Shown: positions 1 through 42,986 of the stretch, piece by piece | How positions within the stretch are numbered: position 1 is the stretch's first letter | How the letters are laid out: each line of letters opens with the position of its first letter | NCBI GenBank assembly: GCA_903920435.1 | Contig: CAIXMB010000115.1 | Location: 1 to 42,986, forward strand | Origin: an uncultured Actinomycetes bacterium | Lineage (GTDB): Bacteria; Actinomycetota; Actinomycetes; Actinomycetales; Microbacteriaceae | Length of the DNA: 42,986 nt | Direction: 5' to 3' | Position numbers and translations under genes: made by a program | Notes under the pieces: generated by a model | Seen by the model: only the letters and a program-made list of their open reading frames with translations | The model's database searches: none | What the model was told of the DNA's origin: nothing

Positions 1-388
1 CGCTGATGGCGGCAAGGTAGAGGAACGCGACGAGCACGAGCAGACCCGAGACGATCGCCGGCACGGATGCCGCGGCCAGCGCCCCCGGGAGGAACCGCAC
101 GGCGACCGCGATGAAGGCCACCCCCGTGATGGCTTCGACGACGATGTAGCGCGGCGAGATGGGCTCTGCGCAGTGGCGGCACTTGCCGCGCAGCAGCAGC
201 CAGGACAGCAGCGGAACGTTGTCGCGGGCCTCGATCTCGTTTCCGCAGCCGGGGCACGCCGAGGGCGGGCTCACCACCGAGAGGCCCAGCGGCACGCGGT
301 ACGCGACGACGTTGAGGAACGACCCGATGGCGAGGCCGAAGGCCGCGATCAGGACCGAGGCACCGACAGCCCATTCCATGCCGCTCAT
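1..388 (-). CDS. pilD: Prepilin peptidase (type IV), C-terminus cut by the window edge
   Basis: Membrane aspartyl protease that cleaves prepilin leaders and N-methylates the new N-terminus of PilA and the minor pilins encoded just upstream. Only about 129 N-terminal residues are visible. They show a first membrane helix with the family pattern GSFLNVVAYRVP and then a zinc-type tetracysteine region: CPGC near residues 45-48 and CRHC about 25 residues later, with the typical sequence NVPLLSWLLLRGKC between. A second hydrophobic stretch runs off the edge, so neither catalytic aspartate can be seen. The ATG at 388 overlaps the stop of the PilX-like gene by 4 bases (ATGA), pointing to translational coupling as last visible gene of the pilus operon. 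Family assignment is secure; activity cannot be judged from the fragment. Confidence 0.9.
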   Translation of the reverse strand, partial: MSGMEWAVGASVLIAAFGLAIGSFLNVVAYRVPLGLSVVSPPSACPGCGNEIEARDNVPLLSWLLLRGKCRHCAEPISPRYIVVEAITGVAFIAVAVRFLPGALAAASVPAIVSGLLVLVAFLYLAAIS

Positions 389-2142
389 AGTGCTGCCCCC
401 GAAGGCGCAAAGGCGGTCGGCACGCCCGCGAACTGCGAAACACCGTAGGCGCTCGACACCGGGGAGAGGAACTTGGGCGGCGCCATGTAGGCGAAGCGGG
501 TGTCGTACTTGTAGGCCTTGAGATAGCCGGTCGAACCGTAGGACACGGTTCCGCGATAGGTCTGCGCGATGGAGCCCTTCACGGTGAGGGTGCCTCGGGC
601 GTCTCCACCCTGGTCGTAGTTCTGCACCTGGAACGTGTGCGCAACCGAGAGGATTGCCGCGTTGATCGTCCGGCCCGAGTCGGTGAGCAGGGGTCGAACA
701 TTGCCGAACGTGGACTTCATGGGGTTCCACACCCACACGGCGTTGTTACCGACCAGGCCGATGATGTCTTTCGCGGCGTCGCTGTAGGTCAGGTCTCCGG
801 TGACGTAGATGTAGTTCTCGGCGCCCACCGTGACCGCGCCCTTGAGGACTCCCTTGACGAACACGTCGCCGTTCTTGCATCCGTAGGCGGGCTTGGTCGC
901 GCTCGAGCCATCCGGGGTGATCTCGTTGGCGACCGGGTACTGGGTCGAACCGAAGGTCCAGCCCGCGTTCGAGTTGACGCACGAGAAGCCGGAGGGGGTG
1001 CCCGTGCGGTAGTTCGGGTCGGTCGAGAGCGTCGGCACGTTCTGCACGTAGATGACGTTGGAGGGGATGACGTTGATCGTCGCGCCCCCGGACGAGCCCA
1101 GGCCGTTGGTTCCCGTGCCCGGCGTGCCGCACATCGCGGGAGCGGCGCTCGCGATGCCCGCGGTCTCGGAGATCTGCGTCTTGATCGTCCACGGCGACTT
1201 GACGTTCATCTTGCCGTCGGACGTGAAGGTGATCACCGTCGGGCCCGTGTACAGGCAGCCGGGAAGGGGCACCTCGCTCGAGGTGAGGTCGTTGCGCGTC
1301 TCCTTCTTGAGCTGCGCGTTGGTGGGCGGCATGGTGACCGACGGCTGGTAGAACGGCGTGGTCTGACCCGTCGGGTAGGTGCCCTTCGAGCAGCCGCTCG
1401 GCGTGATCACGTTGGGCTTGCTCGTGCTCGAGCTCGTCACCTTGCCCTTGAACACCGCACCGCACACCGTGAGCGTGTCGTTGCTGTGCAGGGGGCCGTC
1501 GATGACGTCACCCACCCGGAAGTTGATGGCCGTGCACGACGAGGGCCGGCCCTCCCAAATGTGCACGCTGCACTGGGTGTCGCCCGTGAGCTCCGGGTCC
1601 TGCACCTCGTAGTCAGTGAAGTAGAGGTAGTCGATGAAGCCCGACTGCTTGAGGTCGGCGACGATCGAGCGAGTGGACTCCCCGACACGACCGGTGACCC
1701 GGATGCGGATGCTCCCGTTCTGCGTGTAGTGCGAGTTGTCCACCTCGTAGCGGAAGCTCGCGACGGGCGTGCTGCCGGGTACCGTGGCCCAGGTGCCGGA
1801 GACGCCGATGCCGAAAGCGTCGTTCGTGGCAGAGCCGGTGGGCAGGGTGAGCTTGGTCGATCCCGTCAGGATGCTGAACGGCGCATCCTTGTTGCCATAG
1901 GTGTAGTACGAGTTGTCGCTGGCAAGTCGGCTCTGGTACTCCTCGACGCCGGCGTACGCCGCGTCGATCGCACCGTTCACGTCCTGGTCGGTGTCGGTCT
2001 TGCGCAGCCCGCTCGACGCCACGGTGAGGGCTGTCGCAACGAGCGCGAGCATGAGCATTCCGGTGCCGATGACGACGAGCAGGGCGACGCCGCGCTCGCG
2101 GTCGTGGCGGGCGGGGCGGAGGCGACGGGCGAGCCAGCGCAT
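385..2142 (-). CDS. PilX/GspK-like minor pilin assembly protein
   Basis: Predicted 585-residue minor pseudopilin. A short basic N-terminus (MRWLARRLRP) is followed by RERG|VALLVVIGTGML and a single hydrophobic helix, the architecture of PilX N-terminal proteins. The residue at position +5 after the presumed cleavage glycine is Val, not the Glu found in most pilins; GspK-type tip pseudopilins share this absence. The large Ser/Thr/Gly-rich exported part contains about ten cysteines, consistent with disulfides outside the cell. The start at 2142 is chosen because it overlaps the pilW stop (ATGA) and puts the hydrophobic helix at the N-terminus; the open frame extends further upstream but reads as a shadow of pilW there. 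It lies between pilW and pilD. The role as tip or assembly-initiating pilin is inferred. Confidence 0.75.
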   Translation of the reverse strand: MRWLARRLRPARHDRERGVALLVVIGTGMLMLALVATALTVASSGLRKTDTDQDVNGAIDAAYAGVEEYQSRLASDNSYYTYGNKDAPFSILTGSTKLTLPTGSATNDAFGIGVSGTWATVPGSTPVASFRYEVDNSHYTQNGSIRIRVTGRVGESTRSIVADLKQSGFIDYLYFTDYEVQDPELTGDTQCSVHIWEGRPSSCTAINFRVGDVIDGPLHSNDTLTVCGAVFKGKVTSSSTSKPNVITPSGCSKGTYPTGQTTPFYQPSVTMPPTNAQLKKETRNDLTSSEVPLPGCLYTGPTVITFTSDGKMNVKSPWTIKTQISETAGIASAAPAMCGTPGTGTNGLGSSGGATINVIPSNVIYVQNVPTLSTDPNYRTGTPSGFSCVNSNAGWTFGSTQYPVANEITPDGSSATKPAYGCKNGDVFVKGVLKGAVTVGAENYIYVTGDLTYSDAAKDIIGLVGNNAVWVWNPMKSTFGNVRPLLTDSGRTINAAILSVAHTFQVQNYDQGGDARGTLTVKGSIAQTYRGTVSYGSTGYLKAYKYDTRFAYMAPPKFLSPVSSAYGVSQFAGVPTAFAPSGAAL

Positions 2143-2813
2143 CAGGTGTCCTTCGAGGTGAGCAGGAGGTTGGGCATGCCGATGGTGTTGACGAGCACTA
2201 CCGGGTCGCTGCCCAACGTCGGGTTGTTGGCGATGGTGACCGTGACCTTGATCGACGAGATCGAGTTGCGCTGCGTGAGCGACAGGCCGCCGGAGCCGGG
2301 GATGACCTCGGCGTTGTCCTGGTCGAGGTAGGTGAGGAAGCCCGTGGTCGAGACGGGTCCGCCGAGGTTGCGGGAGGTCGTCGCGCCCGTGAACACCCAG
2401 TAGCTGCCTGACGCGGTGGCCGCAACGCGGTCCTCCCACACGAAGCCGCTCGCGTCGACGCGGAACGTGACCTTGGTCGGCGCGGGAGCCGTGGGGCTCG
2501 TGTCGACGTAGGAGTAGAGCGTGACCGTCGCCGTCGTGCCGCTCACCAGTGCCGGGTCCGGGTCGTCGCTCGACGCGATCGCGTTGTTGGCGGCCGTGCG
2601 GATGACCTCGCTCATCTCGTTCATCACGTTGCCCGCGACGCTCGTGCGCGTGTTCGTGCCGTTGGCGTTGGCGGCGACCTTCGCGACGTTGATGAACATC
2701 GCCGCGACGATGGACATGACGATGCCCGTGATGAGGATGGTGACCAGCAGCTCGACCATCGAGATTCCGGCGTCGCGGTCGCCCCGGAGCCGACGGCGCA
2801 GCGCGCGGATCAC
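2142..2813 (-). CDS. PilW-like minor pilin with type III/IV prepilin leader
   Basis: Predicted 223-residue minor pilin. The leader ends DRDAG|ISMVELLVTILITG, with the cleavage glycine at residue 16 and the conserved Glu at +5 of the mature protein. A single membrane/coil helix of about 22 residues follows, then a Thr/Val-rich beta domain without cysteines. It starts with GTG at 2813, overlapping the pilV stop (GTGA), and its stop overlaps the PilX-like start. Its place in a pilA-V-W-X series supports a minor pilin of the T4P tip complex that primes assembly. The PilW label rests on position and leader type; the exported part is too diverged for me to match to a specific family. Confidence 0.7.
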   Translation of the reverse strand: MIRALRRRLRGDRDAGISMVELLVTILITGIVMSIVAAMFINVAKVAANANGTNTRTSVAGNVMNEMSEVIRTAANNAIASSDDPDPALVSGTTATVTLYSYVDTSPTAPAPTKVTFRVDASGFVWEDRVAATASGSYWVFTGATTSRNLGGPVSTTGFLTYLDQDNAEVIPGSGGLSLTQRNSISSIKVTVTIANNPTLGSDPVVLVNTIGMPNLLLTSKDT

Positions 2814-4174
2814 TTCGCGACCCGCGGGTCGAGGGTGATCGTCGTGGTACCACCCAGGATCGAGACGACGCCGCCGAGCAGGCCGCCCACGATGCCGACG
2901 TTCGCCGACGGCACCGCGATCTTGCCCGACCCGTTGGCATTCGAGCCGTAGTACAGCAGCCAGGAGCCGTACGGGAGAGCGATGGCCTTGGTTCCACTCA
3001 CGAGACCGAAGTTGTAGGTGGGCGCGGCGGCGCAGCCCGGGTCGGAAGCGCCGGCCGGCCCTGCGACCGATACAGCGAACAGGTAGGCATTGCTCGGCAT
3101 CGTGACATTCACAGCGCCCATGGGGATGGCCATGCCCACGGAACCCTGGGGTGCCGCGGCGACGCTGGCGGTGCGCACGCCCGCGGCCATGAGCTTGCCG
3201 TTGACTGTCGCCTCGGGCCAGGAGGCCGGATCGACGTTGATGCACCCGGCGTTGCCCTGCACGGGGGCGATGTACTTGCCCGCGATCCCGGCGTAGCCCG
3301 AGGGGACCGGGTGCAGGAGCGCCTGCGTCTTGGCACCGCCGGATACCACGTAGGCGCCGTAGGTGCTGAGGAACGTGGTGTCGAGGTTGGTCGGCAGCAG
3401 CTGCCCCGAGCCAGCGTAGGTCAGGTTGAACGTGGCCGCGTAGTCGTACTGGAACAGCGCTGCGACGGAACCGCCCGCCGTGACGACCACACTCTTCGAG
3501 GGCGACGTCGCCTGCGTGGTGTCGACGGAGTTGGCGCGGTTGATCGTCACCGAGTAGGTGCCGGGCGCGACCTTGAGCGCGAAGCTGCAGCCATCGGTAT
3601 CCGTCGCGTCGGGCTGGGCGGCGAGCGCCGACCCGCCGGAAGTCGGAGTGACAGTGACGCTCACACCGGCGGACCCGGTGCCCGCGACCGTGAGGACGGA
3701 GACGCGGATCGTGCCGAGGCTCGGGTCGTTGATGCGCTCGTCGGGAGAGATCAGGGTGTCCGACCGCACGGGCTGCGTGGTGGTCAGCATGCCGGTCCAG
3801 GTCACGGTGATGTTCACGCGCTTGGACTGCAGCGTTCCGGTACCGGTGCCGCACGCGACATCCGCACCGTTGGTCTCGACCCACGAGGTCGAGCGCACGA
3901 TGGTGTAGGTGACGCCGGAGACGACGGTGGTCTTCGTGGCGTTGACGATGTCGAAGGGATCTTCGACGCCGCGGGCGATGTCGATCTCGCTCGACGCGAG
4001 GTTCGTCGCAACCTGGCGGGCGCGGGTGTCCTCGGTCATCTTGAGGATCGTGATCGTCGAGTAGCCCACGCCGAGCGAGATGACGGCGAACACCATGAGG
4101 GCGACGATCACCTCGATGAGGGACATCCCCTCATCGGCTCGCGCCTTCTCGATCAGTTTGCGGATCGAAGCCAT
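2810..4174 (-). CDS. PilV-like minor pilin with a prealbumin/carboxypeptidase-regulatory-like domain
   Basis: Predicted 454-residue minor pilin, more than twice the length of ordinary PilV/PilI proteins. The leader ends RADEG|MSLIEVIVALMVFAV, with cleavage after Gly16 and Glu at +5. Residues about 30-150 look like a normal pseudopilin body. Residues about 153-235 (GTIRVSV...APGTYSVTINRA...KSVVVTAGGS) have the pattern of a transthyretin/prealbumin-like beta sandwich as found in carboxypeptidase regulatory and SpaA-type pilin domains. A further 215 residues of Gly/Ala/Val-rich sequence follow. The ATG at 4174 has GGGGGAGG eight bases upstream; a GTG nine bases earlier is less well placed. A strong stem-loop separates it from pilA. 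A tip adhesin role is inference. Confidence 0.75.
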   Translation of the reverse strand: MASIRKLIEKARADEGMSLIEVIVALMVFAVISLGVGYSTITILKMTEDTRARQVATNLASSEIDIARGVEDPFDIVNATKTTVVSGVTYTIVRSTSWVETNGADVACGTGTGTLQSKRVNITVTWTGMLTTTQPVRSDTLISPDERINDPSLGTIRVSVLTVAGTGSAGVSVTVTPTSGGSALAAQPDATDTDGCSFALKVAPGTYSVTINRANSVDTTQATSPSKSVVVTAGGSVAALFQYDYAATFNLTYAGSGQLLPTNLDTTFLSTYGAYVVSGGAKTQALLHPVPSGYAGIAGKYIAPVQGNAGCINVDPASWPEATVNGKLMAAGVRTASVAAAPQGSVGMAIPMGAVNVTMPSNAYLFAVSVAGPAGASDPGCAAAPTYNFGLVSGTKAIALPYGSWLLYYGSNANGSGKIAVPSANVGIVGGLLGGVVSILGGTTTITLDPRVAK

Positions 4175-4217
4175 CGTGTTCACCTCCCCCCATGGGACTT
4201 GAAGCTTCATATGGAAC

Positions 4218-4248
4218 GGGTGGGGCGCTGGGATCCAGCACCCCACCC
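4218..4248 (-). terminator. 14-bp stem-loop between pilA and pilV (attenuator candidate)
   Basis: Two 14-base arms separated by 3 bases. As minus-strand RNA they pair fully: 13 Watson-Crick pairs plus one G-U. The element begins 18 bases after the pilA stop and ends 44 bases before the pilV start. No U-run follows, so full rho-independent termination is doubtful. Partial termination, or protection of the pilA mRNA 3' end, would give abundant pilin relative to the minor pilins. That function is inferred. Confidence 0.6.
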
Positions 4249-4265
4249 GGTGGAGCATGTGGTGC

Positions 4266-4685
4266 TTAGGAGCAGGTCGCCGGCTTGGTGCTCGTGGGCG
4301 AACCCGACTCGGTGATGTACCACACGGTGTTGGAACCGCTCGTGGTCTTGAGGCAGAACGCGGTGATCGCTGCGGTCGAAGCCGACGCGTCGGTGACGCC
4401 CGCGCCCGAGTAGCCGTACTTCGACAGGTTCGCCGAAGTGATAGCCGGCGGGAAGGTGCTCTTGTCGGAGTAGTACGCGACAACGGCGATCTTGGCGTTG
4501 GTCAGGTCGGACTGGGCCGACGAGTCCTTCGCGGAGTTCTGAACACCGATGTACACGGGGATCGCGATCGCGGCGAGAACACCGATGATGATCACGACGA
4601 CGAGGAGCTCGATGAGCGTGAAGCCCTTGTCGCTCTTGCCGAACGAAGCGCGCTTCGCGGTAAGTGCATTCATAAAGCGGGTCAT
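4266..4685 (-). CDS. pilA: Major type IV pilin
   Basis: Structural subunit of the pilus, 139 residues. The 21-residue leader is unusually long and basic and ends SDKG|FTLIELLVVVIIIGVL: cleavage after Gly21, Phe at +1, Glu at +5, followed by the classic helix to IPVY. The globular part is small and ends with a cysteine pair (C111 and C138) that fits the C-terminal disulfide-bonded D-region. The ATG at 4685 is preferred; a second in-frame ATG at 4673 would shorten the leader but has no ribosome-binding site. A 173-base gap upstream separates it from pilC and holds an AT-rich promoter candidate, so pilA probably has its own transcription start besides read-through from pilB-T-C. Confidence 0.93.
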   Translation of the reverse strand: MTRFMNALTAKRASFGKSDKGFTLIELLVVVIIIGVLAAIAIPVYIGVQNSAKDSSAQSDLTNAKIAVVAYYSDKSTFPPAITSANLSKYGYSGAGVTDASASTAAITAFCLKTTSGSNTVWYITESGSPTSTKPATCS

Positions 4686-4760
4686 GATTGTGGTCCGTTT
4701 CTTCTTGAGAGATGTGATTTCGAGCCGTCCCCCCAAACCGGCGAAGACCCGACAGATATG

Positions 4761-4789
4761 AAGATATTCGGGGTACAAGAGGGCAGGAA
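4761..4789 (-). promoter_or_regulatory. Candidate pilA promoter
   Basis: Within the 173-base pilC-pilA gap, the minus strand carries TTCCTG, a 17-base spacer and TATCTT in the only AT-rich island of the region. It would give a leader of roughly 70 bases. The -35 box is a poor match to the housekeeping consensus, so this is a weak call supported mainly by position. Confidence 0.35.
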
Positions 4790-4858
4790 TCCCGCGGACG
4801 GGGGGTTTTGGGCGAAATCTGCACCCCAGTCCGTGGCGCACCCGAAAGGGGGCAGAAC

Positions 4859-6097
4859 CTACTTGACGACCGTCGCGATGCTGAAGATCGGCAGGTACAG
4901 GGCGATGATCATGCCACCCACGACAACACCCAGGAAGGCGATCAGGAGCGGCTCGATGAGGCTCGTGAGCGCCTCCGTCGTGGACTGCACTTCGGCGTCG
5001 TAGAAGTCGGAGACCTTGCTCAGCATGACCTCCAGCGAACCCGAGTCCTCACCGACGGAGATCATCTGCACAACCATGGGCGGGAACACGGGTTCTTCGG
5101 CGAGCGGCGCCGCGATCGAGTGCCCTTGGCGCACGGAGTCCGCGACGCGCTTGGCCGCCTGGGAGATCACCCAGTTGCCCGAGGTCTCCCCCACGATCGA
5201 GAGGGCCTGCAGGATGGGCACGCCGGCGCCGATCATGTTCGAGAGGTTGCGCGTGAATCGCGCGACGGCGATCTTCTTCATGAGAGCGCCGAAGATTGGC
5301 AGCTTGAGCTTGATCGGGTCGACCACGCGCAGCACCGCATCCGTGTTCTTGTTCTTGCTCCACCAGAACGAGAAGATGATGAACGCGACGCCGCCGATCG
5401 GCAGCACGAAGACCATGGCACTCGAGAGGCTTACGAGCATCTGGGTGGGGATGGGCAGCTCGCTGCCGAGCCCCTCGAACATCGTCTTGAAGACCGGCAC
5501 GATGAACAGCAGCATCAGAATGACGGCGATACCGGAAAGCGCGAGCACCATCACCGGGTAGGCCATCGCCGACTTGATGGTCGCGCGGAGCTTGGCTTCC
5601 TTCTCGAAGTTGTGGGCAATCGAGTCGAGGGCGCCGTCGAGGAAGCCGCCCACCTCACCCGCGCGCACCATGTTGATCATGAGCGGCGGGAACTCGACGG
5701 GGAACTTCGCCATCGAATCGGAGAGCGAGCTACCGACCTCGACGTCGTGCGAGACCTTCCCGAGCACCTCGGCGAGCTTCTTGTTCTCCGTCTGCTCCGA
5801 GAGGATCGTGAGCGCTCGCAGCAGCGTGAGGCCAGCCGCGATCATCGTCGAGAGCTGGCGCGTCATGACCGCGAGATCTTTGAGCTTGACACCCTTGGCG
5901 CCGAGCGACCCGAGAGAGATCTCCTTGTTGAGCCCCGTCGCCGCCGATGCCTCCTTGATCGCCACGGGCGTGAGGCCCATGCCGCTGAGCTTGGCGGCGG
6001 CGGCGTTCTCGTTCATCGCCTCGAGCCGGCCCTTGACGAGCTTGCCCGACGTGTTGCGGGTCTTGTACTCGAACGAGCGCAGTGCGGTTGTCGACAT
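4859..6097 (-). CDS. pilC: Type IV pilus inner-membrane platform protein
   Basis: 412-residue GspF/PilC protein that couples the cytoplasmic ATPases to pilin insertion and removal. It has the family layout: an N-terminal soluble domain beginning FEYKTRN, then two homologous GspF domains, each followed by membrane segments (hydrophobic stretches near residues 165-215 and at the C-terminus). Family motifs visible include LAVMTRQLSTMIAAGL, VEVGSSLSDSM and ISVGEDSGSLEVML, where the last two have GxxLS/GExSG character. The ATG at 6097 overlaps the pilT stop by one base, so it is translated from the pilB-T-C transcript. Length is normal for the family. Confidence 0.95.
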   Translation of the reverse strand: MSTTALRSFEYKTRNTSGKLVKGRLEAMNENAAAAKLSGMGLTPVAIKEASAATGLNKEISLGSLGAKGVKLKDLAVMTRQLSTMIAAGLTLLRALTILSEQTENKKLAEVLGKVSHDVEVGSSLSDSMAKFPVEFPPLMINMVRAGEVGGFLDGALDSIAHNFEKEAKLRATIKSAMAYPVMVLALSGIAVILMLLFIVPVFKTMFEGLGSELPIPTQMLVSLSSAMVFVLPIGGVAFIIFSFWWSKNKNTDAVLRVVDPIKLKLPIFGALMKKIAVARFTRNLSNMIGAGVPILQALSIVGETSGNWVISQAAKRVADSVRQGHSIAAPLAEEPVFPPMVVQMISVGEDSGSLEVMLSKVSDFYDAEVQSTTEALTSLIEPLLIAFLGVVVGGMIIALYLPIFSIATVVK

Positions 6098-7737
6098 CAG
6101 TTGGTCCCTGTCTTAGGCGGAGCAGCGAAACTGCCGAACGATCCGTCGCCCTGCTCAGCGACGTCCACGCGGGTGATCATGCGACTCATCGCCGCGATGT
6201 CGCGCGCCTTGTCGATTGCCGACTGGCGCGAGATGGTGCCGGAGTTCACGAGGTCGGCGAGGTGCTGGTCGAGAGTGCTCATGCCCTGGGCGCGGCCGGA
6301 CTGCATTGCCGACCCGATCTGGAACGTCTTGCCCTCACGGATGAGGTTCCCGATCGCCGGGGTCATCATGAGCACTTCGGCGGCCACGACCCGGCCGACA
6401 CCGCTTGCGCGCTTGACGAGCGTCTGGCACACGATGCCCTGCAGGGTGGACGCGAGTTGCGACCGGATCTGCATCTGCTGGTGCGGCGGGTAGACGTCGA
6501 TGATGCGGTCGATGGTCTGCGCGGCATCCTGAGTGTGCAGGGTGGCGAAGACCAGGTGGCCGGTCTCTGCGGCGGTGAGCGCGGTCGAGATGGTCTCGAG
6601 GTCGCGCAGCTCGCCGATGAGGATGACGTCGGGGTCCTGGCGAAGCACGTGCTTGAGCGCGGAGCTGAAGCTCTGGGTGTCGCGGCCGACCTCGCGCTGG
6701 TGCACGAGCGACTTCTTGTTGCGGTGCAGGAACTCGATCGGGTCCTCGACGGTCATGATGTGGTCGGTGCGCGTCGAGTTGACGATGTCGATGAGCGCGG
6801 CGAGCGTCGTCGACTTGCCCGAGCCCGTGGGCCCCGTGACGAGTACGAGTCCGCGGGGCAGGGTCGCGAACTGCGACACGACCTCGGGGATGCCGAGCTG
6901 CGCGAGCTGCTTGACCTCGTTGGGGATGATGCGGAAGGCAGCGCTCATCGCGCCGCGGTCCTGGTAGTAGTTGACGCGGAAGCGCGCGTTGGCGGTGAGC
7001 GTGTAGGCGAAGTCGAGCTCGAGGGACTCCTCGAAGCGCTGGCGCTCGTAGGGCGAGAGGAGCCCCATGAGCGTCTCCTTCACGACCTCGCGGCTCCACG
7101 GCTTGCCGTCGGCGATCGGGCCGAGTGCGCCGTCGATGCGCAGCATGGGCGGTGCGCCCGAGCTGATGTGCAGGTCGGATGCTCCGCGGAACAGCACTTC
7201 GCGCAGGGCGGCGAGCAGGTCGCCCGTCGCCTCGGCGACGACAGGGGTGTCGACGTCGAACGCGGAGTCTGCGGCAGGCGGGTCGAACGCGGGAACGCGG
7301 TAGGCCGCGGCGGGCGGCGGAGCCGTCGAGAGGTCGGGCGCCATCGGCAGCACGAGGGCTGAGACGTCGTAGACCTGAGCGGGAGGGGCGTCGAACGAGG
7401 GCGGCGGCGGGTCGTAGACCGGCGGCGCCATCGACTCGAGAGTGTCCCAGGAGGGCATCGGGTTCTCGATGGGCAGCTCGTAGACGGGTGCGGGCGGCTC
7501 GAGGTCGTCGAGCGGGAGCGCGTAGACCGGGGCATCCGGTGCGGGCATGGCCTGCAGCGTCGCGGCCTGCTCGGCCAGCGGCGTGGTCATGGTGAACTCG
7601 ACGTTCGGCGCGAACACCGAGGTCTCCGAGCGGCGCGGCCGCATGCCGTCGGCGTCTCGGCGGCGGCCCGGATCGGGCTGCTCCAGCGGAGTCCCCTGCG
7701 CGTCGAACGCAGGTACCGCGTAAACGGGCTCTTCCAT
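6097..7737 (-). CDS. pilT: Pilus retraction ATPase with a proline-rich N-terminal extension
   Basis: Hexameric ATPase that drives pilus retraction and twitching. Residues about 172-520 are a full PilT: Walker A GPTGSGKST (302-310), Walker B region DVILIGELRD (370-379), HTQDA histidine box (401-405) and the PilT signature AIGNLIREGK (461-470). Residues 1-170 are extra: Pro/Ala-rich, acidic, low complexity, with repeated VY motifs (PVYAVP, PVYALP, PVYELP, PVYDPP, QVYDVS, AYRVP). Ordinary PilT has about 340-370 residues and lacks this. I use the ATG at 7737, which has AAGGGGG just upstream; an in-frame ATG at 7761 overlapping the pilB stop is the alternative and adds eight residues. The extension may be an interaction or regulatory tail; no known domain is evident. 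Confidence 0.93.
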   Translation of the reverse strand: MEEPVYAVPAFDAQGTPLEQPDPGRRRDADGMRPRRSETSVFAPNVEFTMTTPLAEQAATLQAMPAPDAPVYALPLDDLEPPAPVYELPIENPMPSWDTLESMAPPVYDPPPPSFDAPPAQVYDVSALVLPMAPDLSTAPPPAAAYRVPAFDPPAADSAFDVDTPVVAEATGDLLAALREVLFRGASDLHISSGAPPMLRIDGALGPIADGKPWSREVVKETLMGLLSPYERQRFEESLELDFAYTLTANARFRVNYYQDRGAMSAAFRIIPNEVKQLAQLGIPEVVSQFATLPRGLVLVTGPTGSGKSTTLAALIDIVNSTRTDHIMTVEDPIEFLHRNKKSLVHQREVGRDTQSFSSALKHVLRQDPDVILIGELRDLETISTALTAAETGHLVFATLHTQDAAQTIDRIIDVYPPHQQMQIRSQLASTLQGIVCQTLVKRASGVGRVVAAEVLMMTPAIGNLIREGKTFQIGSAMQSGRAQGMSTLDQHLADLVNSGTISRQSAIDKARDIAAMSRMITRVDVAEQGDGSFGSFAAPPKTGTN

Positions 7738-7760
7738 GTATCCCCCTTGTGACCTGTCCA

Positions 7761-9434
7761 TCAGGCCACGACTCGCAGAATTTCTTCGATAGACGTGAGG
7801 CCAAGCCGTGCCTTGTCCCACCCGTCGACGCGCAGCGTCGACATCCCCTGGGACACTGCCATGTGCTTGATCTCCAGGCTGGATGCCCGTGAGACGGTAA
7901 GTCGTTCGATCTCCTCGGTGATGGGCATGATCTCGTGCAGCGCGACTCGGCCGCGATAGCCGGTGTTGGAGCACGCCGAGCAGCCGGCGGGAGCGAAGAG
8001 CGTGGGCGGTGCGTACGAGCCGTCGTAGCCGAGCCCGAGGTGCACGAGATCCTCGGGGTTGGGCTGGTAGGCGGTCTTGCACCTGTCGCACAGGCGACGG
8101 GCGAGGCGCTGGGCCATGACCGAATCGAGGGCGGAGCCGACCAGGAAGGGCTCGATGTCCATCTCGATGAGTCGCGTGATGGCGCTCGGCGCGTCGTTGG
8201 TGTGCAGGGTCGAGAGCACGAGGTGGCCCGTGAGCGACGCCTCGATCGCGATCTGCGCGGTCTCGTGGTCGCGGATCTCTCCGAGGAGCACGACGTCGGG
8301 GTCGGAGCGCAGGATCGAGCGCAGCGCACTCGCGAACGTGAGGCCGGCTTTCGGGTTCACCTGCACCTGGTTGATGCCGGGCATCCGGTACTCGACCGGG
8401 TCTTCGACCGTGATGACGTTGATCTCGGGGCGCGCGACGGCCTTGAGGGTCGTGTAGAGGGTCGTCGACTTGCCGGAACCGGTCGGACCGGTGACGAGGA
8501 TCATGCCGTTGGGCTTCGTGTACGAGGCCTTGAACACCTCGGCGTTACGGCCGAGCAGGTTGAGCTCGCTGATCGACATCGCCGTGTTGGTGTTGTCGAG
8601 GATTCGCATGACGACCTTCTCGCCCCACACCGTGGGAAGGGTCGCGACGCGGAGGTCGATCTGGCGGTCGGCGTGGCGCACCGACATGCGGCCGTCCTGC
8701 GGGCGACGGCGCTCGGCGATGTCGATATCCGACATGATCTTGAGGCGCGAGATGACGCCGTTCTGGATGTTGCGCGGTGCGCGCTGCATGACATGCAGCA
8801 CGCCGTCGATGCGGTAGCGCACCATGAGCTCGTGCTCGCCCGGCTCGATGTGGATGTCGGACGCGTGGTCCTGGATGCCCTGGCTGATGAGCAGGTTGAC
8901 GAACCGCACCACGGGGGCGTCGTCATCCGACGCCTCGGAGACCTGCATGCTCGCGGCGCCCGCGTCGGCACCGGACTCGTCGACGATCGCCGTCGTGAGG
9001 TCGCTCAGCTCGCCGTCGGAGCGGACGAAGCGGGCGAGTGCCGCACGCAGGTCGGCCTGCTCGGCGAGCACGGGGTGCACCATGAGATGAACGCTCGCGC
9101 GCACGTCGTCGAGCGCGATGACGTCGCCCGGGTCGGCCATGGCGATGATCAGGCGGTTGCCGTCGATCGAGATCGGCAGCACCTCGTGGCGGCGCAGCAG
9201 TGCGGTGGGGACCATTTCCACTGCGGCGCGGTCGACGGGGTAGTCGGCGAGTTCGACGAACGGGATGCCCAACTGGGCGGCCCGGGCCGAGGCGACTTGG
9301 GCCTCGGTGACCTTGCCGGCGCCGGTGAGCTCGCTGATGAGGAATTCGTCACTGGAGGCGGAGGCCCCGACCTGGTCGAGGCTCTCGATGGGCATGAGCC
9401 CGCGCAGCACGAGGATCTCGGCAAGTGAAATCAT
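7761..9434 (-). CDS. pilB: Pilus extension ATPase
   Basis: 557-residue GspE/PilB-family hexameric ATPase that powers pilin polymerisation. An N-terminal MshEN-type domain (about 1-150) is followed by the N2 domain (about 175-280) and the catalytic core: Walker A GPTGSGKST (316-324), Asp box ITVEDPVEY (341-349), Walker B VVLLGEIRD (381-389) and His box STLHTNDA (408-415). A tetracysteine zinc site is complete: C449 and C452, then C485 and C488. The ATG at 9434 is preceded by AAGGGGGGAG. It is the first gene of the pilus cluster; the 131-base gap upstream contains the csrA-side stem-loop and a small inverted repeat. Confidence 0.95.
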   Translation of the reverse strand: MISLAEILVLRGLMPIESLDQVGASASSDEFLISELTGAGKVTEAQVASARAAQLGIPFVELADYPVDRAAVEMVPTALLRRHEVLPISIDGNRLIIAMADPGDVIALDDVRASVHLMVHPVLAEQADLRAALARFVRSDGELSDLTTAIVDESGADAGAASMQVSEASDDDAPVVRFVNLLISQGIQDHASDIHIEPGEHELMVRYRIDGVLHVMQRAPRNIQNGVISRLKIMSDIDIAERRRPQDGRMSVRHADRQIDLRVATLPTVWGEKVVMRILDNTNTAMSISELNLLGRNAEVFKASYTKPNGMILVTGPTGSGKSTTLYTTLKAVARPEINVITVEDPVEYRMPGINQVQVNPKAGLTFASALRSILRSDPDVVLLGEIRDHETAQIAIEASLTGHLVLSTLHTNDAPSAITRLIEMDIEPFLVGSALDSVMAQRLARRLCDRCKTAYQPNPEDLVHLGLGYDGSYAPPTLFAPAGCSACSNTGYRGRVALHEIMPITEEIERLTVSRASSLEIKHMAVSQGMSTLRVDGWDKARLGLTSIEEILRVVA

Positions 9435-9498
9435 GCGCGGTCTCCCCCCTTGTGCAGCGCCGAACGTCGACGGACTGGTCCCCCCAGTCCTGACAAAG

Positions 9499-9512
9499 TA
9501 ACCCGGGGGTTA
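9499..9512. promoter_or_regulatory. Inverted repeat TAACCC-GG-GGGTTA upstream of pilB
   Basis: Perfect 6-base arms with a 2-base centre, 65 bases upstream of the pilB start. Position and symmetry fit an operator, but no cognate regulator can be named and I could not place convincing -35/-10 boxes beside it. Confidence 0.35.
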
Positions 9513-9539
9513 AGCCGGGGTACAGTCCCGCAAGTAGGT

Positions 9540-9556
9540 GCCCCACGTTGTGGGGC
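9540..9556 (-). terminator. Stem-loop after csrA
   Basis: A 7-bp G/C stem with a 3-base loop, starting 9 bases beyond the csrA stop. It has no T-run. It marks the probable end of the fliM-to-csrA transcript before the pilus operon begins. Confidence 0.5.
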
Positions 9557-9565
9557 CAGACCGAA

Positions 9566-9832
9566 TCAGGCGGGCGAGGAGCCCTCGTCGACCTGCTTGC
9601 GCGGCATGGCGCCGAGGAGGCCGGCGAGCGCCGCGCCATCCGTCGAAGCGCCGCGGGCGGCCTGGAGATTGGCCTCCGTGACGGCCTGCATGACCTCGAG
9701 GCGGTGGATCACGACGCCGCGGGGCGCGTCGATGCCGATGCGCACGCCGTCGCCCTTGGCATCGAGGATGGTGATGACGATGTCGTCCCCGATGAGGATC
9801 TGTTCTCCGCGCTTGCGGGTCAGGACGAGCAT
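9566..9832 (-). CDS. csrA: Carbon storage regulator / flagellin translational repressor
   Basis: Small dimeric RNA-binding protein that represses mRNAs by binding GGA loops near ribosome-binding sites. The core is canonical: [18 protein letters not shown], then [15 protein letters not shown] with the conserved RNA-contact arginine region. At 88 residues it is longer than usual (about 60-75) because of an Ala/Gly-rich tail after residue 60. It is the last gene of the export-apparatus operon, following the FlhF-like gene by 9 bases. In flagellated Gram-positives CsrA is antagonised by FliW; fliW is present here but 27 kb away (36891-37262) rather than adjacent as in Bacillus. Likely targets include the fliC leader. 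Confidence 0.95.
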
Positions 9833-9841
9833 TGCGCCAGC

Positions 9842-10708
9842 CTACTGGACTGCGTCGGACCAGCCTTCTGGCAGGCCGAGGGCGCGCACGGTGTCGGGCG
9901 TGGAGGTCCAGGCGGTGCGCAGCACAGCGAGAGCCTGCACGGACACCACGGTGCACACCGCGTTGACCCACGCAGCCGTGTCCTCGGGCTTGCGCGACGC
10001 GTCGACCGCGAGCCAGAGCTGGTCGGGCCGGATGCCCGCCAGCGCGGCCGCGTGGGCGGCGAGCCGGGCATCCCCGGGTTCGATCGAGTACGCCACGATC
10101 GTCGCCCGCCCGTTCTCGACTCCGCGCGCGCGGGCGGAGAACGCCGTGCGCCGGTCGGTCACGCGCGGAACGCCGGCGGCGACGTGCTGCGCGCCGCCCG
10201 CGACGATCTCGGCTCCCCCGCGCTCGCCCGCGAGGGAGCGCGCGACGGTCATCGCATCCTCGCCGATGCCCGCGATGACGACGAGGTCGCCCGGGGCCTT
10301 GAGGAGCACGACGGGCCGGGCCTTGCGGCGCGCGGTGGTGGTGACCGGGGCGTTGGGCGACGCGTAGCGCTGCAGGTCCTCGAGCACTCCCGAGAACGCG
10401 TCGGACTCCGTCGAGAGCGGCGGTACCGCCGAGGCGTCGATGGGCAGCTCGCGCCGATCGCCCTTGTCCGCCCGCTCGACCAGGTCGTCGAAGGCGCCGC
10501 GGCGGTGCGCGGTCCACTCCTCGGGTTTGCCGGGCTCCGGCACGTCGACGGTCACGTCGAGGTAGCGGCGCGCGAAGAATCCGCCGATGCCGCCCACCCG
10601 CACCTCCTCGGCGGAGACGACCGTGGCGGCTACGCCGTAGCGCTCCCTGACCGTCTCGGCGACACGGTCGAGCGGTGCCGGATCAAGCCGGAATCGAATC
10701 GAAGGCAC
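9842..10708 (-). CDS. FlhF-position protein with degenerate GTPase motifs
   Basis: 288 residues, directly after flhA, where flhF lies in Bacillus-type flagellar operons. The N-terminal 55 residues (VRERYGVAATVVSAEEVRVGG) resemble the start of FlhF. A central hydrophobic strand-loop-helix, VVIAGIGEDAMTVARSLA (143-160), sits where the P-loop should be but has no GK[ST]; no DTAGR or TKLDE motif follows. The C-terminus, TPDTVRALGLPEGWSDA (270-286), matches the usual FlhF ending that places the GTPase fold before a glycine/proline turn. I read it as an FlhF-derived pseudo-GTPase that may guide flagellar site or number without GTP switching. It starts with GTG at 10708, overlapping flhA by 26 bases. 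The homology is judged by eye and could be wrong. Confidence 0.6.
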   Translation of the reverse strand: MPSIRFRLDPAPLDRVAETVRERYGVAATVVSAEEVRVGGIGGFFARRYLDVTVDVPEPGKPEEWTAHRRGAFDDLVERADKGDRRELPIDASAVPPLSTESDAFSGVLEDLQRYASPNAPVTTTARRKARPVVLLKAPGDLVVIAGIGEDAMTVARSLAGERGGAEIVAGGAQHVAAGVPRVTDRRTAFSARARGVENGRATIVAYSIEPGDARLAAHAAALAGIRPDQLWLAVDASRKPEDTAAWVNAVCTVVSVQALAVLRTAWTSTPDTVRALGLPEGWSDAVQ

Positions 10709-12731
10709 GCACCACCCCGATGGTCTCGATGCCGACCTGCGCCGACGTCACCTCCTGATACGACAGCACGGCGAGCCCGCTCACCTGGGGCGCCACGAGC
10801 CTGCGGATCGCCGGGCGCAGGGCGGGCGCGCAGACGAGCACGGGCGACATGCCCTTCTCCGCCGCCTGCTCGACGAGGGTGCGCACGCTCGTGAGCACGT
10901 GCTCGAGCCGGCCCTGGTCCATGATGATCTGCGATCCGAGCTCCGACGGCCGCAGCGCCTCGAGCATCGACTGCTCGAGCACCGGGTCGATCATGATGAT
11001 GCGCAGCACACCGGCCTCGAGCTTCTTCGAGACGATGAGCGGCCCGATCGCGAGGCGCGCGGCCTCGATGAGGCCCTCGGGGTCGGTGGACACCTTGGCG
11101 CGCATGGCGAGGGCCTCGTAGACGCGCGGCAGGTCGTTGATCGGCACCTCCTCGGTGAGCAGACCCTGAAGCACCCGCTGCACCTCGCCCAGCGAGAGCA
11201 GCGACGGCACGAGCTCGTCGGCCGCGGACGGGTTCACCTGCTTGACGCCGTCGGTCAGCAGGCGCACGTCCTCGCGCGTGAGCAGGCGTGCCGCGTTCGC
11301 GGTGACGATGGCGGAGAGGTGGGTGACGATTACCGAGACGCGGTCGATGACCGTCGCGCCCGCGAGCTCGGCGGAGTGCCGCATCTCGAGCGGCACCCAC
11401 TTGCCGGCGAGGCCGAAGACCGGGTCGACGGTCACGCTGCCGGGCAGCGACTCGAGGTTGTCGCCGAGGGCGAGCACGCGGCCCGGAGGGGCCATACCGC
11501 GCCCGGCCTCGACCCCGGCCACGCGGATGACGTAGGTGGACTGGGGCAGCTCGAGGCTGTCGCGCGTGCGCACCGGCGGCACGACGATGCCCATCTCGAG
11601 CGCGAGCCGGCGCCGCAGGCCGCGCACGCGCGCGAGCAGGTCGTCTCCCGAGCCCGACGCGAGGTCGACGAGGTCGGGGGCGAGCTGCACCTCGAGGGCG
11701 TGCACGCGCATCTGCTCGATGAGCTCCTCGGGCGTCTCCTTGGGCGCTGCCGCCTCGACGACGGATGCCGCGGCCTCCGCCGCCACGCGGGCCTTCTCGC
11801 GCGAGGCGATCCGCTGGCCGAAGACGATGAGGGTGATACCGATGATCCAGAACGCGAACATCGGCATGTCGGGAACCAGCCCGAGCACGATGGCCGCGCC
11901 GCCCGCGATGGTGAGCGCTACCCGGCTCTGCGAGAGCTGCTTCGAGGTGAGCGAGCCCATGTCGGAGTCGACGTTCGAGCGGGTGACGATCATGCCCGTC
12001 GAGACCGCCATGAGCAGTGCGGGAATCTGGGTGACGAGGCCGTCGCCGATCGTGAGCAGGCTGTAGGTGTTGACCGCGCTGCCGATGTCCATGCCGCGCT
12101 GCAGCATGCCGATTCCGATGCCGCCGAGGATGTTGATGATGATGATGATGATTCCGGCGATCGCATCGCCCTTGACGAACTTCGACGCGCCATCCATCGC
12201 ACCGTAGAAGTCGGCCTCCGCCGCGACTTCCGCGCGCCGCACCCGCGCCTGCTCCTCCGTGATCGCGCCCGTGTTGAGATCGGCGTCGATGGCCATCTGC
12301 TTGCCGGGCATGGCGTCGAGGGTGAAGCGGGCGCCGACTTCCGCCACGCGCTCAGCACCCTTGGTGACGACGACGAACTGGATGACCACGAGGATGCAGA
12401 AGATCACCGCGCCGATGATGAGCGAGCCGTTGACCGCCACCTGCCCGAGCGCCTCGATCACCTGGCCCGCGTAGCCCTCGCCGAGCACGAGCCGCGTCGA
12501 GGCGACGTTGAGACCGAGCCGGAACAGCGTCGCGACGAGCAGGAGCGACGGGAACACCGAGAAGTCGAGCGGCTTCTTCACGAACATCGTCGTGAGCAGG
12601 ATCACGAGCGCGAACAGGATGTTCACGATGATGAGCACGTCGAGCAGGAACGCCGGCACGGGAACCACGAGCAGCATGACGATGCCGACGACACCGATCG
12701 GCACCGCGAAGGTGGCGAGGTTCTTTCTCAT
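10683..12731 (-). CDS. flhA: Flagellar export gate protein FlhA
   Basis: 682-residue major protein of the type III export gate; its cytoplasmic nonamer receives chaperone-cargo complexes and couples export to proton flow. The first ~330 residues hold the hydrophobic export-gate segments and the conserved FHIPEP-region sequences FRLGLNVASTRLVL, DAMPGKQMAIDADLNTG and GDGLVTQIPALL. The C-terminal ~350 residues form the cytoplasmic domain (for example VNPSAADELVPSLLSLGEVQRVLQ). The ATG at 12731 has GGGAGAAG upstream and replaces a much longer spurious frame that reads through flhB. It sits 17 bases after flhB. Confidence 0.97.
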   Translation of the reverse strand: MRKNLATFAVPIGVVGIVMLLVVPVPAFLLDVLIIVNILFALVILLTTMFVKKPLDFSVFPSLLLVATLFRLGLNVASTRLVLGEGYAGQVIEALGQVAVNGSLIIGAVIFCILVVIQFVVVTKGAERVAEVGARFTLDAMPGKQMAIDADLNTGAITEEQARVRRAEVAAEADFYGAMDGASKFVKGDAIAGIIIIIINILGGIGIGMLQRGMDIGSAVNTYSLLTIGDGLVTQIPALLMAVSTGMIVTRSNVDSDMGSLTSKQLSQSRVALTIAGGAAIVLGLVPDMPMFAFWIIGITLIVFGQRIASREKARVAAEAAASVVEAAAPKETPEELIEQMRVHALEVQLAPDLVDLASGSGDDLLARVRGLRRRLALEMGIVVPPVRTRDSLELPQSTYVIRVAGVEAGRGMAPPGRVLALGDNLESLPGSVTVDPVFGLAGKWVPLEMRHSAELAGATVIDRVSVIVTHLSAIVTANAARLLTREDVRLLTDGVKQVNPSAADELVPSLLSLGEVQRVLQGLLTEEVPINDLPRVYEALAMRAKVSTDPEGLIEAARLAIGPLIVSKKLEAGVLRIIMIDPVLEQSMLEALRPSELGSQIIMDQGRLEHVLTSVRTLVEQAAEKGMSPVLVCAPALRPAIRRLVAPQVSGLAVLSYQEVTSAQVGIETIGVVRAFDSIPA

Positions 12732-12748
12732 TGCTGCTTCTCCCGGGG

Positions 12749-13831
12749 TTAGGCGGACTGGGGTGCGAGTGTGTGGGTGCCCTTGACGGCGCCACGCGCC
12801 TTGAGCGACATGACGAAGGCGAGCACGCGGGCGACTGCGGTGTAGAGCTCGGCCGGGATCTCCTGGCCGACCTCGCACGCGGCGTGCAGCGCTCGCGCGA
12901 GGGCGATGTCCTCGACCATCGGCACGTCGTTCTCGGCCGCCCGCTCGCGGATCTTGAGGGCGACGGCATCCGCGCCCTTGGCGACGACCCGGGGGGCCGA
13001 CTTGCCCGCCTCGTACTTCAGGGCGACCGCGATGTGGGTGGGGTTCAGAAGCACCACGTCGGCTCCCCCGACGGCCGCGATCATGCGGTTGCGGCCCATG
13101 GCGAGCTGGCGAGACCGGCGCATGGCGCGGATCATGGGGTCGCCCTCGGCGTTCTTGTTCTCGTCCGAGACCTCGCGCTTGGTCATCCGGGTGCTCTTGC
13201 GGTTGCGGCGCATCACCACGAACAGGTCGACAGCGGCGAGGCCGAGGCCCGCGATGATCGCCGACTGCATGACGGATGCCACGCTGCCCGTCGTCTCCGT
13301 GAGCAGGTTGCTGATCGGCAGGCCGCCCGCCACCGAGAGCACGGGCATGAGCCCCTGCAGCACGGAGACGAGTACCGCGCCCACCACCGCGGTCTTGACC
13401 ACGGCCTTCACGCCCTCCCACGCCGCCTGGAACCCGAAGACGCGCTTGAGCCCCGACACGGGGTTGAACTGGTCGAAGTGCGGGGTCGGGCGCTTGAAGT
13501 GGATGCCGCCCTGCACGGCAGTCGCCGCGACGGCGGCGATGACGACGATGACGAACATGGGCGTGAGCGCGGGGATGATGGTCTGCAGCTGAGTGCGCAG
13601 CACCTCGACCGCCGCCTGCGGGTCGGGGTGGGCGATGATGTCGCGGAAGCCGACGACCGCTGTCGCCGCCGAGTCCTTCACCGACGAGATGAGCCCGGGG
13701 ATCATGAGGGCGGCGGCGCCGACGCCGATCCACGACACCAGGTCTTTCGAGGTGGAGAGCTGCCCCTTGGAGCGCACCTCCTTCATGCGCTTCTGGGTGG
13801 CCTGTTCGGTCTTCTCCTGTGCGTCGCTCAC
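12749..13831 (-). CDS. flhB: Flagellar export switch protein FlhB
   Basis: 360-residue export-gate component that undergoes autocleavage and switches substrate class from rod/hook to filament when FliK signals hook completion. The N-terminus KTEQATQKRMKEVRSKGQ is typical. Four hydrophobic segments precede a cytoplasmic domain with the autocleavage motif NPTH at residues 263-266, followed by HIAVALKYE. It starts with GTG at 13831 overlapping the fliR stop by 4 bases. Intact motifs and normal length suggest full function. Confidence 0.97.
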   Translation of the reverse strand: MSDAQEKTEQATQKRMKEVRSKGQLSTSKDLVSWIGVGAAALMIPGLISSVKDSAATAVVGFRDIIAHPDPQAAVEVLRTQLQTIIPALTPMFVIVVIAAVAATAVQGGIHFKRPTPHFDQFNPVSGLKRVFGFQAAWEGVKAVVKTAVVGAVLVSVLQGLMPVLSVAGGLPISNLLTETTGSVASVMQSAIIAGLGLAAVDLFVVMRRNRKSTRMTKREVSDENKNAEGDPMIRAMRRSRQLAMGRNRMIAAVGGADVVLLNPTHIAVALKYEAGKSAPRVVAKGADAVALKIRERAAENDVPMVEDIALARALHAACEVGQEIPAELYTAVARVLAFVMSLKARGAVKGTHTLAPQSA

Positions 13832-14586
13832 GAGAAGGCCTCCAGCATTGCCTGCAGGACCGATTGGGTGATCGCGGAGACCACGCGCGGTAGGGCGAGG
13901 AAGACGACGCCCGCGAAGACGACGGTGATCAGGATCTTGAGCGGGAAGCCGAGCGCGAAGGCGTTGATGGCGGGCGCGACGCGCGTGAGCAGGCCGAGGC
14001 CGACGTCGGCGAGGAACAGCACGATGATCATGGGCCCGGCGATCTGCAGCGCGGAGAGGAAGAGCTGGGTGAAGGCCGTCACCAGGATCTCGGGGTTGGG
14101 CGCCGCGGAGAGGTTCATGGTCACGGGAATCGCGTCGAAGCTGCGCATGAGCCCGCCCAGGATGAGCTGGTAGCCGTCGGTGGAGAAGAGCAGCGCGAGG
14201 GCCGCCATGTGGAACAGGCGGGTGAACTGGGCACCGTTGATGAGGGCCTGCGGGTCGAACGCCTGCGCGAGTTGGAAACCGCCGAACAGGTCGATGAGGT
14301 TACCCGCGGACTGCACGGCCGAGAACGCCATCATCACGAGGAAGCCGAGGAACAGCCCGATGAGCAGCTGCATGACGAGCGACACCAGGAACGGGCCGGT
14401 GTCGAGGGTCGTGTAGCCCTCTGCCACGCGCGGCGCGATGGCGATCGCGAGGCCGATGCCGAGCATCGCCTTAATGCGGGCGGGGAAGCCCGCGAACGAG
14501 AACGGCGGCGCGATCACGAGGAACGCCGTGAGCCGCACTCCGGCGAGCATCACGGCCTCCACCCACGGCGCGCTGAAGGTGATCAC
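13828..14586 (-). CDS. fliR: Flagellar export gate protein FliR
   Basis: 252-residue integral membrane protein of the FliPQR export gate. It is almost entirely hydrophobic with about six membrane segments and family patterns such as RLTAFLVIAPPFSFAGFPARIK near the N-terminus and QIAGPMIIVLFLADVGLGLLTRVAP in the second half. GTG start at 14586, one base after the fliQ stop; the end overlaps flhB. Confidence 0.95.
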   Translation of the reverse strand: MITFSAPWVEAVMLAGVRLTAFLVIAPPFSFAGFPARIKAMLGIGLAIAIAPRVAEGYTTLDTGPFLVSLVMQLLIGLFLGFLVMMAFSAVQSAGNLIDLFGGFQLAQAFDPQALINGAQFTRLFHMAALALLFSTDGYQLILGGLMRSFDAIPVTMNLSAAPNPEILVTAFTQLFLSALQIAGPMIIVLFLADVGLGLLTRVAPAINAFALGFPLKILITVVFAGVVFLALPRVVSAITQSVLQAMLEAFS

Positions 14587-14587
14587 G

Positions 14588-14860
14588 TCATCCGCCGACC
14601 AGCTGCGGGATGCGCTCGAAGAGGGTCTGCGTGAACGTGACGATCTCGGCGATCATCCACTGACCGCTGATCACTAGCGCGATCGCCACCGCGACGGCCT
14701 TGGGCACGAACGAGAGCGTGACCTCCTGGATCTGGGTGATCGACTGGAACACCGAGATCGCGAAGCCCACGACGAGCGCCGTGATGAGCATGGGCGCGCC
14801 GAGCTTGGCCGCCACCATGAGGGCCTGCACGCCGATATCGATGACTGCTGCGGGGTTCAT
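14588..14860 (-). CDS. fliQ: Flagellar export gate protein FliQ
   Basis: 90-residue, two-helix membrane protein of the FliPQR gate. The sequence LVVGFAISVFQSITQIQEVTLSFVPK is the FliQ family signature between and after its two hydrophobic segments. The ATG at 14860 overlaps the fliP stop (ATGA); a longer open frame upstream is the antisense-free shadow of fliP and lacks family sequence. Length is normal. Confidence 0.95.
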   Translation of the reverse strand: MNPAAVIDIGVQALMVAAKLGAPMLITALVVGFAISVFQSITQIQEVTLSFVPKAVAVAIALVISGQWMIAEIVTFTQTLFERIPQLVGG

Positions 14861-15675
14861 GGGCCCAATCCGTAACTGCCCACGAGGGCGGTGATGATGA
14901 GACCCCAGCCGTCGACGAGGATGAACAACAGGATCTTGAACGGCAGCGAGATCATGACGGGCGGGAGCATCATCATGCCCATCGCCATGAGGCCCGCGGA
15001 GACGACGAGGTCGATGACGAGGAACGGCACGAAGATGACGAACCCGATGATGAAGCCGGCGCGCAGCTCCGAGATCATGAAGGCCGGGATGAGGGTCTGC
15101 AGCGGCACCGTGTCGGGCGAGTCGGGGTTGCTCAGGTCGGCGGCGCGGGTCATGAGCCCGAGGTCCTCTTCGCGCGTGTGCGCGAGCATGAACGTGCGCA
15201 GCGGGCCCGACGCCGCATCGATGGCACCCTGGAAGTCGATCTGGCCGTCGAGGTAGGGCTGCACCGCGGCGGTGTTGATGTCGGCGAGGGTCGGCCACAT
15301 GATGAAGATCGACAGGAACAGTGCGAGGCCGGCAAGCACCTGCGTGGGCGGGATCGACGTGAGCCCGAGGGCGTTGCGCGTCATGGCGAGCACGATGAAG
15401 ATCTTCGTGAACGAGGTCATCATCAGCAGGATCGCGGGCGCGATCGACAGCAGCGTGATGCCGAGCAGGATGATGATCGACGATGCCGGCGAGCCGTCAG
15501 GCCCGTTGATCCCCACGTTCACGATGCCGTCGACGACTCCGGTAACCGGGTCAGTAGGTGTCGGCGTGGGGATCGTGTCGTCCGCGGGAACGGCGGCGGC
15601 GCCCGTGAGGGCGAAGGTGAGCGCAGCGGCGACCAGCACCGCACCACCGGTGCGGAGGGCCGTGCCCGGCCTCAC
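14857..15675 (-). CDS. fliP: Flagellar export gate protein FliP
   Basis: 272-residue core of the export gate. A Sec-type signal peptide is visible (about residues 1-28: RTGG, hydrophobic core, ALTGAAA), as is usual for FliP. A short Pro/Thr-rich linker then leads to the conserved membrane part with MMTSFTKIFIVLAMTRNALG, the signature LGLTSIPPTQVLAGLALFL, and ELRAGFIIGFVIFVPFLVIDLV near residues 205-230. GTG start at 15675 overlaps the fliO stop by 4 bases. Confidence 0.96.
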   Translation of the reverse strand: MRPGTALRTGGAVLVAAALTFALTGAAAVPADDTIPTPTPTDPVTGVVDGIVNVGINGPDGSPASSIIILLGITLLSIAPAILLMMTSFTKIFIVLAMTRNALGLTSIPPTQVLAGLALFLSIFIMWPTLADINTAAVQPYLDGQIDFQGAIDAASGPLRTFMLAHTREEDLGLMTRAADLSNPDSPDTVPLQTLIPAFMISELRAGFIIGFVIFVPFLVIDLVVSAGLMAMGMMMLPPVMISLPFKILLFILVDGWGLIITALVGSYGLGP

Positions 15676-16073
15676 GGTTTGAGGCTGGCGAACGCGCGAC
15701 GCCAGGTGTCGGCCGAGAGGATCGACCCGGCGAGCGCAGTACTACTGCCCACGGGTTTCACCGCCTCTACCGCCACATCGCCGCCCTCTTCCGTGAGGAC
15801 TCGTGAAAACGCCTCGGCGGGTGCCTCGGGCGTGTCCGATGTGTGCAGGATGTTCACCGAGTGCTCGGTGACTCCCAGCAGGAACCGCTTTCCGTCGACA
15901 TCGATCACGGCGACGGACGCCTTGGCGCCCACGCCCTGCCTGCCGACGACCGTGATGGTCTTGCCCTGCTTGGCGCGCGTGCCCTTGCTGATCTTGCGCT
16001 GCGCGTACCAGATGACCCCGAGCACTGCCGCGAGCGACAGGATGACGCGCAGGGCGAGGAACAGAGTGTCCAC
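15672..16073 (-). CDS. fliO: Flagellar export protein FliO
   Basis: 133-residue bitopic protein that helps assemble the FliP ring. One N-terminal membrane segment (LFLALRVILSLAAVLGVIWY) is followed by a basic stretch (QRKISKG) and a small beta-rich domain with the FliO pattern GVGAKASVAVIDVDGKRFLLGVT. GTG start at 16073; its first base is shared with the fliN stop codon. The sequence is poorly conserved in general, so the call rests on architecture plus the fliN-fliO-fliP order. Confidence 0.88.
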   Translation of the reverse strand: MDTLFLALRVILSLAAVLGVIWYAQRKISKGTRAKQGKTITVVGRQGVGAKASVAVIDVDGKRFLLGVTEHSVNILHTSDTPEAPAEAFSRVLTEEGGDVAVEAVKPVGSSTALAGSILSADTWRRAFASLKP

Positions 16074-16819
16074 TAGAGAGTTGCCTCGGGGTTGTCGAGG
16101 ATCTTGGTGATGCGCACGGCGTAGTCCTGGTCGACGACGACGACATCGCCGTGGGCGATGAGCTTGCCGTTGAGCAGGATGTCGGCGGGAGTGCCCGCCG
16201 AGCGATCGAGCTCGACGACGGCGCCGGGCTCGAGGGCGAGGAGGTCGCGCACGGCCATGCGAGTGCGGCCGATCTCGACGGTAAGCGCCATCTCGACGTT
16301 GCTGATACGCGAGAGGTTGCCCGTCGTCGGTGCTGCGGGTGCGGGCGTGGACGAGATCGCCGTCGCGTGCAGGCGGATGGCGAACCAGCCGATGGAACCG
16401 GCAGCGGTGGTGAGCTCGAAGACGGCGGTGCCCGTGGCTGCGACGAGCGCCGACGCATCGGCCTCGGTGATGTCGCCGAGCACACCCACGCCGAGTGTCG
16501 CGCTCGCGGCCTCGATGGCGGGGCGCACGAGTTCGGCGGGCTCGGCCAGCGCCTCGTCGACGCCCGCTGCCTCGGCCAGCACGGTGCGGTCGTTGAGCAC
16601 GAGGGCGATATCGGCCGAGCGCACTCCGACGAACTCGGCGGCGAGGGCGACCGAGAAGGGGCCGGAGAGCTGCTCGGGGTCCGGGTGGTTCACGACAGTC
16701 GGGCGCTCGGCGCCGGGAAGGGCATCCGCGAGTGCTTCGACCGCTGCCACCTGCATTGCGTAGTCACGCGTCGCACTGGCCGCGGGCACCGCGGTGCTGG
16801 ACTGCGCTGTCGGGTTCAT
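16073..16819 (-). CDS. fliN: Flagellar motor switch protein FliN with extra N-terminal domain
   Basis: 248 residues, about twice the length of enterobacterial FliN. Residues about 172-246 are the C-ring SpoA domain (ISNVEMALTVEIGRTRMAVR, then VVELDRSAGTPADILLNGKLIAHGDVVVV in family order). Residues about 55-155 form an additional alpha/beta domain with a hydrophobic beginning (FSVALAAEFVGV) and the sequence ELVRPAIEAASATLG. It sits where FliY carries its CheC-like phosphatase domain, but I do not see the paired E..N catalytic motifs of CheC/FliY. An Ala/Pro/Thr linker separates the two. The ATG at 16819 overlaps the fliM stop. Confidence 0.9.
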   Translation of the reverse strand: MNPTAQSSTAVPAASATRDYAMQVAAVEALADALPGAERPTVVNHPDPEQLSGPFSVALAAEFVGVRSADIALVLNDRTVLAEAAGVDEALAEPAELVRPAIEAASATLGVGVLGDITEADASALVAATGTAVFELTTAAGSIGWFAIRLHATAISSTPAPAAPTTGNLSRISNVEMALTVEIGRTRMAVRDLLALEPGAVVELDRSAGTPADILLNGKLIAHGDVVVVDQDYAVRITKILDNPEATL

Positions 16820-17709
16820 GGGGTCTCCTGGGTATCGACGATCACGCAGGCGAGCTGCGATCCGCTCGCTCCCACCGCGGCCTTGGCCATGATCTGGCCT
16901 TCGACTGCGAAGTTGAGCGGGCGGTTCTTCGAATGGGTCATGCGGATGAGGTCACCCTCGGCGAGGGCGAGCACCACCTCAGGCCGCACCCGCGTCGGCT
17001 GGAACTGCAGCGCGACCCGCACGGGAACGTCCGCGAGGTGGGAGAGCATGAGATCGAGGGGCTCGCCGTCACTGGCGTGCGCCGACTCGTCCGTTGCCCT
17101 CGCGAGCGCGTCCGCCGGGAGGGCGAACGTGATGAGGGAGGTCGTGCCGTCGACTGTCAGTTCGAGCGTGGTCACGATCGTCGCATCCTGCGGCCCCGCA
17201 GCCTTGGCGGCTTGCGGCGTGTACTCGATTCGGTCGACCTTCACGTTCTGGGGGAAGGCGGCGCCGACGCTGTACGCCATCGTCGCGAGCGCTCCCGTGA
17301 CCAGCTTTCCGACGAGCGCCTGCTCGATCGGGGAGTACGGCCGCTCGGCGATCTCGCCGGTGCGGGCGCCGCCGAGCATCCGTTCCGCCCAGCCGAGGCT
17401 CCCCGCGAGCGGGAACTGCATGATGCCCCGCGCGAGCACGGTGTCCATGGAGAGCAGGATGAGCGCCGCCGACTCGGGCAGGGTCGCGACGTAGTCCTCG
17501 TAGGGTACGAGCGAGACGCCCGTCACGGTGAGGCTGCAGTCCGCACGCAGTTTCGCGGAGAGCTCGGTCATCCACGAGCGGGAGAACGAGTCCATGCCGC
17601 GCAGCAGTTCCGCGGACTGTTCGCGCGGCAGTCGCGTGGGGCGGGAGAAGTCGTAGGGTTCCGGCTCAGCGGTGCGCGTGGGTACGCCCGACACCAGCTG
17701 ATTCGTCAC
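16816..17709 (-). CDS. fliM: Flagellar motor switch protein FliM without N-terminal CheY-binding motif
   Basis: C-ring protein linking FliG to FliN, 297 residues from GTG at 17709. The body is normal: YDFSRPTRLPRE at 19-30, the central domain with GSLGWAERMLGG (103-114) and a C-terminal SpoA domain (about 218-292). The conserved N-terminal peptide that binds phospho-CheY (EIDALL type) is missing: only 18 residues precede YDF. The upstream frame does not encode it either. The promoter element at 17718-17745 lies so close that transcription should start at or within a few bases of this GTG, giving a leaderless mRNA; GTG at 17694 is the alternative start. It heads the fliM-to-csrA operon. Confidence 0.93.
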   Translation of the reverse strand: MTNQLVSGVPTRTAEPEPYDFSRPTRLPREQSAELLRGMDSFSRSWMTELSAKLRADCSLTVTGVSLVPYEDYVATLPESAALILLSMDTVLARGIMQFPLAGSLGWAERMLGGARTGEIAERPYSPIEQALVGKLVTGALATMAYSVGAAFPQNVKVDRIEYTPQAAKAAGPQDATIVTTLELTVDGTTSLITFALPADALARATDESAHASDGEPLDLMLSHLADVPVRVALQFQPTRVRPEVVLALAEGDLIRMTHSKNRPLNFAVEGQIMAKAAVGASGSQLACVIVDTQETP

Positions 17710-17717
17710 ACGCCGAA

Positions 17718-17745
17718 CTATCGGTCGGTGCACCGACCGCGTTAG
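17718..17745 (-). promoter_or_regulatory. Sigma-28-like promoter of fliM operon (CTAA-N16-ACCGATAG)
   Basis: On the minus strand CTAA (17745-17742), 16 bases, ACCGATAG (17725-17718). It matches the sigma-28/WhiG type consensus (TAAA, 15-16 bases, GCCGATAA) and four sister elements in this window. The -10 box ends 8 bases before the fliM GTG. Basis: pattern shared by five intergenic regions. Confidence 0.8.
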
Positions 17746-17755
17746 TAAATCTCCC

Positions 17756-17773
17756 CGCCCGTTTTTCCGGGCG
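17756..17773 (-). terminator. Stem-loop after motB
   Basis: Arms CGCCCG and CGGGCG with an A-rich loop, a few bases after the motB stop and just upstream of the fliM promoter. No T-run. It probably limits read-through from flbD-motA-motB into fliM. Confidence 0.5.
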
Positions 17774-17777
17774 CGCC

Positions 17778-18590
17778 TCACCCGGTTCCGGCGACCACCC
17801 CCGGGATGAGCGAGGCGGTGGCGCCGTCCAGTTCCGTGAGCACGACGATGTCGACGCGGCGGTTGAGCGCCGATTCCTCGGCGACCTCCGGATGCACGCC
17901 GCCGTAGCTCGTGGACGAGATGCGCTCGGGCGCGATGACCCCGGTCTCGACGAGCCTGCGGAGCACCGCCGTGCTGCGGGCACCCGCGAGCTCCCAGTCG
18001 TTGAGCGCGGGCGAGCCCTGGCCGTACGGGTCGATGTGGCCCTCGACGGAGACGTGGTTCGGGATGCCCGTGAGGGCGGCGCCGACCGCATCGATCGCGG
18101 TGATGGCCGTGGACTGCAGAGCGGCGCTGTCGCCCGCGAAGTAGGTCTGACCACCCAGGAGCTTGACCGTGAGGCCGCGCTCGTCGATGGCGAAGCTCAC
18201 CTGGTCCTGCAGCCCCTGCGCCGCGAGATTGGCCGTGATCTCCTTGACGAGCGCGTCGAACTCGGCGACCTCCTTCTTGGCGGCCTCCTTCGCCTTCGCG
18301 TCCTTGGTATCGGAGGCCGTGAAGCCGATTCCCTCCGAGTCGACGAGGTTGGGGTCGACGATGACGCCGACCGCGGAGTCGACCTCGGTGCTCGGCGTCG
18401 TGCCGAAGCCCGTCGCGAGCGAGTCCTTGAGCTGGGCGTACTTGTCGGCGTCGATGCTCGACATCGCGAACAGCACGAGGAACAGGCACATGAGTACGGT
18501 GATCATGTCGGCGTAGGAGACCAGCCAGCGCTCGTCGGCGTGGCCCTCGTCGTGAGCACCCCCCTTGTGCCCACGACCCTTTCTGCTCAT
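17778..18590 (-). CDS. motB: Flagellar stator protein MotB
   Basis: 270-residue stator subunit that anchors the MotA channel to peptidoglycan. A charged N-terminus (KGRGHKGGAHDEGH) precedes WLVSYADMITVLMCLFLVLF, with the essential proton-carrying aspartate at residue 28, then one membrane helix. The periplasmic-side OmpA-like peptidoglycan-binding domain (about 140-260) includes VSVEGHIDPYG and the usual LNRRVDIVV end motif. Residues 80-130 form a charged linker/plug region. The ATG at 18590 overlaps the motA stop by 4 bases. Confidence 0.95.
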   Translation of the reverse strand: MSRKGRGHKGGAHDEGHADERWLVSYADMITVLMCLFLVLFAMSSIDADKYAQLKDSLATGFGTTPSTEVDSAVGVIVDPNLVDSEGIGFTASDTKDAKAKEAAKKEVAEFDALVKEITANLAAQGLQDQVSFAIDERGLTVKLLGGQTYFAGDSAALQSTAITAIDAVGAALTGIPNHVSVEGHIDPYGQGSPALNDWELAGARSTAVLRRLVETGVIAPERISSTSYGGVHPEVAEESALNRRVDIVVLTELDGATASLIPGVVAGTG

Positions 18591-19369
18591 GCTGCCTTCG
18601 CCAGTTTCTCTGGCTTGCCCAGCGAGTGCGCGGGAACGAGGGCACGGAGGCGCTCGCCCACGACGCGCGGCTGGTTGCCGGCCTGCAGGGCGAGGATGCC
18701 CTCCACGATGATGGTCATGCGCTGCACGTCGAGCTCGACGAGGCGGATGAGCCTCGTGCCGATGGGCAGCCACAGGAAGTTGGCGGACAGCACGCCCCAC
18801 AGGGTGGCGACGAAGGCCGCCGCGATCGAGTGGCCGAGGGATCCGGGGTCCGAGAGGTTCTCGAGCACGTGCGTCAGCGAGACGACCGTGCCGATGATGC
18901 CGATCGTGGGCGCGTAGCCGCCCATCGACGTGAAGAACTTGGCGGCCTGGCGGGCGGCGCGCTCGCGCGTGGCGACCTGGTCTTCGAGCATGATCGCGAG
19001 ATCTTCGGCGTCCATGCCGTCGGCGACACCCTGAAGTGCCGATTTCAGGAACTCGTCGTCGATCTTGTCGGCCTCCTGCTCGAGGGCGAGCAGTCCCTGC
19101 CGGCGCGCGACCTCGGCGAGCTCGACGAGCTGGTCGATCGTCGCCTGCGGCTTGTACTTCACGCCCTTGAAGGCGCGCGGAAGCGACTTGACGGCCTGGA
19201 TGGCGTCGGGAACGGTCGTCGACGCGATGCCGACCGCGATCGTCGCGCCGAACACGAGGACCATTGGTGCCGGCAAGAGGATCGCGTTGATCGACGCGCC
19301 CTCCATGGTCATCATCGCCAAGAGCGCCCCGAAGGCGATGACGATGCCGATTATGGTTGCGGGATCCAT
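18587..19369 (-). CDS. motA: Flagellar stator protein MotA
   Basis: 260-residue stator channel subunit with four hydrophobic segments: two near the N-terminus (about 5-50) and two near residues 145-200. A large cytoplasmic loop between them carries the FliG-contact region, with charged positions such as RATRERAARQ. The GxIGTVVSLTHVLENL stretch and the conserved prolines of the third/fourth segments are visible. The ATG at 19369 overlaps the flbD stop by one base. Order flbD-motA-motB is standard for spirochaete/Gram-positive flagellar loci. Confidence 0.95.
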   Translation of the reverse strand: MDPATIIGIVIAFGALLAMMTMEGASINAILLPAPMVLVFGATIAVGIASTTVPDAIQAVKSLPRAFKGVKYKPQATIDQLVELAEVARRQGLLALEQEADKIDDEFLKSALQGVADGMDAEDLAIMLEDQVATRERAARQAAKFFTSMGGYAPTIGIIGTVVSLTHVLENLSDPGSLGHSIAAAFVATLWGVLSANFLWLPIGTRLIRLVELDVQRMTIIVEGILALQAGNQPRVVGERLRALVPAHSLGKPEKLAKAA

Positions 19370-19644
19370 CAGCGCCCCCCGGAGGGCACGCGCTCCGCGC
19401 GGTCGAACGGCACGACGCCGAGTGAGGTACCCGGCCCGTCGAAGGTCGGCATGGCCCGGGCGCGGGCGATGACCCCGGCGCGGTAGGCCGCGATCATCTC
19501 GATGACCTCGTCCATGGTCTCGGTGACGATGTAGCTGGTCCCCCCGACCAGCGTCAGCGTCGTGTCCGGGCTGGACTGGATGCGCTCGATGAGGTCAGGG
19601 TTGACCGCGAAGCGCGTGTTGTTGAGTCGCGTTACCACGATCAT
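19369..19644 (-). CDS. flbD: FlbD-family small flagellar protein
   Basis: 91 residues with the family opening MIVVTRLNN and the FAVNPDLIERIQSSPDTT pattern followed by LVGGTSYIVTETMDEV. It lies between flgE and motA, its usual place. The C-terminal 25 residues are longer and more basic than typical. The ATG at 19644 is preceded by GGGGGAG. Molecular function in Gram-positives is not well defined; this is not the Caulobacter transcription factor of the same name. Confidence 0.9.
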   Translation of the reverse strand: MIVVTRLNNTRFAVNPDLIERIQSSPDTTLTLVGGTSYIVTETMDEVIEMIAAYRAGVIARARAMPTFDGPGTSLGVVPFDRAERVPSGGR

Positions 19645-19689
19645 GATGACTCCCCCATTGGGCCGACGGAATAGTCGGCGTACTCACCA

Positions 19690-19717
19690 CTCTCGGCGGG
19701 GGAGGTAAACGTGTTAG
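19690..19717 (-). promoter_or_regulatory. Sigma-28-like promoter of flbD-motA-motB (CTAA-N16-GCCGAGAG)
   Basis: On the minus strand CTAA (19717-19714), 16 bases, GCCGAGAG (19697-19690). Spacing is identical to the other four elements. It predicts a leader of about 40 bases before the flbD ATG. Confidence 0.75.
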
Positions 19718-19728
19718 TTCACCCGCGT

Positions 19729-19766
19729 ACCCCGTTCGGGGTCACGGTTGTACCCCAATACTGGGG
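19729..19766 (-). terminator. Two stem-loops after flgE
   Basis: Two short inverted repeats follow the flgE stop: CCCCA-ATAC-TGGGG at 19753-19766 and ACCCCG-TT-CGGGGT at 19729-19742. Both are immediately upstream of the flbD promoter. Tandem G/C hairpins without U-runs are common actinobacterial terminators. They mark the end of the flgB-to-flgE transcript. Confidence 0.5.
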
Positions 19767-19775
19767 ACGCGGCGG

Positions 19776-20951
19776 TTAGCGCTTCAGGTTCGTGAGCTCC
19801 TGCAGTACCTCATCGGACGTGGTGATGATGCGGGCGTTGGCCTGGAAGCCGCGCTGGGCGACGATCAGGTTGGTGAACTCCTGCGACAGATCGACGTTCG
19901 ACATCTCGAGCGCGCCACCCATGAGCGAGCCGATGCCGCCGGTACCCGCGGTGCCGAGGGTCGCGCCGCCGGAGTTGATCGACGTGCGGTAGGTGGAGCC
20001 GCCAGCCTTCTCGAGGCCGCCCGGGTTGACGAAGGTCGCGAGCGCGATGCGTGCGATGGCCTCGGTCGAGCCGTTGCTGAACGACCCGATGAGCGTGCCG
20101 TCCTTCGAGAGCGAGAACGACTGCAGCGTGCCGGGCTCGCGGCCGTCCTGCTTGCTCGCCGCGATGGTGTTGAGGTCGGCGAATCCGGTGGTCGTGCTCA
20201 GGTCGATGGCGATGCCGTTGACCGTGAGGGTGCCGCCGGAGGAGACCTTGCCCGCCGCGTTGTAGACGAGGGCGCCGGTGGAGACCGTCGCGCCGTCGGT
20301 GGCCTTCGTGTTCCAGCCGGTCGCGGTGCGCGTGAACTCCATCGACACCGTGCGCGAGGCGCCGGTCGCGTCGTACACATCGACGTCGCGCGTGAGCACG
20401 TCGCCCACGGCGGTGCCCGCCGGGAGGTTGCCCGTCATGGTCACCGACGTCGTCGCGATCGCGGGGGCCACGGCGTTCTGCGGCAGGGTGATGTTGCCCG
20501 TCGCCCCGCCCGTGGTGGGCACGACCCCGTTCACGGCGGTCCAGCCCTGCACGAGCGCGCCATCGGGTGTGACCAGGCGTCCGCCGGCATCGAAGGAGAA
20601 GGAGCCGGCACGGGTGTACAGGGTCTCTCCGCCGGACTGCACCACGAAGAATCCGTCGCCCGAGATCATCATGTCGGTCGAGCGGCCCGTCGCCTGCGCC
20701 GAGCCCTGGGAGAAGTTGGTCGAGATCGCGGCGACCTGCACACCGAGTCCGATTTGCGCGGGGTTCGAGCCGCCCGACTCGGCCTGCGCACCGCTCGCGC
20801 CGCGCGTGAGCTGCGAGAGCGTGTCTTGGAACTGGGTGGCCGAGGCCTTGAACCCGGTGGTGTTGACGTTGGCGATGTTGTTACCCGTCACGTCGAGCAT
20901 CGTCTGGTGGGAGCGGAGTCCCGAGATCGCTGAGTAGAGTGCGCGAAGCAT
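19776..20951 (-). CDS. flgE: Flagellar hook protein
   Basis: 391-residue hook subunit. The N-terminal rod/hook domain reads MLRALYSAISGLRSHQTMLDVTGNNIANVNTTGFK across residues 1-35, and the C-terminal domain has the QEFTNLIVAQRGFQANARI signature. The FlgE/FlgG core motif GDGFFVV is at about residue 103. The variable middle domain is Thr/Ala-rich. It follows flgD, whose product caps the growing hook. It is the only FlgE/F/G family protein in the window, so separate distal-rod proteins FlgF/FlgG must lie elsewhere or be absent. Confidence 0.95.
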   Translation of the reverse strand: MLRALYSAISGLRSHQTMLDVTGNNIANVNTTGFKASATQFQDTLSQLTRGASGAQAESGGSNPAQIGLGVQVAAISTNFSQGSAQATGRSTDMMISGDGFFVVQSGGETLYTRAGSFSFDAGGRLVTPDGALVQGWTAVNGVVPTTGGATGNITLPQNAVAPAIATTSVTMTGNLPAGTAVGDVLTRDVDVYDATGASRTVSMEFTRTATGWNTKATDGATVSTGALVYNAAGKVSSGGTLTVNGIAIDLSTTTGFADLNTIAASKQDGREPGTLQSFSLSKDGTLIGSFSNGSTEAIARIALATFVNPGGLEKAGGSTYRTSINSGGATLGTAGTGGIGSLMGGALEMSNVDLSQEFTNLIVAQRGFQANARIITTSDEVLQELTNLKR

Positions 20952-20975
20952 GATGTGCCTTTCGTTGGGGTGGAG

Positions 20976-21407
20976 CTAGGAAGCGGTGGTGACGCCGGAG
21001 ATGGCGTCGAGGCGGATGGACTTGTCACCGATGGTGACGGTGGGTACGGAGTCGGCGAACGACACCGCGCTCGCGATGCCCTTCTTGGTGGTGCCGTCGG
21101 AGTCGACGTAGCCGACCTCCTTGCCGATGAGGGCGGAGGCCGCGACGCGCATCTGCAGCGAGAACGACTCCTGCGACAGGTTCGACATCGTGGTGAGCTG
21201 CTCCATGCTCGCGAGCTGCGCGGTCTGCGTCATCATCGCGTTGGTGTCCATGGGCGAACTCGGATCCTGCGCGCGCAGCTGGGCGACGAGCAGCTGCATG
21301 AACATCTGGCCGTCCATCTTCTGCTTCGCCGAGTTCTGCGCGGCGGTGATGGCGGCGGGCACCTCGACATTGCTGTTGTTGACTATCGAGTCGATGGGGC
21401 TGGTCAT
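20976..21407 (-). CDS. flgD: Flagellar hook capping/assembly protein
   Basis: 143 residues, a short FlgD lacking the C-terminal fibronectin/Ig-like domains of enterobacterial versions. The conserved N-terminal part is clear: MDGQMFMQLLVAQLRAQDP followed by PMDTNAMMTQTAQLASMEQL. ATG at 21407 with AGGAAGGA upstream; the longer frame 5' of it overlaps the fliK end and is not used. It lies 22 bases after fliK and 24 bases before flgE. Confidence 0.93.
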   Translation of the reverse strand: MTSPIDSIVNNSNVEVPAAITAAQNSAKQKMDGQMFMQLLVAQLRAQDPSSPMDTNAMMTQTAQLASMEQLTTMSNLSQESFSLQMRVAASALIGKEVGYVDSDGTTKKGIASAVSFADSVPTVTIGDKSIRLDAISGVTTAS

Positions 21408-21429
21408 CGGCGTCCTTCCTGTTCGGTGA

Positions 21430-22617
21430 TCATGCGAGGACGTCGAGACCGGCGTCTGAGCGGAGTGCTGAACGGATGCGCGCGGCCGGTGCCGCGGCAC
21501 CCGACTCGCTCACGCGCGCCTGTGCGGGGGCCTCCCGCGGAGCGCTCTCGCGCCCCGAGGGCTGGTTGCCCGACGACAGGTCGAGCGTCGCCTGGCCACC
21601 GGCACCGGAGAGGTCGCGCCGCAGGTCGGGCAGGATCGACTTGATCGCCTCACGGGCCTGGTCGGTCGGGGCGACGAGCTCGATGCGCATGCTGTCGCCG
21701 CTCACGTGCGCGCGCACGGCGACGGGGCCGAGGTTGTCGGGGGTCACGCGCACCGTGATGATGTGCGTTCCGTCGCCGAACGAGCGCAGCCCGTGCAACG
21801 GGCGGGCGAGCTGTCCGACGAGGTCGGGCGCCTGGGCGCGGGCCGGCGCAGCGGGTGCCGCGACCTCGTCGGGGGCTGAGGGGGCGGCAACCGCGGGGGC
21901 GGGCGGCGCGACCGCCACGGGAGCCGGGGCGGCGGGCGCGGTGTCCTTCGCCGCAGCGGCGGGCGCGTCGGCGGCGGGGTTAGACGCCGCGGCCGTCACG
22001 GTCAGGGGCGCGGGCTCCTCGGCAGTGATCGCCACCGGTGCGGGCTGGGCCTGCACGGGAGCGGGAAGCGGGAGCGGGAGCGCTGCGGCGAGCGCGGGGG
22101 CGGCGTCGGCGGTCACGGGAGCGTCGGCGGGGGCATCCGTGGTCTCGTCGGTGTCGCTGTCGGCGTCGCTGTCGGGGGTGGCCGCGGCAACGGCCACGGC
22201 GACCTCGGGGGTGACCTCAGCGGCGGTCGCGGCGCCGGCCTGCGCTTCGTCGGAAATGACGGAGATCGGGGCCGCGGGTGCCGCTGCTTCCGCAACGACG
22301 GGTTCCACAACGGGTGCGGTCTCCGTCATTTGTGACGGGAGGGCGGGGGCGGGGGCGGGGGCGGGGGCGACTGCGGCTCCGGGGAGCTCGACGGGTGCAG
22401 CGGCGGGAGTCGGCGTTGCGGCGGTCTCGGCCGTGGTGTCCGTGGGGAGGGCGGCCGTGGCAGCATCCGCGGGTGCGGTCGTCGCCGCGGTGAGCTCGCC
22501 GAGGGCGGTCTCGAACTCGGCGGCGAAGGCGGCCGGGTCTGCCGACTCCCCCTTCGCACCGGATGCCGACGCGTCGACGACGACGGGCGCCGGGGCGCTC
22601 GGGGCTACGGTGCTCAT
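21430..22617 (-). CDS. fliK: Flagellar hook-length control protein
   Basis: 395-residue ruler protein that measures hook length and triggers the FlhB switch. Residues about 1-280 are extremely Ala/Pro/Val-rich and low complexity, as is usual for the FliK ruler part. The conserved C-terminal Flg_hook domain is at about 282-350 (VRVTPDNLGPVAVRAHVSGD, then MRIELVAPTDQAREAI). The ATG at 22617 overlaps the stop of the NlpC/P60 gene. A stretch of four perfect GGGGGC hexamers (plus strand) encodes an alternating Pro-Ala run and could change ruler length by two residues per slip. Confidence 0.9.
   Translation of the reverse strand: MSTVAPSAPAPVVVDASASGAKGESADPAAFAAEFETALGELTAATTAPADAATAALPTDTTAETAATPTPAAAPVELPGAAVAPAPAPAPALPSQMTETAPVVEPVVAEAAAPAAPISVISDEAQAGAATAAEVTPEVAVAVAAATPDSDADSDTDETTDAPADAPVTADAAPALAAALPLPLPAPVQAQPAPVAITAEEPAPLTVTAAASNPAADAPAAAAKDTAPAAPAPVAVAPPAPAVAAPSAPDEVAAPAAPARAQAPDLVGQLARPLHGLRSFGDGTHIITVRVTPDNLGPVAVRAHVSGDSMRIELVAPTDQAREAIKSILPDLRRDLSGAGGQATLDLSSGNQPSGRESAPREAPAQARVSESGAAAPAARIRSALRSDAGLDVLA
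22345..22368. repeat. (GGGGGC)4 hexamer repeat inside fliK
   Basis: Four perfect tandem copies, read on the minus strand as Pro-Ala codons. Gain or loss of units stays in frame, so it would alter the length of the FliK linker rather than switch the gene off. Confidence 0.8.
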
Positions 22618-23249
22618 GAGATGCTCCTGGCGAGAATTGCGGCTTGCGCGTTGATGAGGGACTGGAGGGCCTCGCTGATCGAGGTGGTTCCGGTGCTGAA
22701 GCTCGTGAGCGACGACGACGTCGCGGTGGACGTCGATGCATCGGGGGCGACGCGGCGGATCGTCACGATGTCGGAGTCGTCGAACCACGCCTTCTGCTCG
22801 GTGACCGTGCGGCCCTCGTACGGCGCGTGGATGACGTTGCCGTTGCCCGCGTAGATCACGATGTGGGCGCCACCGTCGAGCACGATCAGGTCGCCGGGCT
22901 TCGCGTCGGCGAGTTTGCCCACCTCGGTGCCCGCCGTCATCTGCTCGTCCATGCTGCGGCCGACGGTGATCCCGGCATCGCCGAGCGCCTTCTGCACGAG
23001 GCCGGTGCAGTCGATGCCGTCTCGGCTCGTTCCGCCGAAGACGTAGGGCACGCCCTCGTAGCTCTCGGCGGCGGAGACGATGCCGGCACCGGTGGCCGTG
23101 GTTTCCGGTGCGGCGCTCGCCGCCGTGTCCTGCGCCTGCAGAGCGGCGATGAGCTTGGCGAAGAGCTCCTGCGAGTTCGTGGTCTTCGAGGGCGTGAGCT
23201 GCGCGAAGGTGGCCTGGATCGCCTGCAGCGATACCGCGTCGACGGTCAT
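22614..23249 (-). CDS. NlpC/P60 cell-wall hydrolase encoded within the flagellar operon
   Basis: 211 residues. Residues about 55-170 form an NlpC/P60 (C40) papain-like peptidase that cuts peptidoglycan stem peptides. Visible are VPYVFGGTSRDGIDCTGLVQ with catalytic Cys81, GGAHIVIYAG with His129, and VIHAP with His141 as third polar residue. The first 55 residues are an Ala/Gln-rich helical tail with no Sec signal peptide, so export through the flagellar gate or with the rod is likely. It lies between fliJ and fliK with 4-base overlaps on both sides. Function as a FlgJ-like hydrolase making room for the rod is inferred from context. Confidence 0.88.
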   Translation of the reverse strand: MTVDAVSLQAIQATFAQLTPSKTTNSQELFAKLIAALQAQDTAASAAPETTATGAGIVSAAESYEGVPYVFGGTSRDGIDCTGLVQKALGDAGITVGRSMDEQMTAGTEVGKLADAKPGDLIVLDGGAHIVIYAGNGNVIHAPYEGRTVTEQKAWFDDSDIVTIRRVAPDASTSTATSSSLTSFSTGTTSISEALQSLINAQAAILARSIS

Positions 23250-23683
23250 GGCGCCTCCTCCCCGTGGGCGGCGTGCCAGGCACGCGACGACAGGTCGTCG
23301 AGCAGCAGCTGCTCCTGGCGGAGCTCCTCGACGCGCTGCTGCTCCTCGTGGCGCTCCTCGAGCTTCTCGAGGCCCAGGGTCTTGCGGTGCGCGTCGGCGT
23401 GCGCCGCCGCGGCCTGCTCGACCGCTTCGGCGTTCTGGCGGTCAAGCTCACCGAGCTCGGAGAGCATGGTCGCCGAGCTCGCGCGCGTGGCGGCGATCGA
23501 GGCGAGCGACGCGTGCGCCGTCGGGTCCTCGTGCGCACCCTCGGCGAGGGCGCTGCGGATGCGGCGGGTGCGGGCAGCACCCACCGCCTCGCGATCCCGG
23601 GCCGAGTTGAGCTCGACGGCGCGCTGGTCCTCCTCGAGTTTGCGCAGGCGCAGCAGGCCGGCGAGCGAGAACTGGGCGCTCAT
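23246..23683 (-). CDS. fliJ: Flagellar export protein FliJ
   Basis: 145-residue, almost wholly helical, charged protein with the profile of FliJ, the coiled-coil rotor of the export ATPase. It begins MSAQFSLAGLLRLRKLEEDQ, the family start, and continues as Ala/Glu/Arg-rich heptads to the end. The ATG at 23683 overlaps the fliI stop by 4 bases. Sequence conservation in this family is low; order fliI-fliJ and the N-terminus support the call. Confidence 0.85.
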   Translation of the reverse strand: MSAQFSLAGLLRLRKLEEDQRAVELNSARDREAVGAARTRRIRSALAEGAHEDPTAHASLASIAATRASSATMLSELGELDRQNAEAVEQAAAAHADAHRKTLGLEKLEERHEEQQRVEELRQEQLLLDDLSSRAWHAAHGEEAP

Positions 23684-25005
23684 GCCGCGGCCCCGTTCGC
23701 GAAGGAGCGCGTGATGTGCGAGAGCCGCGCCCACGCCTCATCCTGCGGAGTGAGGTCGTGCATGTCCTGCTGGAGGAAGTGCTCGATCTCGGCCTGGTGG
23801 CCGACCGCGGCATCGACGAGGGGGTTCGAACCGGGCTGGTAGGCGCCGACGTCGAGCAGGTCCTGCGCGCTCATGCGCGCGGCCAGCACCTTCTTGAGGG
23901 ATGCCGCGACCGCCCGGTTCTCGGAGCTGGAGACCCGCGACGCCACCCGCGACACCGACGCGAGCACGTCGATGGCCGGGAAGTGACCGGCGAGCGCGAG
24001 CTTGCGGTCGAGCACGATGTGGCCGTCGAGGATCGAGCGCACGGCGTCGGCGATCGGCTCGTTGTGGTCGTCGCCCTCGACGAGCACCGTGTACATGCCG
24101 GTGATCGAGCCGTGCTCGGCGGTGCCCGCGCGCTCCAGCAGGCGGCCGAGGAGGCCGAACACCGACGGCGGGTAGCCGCGCGTGGCCGGGGGCTCGCCGA
24201 CGGAGAGCCCGATCTCGCGCTGCGCGAAGGCCACGCGGGTGAGGGAGTCCATCATGAGCATGACGTGCGAGCCGTGGTCGCGGAACGACTCGGCGATGCG
24301 CGTCGCGGTGAACGCCGCGCGCACGCGCAGCAGTGCGGGGGCGTCGGCGGTGGAGACCACGACGACGGAGCGCGCCAGCCCCTCCTCCCCGAGGTCGTCC
24401 TCGAGGAACTCGCGGACTTCGCGGCCGCGCTCACCGACGAGGGCGATGACGCTGAGTTCGGCATCGGAGCCGCGCGCGATCATCGACATGAGCGACGACT
24501 TGCCCACGCCGGAGCCCGCGAACAGGCCCATGCGCTGGCCGCGCCCGACGGTCGCCAGGGTGTCGAGGGCACGGACGCCGAGCGAGAGCGGGGTGTCGAT
24601 GCGCGCGCGGTCGAGCGCGGGCGGCACGTCGTTGTCCACGGGCACCCACGCGTCGGCCACGAGCGGACCCTTGCCGTCGATGGGGCGGCCCATTCCGTCG
24701 AGCACGCGGCCGAGCAGTCCGCGACCGGTCGGGACGAGCATCCGGGTGCGGCGCGTGCGCACGGGGGTGCCCGACGCGAGGTTCTCGACCGGGTCGAGCA
24801 GCATGGCGGTGAGCACGCCCGTCGCCACCGCGACCACCTCGGCGCGCGCGGTCTCGCCGATCACGACCACGTCGCCGATGCTCGCCTCGAGGCCGCGGAT
24901 GTCGATGCGCAGACCGGCCACCGACGTCACGGAGCCGATGCGCTCGGGCCGCGCGGCCTCGAGCATGGCGTCGAGGCGGCCGGGGCGGAAGATCGTGGCG
25001 GTCAC
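23680..25005 (-). CDS. fliI: Flagellar export ATPase FliI
   Basis: 441-residue F1-beta-like ATPase of the export apparatus. Walker A is GSGVGKS at 164-170 within RMGLFAGSGVGKSSL. Walker B region is VMLMMDSLTRVAFAQREIG, followed by the family signature PPATRGYPPSVF. GERGREVREF provides the catalytic glutamate region. GTG start at 25005 overlaps the fliH stop. Length and motifs are normal. Confidence 0.97.
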   Translation of the reverse strand: MTATIFRPGRLDAMLEAARPERIGSVTSVAGLRIDIRGLEASIGDVVVIGETARAEVVAVATGVLTAMLLDPVENLASGTPVRTRRTRMLVPTGRGLLGRVLDGMGRPIDGKGPLVADAWVPVDNDVPPALDRARIDTPLSLGVRALDTLATVGRGQRMGLFAGSGVGKSSLMSMIARGSDAELSVIALVGERGREVREFLEDDLGEEGLARSVVVVSTADAPALLRVRAAFTATRIAESFRDHGSHVMLMMDSLTRVAFAQREIGLSVGEPPATRGYPPSVFGLLGRLLERAGTAEHGSITGMYTVLVEGDDHNEPIADAVRSILDGHIVLDRKLALAGHFPAIDVLASVSRVASRVSSSENRAVAASLKKVLAARMSAQDLLDVGAYQPGSNPLVDAAVGHQAEIEHFLQQDMHDLTPQDEAWARLSHITRSFANGAAA

Positions 25006-25598
25006 GCTGCGCCCTCCGCCAGGGCGGTGCGTGCGCGCTCCAGCGCGGCGGAGACGCGTGCGTCGAGCGAGCCGTGCGCGAGGTCGACGACGGCATCGCC
25101 GCGCTCGAGCGAGTAGTCGGGCACGAGCTCGAGAGTGGGTGGCGGCGTGCTGCCGGCGATGATGACCGCGATGTCCTGCGGGTTGAGTCGCACCGTGCTC
25201 CCGGCGGGCACCGGCTCGAGGGAGGCCCGCTCGAGCGCCGCGCGCGCCGACCCCTCCCCCGTGGCGAGCTCGCGGCCGACGATGGTCTCGGCGAGCTCGA
25301 GGGCGGCCGCCGCGATCGACGCGTCGACGGAGAGCAGCGCGGGGATCTGCCGCGCTCGGAACTCGGCGGCGGCGCGCTCGAGGCCGTCGAGTGCGGCCTG
25401 GATCTCGGCGTTGGCCGCCTCGCGCAGGCGCGCCGACTCCGTGCGCAGTGTCTCGCGCAGCGCGGCGATCTCGGCATCCGCCTTCTTGCGGCCCGCTGCG
25501 TAACCGGCGGCGTGCCCGCGGATGCTGTCCCGCTCGTCGGTCTGCTGGCCGGGCAGGGCGGGGAAGCTCAGGGGCGAGAAGGCGGGCTCAGGCGACAT
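25002..25598 (-). CDS. fliH: Flagellar export regulator FliH
   Basis: 198-residue stalk protein that binds FliI and links it to the C-ring. An N-terminal region is followed by a charged helical section (about 30-85, with GYAAGRKKADAEI spacing of small residues) and a C-terminal alpha/beta domain (VRLNPQDIAVII, then GDAVVDLAHGSLDARV) typical of FliH/V-ATPase E. ATG at 25598, overlapping fliG by 11 bases. Confidence 0.88.
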   Translation of the reverse strand: MSPEPAFSPLSFPALPGQQTDERDSIRGHAAGYAAGRKKADAEIAALRETLRTESARLREAANAEIQAALDGLERAAAEFRARQIPALLSVDASIAAAALELAETIVGRELATGEGSARAALERASLEPVPAGSTVRLNPQDIAVIIAGSTPPPTLELVPDYSLERGDAVVDLAHGSLDARVSAALERARTALAEGAA

Positions 25599-26616
25599 CG
25601 GCGTCCTCGTCCTCCGCCGACTCCCCGTCGCCCTCCTCCTTGATGGCGATGGCGCCCGACGACTCGAGCTCCCTCATGGCCTTGACGATCTCGGCGCGGG
25701 CCTCGATGACCGCGGTCTTGCGCACCTTGGTGAGCAGCGTGATCTCGTCGTCGAGCAGTTCGCGGTTGCGCTCCGACATGTTGGCGCGCACCAGCTCCGC
25801 GATCGCCTCGTCAGCGCCGTGCAGGGCCGTCGCGAGCGCCGTGGCGTCGAGGCCCCGGATGATCTGCTGCACATCCCGGTCCTCGAACTTCACGAGGTCG
25901 CCGAAGTTGAGCATGCGCGAGCGCATCTCCTCCGCCAGCGCCGGGTCGCGCCGCTCGATCTCCTCGAGCAGCTCGTACTCGGCCGCGACATCCGAGCGCT
26001 TGACGATGTCGACGAGGGGCTGCACACCGCCCGTCACCTCCGTCGAGTCCGCGGGTGCGACGGCCGACCGGATGCGCTGGCGCAGCGTCTCGGCGACGAT
26101 CTCGACGATCTCGGGGTTCGGGGTGCCCATGGTCGCGAGCGCCTGCGCGATGTCGGCCCGGATGCTCGTGCTGAAGGTCCCGAGCACATGGGAGGCGACC
26201 TCCGGCCTCAGGTGGGCGAGCACGAGCGCGATCGTGCCGGGGGCTTCCCCATCGAGGACACGGGAGACGTGCGAGGGGTCGACGCTGTCCATGAACTCGA
26301 AGGAGTGGCCCCCGGCCGAGGAGACGGCGCGGTCGATGAGGCCCGCCGCACGCTCCTCTCCGAACGCTGACTCGAGCAGGAGGGCCGCCGCGTCGCGGCC
26401 GCCCCGGGTATCCGCACGCCCGCTTCGGGTACGGGCGTGGAATTCTGTGATCGCCGCTTCGGCGTGGCCGTCTTCGACCTTGCGCAGCCGGATGATCTCG
26501 GCGGCGATCTCCTCGGCCTCGGCCTCGGAGAACTGGCGCATGACCTGCGCGGCGTGGCCGGGCGACATCTGCATGATGACGAGCGCCGCCGTCTCCATGC
26601 CGGTCATGGTGCTCAC
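25588..26616 (-). CDS. fliG: Flagellar motor switch protein FliG
   Basis: 342-residue rotor protein that meets MotA. N-, middle and C-domains are all present: N-terminal METAALVIMQMSP, the middle domain APGTIALVLAHLRPEVASHVL (the EHPQ motif reads GEAP here), and the C-terminal torque helix FGDLVKFEDRDVQQIIRGLD with the charged residues that contact the stator. An acidic tail ends the protein. GTG start at 26616, overlapping the fliF stop; a later in-frame ATG (fourth codon) is possible. Confidence 0.96.
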   Translation of the reverse strand: MSTMTGMETAALVIMQMSPGHAAQVMRQFSEAEAEEIAAEIIRLRKVEDGHAEAAITEFHARTRSGRADTRGGRDAAALLLESAFGEERAAGLIDRAVSSAGGHSFEFMDSVDPSHVSRVLDGEAPGTIALVLAHLRPEVASHVLGTFSTSIRADIAQALATMGTPNPEIVEIVAETLRQRIRSAVAPADSTEVTGGVQPLVDIVKRSDVAAEYELLEEIERRDPALAEEMRSRMLNFGDLVKFEDRDVQQIIRGLDATALATALHGADEAIAELVRANMSERNRELLDDEITLLTKVRKTAVIEARAEIVKAMRELESSGAIAIKEEGDGESAEDEDADVA

Positions 26617-28259
26617 GCACGGCTCCTGTCATCCATGAGCGTGCGCAGGTGCTCGGCCATGCGCTCGGGGCTCGCGGCGGCGAGGCTGTCGAGCTCCTGG
26701 CGCATGCGCTCCACGCCGGGCTCGTCGAGGTCGGGGCCGAAGTTCGCGAAGGCCGACGGGCCGGCGACGAGGGGCTGCGCGGGCGGGAGCACGCCAGACC
26801 CGGCGGCCGCGGAATCGAGCGCCTGCGCCTGTGCTGCTTCGAGCGGGTCGCGCACCTGGGTCATCTCGCCGAGGTCCGTCTCGCCCTGCTTCTCGCGGCG
26901 CTTGGCGCTGCGGCGCAGGCCGCTCATGATGATGACGAGCACGATGATGACGCCGACGACGGGCACCGCCGTCGTGATGATCTGGGTGATGCTGCTCTGC
27001 AGCTCCGACGCGCGGGCCTCGTCGAGGGCCGTCGCTGCCGTGCCGCTGTCGACCTTCGCGAAGGCCACGAGCTCTACCTTGACCGAGTCGCCGCGGTCCT
27101 CGTCGATGCCCGCCGCGGCCGCGACGAGTCCCTCGAGCGTGGCTGCGGACATGCCCGCCGCGGCCTCCTTGTCGACGGCCACCGAGATGGTCTGGCGCTC
27201 GATCTGGCCCGCCGGGATCTGCGTGGTCTCGGTGACCTTGTTGATGGCGTTGGTCTTCGTCGAGCTCTCGGACGTGTAGCCGTTGCCGGTGGTCGTGCCG
27301 GTCGTGTCCGTGGGCACGGCGATGCTGTCGGCGCCGAGCACGCCGGTCTGGTTGGCGGCGGCGTCACCCGAGTACGTCTGGGTCGAGGTGTCCTCGGTGA
27401 GGGCCGGGTCGCCCTCGGGGGTCGTGAAGGTCTCCTCGACGCGCTGCCCGGAGTTGAGGCTCATGCTCGCGGCGACGGCGACCGTCGCGTTGCCGACGCC
27501 GACGACGCGATCGAGCATCGTCTGCACGGCGGAGCGCACCCTGTCCTCGTAGGTCGAGGCCTGCTGGTCGGTGTTGCCCGTCGTGCCGGTTCCGACCGCC
27601 GAGAGCACGGTGCCGTCGGCGGAGACCACGGAGACGTTCTCGGGCGTGAGCCCGTCGACCGAGGCCGCCGTGAGGTGGGTGATGGCCTGCACCTGGTCGG
27701 TCGAGAGGGTGACGCCGGACTCGGTGTCGATGAAGACCGACGCCGTCGGGTTCTGCTTCTCGGAGACGAACACCGACTTCTCGGGGATCGCGAGCTTGAC
27801 GGATGCGGTGCGCACGCCCTTGATCGACTCGATGGTCGAGGCGAGCTCGCCCTCGATCGCGCGCTTGTACGTGACGTTCTGCTGGAACTCCGACGCCGTG
27901 ACGCCCATCGCGTCGAGGAGGGCGTAACCACCGTTGTCGAGGCTGGGCAGGCCGGCAGCCGCCGCCTTCAGACGGGCCGAGTTGACCTCGGAGTCGGGCA
28001 CGAGGATCGTCTGGCCGCCGTCGGTGAGCTGGTACGAGACGCCGTCGGCGTCGAGCTGGTCGACGATGGCGCTCGCGTCGGAGCCGCTCAGGCCCGAGAA
28101 CAGCGGCGAGTACGTGGAGCGCGTGAACCAGGCGCCGAGCGCGATGGCGCCCACCACGAGCACGGCGACGCCGATGATCGCGATGGTGCGCTGGCCGACC
28201 GTGAACTCGCGCAGCGCGTGGGTGATCCGGCCGAACGCGGCGGAGACTTCCTTGGGCAT
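26613..28259 (-). CDS. fliF: Flagellar MS-ring protein FliF
   Basis: 548-residue MS-ring protein. An N-terminal membrane helix (about 25-47) leads to the YscJ/FliF ring-building domains (YSPLFSGLSGSDASAIVDQL, YALLDAMGVTASEFQQNVTY, AIPEKSVFVSEKQNPTASV). A Thr/Gly-rich loop follows, then a second membrane helix (about 420-445). The C-terminal cytoplasmic tail (PGVERMRQELDSLAAASPE) binds FliG. The ATG at 28259 shares one base with the fliE stop. Complete and of normal length. Confidence 0.97.
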   Translation of the reverse strand: MPKEVSAAFGRITHALREFTVGQRTIAIIGVAVLVVGAIALGAWFTRSTYSPLFSGLSGSDASAIVDQLDADGVSYQLTDGGQTILVPDSEVNSARLKAAAAGLPSLDNGGYALLDAMGVTASEFQQNVTYKRAIEGELASTIESIKGVRTASVKLAIPEKSVFVSEKQNPTASVFIDTESGVTLSTDQVQAITHLTAASVDGLTPENVSVVSADGTVLSAVGTGTTGNTDQQASTYEDRVRSAVQTMLDRVVGVGNATVAVAASMSLNSGQRVEETFTTPEGDPALTEDTSTQTYSGDAAANQTGVLGADSIAVPTDTTGTTTGNGYTSESSTKTNAINKVTETTQIPAGQIERQTISVAVDKEAAAGMSAATLEGLVAAAAGIDEDRGDSVKVELVAFAKVDSGTAATALDEARASELQSSITQIITTAVPVVGVIIVLVIIMSGLRRSAKRREKQGETDLGEMTQVRDPLEAAQAQALDSAAAGSGVLPPAQPLVAGPSAFANFGPDLDEPGVERMRQELDSLAAASPERMAEHLRTLMDDRSRA

Positions 28260-28564
28260 CAGGCCTGCATTCTCATGATCTCGTTGAACGCCTCGACGCC
28301 CTTGTTGCGAACGGCCGCGACGACCTCCATGGTCACCTGGGCGCGCGTGGCGGCGATGGTGGCCTGGTGGATGTCGTTGAGGTCACCGGTGACCGCCTTG
28401 ATGGCGAGCGTGTCTGAGGTGGACTGCAGCTGCTGCAGATTGTCGACCGCGCCGGCGAGGGTCGAGCCGAAGTCGGCGGCACCCGTGGTGCCCGACGTCG
28501 TCATCGTCGTGTCGAGGTAGCTCGTGGGGGCGACGGAGGCCACGGCCGAGACGGGGAGGACCAT
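28259..28564 (-). CDS. fliE: Flagellar hook-basal body adapter FliE
   Basis: 101-residue adapter between the MS-ring and the rod. The C-terminal half has the family pattern DLNDIHQATIAATRAQVTME followed by VRNKGVEAFNEIMRMQ. The ATG at 28564 overlaps the flgC stop by one base (TAATG). The canonical flgB-flgC-fliE-fliF order supports the call. Confidence 0.94.
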   Translation of the reverse strand: MVLPVSAVASVAPTSYLDTTMTTSGTTGAADFGSTLAGAVDNLQQLQSTSDTLAIKAVTGDLNDIHQATIAATRAQVTMEVVAAVRNKGVEAFNEIMRMQA

Positions 28565-28956
28565 TAGCTTCTGCCGATCTGGATAGCTGCTTCGTAGGTG
28601 GTCTTCGCGCGGTCGACCACGGCGGCGTTCGCCTCGTAGCCGCGCTGCGCCATGATCAGCTGGCTCATCTGCTGGCCGAGGTCGATGTCGGGGTAGCGCA
28701 CGTAGCCCTTGTCGTCGGCGAGGGGGTGGTCGGGCTCGTAGACCATGCGGCCCTCGGCGCTGCCGTACGCGCCACCCTTGACGTAGACGCCGGTCGTGCC
28801 CTCGCCGGCCTCGGCGATGACGTAGTGGGCGCGGAACGCCTCGTCCGAACTCGCGCGCACGGTGTTGATGTTCGCGATGTTGTCGGAGACGGCGTCGAGC
28901 CACTTGCGGTGCACGGTGAGCGCGGTGCCAGCGATGGCGATGGCATCGGTGCTCAT
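28564..28956 (-). CDS. flgC: Proximal rod protein FlgC
   Basis: 130-residue rod subunit. The N-terminal motif WLDAVSDNIANINT and the C-terminal GQQMSQLIMAQRGYEANAAV are the rod-protein signatures; the short middle (YVKGGAYGSAEGRMVYEPDHPLA) matches FlgC. The ATG at 28956 follows flgB by 16 bases. Confidence 0.96.
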   Translation of the reverse strand: MSTDAIAIAGTALTVHRKWLDAVSDNIANINTVRASSDEAFRAHYVIAEAGEGTTGVYVKGGAYGSAEGRMVYEPDHPLADDKGYVRYPDIDLGQQMSQLIMAQRGYEANAAVVDRAKTTYEAAIQIGRS

Positions 28957-28972
28957 GAGTTACCTCCGGACA

Positions 28973-29314
28973 TCAGTTGCCTCCCAGCGCTGCACGCACG
29001 TAGTTGAACTGGGCGCTCGTCGCGTTGGACGCGAACTGGAAGCGCAGCACGGTGTCGATGTTCGAGAGAGTCTCGGTGTCGAGGTTGACGTTGTTGCCGT
29101 CGGTGCGCGTGGGGTCGAGAGACGCCTTGGTCGTGGGGGCGACGACGCCGCTGCCCTCGGCGACCGACTTGGCGAGGGCCTCCTCGAAGGAGACGCGCTG
29201 GGCCTGGTAGCCCGGGGTATTCACGTTCGCGATGTTGTTCGCGATCGCACGCTGGCGCGCCGAGAGACCATCCAGTGCACTGGAGAGTGCGTTGAAGGTG
29301 ACCGAATCGAACAC
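28973..29314 (-). CDS. flgB: Proximal rod protein FlgB
   Basis: 113-residue rod subunit and first gene of the basal-body operon. Residues 10-40 carry the rod motif (SARQRAIANNIANVNTPGYQ) and FEEALAK follows. The GTG at 29314 begins the family sequence MFDSV. A sigma-28-like promoter 80-107 bases upstream (29394-29421) predicts a leader of about 70 bases. No strong Shine-Dalgarno sequence is seen. Confidence 0.95.
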   Translation of the reverse strand: MFDSVTFNALSSALDGLSARQRAIANNIANVNTPGYQAQRVSFEEALAKSVAEGSGVVAPTTKASLDPTRTDGNNVNLDTETLSNIDTVLRFQFASNATSAQFNYVRAALGGN

Positions 29315-29393
29315 GGCATCCGTTCCAGGGTGAAAGGAAAAGACGGCCGATCCGTGGCCATGAAATAGTTGAGCTATCCGTGCTCTGTTGTAC

Positions 29394-29421
29394 CTATCGG
29401 CGCTTCCGGCAGGCGCGTTAG
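29394..29421 (-). promoter_or_regulatory. Sigma-28-like promoter of flgB operon (CTAA-N16-GCCGATAG)
   Basis: On the minus strand CTAA (29421-29418), 16 bases, GCCGATAG (29401-29394), the closest match in the window to the textbook GCCGATAA -10 of sigma-28 promoters. It lies in the only gap between the fliC-side genes and flgB. Confidence 0.85.
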
Positions 29422-29452
29422 CAGTTTGTGCAAAAACGCTTCGGGTTGAGCT

Positions 29453-29770
29453 TTAACCTTCGACGTCGAGGTAGGCCGACTGATGGCCGCGCACGGGCTC
29501 GGCTGCCCGGACGGCAGCCAAGTGCTCGCCCGTCTTGCGGCGCGCCTCGTCGAGGGCCTCGATGGCGATGCGCTGCTGGTCGATGAGATCCCGCACCGTG
29601 TGTGCGTACTCGTCGGGCAGCGGCCCGACGATGGTGGGCGGCGACCAGTCGGCCGACGCGATGCGACCGCCGTCTTCGAGCACCTCGCCCGACTTCAGAC
29701 GCGCGAGATCGCCTTCCAGCTCACCCAGGATCATGCGCCACGAGGCGTTGATCTCCTCGCGATCAGGCAA
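29453..29770 (-). CDS. Small helical protein in FliT position
   Basis: About 105 residues, predicted mainly helical and acidic, with no motif I can assign. It directly follows fliS, where many flagellar clusters encode FliT-like chaperones, and it ends just before the flgB promoter. No ATG is available near the start. TTG at 29770 has GGAG nine bases upstream and is my choice; TTG at 29776 is the alternative. Both overlap the fliS stop at 29763. A chaperone or regulator for late export substrates is inferred from position only. Confidence 0.65.
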   Translation of the reverse strand: MPDREEINASWRMILGELEGDLARLKSGEVLEDGGRIASADWSPPTIVGPLPDEYAHTVRDLIDQQRIAIEALDEARRKTGEHLAAVRAAEPVRGHQSAYLDVEG

Positions 29771-30203
29771 AGCCAAGGTCTCCGGTGCCGGTACCCGCGT
29801 GCTGGGCGATGGACTGCTGAGCGACGATCGCGGCGGCCTCGTGCCAGGTCTGGCGCAGCGGCTCCATGATCGCGATGACCTCCCGCGTGCGCTCGATGGA
29901 GTGCTCGACGTTGGCGCTCACGAGCTTCGTCGAGGAGAACAGGTAGATCGCGAGCAGGTTCTGCCCGCCGTCCCAGCGCTCGACGTCGAGCGTGCCCGCG
30001 AGCTCGGCCACGATGTCCTGCGCGTGGATGAGGTAGCCGGATGCCCGGTTCCAGTCCTGCTCGGACTGCGCGGCCTCTGCGCGCTGCAGATCGAGCATGA
30101 GCCTGTCGAACAGCATGGTGAGCAGCCGGCCGGGCGACGCGGAGAGGATCGCGTCCTGGTTGTACTGCGCCCGTGCGAGGCGCGGATCCTGGGTCATGGT
30201 CAT
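29763..30203 (-). CDS. fliS: Flagellin chaperone FliS
   Basis: 146-residue helical chaperone that binds the flagellin C-terminus before export. Family features: ARAQYNQDAILSASPGRLLTMLFDRLMLDL at the N-terminal half and NLLAIYLFSSTKLVSANVEH in the helical bundle. The ATG at 30203 overlaps the fliD stop; a second ATG two codons later is also possible. In CsrA-FliW systems FliS helps keep flagellin available for FliW. Confidence 0.95.
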   Translation of the reverse strand: MTMTQDPRLARAQYNQDAILSASPGRLLTMLFDRLMLDLQRAEAAQSEQDWNRASGYLIHAQDIVAELAGTLDVERWDGGQNLLAIYLFSSTKLVSANVEHSIERTREVIAIMEPLRQTWHEAAAIVAQQSIAQHAGTGTGDLGFA

Positions 30204-31585
30204 GAGCTGGTCCCCGATGAGAGTGCAGCGAGCTGTGATGTCAGCCAGCTTGATTGGGCTTGGAGATTGCTGAGCGAGACCTCGAGGGCCGAGTAGGTGC
30301 GCTCGAGGCCCGCGCGCTGCGAGGCGAGGCGCACATCCCAGCTGTCGATCTGGTCGCCGAGCGACTTGAGCGACGACTGCTGGCCCGTGATCACCTGCGT
30401 GAGCGAGCCCGTGTACTGGTTCGACGCGGCGTCGGCCGCCGTCGCGACGCGATCGGAGATGGTCTGCAGCATGGCCTGAGTGCCCGCGGGGTCGTCGGCG
30501 AGCGCGGCCTGGAACTTGGCGGAGTCGTACGTGATGCCGCCGTCCTTCGTGATCGAGATGCCGATCGCGGAGGGCGACTTGCCGTTCACCGGGGCGGTGG
30601 CGGCGGTCATGATCTGCGCGTTCACGTCGCGCACCGACGAGTTGCCGGTGAAGACTCCCGCCGACGTGGTGGCCTTGCCCGAGGCATCCGTGCCCTGGGT
30701 CACCGTGGACTTGCTCGCGATGAAGTTGAAGACGGAGGTGAGGTTGCCCACGAGGTTCTCGGCGAGCTTGCCGACGGCCGCGGTGTCTTTGGCGATCGTG
30801 ATCGAGACGGGCGACGCCTCGACCTTCGAGACGGTGACGTTGACGCCCGGCAGGAGGTCGGTGAAGGTGTTCGTCTTCGAGGTGATGACCTGCTCGGCGG
30901 CGGTTCCGGCCCACAGCGTCACGGACGCGTCGCTCGCGGCCTGCACCGTCGCGGCGCCGGTCGCGGTGAGGAGGTTCGTGGCGGTGCCCGCGGTGACCTC
31001 CGCCGCGCTGCCGCGGAAGACCTGGAAGGCACCGTCGGCACCCGTCGCCGCGGAGCTGAGCTGGAGGCGGTACTGCGGGTCTGCGCCGCTCGTGCCCGCG
31101 GCGACCCTGGTGGCCTTGACCCCGGCGGACGAGGCGTTGATGGCATCCGCGATGTCGGACATCGCCGTCGAGGCTGCGGTGATCTCGACCTTGGTGCCGT
31201 CGGCCTTGACGACGGTGAACGTCGCGGGGCTGTCGGGCCACGCGGTCATGGCCGCAGTGACCGAGACCTGCGTCTTCGCCGTGGACGTGACGCTCAGGTC
31301 GAGCTGGCCGGGAGCGGCGCCGTTACCGGCGGTGACGGTCACGCTCGTGGCGCTCGAGGTGGTGGAGAAGAGATTGGTCGCGGTCGGGAGGGCCGTGGCC
31401 TTGGCGAACGACGCGAGCGAGGCGACCGACGTGTTGAGGCTCTGGAAGGCGCTCACGAGGGTCTGGGTGGTGGTGACCTTGGCTTTGAGCAGCGTCTGCG
31501 GCTGCGACTCCACGGTCATCAGCTGGTTGATGAGGTCGGTGGTGTTCAGGCCGCTGACGAGGCCGTCAATAGCAAGTGAACCCAT
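30200..31585 (-). CDS. fliD: Filament cap protein FliD (HAP2)
   Basis: 461-residue filament cap. The N-terminal FliD domain opens AIDGLVSGLNTTDLINQLMTVE, and the C-terminal domain has the coiled-coil pattern ISDRVATAADAASNQYTGSL and SLKSLGDQIDSWDVRLASQR before LERTYSALE. The Ala/Thr-rich middle is variable. ATG at 31585 with GAGGAGAGGA upstream. It follows fliC after a hairpin and probably depends partly on read-through from the fliC promoter. Confidence 0.95.
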   Translation of the reverse strand: MGSLAIDGLVSGLNTTDLINQLMTVESQPQTLLKAKVTTTQTLVSAFQSLNTSVASLASFAKATALPTATNLFSTTSSATSVTVTAGNGAAPGQLDLSVTSTAKTQVSVTAAMTAWPDSPATFTVVKADGTKVEITAASTAMSDIADAINASSAGVKATRVAAGTSGADPQYRLQLSSAATGADGAFQVFRGSAAEVTAGTATNLLTATGAATVQAASDASVTLWAGTAAEQVITSKTNTFTDLLPGVNVTVSKVEASPVSITIAKDTAAVGKLAENLVGNLTSVFNFIASKSTVTQGTDASGKATTSAGVFTGNSSVRDVNAQIMTAATAPVNGKSPSAIGISITKDGGITYDSAKFQAALADDPAGTQAMLQTISDRVATAADAASNQYTGSLTQVITGQQSSLKSLGDQIDSWDVRLASQRAGLERTYSALEVSLSNLQAQSSWLTSQLAALSSGTSS

Positions 31586-31625
31586 GGTGTCCTCTCCTCA
31601 TCGGGTAGCCACCCACCGGGGTGAC

Positions 31626-31651
31626 GGGGCAGGACCCGAAGGCCCTCCCCC
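31626..31651 (-). terminator. Stem-loop with UUCG tetraloop after fliC
   Basis: On the minus-strand RNA, GGGGGAGGGCC and GGTCCTGCCCC flank the loop UUCG. Six pairs close the tetraloop (one is G-U), then one mismatch and four more G/C pairs. A C(UUCG)G loop is unusually stable. It lies 50 bases past the fliC stop and 41 bases before fliD, fitting a terminator or 3' stabiliser that makes flagellin mRNA more abundant than fliD. Confidence 0.6.
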
Positions 31652-31700
31652 GCCACCACCGGAGGATGTGCGTTAGTTCAGTTCAGTTGTGCGACTGGGA

Positions 31701-32849
31701 CTAGCGCAGGAGCTGCAGGATGCCAGAGGTGCTCTGGTTGGCCTGGGCCAGCATCGCGGTGCCGGCCTGCTGCAGGATGTTGGCACGCGTGTACTTGACC
31801 ATCTCCTCAGCCATGTCCGTGTCGCGGATGCGCGATCCGGCCGCCGACAGGTTCTCCTTCGAGACTGCCAGGTTGCGGATGACGCTCTCGAAGCGGTTCT
31901 GCTGTGCACCGAGGTCGGCGCGAGCGGTCGACACCGACGAGATGCGCGCGTCGATCGCCGTGATGGCGGCAGCCGACGTGGTCGCGTTGGTGAAGTTGAG
32001 CACGCCGCCGGCGACAGCGGAGCTGGCACCGAATCCGGTACCGGCCGATGCGTCGGTGCCTGCGGTGGCGCCACCGACGACCGCGCCGCCGGTGAGCGAG
32101 CTCACGACGAGCTGGTTGTTCTGGTTCACCGTGGCGTTGAGCTTCGACTTGAAGCCGGTGTCGTTGTTGAGGGCGTTCGCGACGTCCTGCACCGTCTTGT
32201 AGGTGCCGGCCGCACCGAGCGTGACGCTCAGCGTGGTGTCGGTGGTGCCCTCGGTGACCGTGAACTGCTGGGCACCGGTGACCGCGGTCGGGGTGACCAC
32301 GTCGAACTTCGCGCCAGCGCCGCCCGTGGTGAGGCCGGTGGCCAGACCCGCGATGTTGGTGAGGTTGACCGCGATGCGGCTCGCCGCGTCGCCGTTGGCG
32401 CCCACCTGGAAGCTCAGGGTCGAGGCCGAGCCGTCGAGCAGCTTGGTGCCGTTGAAGTCCGTTCCGGCGGCGATGCGACCGAGCTCGGTCGTGAGCGCGG
32501 ACACCTCAGTGGTGATCGCGGCGCGCGAGGTCGAGTTGTTCGAGTCGTTACCGGCCTGGACAGCGAGGTCACGCATGCGCTGCAGGATCGTGTGGACCTC
32601 GGAGAGCGAGCCTTCAGCGGTCTGGATGACCGAGATGCCGTCCTGCGCGTTGCGGGAGGCGACCGTGAGGCCACCGACCTGCGACTTGAGGCCCTCAGAG
32701 ATCGCGAGGCCTGCCGCGTCATCCGCTGCGCGGTTGATGCGAAGACCGCTGGAGAGCTTCTCCAGCGACTTGGACAGGTCGTTCTGCGTGTTCGTGAGGT
32801 TGCGGTACGAGTTGTTCGCCGCGATGTTGGTGTTGATTGACATACCCAT
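31701..32849 (-). CDS. fliC: Flagellin
   Basis: 382-residue filament subunit. The D0/D1 ends are strongly conserved: INTNIAANNSYRNLTNTQN and LSSGLRINRAADDAAGLAIS at the N-terminus, and AGSRIRDTDMAEEMVKYTR with ANILQQAGTAMLAQANQ at the C-terminus. The middle (about 150-290) is a variable D2/D3-type domain rich in Ala/Thr/Gly. ATG at 32849 has GGAGG eight bases upstream; an ATG two codons later (MSINTN) is the alternative. Regulated by a sigma-28-like promoter at 32911-32938 and probably by CsrA at its leader. It is the only flagellin in the window. Confidence 0.97.
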   Translation of the reverse strand: MGMSINTNIAANNSYRNLTNTQNDLSKSLEKLSSGLRINRAADDAAGLAISEGLKSQVGGLTVASRNAQDGISVIQTAEGSLSEVHTILQRMRDLAVQAGNDSNNSTSRAAITTEVSALTTELGRIAAGTDFNGTKLLDGSASTLSFQVGANGDAASRIAVNLTNIAGLATGLTTGGAGAKFDVVTPTAVTGAQQFTVTEGTTDTTLSVTLGAAGTYKTVQDVANALNNDTGFKSKLNATVNQNNQLVVSSLTGGAVVGGATAGTDASAGTGFGASSAVAGGVLNFTNATTSAAAITAIDARISSVSTARADLGAQQNRFESVIRNLAVSKENLSAAGSRIRDTDMAEEMVKYTRANILQQAGTAMLAQANQSTSGILQLLR

Positions 32850-32854
32850 GGTGA

Positions 32855-32896
32855 TTTCCTCCGTGATGTGGGCTTGTAGAACCGGTCCATCCGTGG
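32855..32896 (-). promoter_or_regulatory. Candidate CsrA-binding sites in the fliC leader
   Basis: Two GGA sites in the roughly 55-base leader. One is CACGGAGG and covers the Shine-Dalgarno sequence (GGA at 32862-32860). The other is CCACGGATGG (GGA at 32892-32890), close to the CsrA consensus ACAxGGAxG. About 30 bases separate them, so one CsrA dimer could bridge both, as shown for the Bacillus hag leader. CsrA and FliW are both encoded in the window. Confidence 0.55.
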
Positions 32897-32910
32897 TCCG
32901 GCACTGTTGA

Positions 32911-32938
32911 CATTCGGTTGTTGCTGGAGTGACGTTAG
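32911..32938 (-). promoter_or_regulatory. Sigma-28-like promoter of fliC (CTAA-N16-ACCGAATG)
   Basis: On the minus strand CTAA (32938-32935), 16 bases, ACCGAATG (32918-32911). The spacing matches the sister elements. It lies just after the sigma-factor stop codon and predicts a flagellin leader of about 55 bases. Confidence 0.8.
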
Positions 32939-32958
32939 TTAAGTTCCCGAAAGGGGGG

Positions 32959-33780
32959 TCAGGAGACGGCTGACTCCGCCCAGCCCGTGTCGACGAGGCC
33001 GTCGACCATGCCGGCCTTGGCGTATTCGGCGACGCGAGCGAGGTACGCGGCCCGGCGAACGGGGGCGATCCGGGATTCGGCGGCCGCCTGCGCGGCGCGC
33101 TCGTCCTCCGAGTAGTGGGTGGTGAGGCCGTCGCGGATGAGGCGCACGGCTTCCGCCCGCTTCTGCGAGACGGCGGAGTGGGTGAATCCGAGCTCCTCAG
33201 CGATCTCCTTCACCGTGCGCTCCTCGAAGTAGATCTGCTCGATGATGTAGCGCATGTCGTCGGGGAGGGCCGCAACCGACGAGCGCACGAACACCGTGCG
33301 CTCCTGCGTGATGACCGTCTCCTCGGGGGTGGAGTTGTCGGCGATGAGCAGGTCGGTGTTGATCTCGTCGAGGGTGCTCACGGTGCGGGAGGCATCGGTG
33401 AGGGCATCCGTGGCGGTCTGCCTGTCCACGCCGAGGGTGGAGGCGATCTCGTCGACGCTGGGCGCGCGGCCGAGGGAGGCGGTGAGGGTCTCCTGCACCG
33501 CGAGGGTCTCACGGATGCGGCGGCGCGCGCTGCGCGTCGCCCAGTCGTCGGTGCGCATGGTGTCGGCGAACGAGCCGATGATGCGGCGGCGGGCGAAGGC
33601 GCCGAAGGGAACGCCGAGGGACGGGTCGAAGGCGTCGGCGGAGGTCACGAGCGCGAGGGCGCCGGCAGCTGCCAGGTCGTCGCGCGAGAGATGGGTCGCG
33701 CGTGCGCACAGGTCGCGCACGAGATAGCCCACCAATGGCAGGTTCTCAACGACGAGCGCGTTGCGTTGTTCTCGATTCAC
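32959..33780 (-). CDS. FliA/WhiG-like flagellar sigma factor
   Basis: 273-residue sigma-70 family protein. Region 2 is visible (LPLVGYLVRDLCARATHLSRDDLAAAG, FDPSLGVPFGAFARRRIIGSFAD), then region 3 (RRRIRETLAVQETLTASLGRAPSVDEIASTLGV pattern) and region 4 with RTVKEIAEELGFTHSAVSQK. This is the layout of sigma-28/WhiG. About 50 residues continue after region 4, more than usual. GTG at 33780 is preferred because GGGGAG lies six bases upstream; GTG at 33801 has none. It sits between fliC and the divergent flgN operon, and the CTAA-N16-RCCGA elements are its probable targets. No FlgM anti-sigma gene is visible. Its own promoter shows no such element. Confidence 0.9.
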   Translation of the reverse strand: MNREQRNALVVENLPLVGYLVRDLCARATHLSRDDLAAAGALALVTSADAFDPSLGVPFGAFARRRIIGSFADTMRTDDWATRSARRRIRETLAVQETLTASLGRAPSVDEIASTLGVDRQTATDALTDASRTVSTLDEINTDLLIADNSTPEETVITQERTVFVRSSVAALPDDMRYIIEQIYFEERTVKEIAEELGFTHSAVSQKRAEAVRLIRDGLTTHYSEDERAAQAAAESRIAPVRRAAYLARVAEYAKAGMVDGLVDTGWAESAVS

Positions 33781-33857
33781 CGAGTGCTCCCCAGAAGTCA
33801 CCGATTTACTGCGGGTACGGCCCCGAGGGGTCGCTTGTACATTCGTCGGGATACCGG

Positions 33858-33927
33858 GGTGAGGCAGTGGGTAGTGGGTAAGCCCTCACCGGTGACAATT
33901 CACAAGTATGGGGGGTAACCACCCCCC
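33858..33927. promoter_or_regulatory. Two inverted repeats in the divergent sigma-flgN region
   Basis: The gap 33781-34076 contains GGTGAGG...CCTCACC (33858-33864 with 33884-33890, 19-base loop) and GGGGGG-TAACCA-CCCCCC (33910-33927). Another C6 run follows at 33933-33938. They lie 78 bases or more upstream of the sigma-factor start and upstream of the flgN promoter. They may be operators for a regulator of the sigma gene. Apart from these and the flgN promoter I see nothing else in this gap. Confidence 0.4.
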
Positions 33928-33998
33928 AGACACCCCCCACAACGGGTGCGCGTGTCGCCAGAAACGTGTTCGGAGTAGCGTGATATATGAATTCGTCG

Positions 33999-34026
33999 CT
34001 AACGGGGGACGCTGGGCTGCCGACAG
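33999..34026 (+). promoter_or_regulatory. Sigma-28-like promoter of flgN-flgK-flgL-fliW (CTAA-N16-GCCGACAG)
   Basis: On the plus strand CTAA (33999-34002), 16 bases, GCCGACAG (34019-34026). It is the only one of the five elements on this strand, and it points into the plus-strand flagellar operon. It predicts a leader of about 45 bases. Confidence 0.85.
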
Positions 34027-34076
34027 TTCTCTGTATGCCCACTCGAACACTCGAACCGGAAGGAGTCGTCTCAGGC

Positions 34077-34562
34077 ATGGGTGCCCATGAACTGTCCGCT
34101 CTCCTGTGGCGCGAGCGCGAGATGCTCGAGCTGCTCATGTTCAAGCTCGAGGAGGAGCAGCTGCTCCTGAGCGCGGGCCGCACCCGCTGGCTCCCCTTCG
34201 CCACGCGCGAGGTCGAGCAGGTCCTGGGGCGGCTGCGGCAGTCGGCGCTCGAGCGCTCACTCGAGGTCGCGGGAGTCGCCGCCGAGTGGGGCACGAGTGA
34301 GGATGCCACGCTCAAGGAGATCATCAGCCACGCGCCGTCCGCCGCGTGGAAGGAGACGTTCACGTCCCACCTGCAGGCACTCAACGAGCTCGCGAGCGGA
34401 ATCGCCGCACTGCGCGACAGCAACCTCCAGTTCCTGAGGGCCGCATCGCGATCGACTCAGGAGACGCTCGCCCACATCGTCACCGACAGCGGCACCTACG
34501 ACGCCACCGGCGCTGCCGACATCCCGAGTCCGCGAGCGCGACTACTGGACAACGACGCATGA
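34077..34562 (+). CDS. FlgN-like export chaperone
   Basis: 161-residue helical, Leu/Glu-rich protein directly upstream of flgK and flgL, where FlgN, the chaperone for the hook-filament junction proteins, is normally encoded. It has the FlgN-like profile: ELSALLWREREMLELLMFKLEEE at the N-terminus, a central helix bundle and a disordered C-terminus. ATG at 34077 is chosen because AGGAG lies 11 bases upstream and the promoter at 33999-34026 would place earlier in-frame starts (33987) outside the mRNA. ATG at 34035 lies at the predicted transcript start and is a less likely choice. Confidence 0.8.
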   Translation: MGAHELSALLWREREMLELLMFKLEEEQLLLSAGRTRWLPFATREVEQVLGRLRQSALERSLEVAGVAAEWGTSEDATLKEIISHAPSAAWKETFTSHLQALNELASGIAALRDSNLQFLRAASRSTQETLAHIVTDSGTYDATGAADIPSPRARLLDNDA

Positions 34563-34584
34563 GCGGCGTTATTGGGGGCGCGGC

Positions 34585-36006
34585 GTGAGTACATTCGGTG
34601 GGCTCTCAACCGCGTACACGGGCCTCGCCGCAGCACGGGCCGGCATCGACACGATCGGCCAGAACATGGCCAACGTCAACACCGAGGGCTACACGCGCCA
34701 GCGCGTCTCGCAGTCGTCGAACGGCTCCCTCGCCGGCATCGGCCCCCTCGACACCCTCTTCCGCGGCGGCACCGGAGTCACCGTCGACATGATCCAGCGC
34801 CTCGGGGATGCCCTGCTCGAGAGCCGGGTGCGGGGCGCATCGGCGTCCAGCGGCTACGCCTCGATGACCTCGACCGTGCAGAACGCCCTCGAGACCGCGC
34901 TCAACGAGCCCGGGGACAACGGCATCGCCGCGAGCCTGGCGAGCTTCTGGTCGTCGTGGCAGAACATGTCGCGCCACCCCGGCGACCCCTCGGCAGCGGG
35001 AGTCGTGATCGAGGCGGCGAGCTCGCTCTCCGCTCGCATCGCGCAGGGCTACCAGGACGCCGTCGACACCTACTCCGCCACCCGCAGCCAGGCCGAGGGC
35101 ATGGTCGTGCAGGTCAACGCGATCGCTACGCAGGTCGCGGCACTGAACGACCAGATCCGCCAGGCGACCGCCGCGGGCCAGTCGCCCAACGAGATGCTCG
35201 ACAAGCGCGCGCAGCTCACGACGACGCTCGCCAACCTCACCGGCGCGACCGTCGTGGACCGCGCAGACGGTGCCGCCGACGTGCTCGTGGGCGGCAACCC
35301 GCTCGTGACCGGCGCCAAGACCCACACTCTCGTACTCACGGGTGCCGCGAACCTCAAGGACGCGAACACCGTGCCCGTGCAGCTCGAGTGGTCGAACCAC
35401 CCGGGAACCTCCGCCGCGCTCTCCGGCGGCGCACTCGCCGCGGCCGTGGGCGCCCTCGCCCCGGGCACGGCGAACTCGGGGGGCAGCATCGTCTCGGCGG
35501 CCGAGAACTACAGCGCCCTCGCCACCCAGCTCGCCACCCAGGTGAACGCCATCCACTCCACGGGCGCGACCACCGCGGGCACGACCGGCCTCAACTTCTT
35601 CTCGTTCGCCGCGGGCAAGCCCGCTGCGCTCGGCCTCACGATCATCCCCACCGACGCGAGCGGCATCGCCGCGGGCACCCCCGGCAAGGGCGGCCTCGAC
35701 GGCAGCATGGCCGACGCGATCGCGGCGCTTGGAACCTCGAGCACCGGCCCGGATGTCACGTGGTCGAACTTCGTCGTGCGCGTCGGGATCGCCACCGCCA
35801 AGGCCACCGACCAGGCGTCGACCGCGTCGAAGGCCGCCGATTCGGCGAGCGCCAAGCTGCTGTCGGAGACGAGCGTGGACATGGACGAGGAAACCACGAA
35901 CCTGATCACCTACCAGCACGCGTACCAGGGCGCTGCGAGAGTGATGACGGCCATCGACGAGATGCTCGACACCCTCATCAACCGCACCGGCCTCGTGGGG
36001 AGATAA
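34585..36006 (+). CDS. flgK: Hook-filament junction protein FlgK (HAP1)
   Basis: 473-residue junction protein. The N-terminal domain (FGGLSTAYTGLAAARAGIDT, then GQNMANVNTEGYTRQRV) and C-terminal domain (VDMDEETTNLITYQHAYQGA, then ARVMTAIDEMLDTLINRTG) are diagnostic. The middle is typical variable HAP1 sequence. GTG start at 34585, 22 bases after flgN. Length is within the normal range. Confidence 0.96.
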   Translation: MSTFGGLSTAYTGLAAARAGIDTIGQNMANVNTEGYTRQRVSQSSNGSLAGIGPLDTLFRGGTGVTVDMIQRLGDALLESRVRGASASSGYASMTSTVQNALETALNEPGDNGIAASLASFWSSWQNMSRHPGDPSAAGVVIEAASSLSARIAQGYQDAVDTYSATRSQAEGMVVQVNAIATQVAALNDQIRQATAAGQSPNEMLDKRAQLTTTLANLTGATVVDRADGAADVLVGGNPLVTGAKTHTLVLTGAANLKDANTVPVQLEWSNHPGTSAALSGGALAAAVGALAPGTANSGGSIVSAAENYSALATQLATQVNAIHSTGATTAGTTGLNFFSFAAGKPAALGLTIIPTDASGIAAGTPGKGGLDGSMADAIAALGTSSTGPDVTWSNFVVRVGIATAKATDQASTASKAADSASAKLLSETSVDMDEETTNLITYQHAYQGAARVMTAIDEMLDTLINRTGLVGR

Positions 36007-36009
36007 CCG

Positions 36010-36894
36010 ATGGTCCAGAGGATCACCAGCCAGATGCTGCTGCAGTCGTCGCAGGCCAACCTGCAGACGTCGATGGCCCAGCTCGCGAAGCTCCAGGCCC
36101 AGGCGAGCTCGCAGAAGAACATCTCGAAGCCGTCGGACGACCCCGCGGGCGCTGGCGAGTCGATGCGCATCCGTGCCGACCAGCGCGCCCTCACCCAGTA
36201 CGGCACGAACATCACCGACGGGCTGGCATGGCTCTCGACCGCCGACGACGCGCTCTCGCAGGCGACGGACACCATGCAGGCCGTGCGCGACCTCGTCGTG
36301 CAGGGCGCGAACTCCGGCGTGCTGAGCGCCTCCACGCGCGAGGCGATCGCCACGCAGCTCGACTCCCTCAAGGCCCAGCTGCTCTCCACCGCGAACACGA
36401 AGTACGCCGGCCGGCAGATCTTCGCCGGCAACTCGGATGCCGGTGAGGCCTTCACCGCCGCCTACGCGTCGACGGCCGTACCGGGCAGCGCTGTCGAGCG
36501 CCGGGTGAGCCCCACCTCGACCGTGCGCGTCGACGTCGACGGCACCGCGGCATTCGGTGCCGGCGCCACCTCGGCCTTCGCCCTCATCGACAACATCGCC
36601 GCCGAGCTGCGAGCCGGAACCGACATCAGCTCGCGACTCACCGACGTCGACAGCGCCCTCTCGTCCATACTGGGGGAGCAGTCGCGCGTGGGCTCGCGCT
36701 ACAACCAACTCGAGACGAGCAAGGAGCTGAACATGTCACAGGCCGGCTCGTTGGAGAGCCAGAGGGCAGACGTGGAGGATGTCGACTTGAGCAAGGTGAT
36801 TCTGGAGCTGAAGTCGCAGGAGATCGCCTACCAGACCGCCCTCGCCGTGACGTCGCGCGCACTGCAGCCGACGCTCATGTCGTTCCTCTCATGA
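36010..36894 (+). CDS. flgL: Hook-filament junction protein FlgL (HAP3)
   Basis: 294-residue flagellin-like junction protein. N-terminal MVQRITSQMLLQSSQANLQ and KNISKPSDDPAGAGESMRIR, with C-terminal SRYNQLETSKELN and VDLSKVILELKSQEIAYQTA, are family features. It starts with ATG 3 bases after the flgK stop and overlaps fliW by 4 bases. Confidence 0.95.
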   Translation: MVQRITSQMLLQSSQANLQTSMAQLAKLQAQASSQKNISKPSDDPAGAGESMRIRADQRALTQYGTNITDGLAWLSTADDALSQATDTMQAVRDLVVQGANSGVLSASTREAIATQLDSLKAQLLSTANTKYAGRQIFAGNSDAGEAFTAAYASTAVPGSAVERRVSPTSTVRVDVDGTAAFGAGATSAFALIDNIAAELRAGTDISSRLTDVDSALSSILGEQSRVGSRYNQLETSKELNMSQAGSLESQRADVEDVDLSKVILELKSQEIAYQTALAVTSRALQPTLMSFLS

Positions 36895-37262
36895 GCGGCC
36901 TCGTCACGTTCATCTCGCCGCCGCCGGGGCTCTCCCCGCTGCTCGAGTTCGACCTCGAGCCCGTGGCGGAGGCCGACGGGCTGTACAGCCTGCGCTCGCT
37001 CGACGCCCCGGACATCCGGCTCTTCGTCATCGACGCGCCCGTGTACCTCCCCGACTACAACCCCGAGGTGAGCCTTCAGCAGCTCGAGTCGATCGGCGCG
37101 AGCGAGACCTCAGAGGTGCGGGTGCTCGTCGTCGCGACCCTCGACGACGACAGGCCCTCGGCGAACCTCATGGCGCCCATCCTCATGCACGCCACGAGCG
37201 GTGAGGCGACCCAGCTCATCCTCGACGGCGAGTGGCCGCTGCGCATGCCCCTCGGCGCCTGA
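36891..37262 (+). CDS. fliW: Flagellar assembly factor FliW (CsrA antagonist)
   Basis: 123-residue FliW. It binds free flagellin or CsrA; when flagellin is exported, FliW sequesters CsrA and flagellin translation resumes. Family pattern visible: FISPPPGLSPLLEFDL, LFVIDAPVYLPDYNPEV, RVLVVATLDD, ANLMAPILMH and an end with QLILDGEWPLRMPL. The ATG at 36891 overlaps flgL (ATGA). Its stop lies one base from the stop of the convergent unknown gene. Confidence 0.93.
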   Translation: MSGLVTFISPPPGLSPLLEFDLEPVAEADGLYSLRSLDAPDIRLFVIDAPVYLPDYNPEVSLQQLESIGASETSEVRVLVVATLDDDRPSANLMAPILMHATSGEATQLILDGEWPLRMPLGA

Positions 37263-37263
37263 G

Positions 37264-37659
37264 CTAGTAGCGCGTTGCGGCCTCTACCTGATCGGTCAGG
37301 TACGCCTGGAGGCGCTCCGAGAGGCACTGGTCGAGCACGTCCTCGATGTCGGCCGCGTGGCGCGCGAGCGTGGCCCTGACCGCGAGGCGCGCGACCTCCG
37401 GGGCGGCATCCGCATCCCAGGCGTTCTCCTCGCGGTAGGAGTACTCGACGTCGGCGATCGCGCTGCGCAGCGACTGGACGAGCAGGTGGATCACGTCGTG
37501 CGGCCAGGCAGCGATGTCGATGGTGCATGCCAGGGCTGATTCGAGGCACTCCTCGCAGATGCCGGAGAACCCCTCGCCCGGCGGCTCCCACTCCGACACG
37601 ACCGTGTACCAGGAGTACAGCTTGGTGGAGACATGGTCGTCGATAGCGAGTGCTTGCAT
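37264..37659 (-). CDS. Uncharacterised small protein next to fliW
   Basis: 131 residues, acidic, mostly helical, no membrane segment or signal peptide. A short Cys cluster, ICEEC followed ten residues later by a third Cys (ESALACTIDIAAW), is the only marked feature. The second half is helical and charged (ATLARHAADIEDVLDQCLSE). I do not recognise a family. It converges on fliW with a 1-base gap. The 175-base gap upstream separates it from the divergent response-regulator operon. Coding is supported by length, codon pattern and the tight boundaries. Confidence 0.6.
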   Translation of the reverse strand: MQALAIDDHVSTKLYSWYTVVSEWEPPGEGFSGICEECLESALACTIDIAAWPHDVIHLLVQSLRSAIADVEYSYREENAWDADAAPEVARLAVRATLARHAADIEDVLDQCLSERLQAYLTDQVEAATRY

Positions 37660-37834
37660 CGTAACTCCGGTCGGGTAACGCGTCGGGATACTCGAATACT
37701 CGCAGTGCCCGCACGCCCTTCCCAGTCGTCAGTTCTCATGACACCCGTTGGGGGGTCAACCGCTCGGTTTTGCGTTACCTCCCGGTGGCGTGCCATTCTC
37801 GAACCAGCATCGAGAGTCGTTGGAGGCCGTGCGC
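37660..37834. promoter_or_regulatory. Divergent promoter region of the small unknown gene and the response-regulator operon
   Basis: The 175 bases must serve both directions. Notable is a G-run element TTGGGGGGTCAACC at about 37748-37761, which resembles the GGGGGGTAACC element in the sigma-flgN gap. The plus-strand gene has GGAGG at 37822-37826. No CTAA-N16-CCGA element is present, and I cannot place a convincing housekeeping promoter. Confidence 0.35.
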
Positions 37835-38473
37835 ATGGTGATCCGCCTCGCGCACGTCGACGATCACGAGACGGTGCGGCTCGGGCTCGCCTCCCTCGTC
37901 GTCGACGAGCCCGACCTCGAGATCACGGTCGCGGGCAGCTCCGTCGACGAGATCCTCGGGATGCTCGACCAGATCGACCTCGTCGTTCTCGACATCCGGC
38001 TCTCGGACGGGTCGACCGTGGAGCACAACCTCGGCGTGCTCCAGGCGCGCGGCGCCCGCGTGCTCGCCTTCACCGCCGCCGACGACCCCGCCGAGCTGCG
38101 GGTGGCCTCGCGAGCGGGAGTGCTCGGCATCCTGCGCAAGTCGGACTCGCGCGAGGCGATCCTCGACGCGCTGCGGCGCGCGTCGGGCGGTGAGGCGATC
38201 GCGACCACCGAATGGGCGGCCGCCCTCGACTCGGATCCCGACCTCGCGTCGGCGCGACTGAGCCCCAAGGAGCAGGAGGTCCTCGCCCTGTACGCATCGG
38301 GCGAGAAGTCGACGACCGTGGCCAGCCGGGCCGGCCTGTCGTCGAGCACCGTCGCCGAGTACATCCGCAGGATCCGCTTCAAGTACGCGGCCGCGGGCCG
38401 GCCGGCCCACACCAAGATCGACCTCTACAAGCGCGCCGTCGAGGACCGGCTCCTGCCCCGGCCCGAACCGTGA
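37835..38473 (+). CDS. NarL/LuxR-type response regulator
   Basis: 212 residues. Receiver domain (1-115) with acidic pocket D9-D10, phospho-acceptor Asp53 (VVLDIRL), Thr80 and Lys102 (LRKSD). LuxR-type HTH at about 142-200 (LSPKEQEVLALYASGEKS, then SSSTVAEYIRRI). The ATG at 37835 has GGAGG eight bases upstream. It overlaps the kinase start by 4 bases (GTGA), giving a standard cognate pair. Its location beside the flagellar region makes motility genes possible targets, but nothing in the sequence proves that. Confidence 0.9.
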   Translation: MVIRLAHVDDHETVRLGLASLVVDEPDLEITVAGSSVDEILGMLDQIDLVVLDIRLSDGSTVEHNLGVLQARGARVLAFTAADDPAELRVASRAGVLGILRKSDSREAILDALRRASGGEAIATTEWAAALDSDPDLASARLSPKEQEVLALYASGEKSTTVASRAGLSSSTVAEYIRRIRFKYAAAGRPAHTKIDLYKRAVEDRLLPRPEP

Positions 38474-39645
38474 GCGGGCACGACCTCGCCGAGGCCCGCG
38501 TCGTCCGCGCCATCCTCGCCGTACTCGGCATCGCAGCGCTCATCTACGGCGGTCTGAGCCTCGTCGCCGTCGTGGATCAGGCCACCCACTACGTGAGCCC
38601 GGTGTGGACCCTCATCGCCGCTCCCGTGCTCTTCCTCGTGCCGCCCGTGCTCGCGGTGGTCTCGCGCTTCCTCACGCTGCGCACCCTGCGGCTCGCGCTC
38701 GGCGCCTACACCGTCGCGTTCCTCATCGCCGTCGGCACCTGGCTGCCTGCCATGCACAGCGCGGCCATGCCCCTGGACTCGCCGCCCTGGCCGCTCGCGA
38801 TCACGAGCCTCGGCACGGTGCCCGCAGCGCTCGCCTGGCGACCGGTCTCTGCGTGGGCGGCCCTCGCCGGCAATGCGGCCCTCCTCGTGATCGTGCGGTA
38901 CGCCGCCACCGGTGGCGAGAACCTCTCCGAGGCGCTCCAGGACGGCGTGTTCGCCATCGCCTTCAGCTCGATCTTCACCGTCGTCGCGATCGTCGCCATC
39001 CGTAATGCACGCGCGCTCGATGCCGCGGCCGCCGTGGCGCGGGGAATCGCGGCGAGCGCGGCATCGACGGCGGCCCGCGCGCACGAGCGCGCTCGCCTCG
39101 ACGCCCTGATCCACGACGAGCTGATGACTGCGCTGTACTACGCGACCGCGGACCGCGGCGAGCTCACCGGGTCGGTGCGCTCGCAGGCCCAGCGCGCGCT
39201 CGCCGAGCTCGCGCGCCTCGACGCCTCGCGCGACGACGAGGCGCCCGTCGAGCCGCACGCCCTGGCGAGCCGCCTGCGCGCCGTGCTGCTCGAACTCTCG
39301 AGCGGGCTCACCATCGCCACCGAGGTGCGTCGCACGGAGCCGCTGCCGGTCAGTGTCGCCGACGCCTTCGCCGAGGGCGCCGCGGAGGCCCTGCGCAACA
39401 GCCTGCGCCACGCGGGCGGACCCGAGGTGCGCCGCTCGGCGGTGATCCGCATCACGGCACGCGGTGCCACGGTCATCGTGCGCGACGAGGGCAAGGGCTT
39501 CGACCCGGCTGCCGTCGACCCCTACCGCCTCGGGCTCGTGGTGAGCATCCGGGGCAGGCTCAGCGCGGTGCCGCACGGGTCGGCGCACGTCGCGACGGCG
39601 CCGGGACGCGGCACGACGGTGACACTCGACTGGCGGGACGGGTGA
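38470..39645 (+). CDS. Membrane sensor histidine kinase
   Basis: 391 residues. Five or six hydrophobic segments in the first ~180 residues form a sensor embedded in the membrane with little outside domain. The dimerisation helix carries ERARLDALIHDELMTAL with phospho-acceptor His215. The ATPase domain has the N-box Asn310 (EALRNSLRHAG), G1 DEGKGF (339-344) and G2 GRGTT. This H-D type is common among actinobacterial kinases paired with NarL-type regulators. It overlaps both neighbours by 4 bases. Confidence 0.9.
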   Translation: MSGHDLAEARVVRAILAVLGIAALIYGGLSLVAVVDQATHYVSPVWTLIAAPVLFLVPPVLAVVSRFLTLRTLRLALGAYTVAFLIAVGTWLPAMHSAAMPLDSPPWPLAITSLGTVPAALAWRPVSAWAALAGNAALLVIVRYAATGGENLSEALQDGVFAIAFSSIFTVVAIVAIRNARALDAAAAVARGIAASAASTAARAHERARLDALIHDELMTALYYATADRGELTGSVRSQAQRALAELARLDASRDDEAPVEPHALASRLRAVLLELSSGLTIATEVRRTEPLPVSVADAFAEGAAEALRNSLRHAGGPEVRRSAVIRITARGATVIVRDEGKGFDPAAVDPYRLGLVVSIRGRLSAVPHGSAHVATAPGRGTTVTLDWRDG

Positions 39646-40625
39646 GCGAGCGAGCGCCGCACCTCGTGAGTCTCACCGGGGTGGGCGCCCGGGTGTTCAT
39701 CTGGCTCTACTTCGCCGCGACCGCCGCGCTCGCGCTCTGGACCCTCCCCGACTCGACGCAGCCCGTGCTCGTGCTCGTGGTGCTCGCGCTCTACGCGGGT
39801 GCCGTGATCGCGGTCAGCCTCGATAGGCGCGATCGGCTCGGCCTGCCCGCCGCCCTCGTACTCGTGGGCGTCGCCCCGCTCTCCGTCGTGCTGCTGCTGT
39901 GGAACCTCGTGCCGGGCGGCTATACCTCGTGGTTCATCGGGGGCGCGACGGCGATGCTGTTCTTCGCCAACCTGCGCGGCCGCATCGCGCTCGCCTGGAT
40001 CGGCTGCGCCCTCATGGTCGGTGCGCTCATGCTGTGGGCCGTCGTGATGGGCGCGGACGTCGTGGCCATCCTCCTGACGGCCACCCGGCAGAGCGCGATC
40101 GTCGCCGTGGGCACGCTCACGGCGCTGGCCCTGCAGCGCACGGGCGGGAGGATCCGCGAGCTGGCGGCCGATGCATCCGTGCGGGGCACCGCCGAGGCCG
40201 CACAGCTCGCCATCACCGAGGAGCGCACCGAGCGGATTGAGGAGCTGCGCACGTCGGTGGTGCCCCTCCTGCAGCGCATCGCCGACGGGGCGCCCATCTC
40301 GGCGGAGGACCGCAGCGCCTTCGCGGTCGCCGAGGCCGATCTCCGCGACAGCCTGCGTGCACGGGCCCTGCGCACCCCGCGGGTCATGGCTGCGGCGAGC
40401 ACGGCCCGACGGCGCGGCGTCGATGTCGTGCTTCTCGATGACAGCGCCGGCGAGATCACGGGCGCCGAGATCGCGGCGTTCGAGACGGTAGTGGTCGACG
40501 CCCTCACGACCGCCCGGGACGGCCGCGTGATCGCGAGACTGCTGCCGCCCAAGCGCGCCCTGCTCGGCACCGTCGTGGTCGACGGATCGACGCACACCAG
40601 CCACGAGGTCGTCCGCGGCGGCTAG
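39642..40625 (+). CDS. Kinase-like membrane protein lacking catalytic residues
   Basis: 327 residues. The N-terminal ~170 are hydrophobic with about five membrane segments, similar in plan to the adjacent kinase. A helical linker (ITEERTERIEELRTSVVPLL) takes the place of the dimerisation helix but has no His. The C-terminal ~110 residues resemble a shrunken ATPase domain: VVVDALTTARDGRVIARLL lies where the N-box would be, but the Asn is missing, and no G1/G2 glycine boxes follow. I read it as a pseudokinase partner of the upstream sensor, possibly a heterodimer subunit. GTG start at 39642; the stop overlaps the eccC stop in a shared CTAG. Confidence 0.7.
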   Translation: MSERAPHLVSLTGVGARVFIWLYFAATAALALWTLPDSTQPVLVLVVLALYAGAVIAVSLDRRDRLGLPAALVLVGVAPLSVVLLLWNLVPGGYTSWFIGGATAMLFFANLRGRIALAWIGCALMVGALMLWAVVMGADVVAILLTATRQSAIVAVGTLTALALQRTGGRIRELAADASVRGTAEAAQLAITEERTERIEELRTSVVPLLQRIADGAPISAEDRSAFAVAEADLRDSLRARALRTPRVMAAASTARRRGVDVVLLDDSAGEITGAEIAAFETVVVDALTTARDGRVIARLLPPKRALLGTVVVDGSTHTSHEVVRGG

Positions 40626-42986
40626 CTCGTCGCGGGGTCCGTTCCGTCGAAGGTGGGCGGCACCCAGGCCAGCTGGGCCGCGAAGTAGCCGAGGTCGCGG
40701 CTGACCACCTGCGCGCGACCCGGGATGGCGGCCTGCGGTTTGACCTTGCCGATGAGGGCGCCCTCCTCGGGGTTGCCGCTCAGCAGGATGCCGGTCGTGC
40801 CGAGGTCGGTGAAGCGCTGCAGGATCGCATCGCCGAAGGTGCGCGAGGCGCCGCCGGTGCGTCGGGTGAGCACGAGGTGCAGCCCGAGGTCGCTCGCCTG
40901 GGCGAGAAGCGGAGCGAGCGGCGCGAGCGGGTTACCCTGCGACGTGGCGACGAGGTCGTAGTCGTCGACGAGGATGAAGCCCTCCGCGCCCTTCCACCAC
41001 GAGCGCGTGCGCAACTGCTCGGCGGTCACGTCAGGTCCCGCGATGCGCGACTTGAAGAGCGCTGTCAGGTCGTTGACGGCACCCGTCGCCTGGTCGTGGG
41101 CAGTGGCGTAGTAGCCGAGGTACTCGCTCGGGATCTCGTCGAGGAGCGCGCGGCGGTAGTCGATGACGAAGATCTTCGCCTCCGCCGGGGTGTAGACGCG
41201 CATGATCTCGCGCGCGTAGGCGCGCAGCATCGACGACTTGCCGGAGTCGGCGTCGCCGTACAGGAACAGGTGCGGGTCGGTGGCGGGGTCGACGCCCACG
41301 GGAGCGAGATTCGCCTCGTCCACGCCGAGCATGATCCGGCGCGTGCCGGGTGTCGTGAGGGCGAGTACCTCGCCGAGCGTGATGCGCTCGGGCAGCAGCC
41401 GCAGCTTGGGTCCGGGCGCCCCGGTCCAGGCTTGCGTGACACGCGCCACGAGGTCGTCGATGCCGGTCGCGAGCGACGAGGACTCCCCCGTGCCGTCGAT
41501 GCGCGGCAGCGCGGTGAGCATGTGCAGCTTGCGCGGGCTCAGGCCGCGGCCGGGAGCCGATGACGGCACGTTCGCTGCGGCCTTGCGGTCGACCTCGGAG
41601 TCGGTCGGGTCGCCGAGCCGAAGCTCGACGCGCGTGCCGATCAGATCCTTGATGTTCGCACGCACCTCCATCCACCGCGCCGCCGAGATGATGACGTGCA
41701 CGCCGTAGGTCAGGCCGCGCGCGGCGATCTGCTGGATCGCGGCCTCGAGCGGCTCGAACTCGCTGCGCACGGTCGCCCAACCGTCGACGACGAGGAAGAT
41801 GTCGCCGTAGCCGTCGTCGAAGCGGCCCTGGGCCCGGCGCTGCCGGTAGGTCTCGATCGAGTCGATACCGTTCTGGCGGAAGAACAGCTCGCGGCTGTCG
41901 ATGATGCTCGTGACCTCGGCGATCGTGCGACGCACCACGTCGGGCTCCGAGCGCGTCGCGAGGCCGCTCAGGTGCGGGAAGTTCGCGAGGCCGGTGAAGC
42001 TGCCACCGCCGAAGTCGATCACGTAGAACTGCACCTCGTGCGGCGTGTAGGCGAGCGAGAGCGCGACCAGGGCCGTGCGCAGCAGCGTGCTCTTGCCGCT
42101 CAGGGGCGCCCCGACGACCACCATGTGGCCGGATGCCCCGCCGAGCGACACCGTGAAGCTCTCCCGGCGCTGCTCGAGCGGGATGTCGACGATGCCGAGC
42201 GGAATCGTGAAGTTGCCGAGCGCCCGCCACTGCTGGGAGACGAGCCCGAGCTGCGGGTCCGGCGCGAGGTCGGGCATGAGCTGGTCGAGCGAGGCCGGGA
42301 CTTCGAGCGGCGGCAGCCACACGCGGTGCGCGGCGGGTCCGTAGCCGCTCATGCGCTCGACAGCGATCTCGAAGGTGCTGCGCTTCTCCTCGGGCTCCCG
42401 GTCGACGGGCGCCTCGACGACGGGGTCGGGAGCCGCCTCGCGCAGCACGGGGGCGGCGGTGAAGAGCTCCACTGCTGCCGAGACATCCGGGCCGCTCTCC
42501 TGGCTCGCCGCGGCGCGCTTGCGGCGCTTGGGCGGGCCCGAGACGTACGCGGCGCGGAACTGCGTCATGGTCTCCTGGTCGGACTTGAGGATGCCCGCGC
42601 CCGGGTTCTGCGGAAGCGTGTACGCATCCGGCACTCCGAGCACCGTGCGCGACTCGGCCGCCGAGAACGTGCGCAGGCCGATGCGGTACGAGAGGAACGT
42701 GTCGAGGCCCTTGAGGCGCCCCTCCTCGAGGCGCTGCGACGACAGCAGCAGATGCACCTGCAGCGATCTGCCGACGCGGCCGATCTGCAGGAAGGTATCG
42801 ATGAACTCGGGCTTGGCGGTGAGCATCTCCGAGAACTCGTCCGCGACGATGAGCAGCGCCGGCAGCGGCGCGAGATCGGAGCGCCCGCCGCGGCGGGCCT
42901 TCTCGTAGTCGAAGACGTTCGCGAAGTTGCCGGAGGCGCGCCGGACCTCCTGGCGCCGGGTCATCTCACCGACGAGCGCGTCCTGC
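40622..42986 (-). CDS. EccC-type FtsK/SpoIIIE ATPase of a type VII secretion system, partial
   Basis: At least 787 residues; the N-terminus (membrane part and most of ATPase domain 1) is beyond the right edge. Domain 1 shows its Walker B ALLIVADEFSEML and the SSQR sensor. Domain 2 has Walker A GAPLSGKST and Walker B DIFLVVDGWATVR. Domain 3 has Walker A GDADSGKSS and Walker B EGFILVDDYDLV. The three-ATPase order, the linker with PPKRRKR, and the motif YTLPQNPGAGILK are those of actinobacterial EccC. It recruits WXG100 substrates via domain 3. No other ESX gene is in view; those would lie to the right. It converges on the pseudokinase gene. Confidence 0.92.
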   Translation of the reverse strand, partial: QDALVGEMTRRQEVRRASGNFANVFDYEKARRGGRSDLAPLPALLIVADEFSEMLTAKPEFIDTFLQIGRVGRSLQVHLLLSSQRLEEGRLKGLDTFLSYRIGLRTFSAAESRTVLGVPDAYTLPQNPGAGILKSDQETMTQFRAAYVSGPPKRRKRAAASQESGPDVSAAVELFTAAPVLREAAPDPVVEAPVDREPEEKRSTFEIAVERMSGYGPAAHRVWLPPLEVPASLDQLMPDLAPDPQLGLVSQQWRALGNFTIPLGIVDIPLEQRRESFTVSLGGASGHMVVVGAPLSGKSTLLRTALVALSLAYTPHEVQFYVIDFGGGSFTGLANFPHLSGLATRSEPDVVRRTIAEVTSIIDSRELFFRQNGIDSIETYRQRRAQGRFDDGYGDIFLVVDGWATVRSEFEPLEAAIQQIAARGLTYGVHVIISAARWMEVRANIKDLIGTRVELRLGDPTDSEVDRKAAANVPSSAPGRGLSPRKLHMLTALPRIDGTGESSSLATGIDDLVARVTQAWTGAPGPKLRLLPERITLGEVLALTTPGTRRIMLGVDEANLAPVGVDPATDPHLFLYGDADSGKSSMLRAYAREIMRVYTPAEAKIFVIDYRRALLDEIPSEYLGYYATAHDQATGAVNDLTALFKSRIAGPDVTAEQLRTRSWWKGAEGFILVDDYDLVATSQGNPLAPLAPLLAQASDLGLHLVLTRRTGGASRTFGDAILQRFTDLGTTGILLSGNPEEGALIGKVKPQAAIPGRAQVVSRDLGYFAAQLAWVPPTFDGTDPATS

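Follow-up and report, generated by a model that had tools for sequence, protein, structure and literature searches.

What directs transcription of the flagellar genes in this 42,986-nt stretch of DNA (the window), which also encodes a FliA/WhiG-type sigma factor? An earlier note had described five intergenic elements of the form CTAA-N16-RCCGA pointing into every flagellar transcription unit, with the sigma factor as their likely reader. A pattern search of the window recovered all five as exact copies, four on the minus strand and one on the plus strand, while 100 dinucleotide shuffles of the window held a mean of 0.09 copies and at most 2. CTAA, which the note had called rare, is indeed depleted (12 copies on both strands versus 27 in shuffles), and five of these 12 are the elements themselves. 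The distance from element to flagellar gene is 23-79 nt, always on the coding strand, and the targets are fliM, flbD, flgB, hag and flgN. The predicted promoters, the genes behind them and the sigma factor gene are as follows:

17718..17745, minus strand: predicted FliA promoter CTAAC-N15-ACCGATAG, 23 nt upstream of the probable fliM GTG (17694); followed by fliM, fliN, fliO, fliP, fliR, flhB and flhA, with csrA further downstream
19690..19717, minus strand: predicted FliA promoter CTAAC-N15-GCCGAGAG, 45 nt upstream of flbD; followed by flbD, motA and motB
29394..29421, minus strand: predicted FliA promoter CTAAC-N15-GCCGATAG, 79 nt upstream of flgB; followed by flgB, flgC, fliE, fliF, fliG, fliH, fliI, fliJ, flgD and flgE
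32911..32938, minus strand: predicted FliA promoter CTAAC-N15-ACCGAATG, 61 nt upstream of the flagellin gene; followed by hag, fliD and fliS
33999..34026, plus strand: predicted FliA promoter CTAAC-N15-GCCGACAG, 50 nt upstream of the probable flgN ATG (34077); followed by flgN, flgK, a flgL-like gene and fliW
32959..33801, minus strand: fliA, divergent FliA/WhiG-type sigma factor, GTG start at 33801

The claim that every flagellar transcription unit is served thus stood for all identified flagellar genes and failed for fliA, which has no such element ahead of it and therefore needs another sigma factor.

Enteric sigma-28 promoters have a spacing of 15 bases. Sigma-28 flagellar promoters carry a -35 TAAA and a -10 GCCGATAA, and the Bacillus subtilis SigD consensus is TAAA-N13-16-GCCGATAW, according to passages of PMC8325347 and PMC3865298. 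All five elements read CTAAC and can be written TAAC-N15-RCCGA, followed by TAG, GAG, TAG, ATG or CAG. They therefore comprise a TAAA-like -35 box and a GCCGATAA-like -10 box, 15 bases apart and in register, with one fixed -35 difference. A spacing of 16 rather than 15 bases had been put forward as a distinguishing feature, but TAAA-N15-GCCGATAA and CTAA-N16-RCCGA are one register with adjacent starting bases: TAAA-N15-GCCGATAA becomes (C)TAA-N16-GCCGA when counting begins one base earlier. The true departures from the classical box are the C for A at the fifth base (TAAC for TAAA) and the final -10 base, G.

The predicted reader has the Pfam domains Sigma70_r2, r3 and r4, and its PDB matches are the solved sigma-28 factors 1rp3 (the best match, named sigma-28 (FliA)) and 6pmi. 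Its best NCBIfam model is TIGR02479, with a score of 122.2 bits, under the curated cut-off of 189.6. Since that cut-off was reached in none of 249 genomes of the family Microbacteriaceae, TIGR02479 does not cover this clade. Used as a query against its own genome, the FliA protein matched itself alone. Its recognition helix, THSAVSQKR, spans residues 207-215, numbered from the GTG at 33801.

Conservation was examined at 22 named fliA loci, 21 of which showed a CTAAC-N15/16-RCCGA footprint with variable spacer sequences; the commonest form in the family is CTAAC-N15-RCCGATAG. The flgB element recurred in 19 of 21 relatives among those listed, the flagellin-gene element is conserved among relatives, the flbD element also occurs in other genomes, and an element of the 33999..34026 type recurs in relatives, where it lies ahead of fliA on the strand opposite to that gene. 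In the survey of 249 family genomes, our own included, 75 were FliA-positive (profile start 5 or earlier, E up to 8e-32) and 174 FliA-negative among the matches listed; one genome with profile start 3, E 3.7e-31 and no motif was excluded by this threshold. A strict site was present in 69 of the 75 FliA-positive versus 19 of the 174 FliA-negative genomes, and at least three in 55 of 75 versus 0 of 174, with FliA status assigned from the matches listed. The 19 FliA-negative genomes (among the matches listed) held one or two copies each, 23 matches in the 174 genomes. Six of the 75 FliA-positive genomes, again among the matches listed, lacked the strict motif: in G016, G159 and G185 CTAAC is present with a different -10 ending, G163 has CTTAC and G164 GTTAC, and the G053 protein, merely 29% identical, is probably not FliA. 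Among 30 loci listed by the family-wide scan, the surroundings of nine, five of them from FliA-positive genomes, were viewed. Footprinting and co-occurrence with FliA, and less firmly the co-variation with its helix described below, bear out the sigma-28 reading, and we consider it very probable that the five elements act as -35/-10 promoters for FliA, the sigma-28-class factor encoded between them.

The consensus had also been expected to allow regulon prediction beyond the cluster. Three patterns scanned in the draft genome (3,164,108 bases, 204 contigs, 96% complete) yielded no convincing additional site. The 28-mer CTAA-N16-RCCGANDG matched exactly only at the window's five elements; with one mismatch it gave 99 matches versus 103 for its reversed control, so background matches would overwhelm a tolerant matrix scan. 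The 25-mer core had eight exact matches, five of them inside this 43 kb window, versus 15 for a reversed control that contains AATC rather than CTAA, and the genome-wide total is thus not enriched, the striking feature being the crowding of five of the eight into 43 kb; the three outside matches lie within or across mechanical ORFs. CTAAC-N14..16-RCCGA gave six matches (reversed control, 10), five in the window and the sixth internal to a 695-codon ORF.

Two of the predicted promoters are followed by leaders with conserved GGA-loop hairpins, and candidate partners are encoded in the cluster:

32880..32903, minus strand: hairpin of the flagellin leader with a GGA loop (hexaloop ACGGAU), a probable CsrA site
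32860-32864, minus strand: second ACGGA of the flagellin leader, overlapping the Shine-Dalgarno sequence
29341..29390, minus strand: pair of GGA-loop hairpins in tandem, flgB leader, probable CsrA sites
9566..9832, minus strand: csrA (88 aa), whose product may read the GGA hairpins
36891..37262, plus strand: fliW, candidate CsrA antagonist

The window's flagellin leader has both an ANGGAN hairpin loop and a site at the Shine-Dalgarno sequence, and among 75 flagellin upstream regions the hairpin loop was found in 74 and AYGGA near the Shine-Dalgarno sequence in 61. Over 62 distinct flagellin hairpins, pairs 3-8 were complementary in 305 of 372 cells versus 240 in shuffles, a value reached by 0 of 500 shuffles and inflated by kinship. 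Support for the flagellin hairpin thus comes from conservation and co-variation, not from folding energy, which is unremarkable for the window's own leaders (z -0.25 and -0.93). The flgB-leader hairpins read GAGC-ACGGAUA-GCUC and GGCC-ACGGAUC-GGCC; both appear in the centroid fold and the second alone in the minimum-energy fold. Rfam gave no match at E up to 1 for positions 28500-34600, and the result listings of a literature search held no description of such a flgB leader in Actinobacteria. Judged from these sequence features, the hairpins of both leaders are probably CsrA sites.

To compare the -35 box with the recognition helix across Actinomycetes, flagellin promoters were located without reference to that box, from the start codon, the hairpin of the leader and the -10 box. 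CTAAC was found in 55 of 58 flagellin promoters with HSA-type FliA, CTCAG/A in 15 of 19 with ESR-type FliA and CTTAC in 4 of 4 with HAA-type FliA. A wider -10 pattern classed 101 flagellin upstreams (three with unclassed FliA) and missed seven; the first -10 expression had missed 17 HSA upstreams, of which 16 have CTAAC and one CTGAC, and 13 have a TCGA-type -10. A strict helix code, in which HAA dictates CTTAC, was rejected, since the HAA genomes G751, G796, G764 and G738 use both boxes; GGCGATAA is the -10 of one CTTAC site in these four. Recognition helix and -35 box therefore tend to vary together; this is a tendency, not a strict code, and is supported but unproven. Counting against it, Escherichia coli FliA has an ESR helix like many actinobacterial FliAs, yet reads TAAA.

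Could the elements instead be operators of a DNA-binding regulator, such as the LuxR-type response regulator at 37748-38473? That regulator and a histidine-kinase-like protein do adjoin the cluster, and the sites are few and specific; however, their near-fixed 15-base spacing, variable spacer and constant orientation to the gene, together with a -10 box matching sigma-28, the co-occurrence with FliA and the tendency to co-vary with its helix, make this reading very improbable. A stronger contender, which we nonetheless regard as unlikely, accepts the FliA promoters and proposes that the early (basal-body, export) operons are driven by undetected primary-sigma promoters, with the FliA sites merely boosting them. 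According to parts of PMC3865298, early flagellar genes of Clostridioides difficile are partly SigD-independent and flgB has a SigA-type start. The need of fliA for another sigma factor points the same way, as do four genomes in which none of the four fliM upstreams has the element; against this stand the recurrence of the flgB site noted above and the elements that precede flbD and fliM in all four HAA genomes named above. Neither mark of a classical hierarchy with a FlgM checkpoint was found: the FliA sites are not confined to late genes, since elements precede flgB and fliM too, and the draft genome (96% complete) gave no match to PF04316, the FlgM model, which in a control search matched 3 of 14 genomes, three well-known ones. 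Identified early and late genes, fliA excepted, follow these promoters, and with the FlgM search also negative the arrangement suggests a single FliA tier for the flagellar genes.

The departure from TAAA could itself be neutral -35 drift, with the link to the helix reflecting shared ancestry only, an explanation that we find possible though doubtful. The tree contains one independent pair for R210 versus A210 and two or three for S209 versus A209, too few for a sign test to reach significance. In addition, flanks of the four HAA genomes mix CTAAC (8 sites) and CTTAC (6 sites), CTTAC occurs with HSA in L056 (flagellin) and L216 (flgB, with CTAAC at flagellin), and CTAAC occurs with QSR in L224. 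On the other hand, all eight HAA or PSA genomes examined before those four have CTTAC or GTTAC and occupy separate positions on trees from which the helix columns had been left out, in which many inner branches are weak (28 of 75 in the first FliA tree, 38 of 110 in the second). For the tree count, third-base states were entered by hand for 93 FliAs; rows omitted because the box was unclear or no promoter was located included L223, L227, L127, L055, L164, L205-L207, L209-L211, L217, L231-L233, L239, L203, L204 and L215. The flbD promoter supplied the states for L134 and L141, promoters whose -10 box is altered supplied those for L128 and L166, and L216 was scored A despite the T at its flgB.

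If the five elements are FliA promoters, FliA-polymerase would read CTAAC via sigma region 4.2 and RCCGATAG via the -10-reading part of FliA, and RNA would start a few bases past the -10 box, as in the known family. The C at the last -35 position would accompany the altered helix residues, HSA here and ESR in many other actinobacterial FliAs. The identified genes for basal body, export, motor, hook and filament share one promoter type, and the search for FlgM was negative; FliA may therefore switch on the entire organelle in a single tier instead of serving the late genes alone. Further control at the RNA level would come from CsrA, antagonised by FliW and probably acting on the flagellin and flgB leaders. 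More broadly, we propose, tentatively and as something just short of probable, that FliA and the -35 box of Actinomycetes co-evolved along a readable, degenerate code in which residues 208-210 ESR, QSR, HAA and HSA bias the box towards CTCAG/A, CTCA with other bases, CTTAC or mixed, and CTAAC, respectively, and that the hierarchy was reduced to a single FliA level lacking FlgM while control shifted to RNA, with CsrA/FliW gating both flgB (rod operon) and hag (filament). Such a lineage-specific consensus for Microbacteriaceae and relatives matters because a textbook TAAA search could miss these promoters. The sigma-factor/promoter pairs also form a natural series in which -35 recognition by region 4.2 can be studied, and the locus offers a testable model of how flagella could be built in the absence of a FlgM checkpoint, relying on CsrA-type leaders of the flagellin gene and the first rod operon.

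Neither the CTAAC box nor the hairpins of the flgB leader were described in the result listings of our literature search. Compared with known sigma-28 promoters, both boxes, the in-register spacing, the sigma class and the position before flagellin and other flagellar genes are the same, whereas here the last -35 base is C for A, G closes the -10 box, the site is also present at early operons and a search for FlgM was negative. Among actinobacteria, Actinoplanes missouriensis FliA promoters are reportedly CTCA(N15-17)GCCGAA (Jang et al. 2016), in agreement with the CTCAG/CTCAA boxes found here for ESR-type FliA. Both systems pair an actinobacterial FliA with a flagellar cluster, but the box is CTAAC here versus CTCA there and the helix HSA versus ESR. 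Finally, csrA and fliW lie in the cluster as in CsrA-FliW-Hag homeostasis of B. subtilis. The two-site hag leader and ANGGAN loops described in sections of the review PMC7652899 resemble the flagellin ANGGAN hairpin and the site over the Shine-Dalgarno sequence seen here, whereas the two extra GGA hairpins in the flgB leader set this locus apart.

The five copies of CTAA-N16-RCCGA (17718-17745, 19690-19717, 29394-29421 and 32911-32938 on the minus strand, 33999-34026 on the plus strand) are present as the earlier note gave them, where dinucleotide shuffles expect 0.09. CTAA is as rare as claimed, with 12 copies in the window vs. 27 expected, and 5 of the 12 belong to the elements. We also searched the organism's own draft genome (3,164,108 bases, 204 contigs, 96% complete), and the strict 28-mer was absent from the remainder; the note had seen no other full element between genes. 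With one mismatch allowed, matches were at control level (99 vs. 103 for the reversed control), and the exact core showed no excess (8 vs. 15). The weight of the evidence lies in clustering and conservation, not in a genome-wide total, and the hope of predicting a wider regulon from the consensus was not borne out, the regulon visible by genome-wide motif scan being the flagellar cluster. The features are as follows, with names inside one fold family assigned by gene position:

Minus strand, identified by Pfam: flagellin, FliD, FliS, FlgB, FlgC, FliE, FliF, FliG, FliH, export ATPase (FliI), FlgD, FlgE, FlbD, MotA, MotB, FliM, FliN, FliO, FliP, FliR, FlhB, FlhA, CsrA
Minus strand, weak Pfam match under the family cut-off: FliJ
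Plus strand, identified by Pfam: FlgN, FlgK, a flagellin-fold protein (FlgL-like), FliW
32959-33801: fliA, the sole match to its own sequence within the genome
32850-32910, minus: flagellin leader with GGA-loop hairpin, recurring in fetched relatives across Actinomycetes
29315-29393, minus: flgB leader with GGA-loop hairpins, recurring likewise

At hag, flgB, flbD, fliM and flgN, a promoter sits 23-79 nt upstream of the probable start codon. The claim that the elements serve every flagellar transcription unit holds for all identified flagellar genes, a set that does not include fliQ or the stretch 21501-22613, each downstream of an element in the same direction, with the exception of fliA. Between flhA and csrA, a 288-aa protein (9842-10708, minus) had no match in a Pfam search, and FlhF models matched it just weakly, through their N-terminus (E 0.003); it is possibly an FlhF remnant or an uncharacterised flagellar protein. 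An NlpC/P60 family protein (22614-23249, minus) lies between fliJ and flgD within the flagellar run and is perhaps a wall hydrolase that clears space for the rod.

Conservation was assessed in 249 family genomes, own genome included, with FliA status defined by a profile start of ≤5 and E up to 8e-32. Among the matches listed, 69 of 75 FliA-positive genomes carried at least one strict 28-mer vs. 19 of 174 others, and 55 of 75 carried at least three vs. 0 of 174; exchanging genome G216, just outside the cut, for the doubtful G053, inside it, leaves all four counts unchanged. The named FliAs closest to that of the window come from metagenome bins labelled Rhodoglobus, Salinibacterium or Leifsonia; the organism thus most likely belongs to the Microbacteriaceae, the family of Rhodoglobus. 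The element recurs in 21 of 22 named fliA loci (exception L055), mostly as CTAAC-N15-RCCGATAG. One genus of the same order supplies three genomes (loci L164, L209, L211; flanks L185, L186, L251-L254) in which the FliA helix reads THSAVSQQK; seven flagellar query proteins had no match within ~28 kb either side, with partial matches printed for some queries only, and the flanks held no clear promoter element. This is possibly an orphan FliA.

The window FliA aligns with structures 1rp3 and 6pmi, which we take to be the Aquifex and E. coli FliAs, and scores under the cut-off of the FliA family model. Its recognition helix reads THSAVSQKR vs. GESRVSQLH in E. coli. To place flagellin promoters we used the start codon, the leader hairpin and the -10 box, reading the -35 letters only afterwards; 101 upstream regions of fetched loci were classed and 7 were missed, and three of the 101 belong to FliAs with an in-frame stop, which were given no helix class. 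By residues 208-210 of the helix, the -35 box was CTAAC in 55/58 for HSA, CTTAC in 4/4 for HAA, CTCAG or CTCAA in 15/19 for ESR, CTCA plus any base in 9/13 for QSR, and CTCAA in 3/4 for RSR. The first eight HAA or PSA genomes read all had CTTAC or GTTAC. A strict expectation of CTTAC for HAA was rejected, four further HAA genomes holding 8 CTAAC and 6 CTTAC sites. HAA falls at separate positions in trees built without the helix columns, many branches of which are weak, and an independent-pairs test yielded 2-3 pairs, too few for significance. Co-variation of helix and box is likely but not proven, and it is not universal, since E. coli pairs ESR with TAAA. In genomes G600 and G164, FliA is further diverged, region 2.4 included, and promoters read GTTAC-N14/15-TCGCGATAG (loci L183, L166, L190); thus, the -10 box has shifted as well as the -35. 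The stop-bearing fliA matches (L203, L204, L215; three genomes, two from one genus) have normal-looking flagellin promoters nearby.

A hairpin with loop AYGGAN lies 3' of the flagellin promoter in 74/75 upstream regions, its stem co-varies, and AYGGA lies close to the Shine-Dalgarno in 61/75. Two GGA-loop motifs each occur in 22/25 flgB upstream regions; the base-pair table assumed a six-base loop and is uninformative for the seven-base flgB loops, whose stems hardly vary. An Rfam search of both leader regions gave no match. For CsrA targets, ANGGAN hairpins have been described together with a site that covers the Shine-Dalgarno; in B. subtilis, hag carries two such CsrA sites, of which one lies over the Shine-Dalgarno (PMC7652899). 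The hairpins of both leaders are probably CsrA sites, we infer that CsrA would act on the flgB leader, and the cluster includes both csrA and fliW. The flbD leader also bears a CCACGGACGG hairpin in two genomes with ESR-type FliA (L193, L201).

Judged from gene order and motifs, flagellar control is probably single-tier: FliA would be produced from another kind of promoter and would then switch on all five units together. FlgM was not found in the own genome (draft, 96% complete), which fits, because a checkpoint needing a finished basal body cannot gate the sigma factor that makes it. Loss of FlgM is published for actinobacterial classes without FlgF and FlgG (PMC10746217), and the text of that paper on this loss does not name Microbacteriaceae. 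The element before fliM is less constant than the other sites (4/4 in one set of genomes, 0/4 fliM upstreams in another); where it is missing, fliM may be transcribed onward from flbD-motA-motB. The own genome has no match to MCP or CheW, and FliM (16816-17694, minus) starts at its middle domain, with no room for the usual N-terminal CheY-binding peptide. Swimming is thus probably non-chemotactic. Some actinobacterial species are marked as lacking a chemosensory system in PMC10746217.

The five elements are, on good support, ordinary in kind. The contrast drawn earlier between TAAA, 15 bases, GCCGATAA and CTAA with 16 bases is a counting offset: (C)TAA-A-N15-GCCGA and CTAA-N16-GCCGA are one register counted from neighbouring bases. 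Compared with textbook sigma-28 boxes (PMC8325347; with spacing 13-16, PMC3865298), the element has C, not A, as the last -35 base, and its -10 box ends in G. What distinguishes these promoters is the lineage-specific -35 box, which, with the probable single tier and a CsrA layer probably added to promoter control, makes them a useful variation on a known promoter type.
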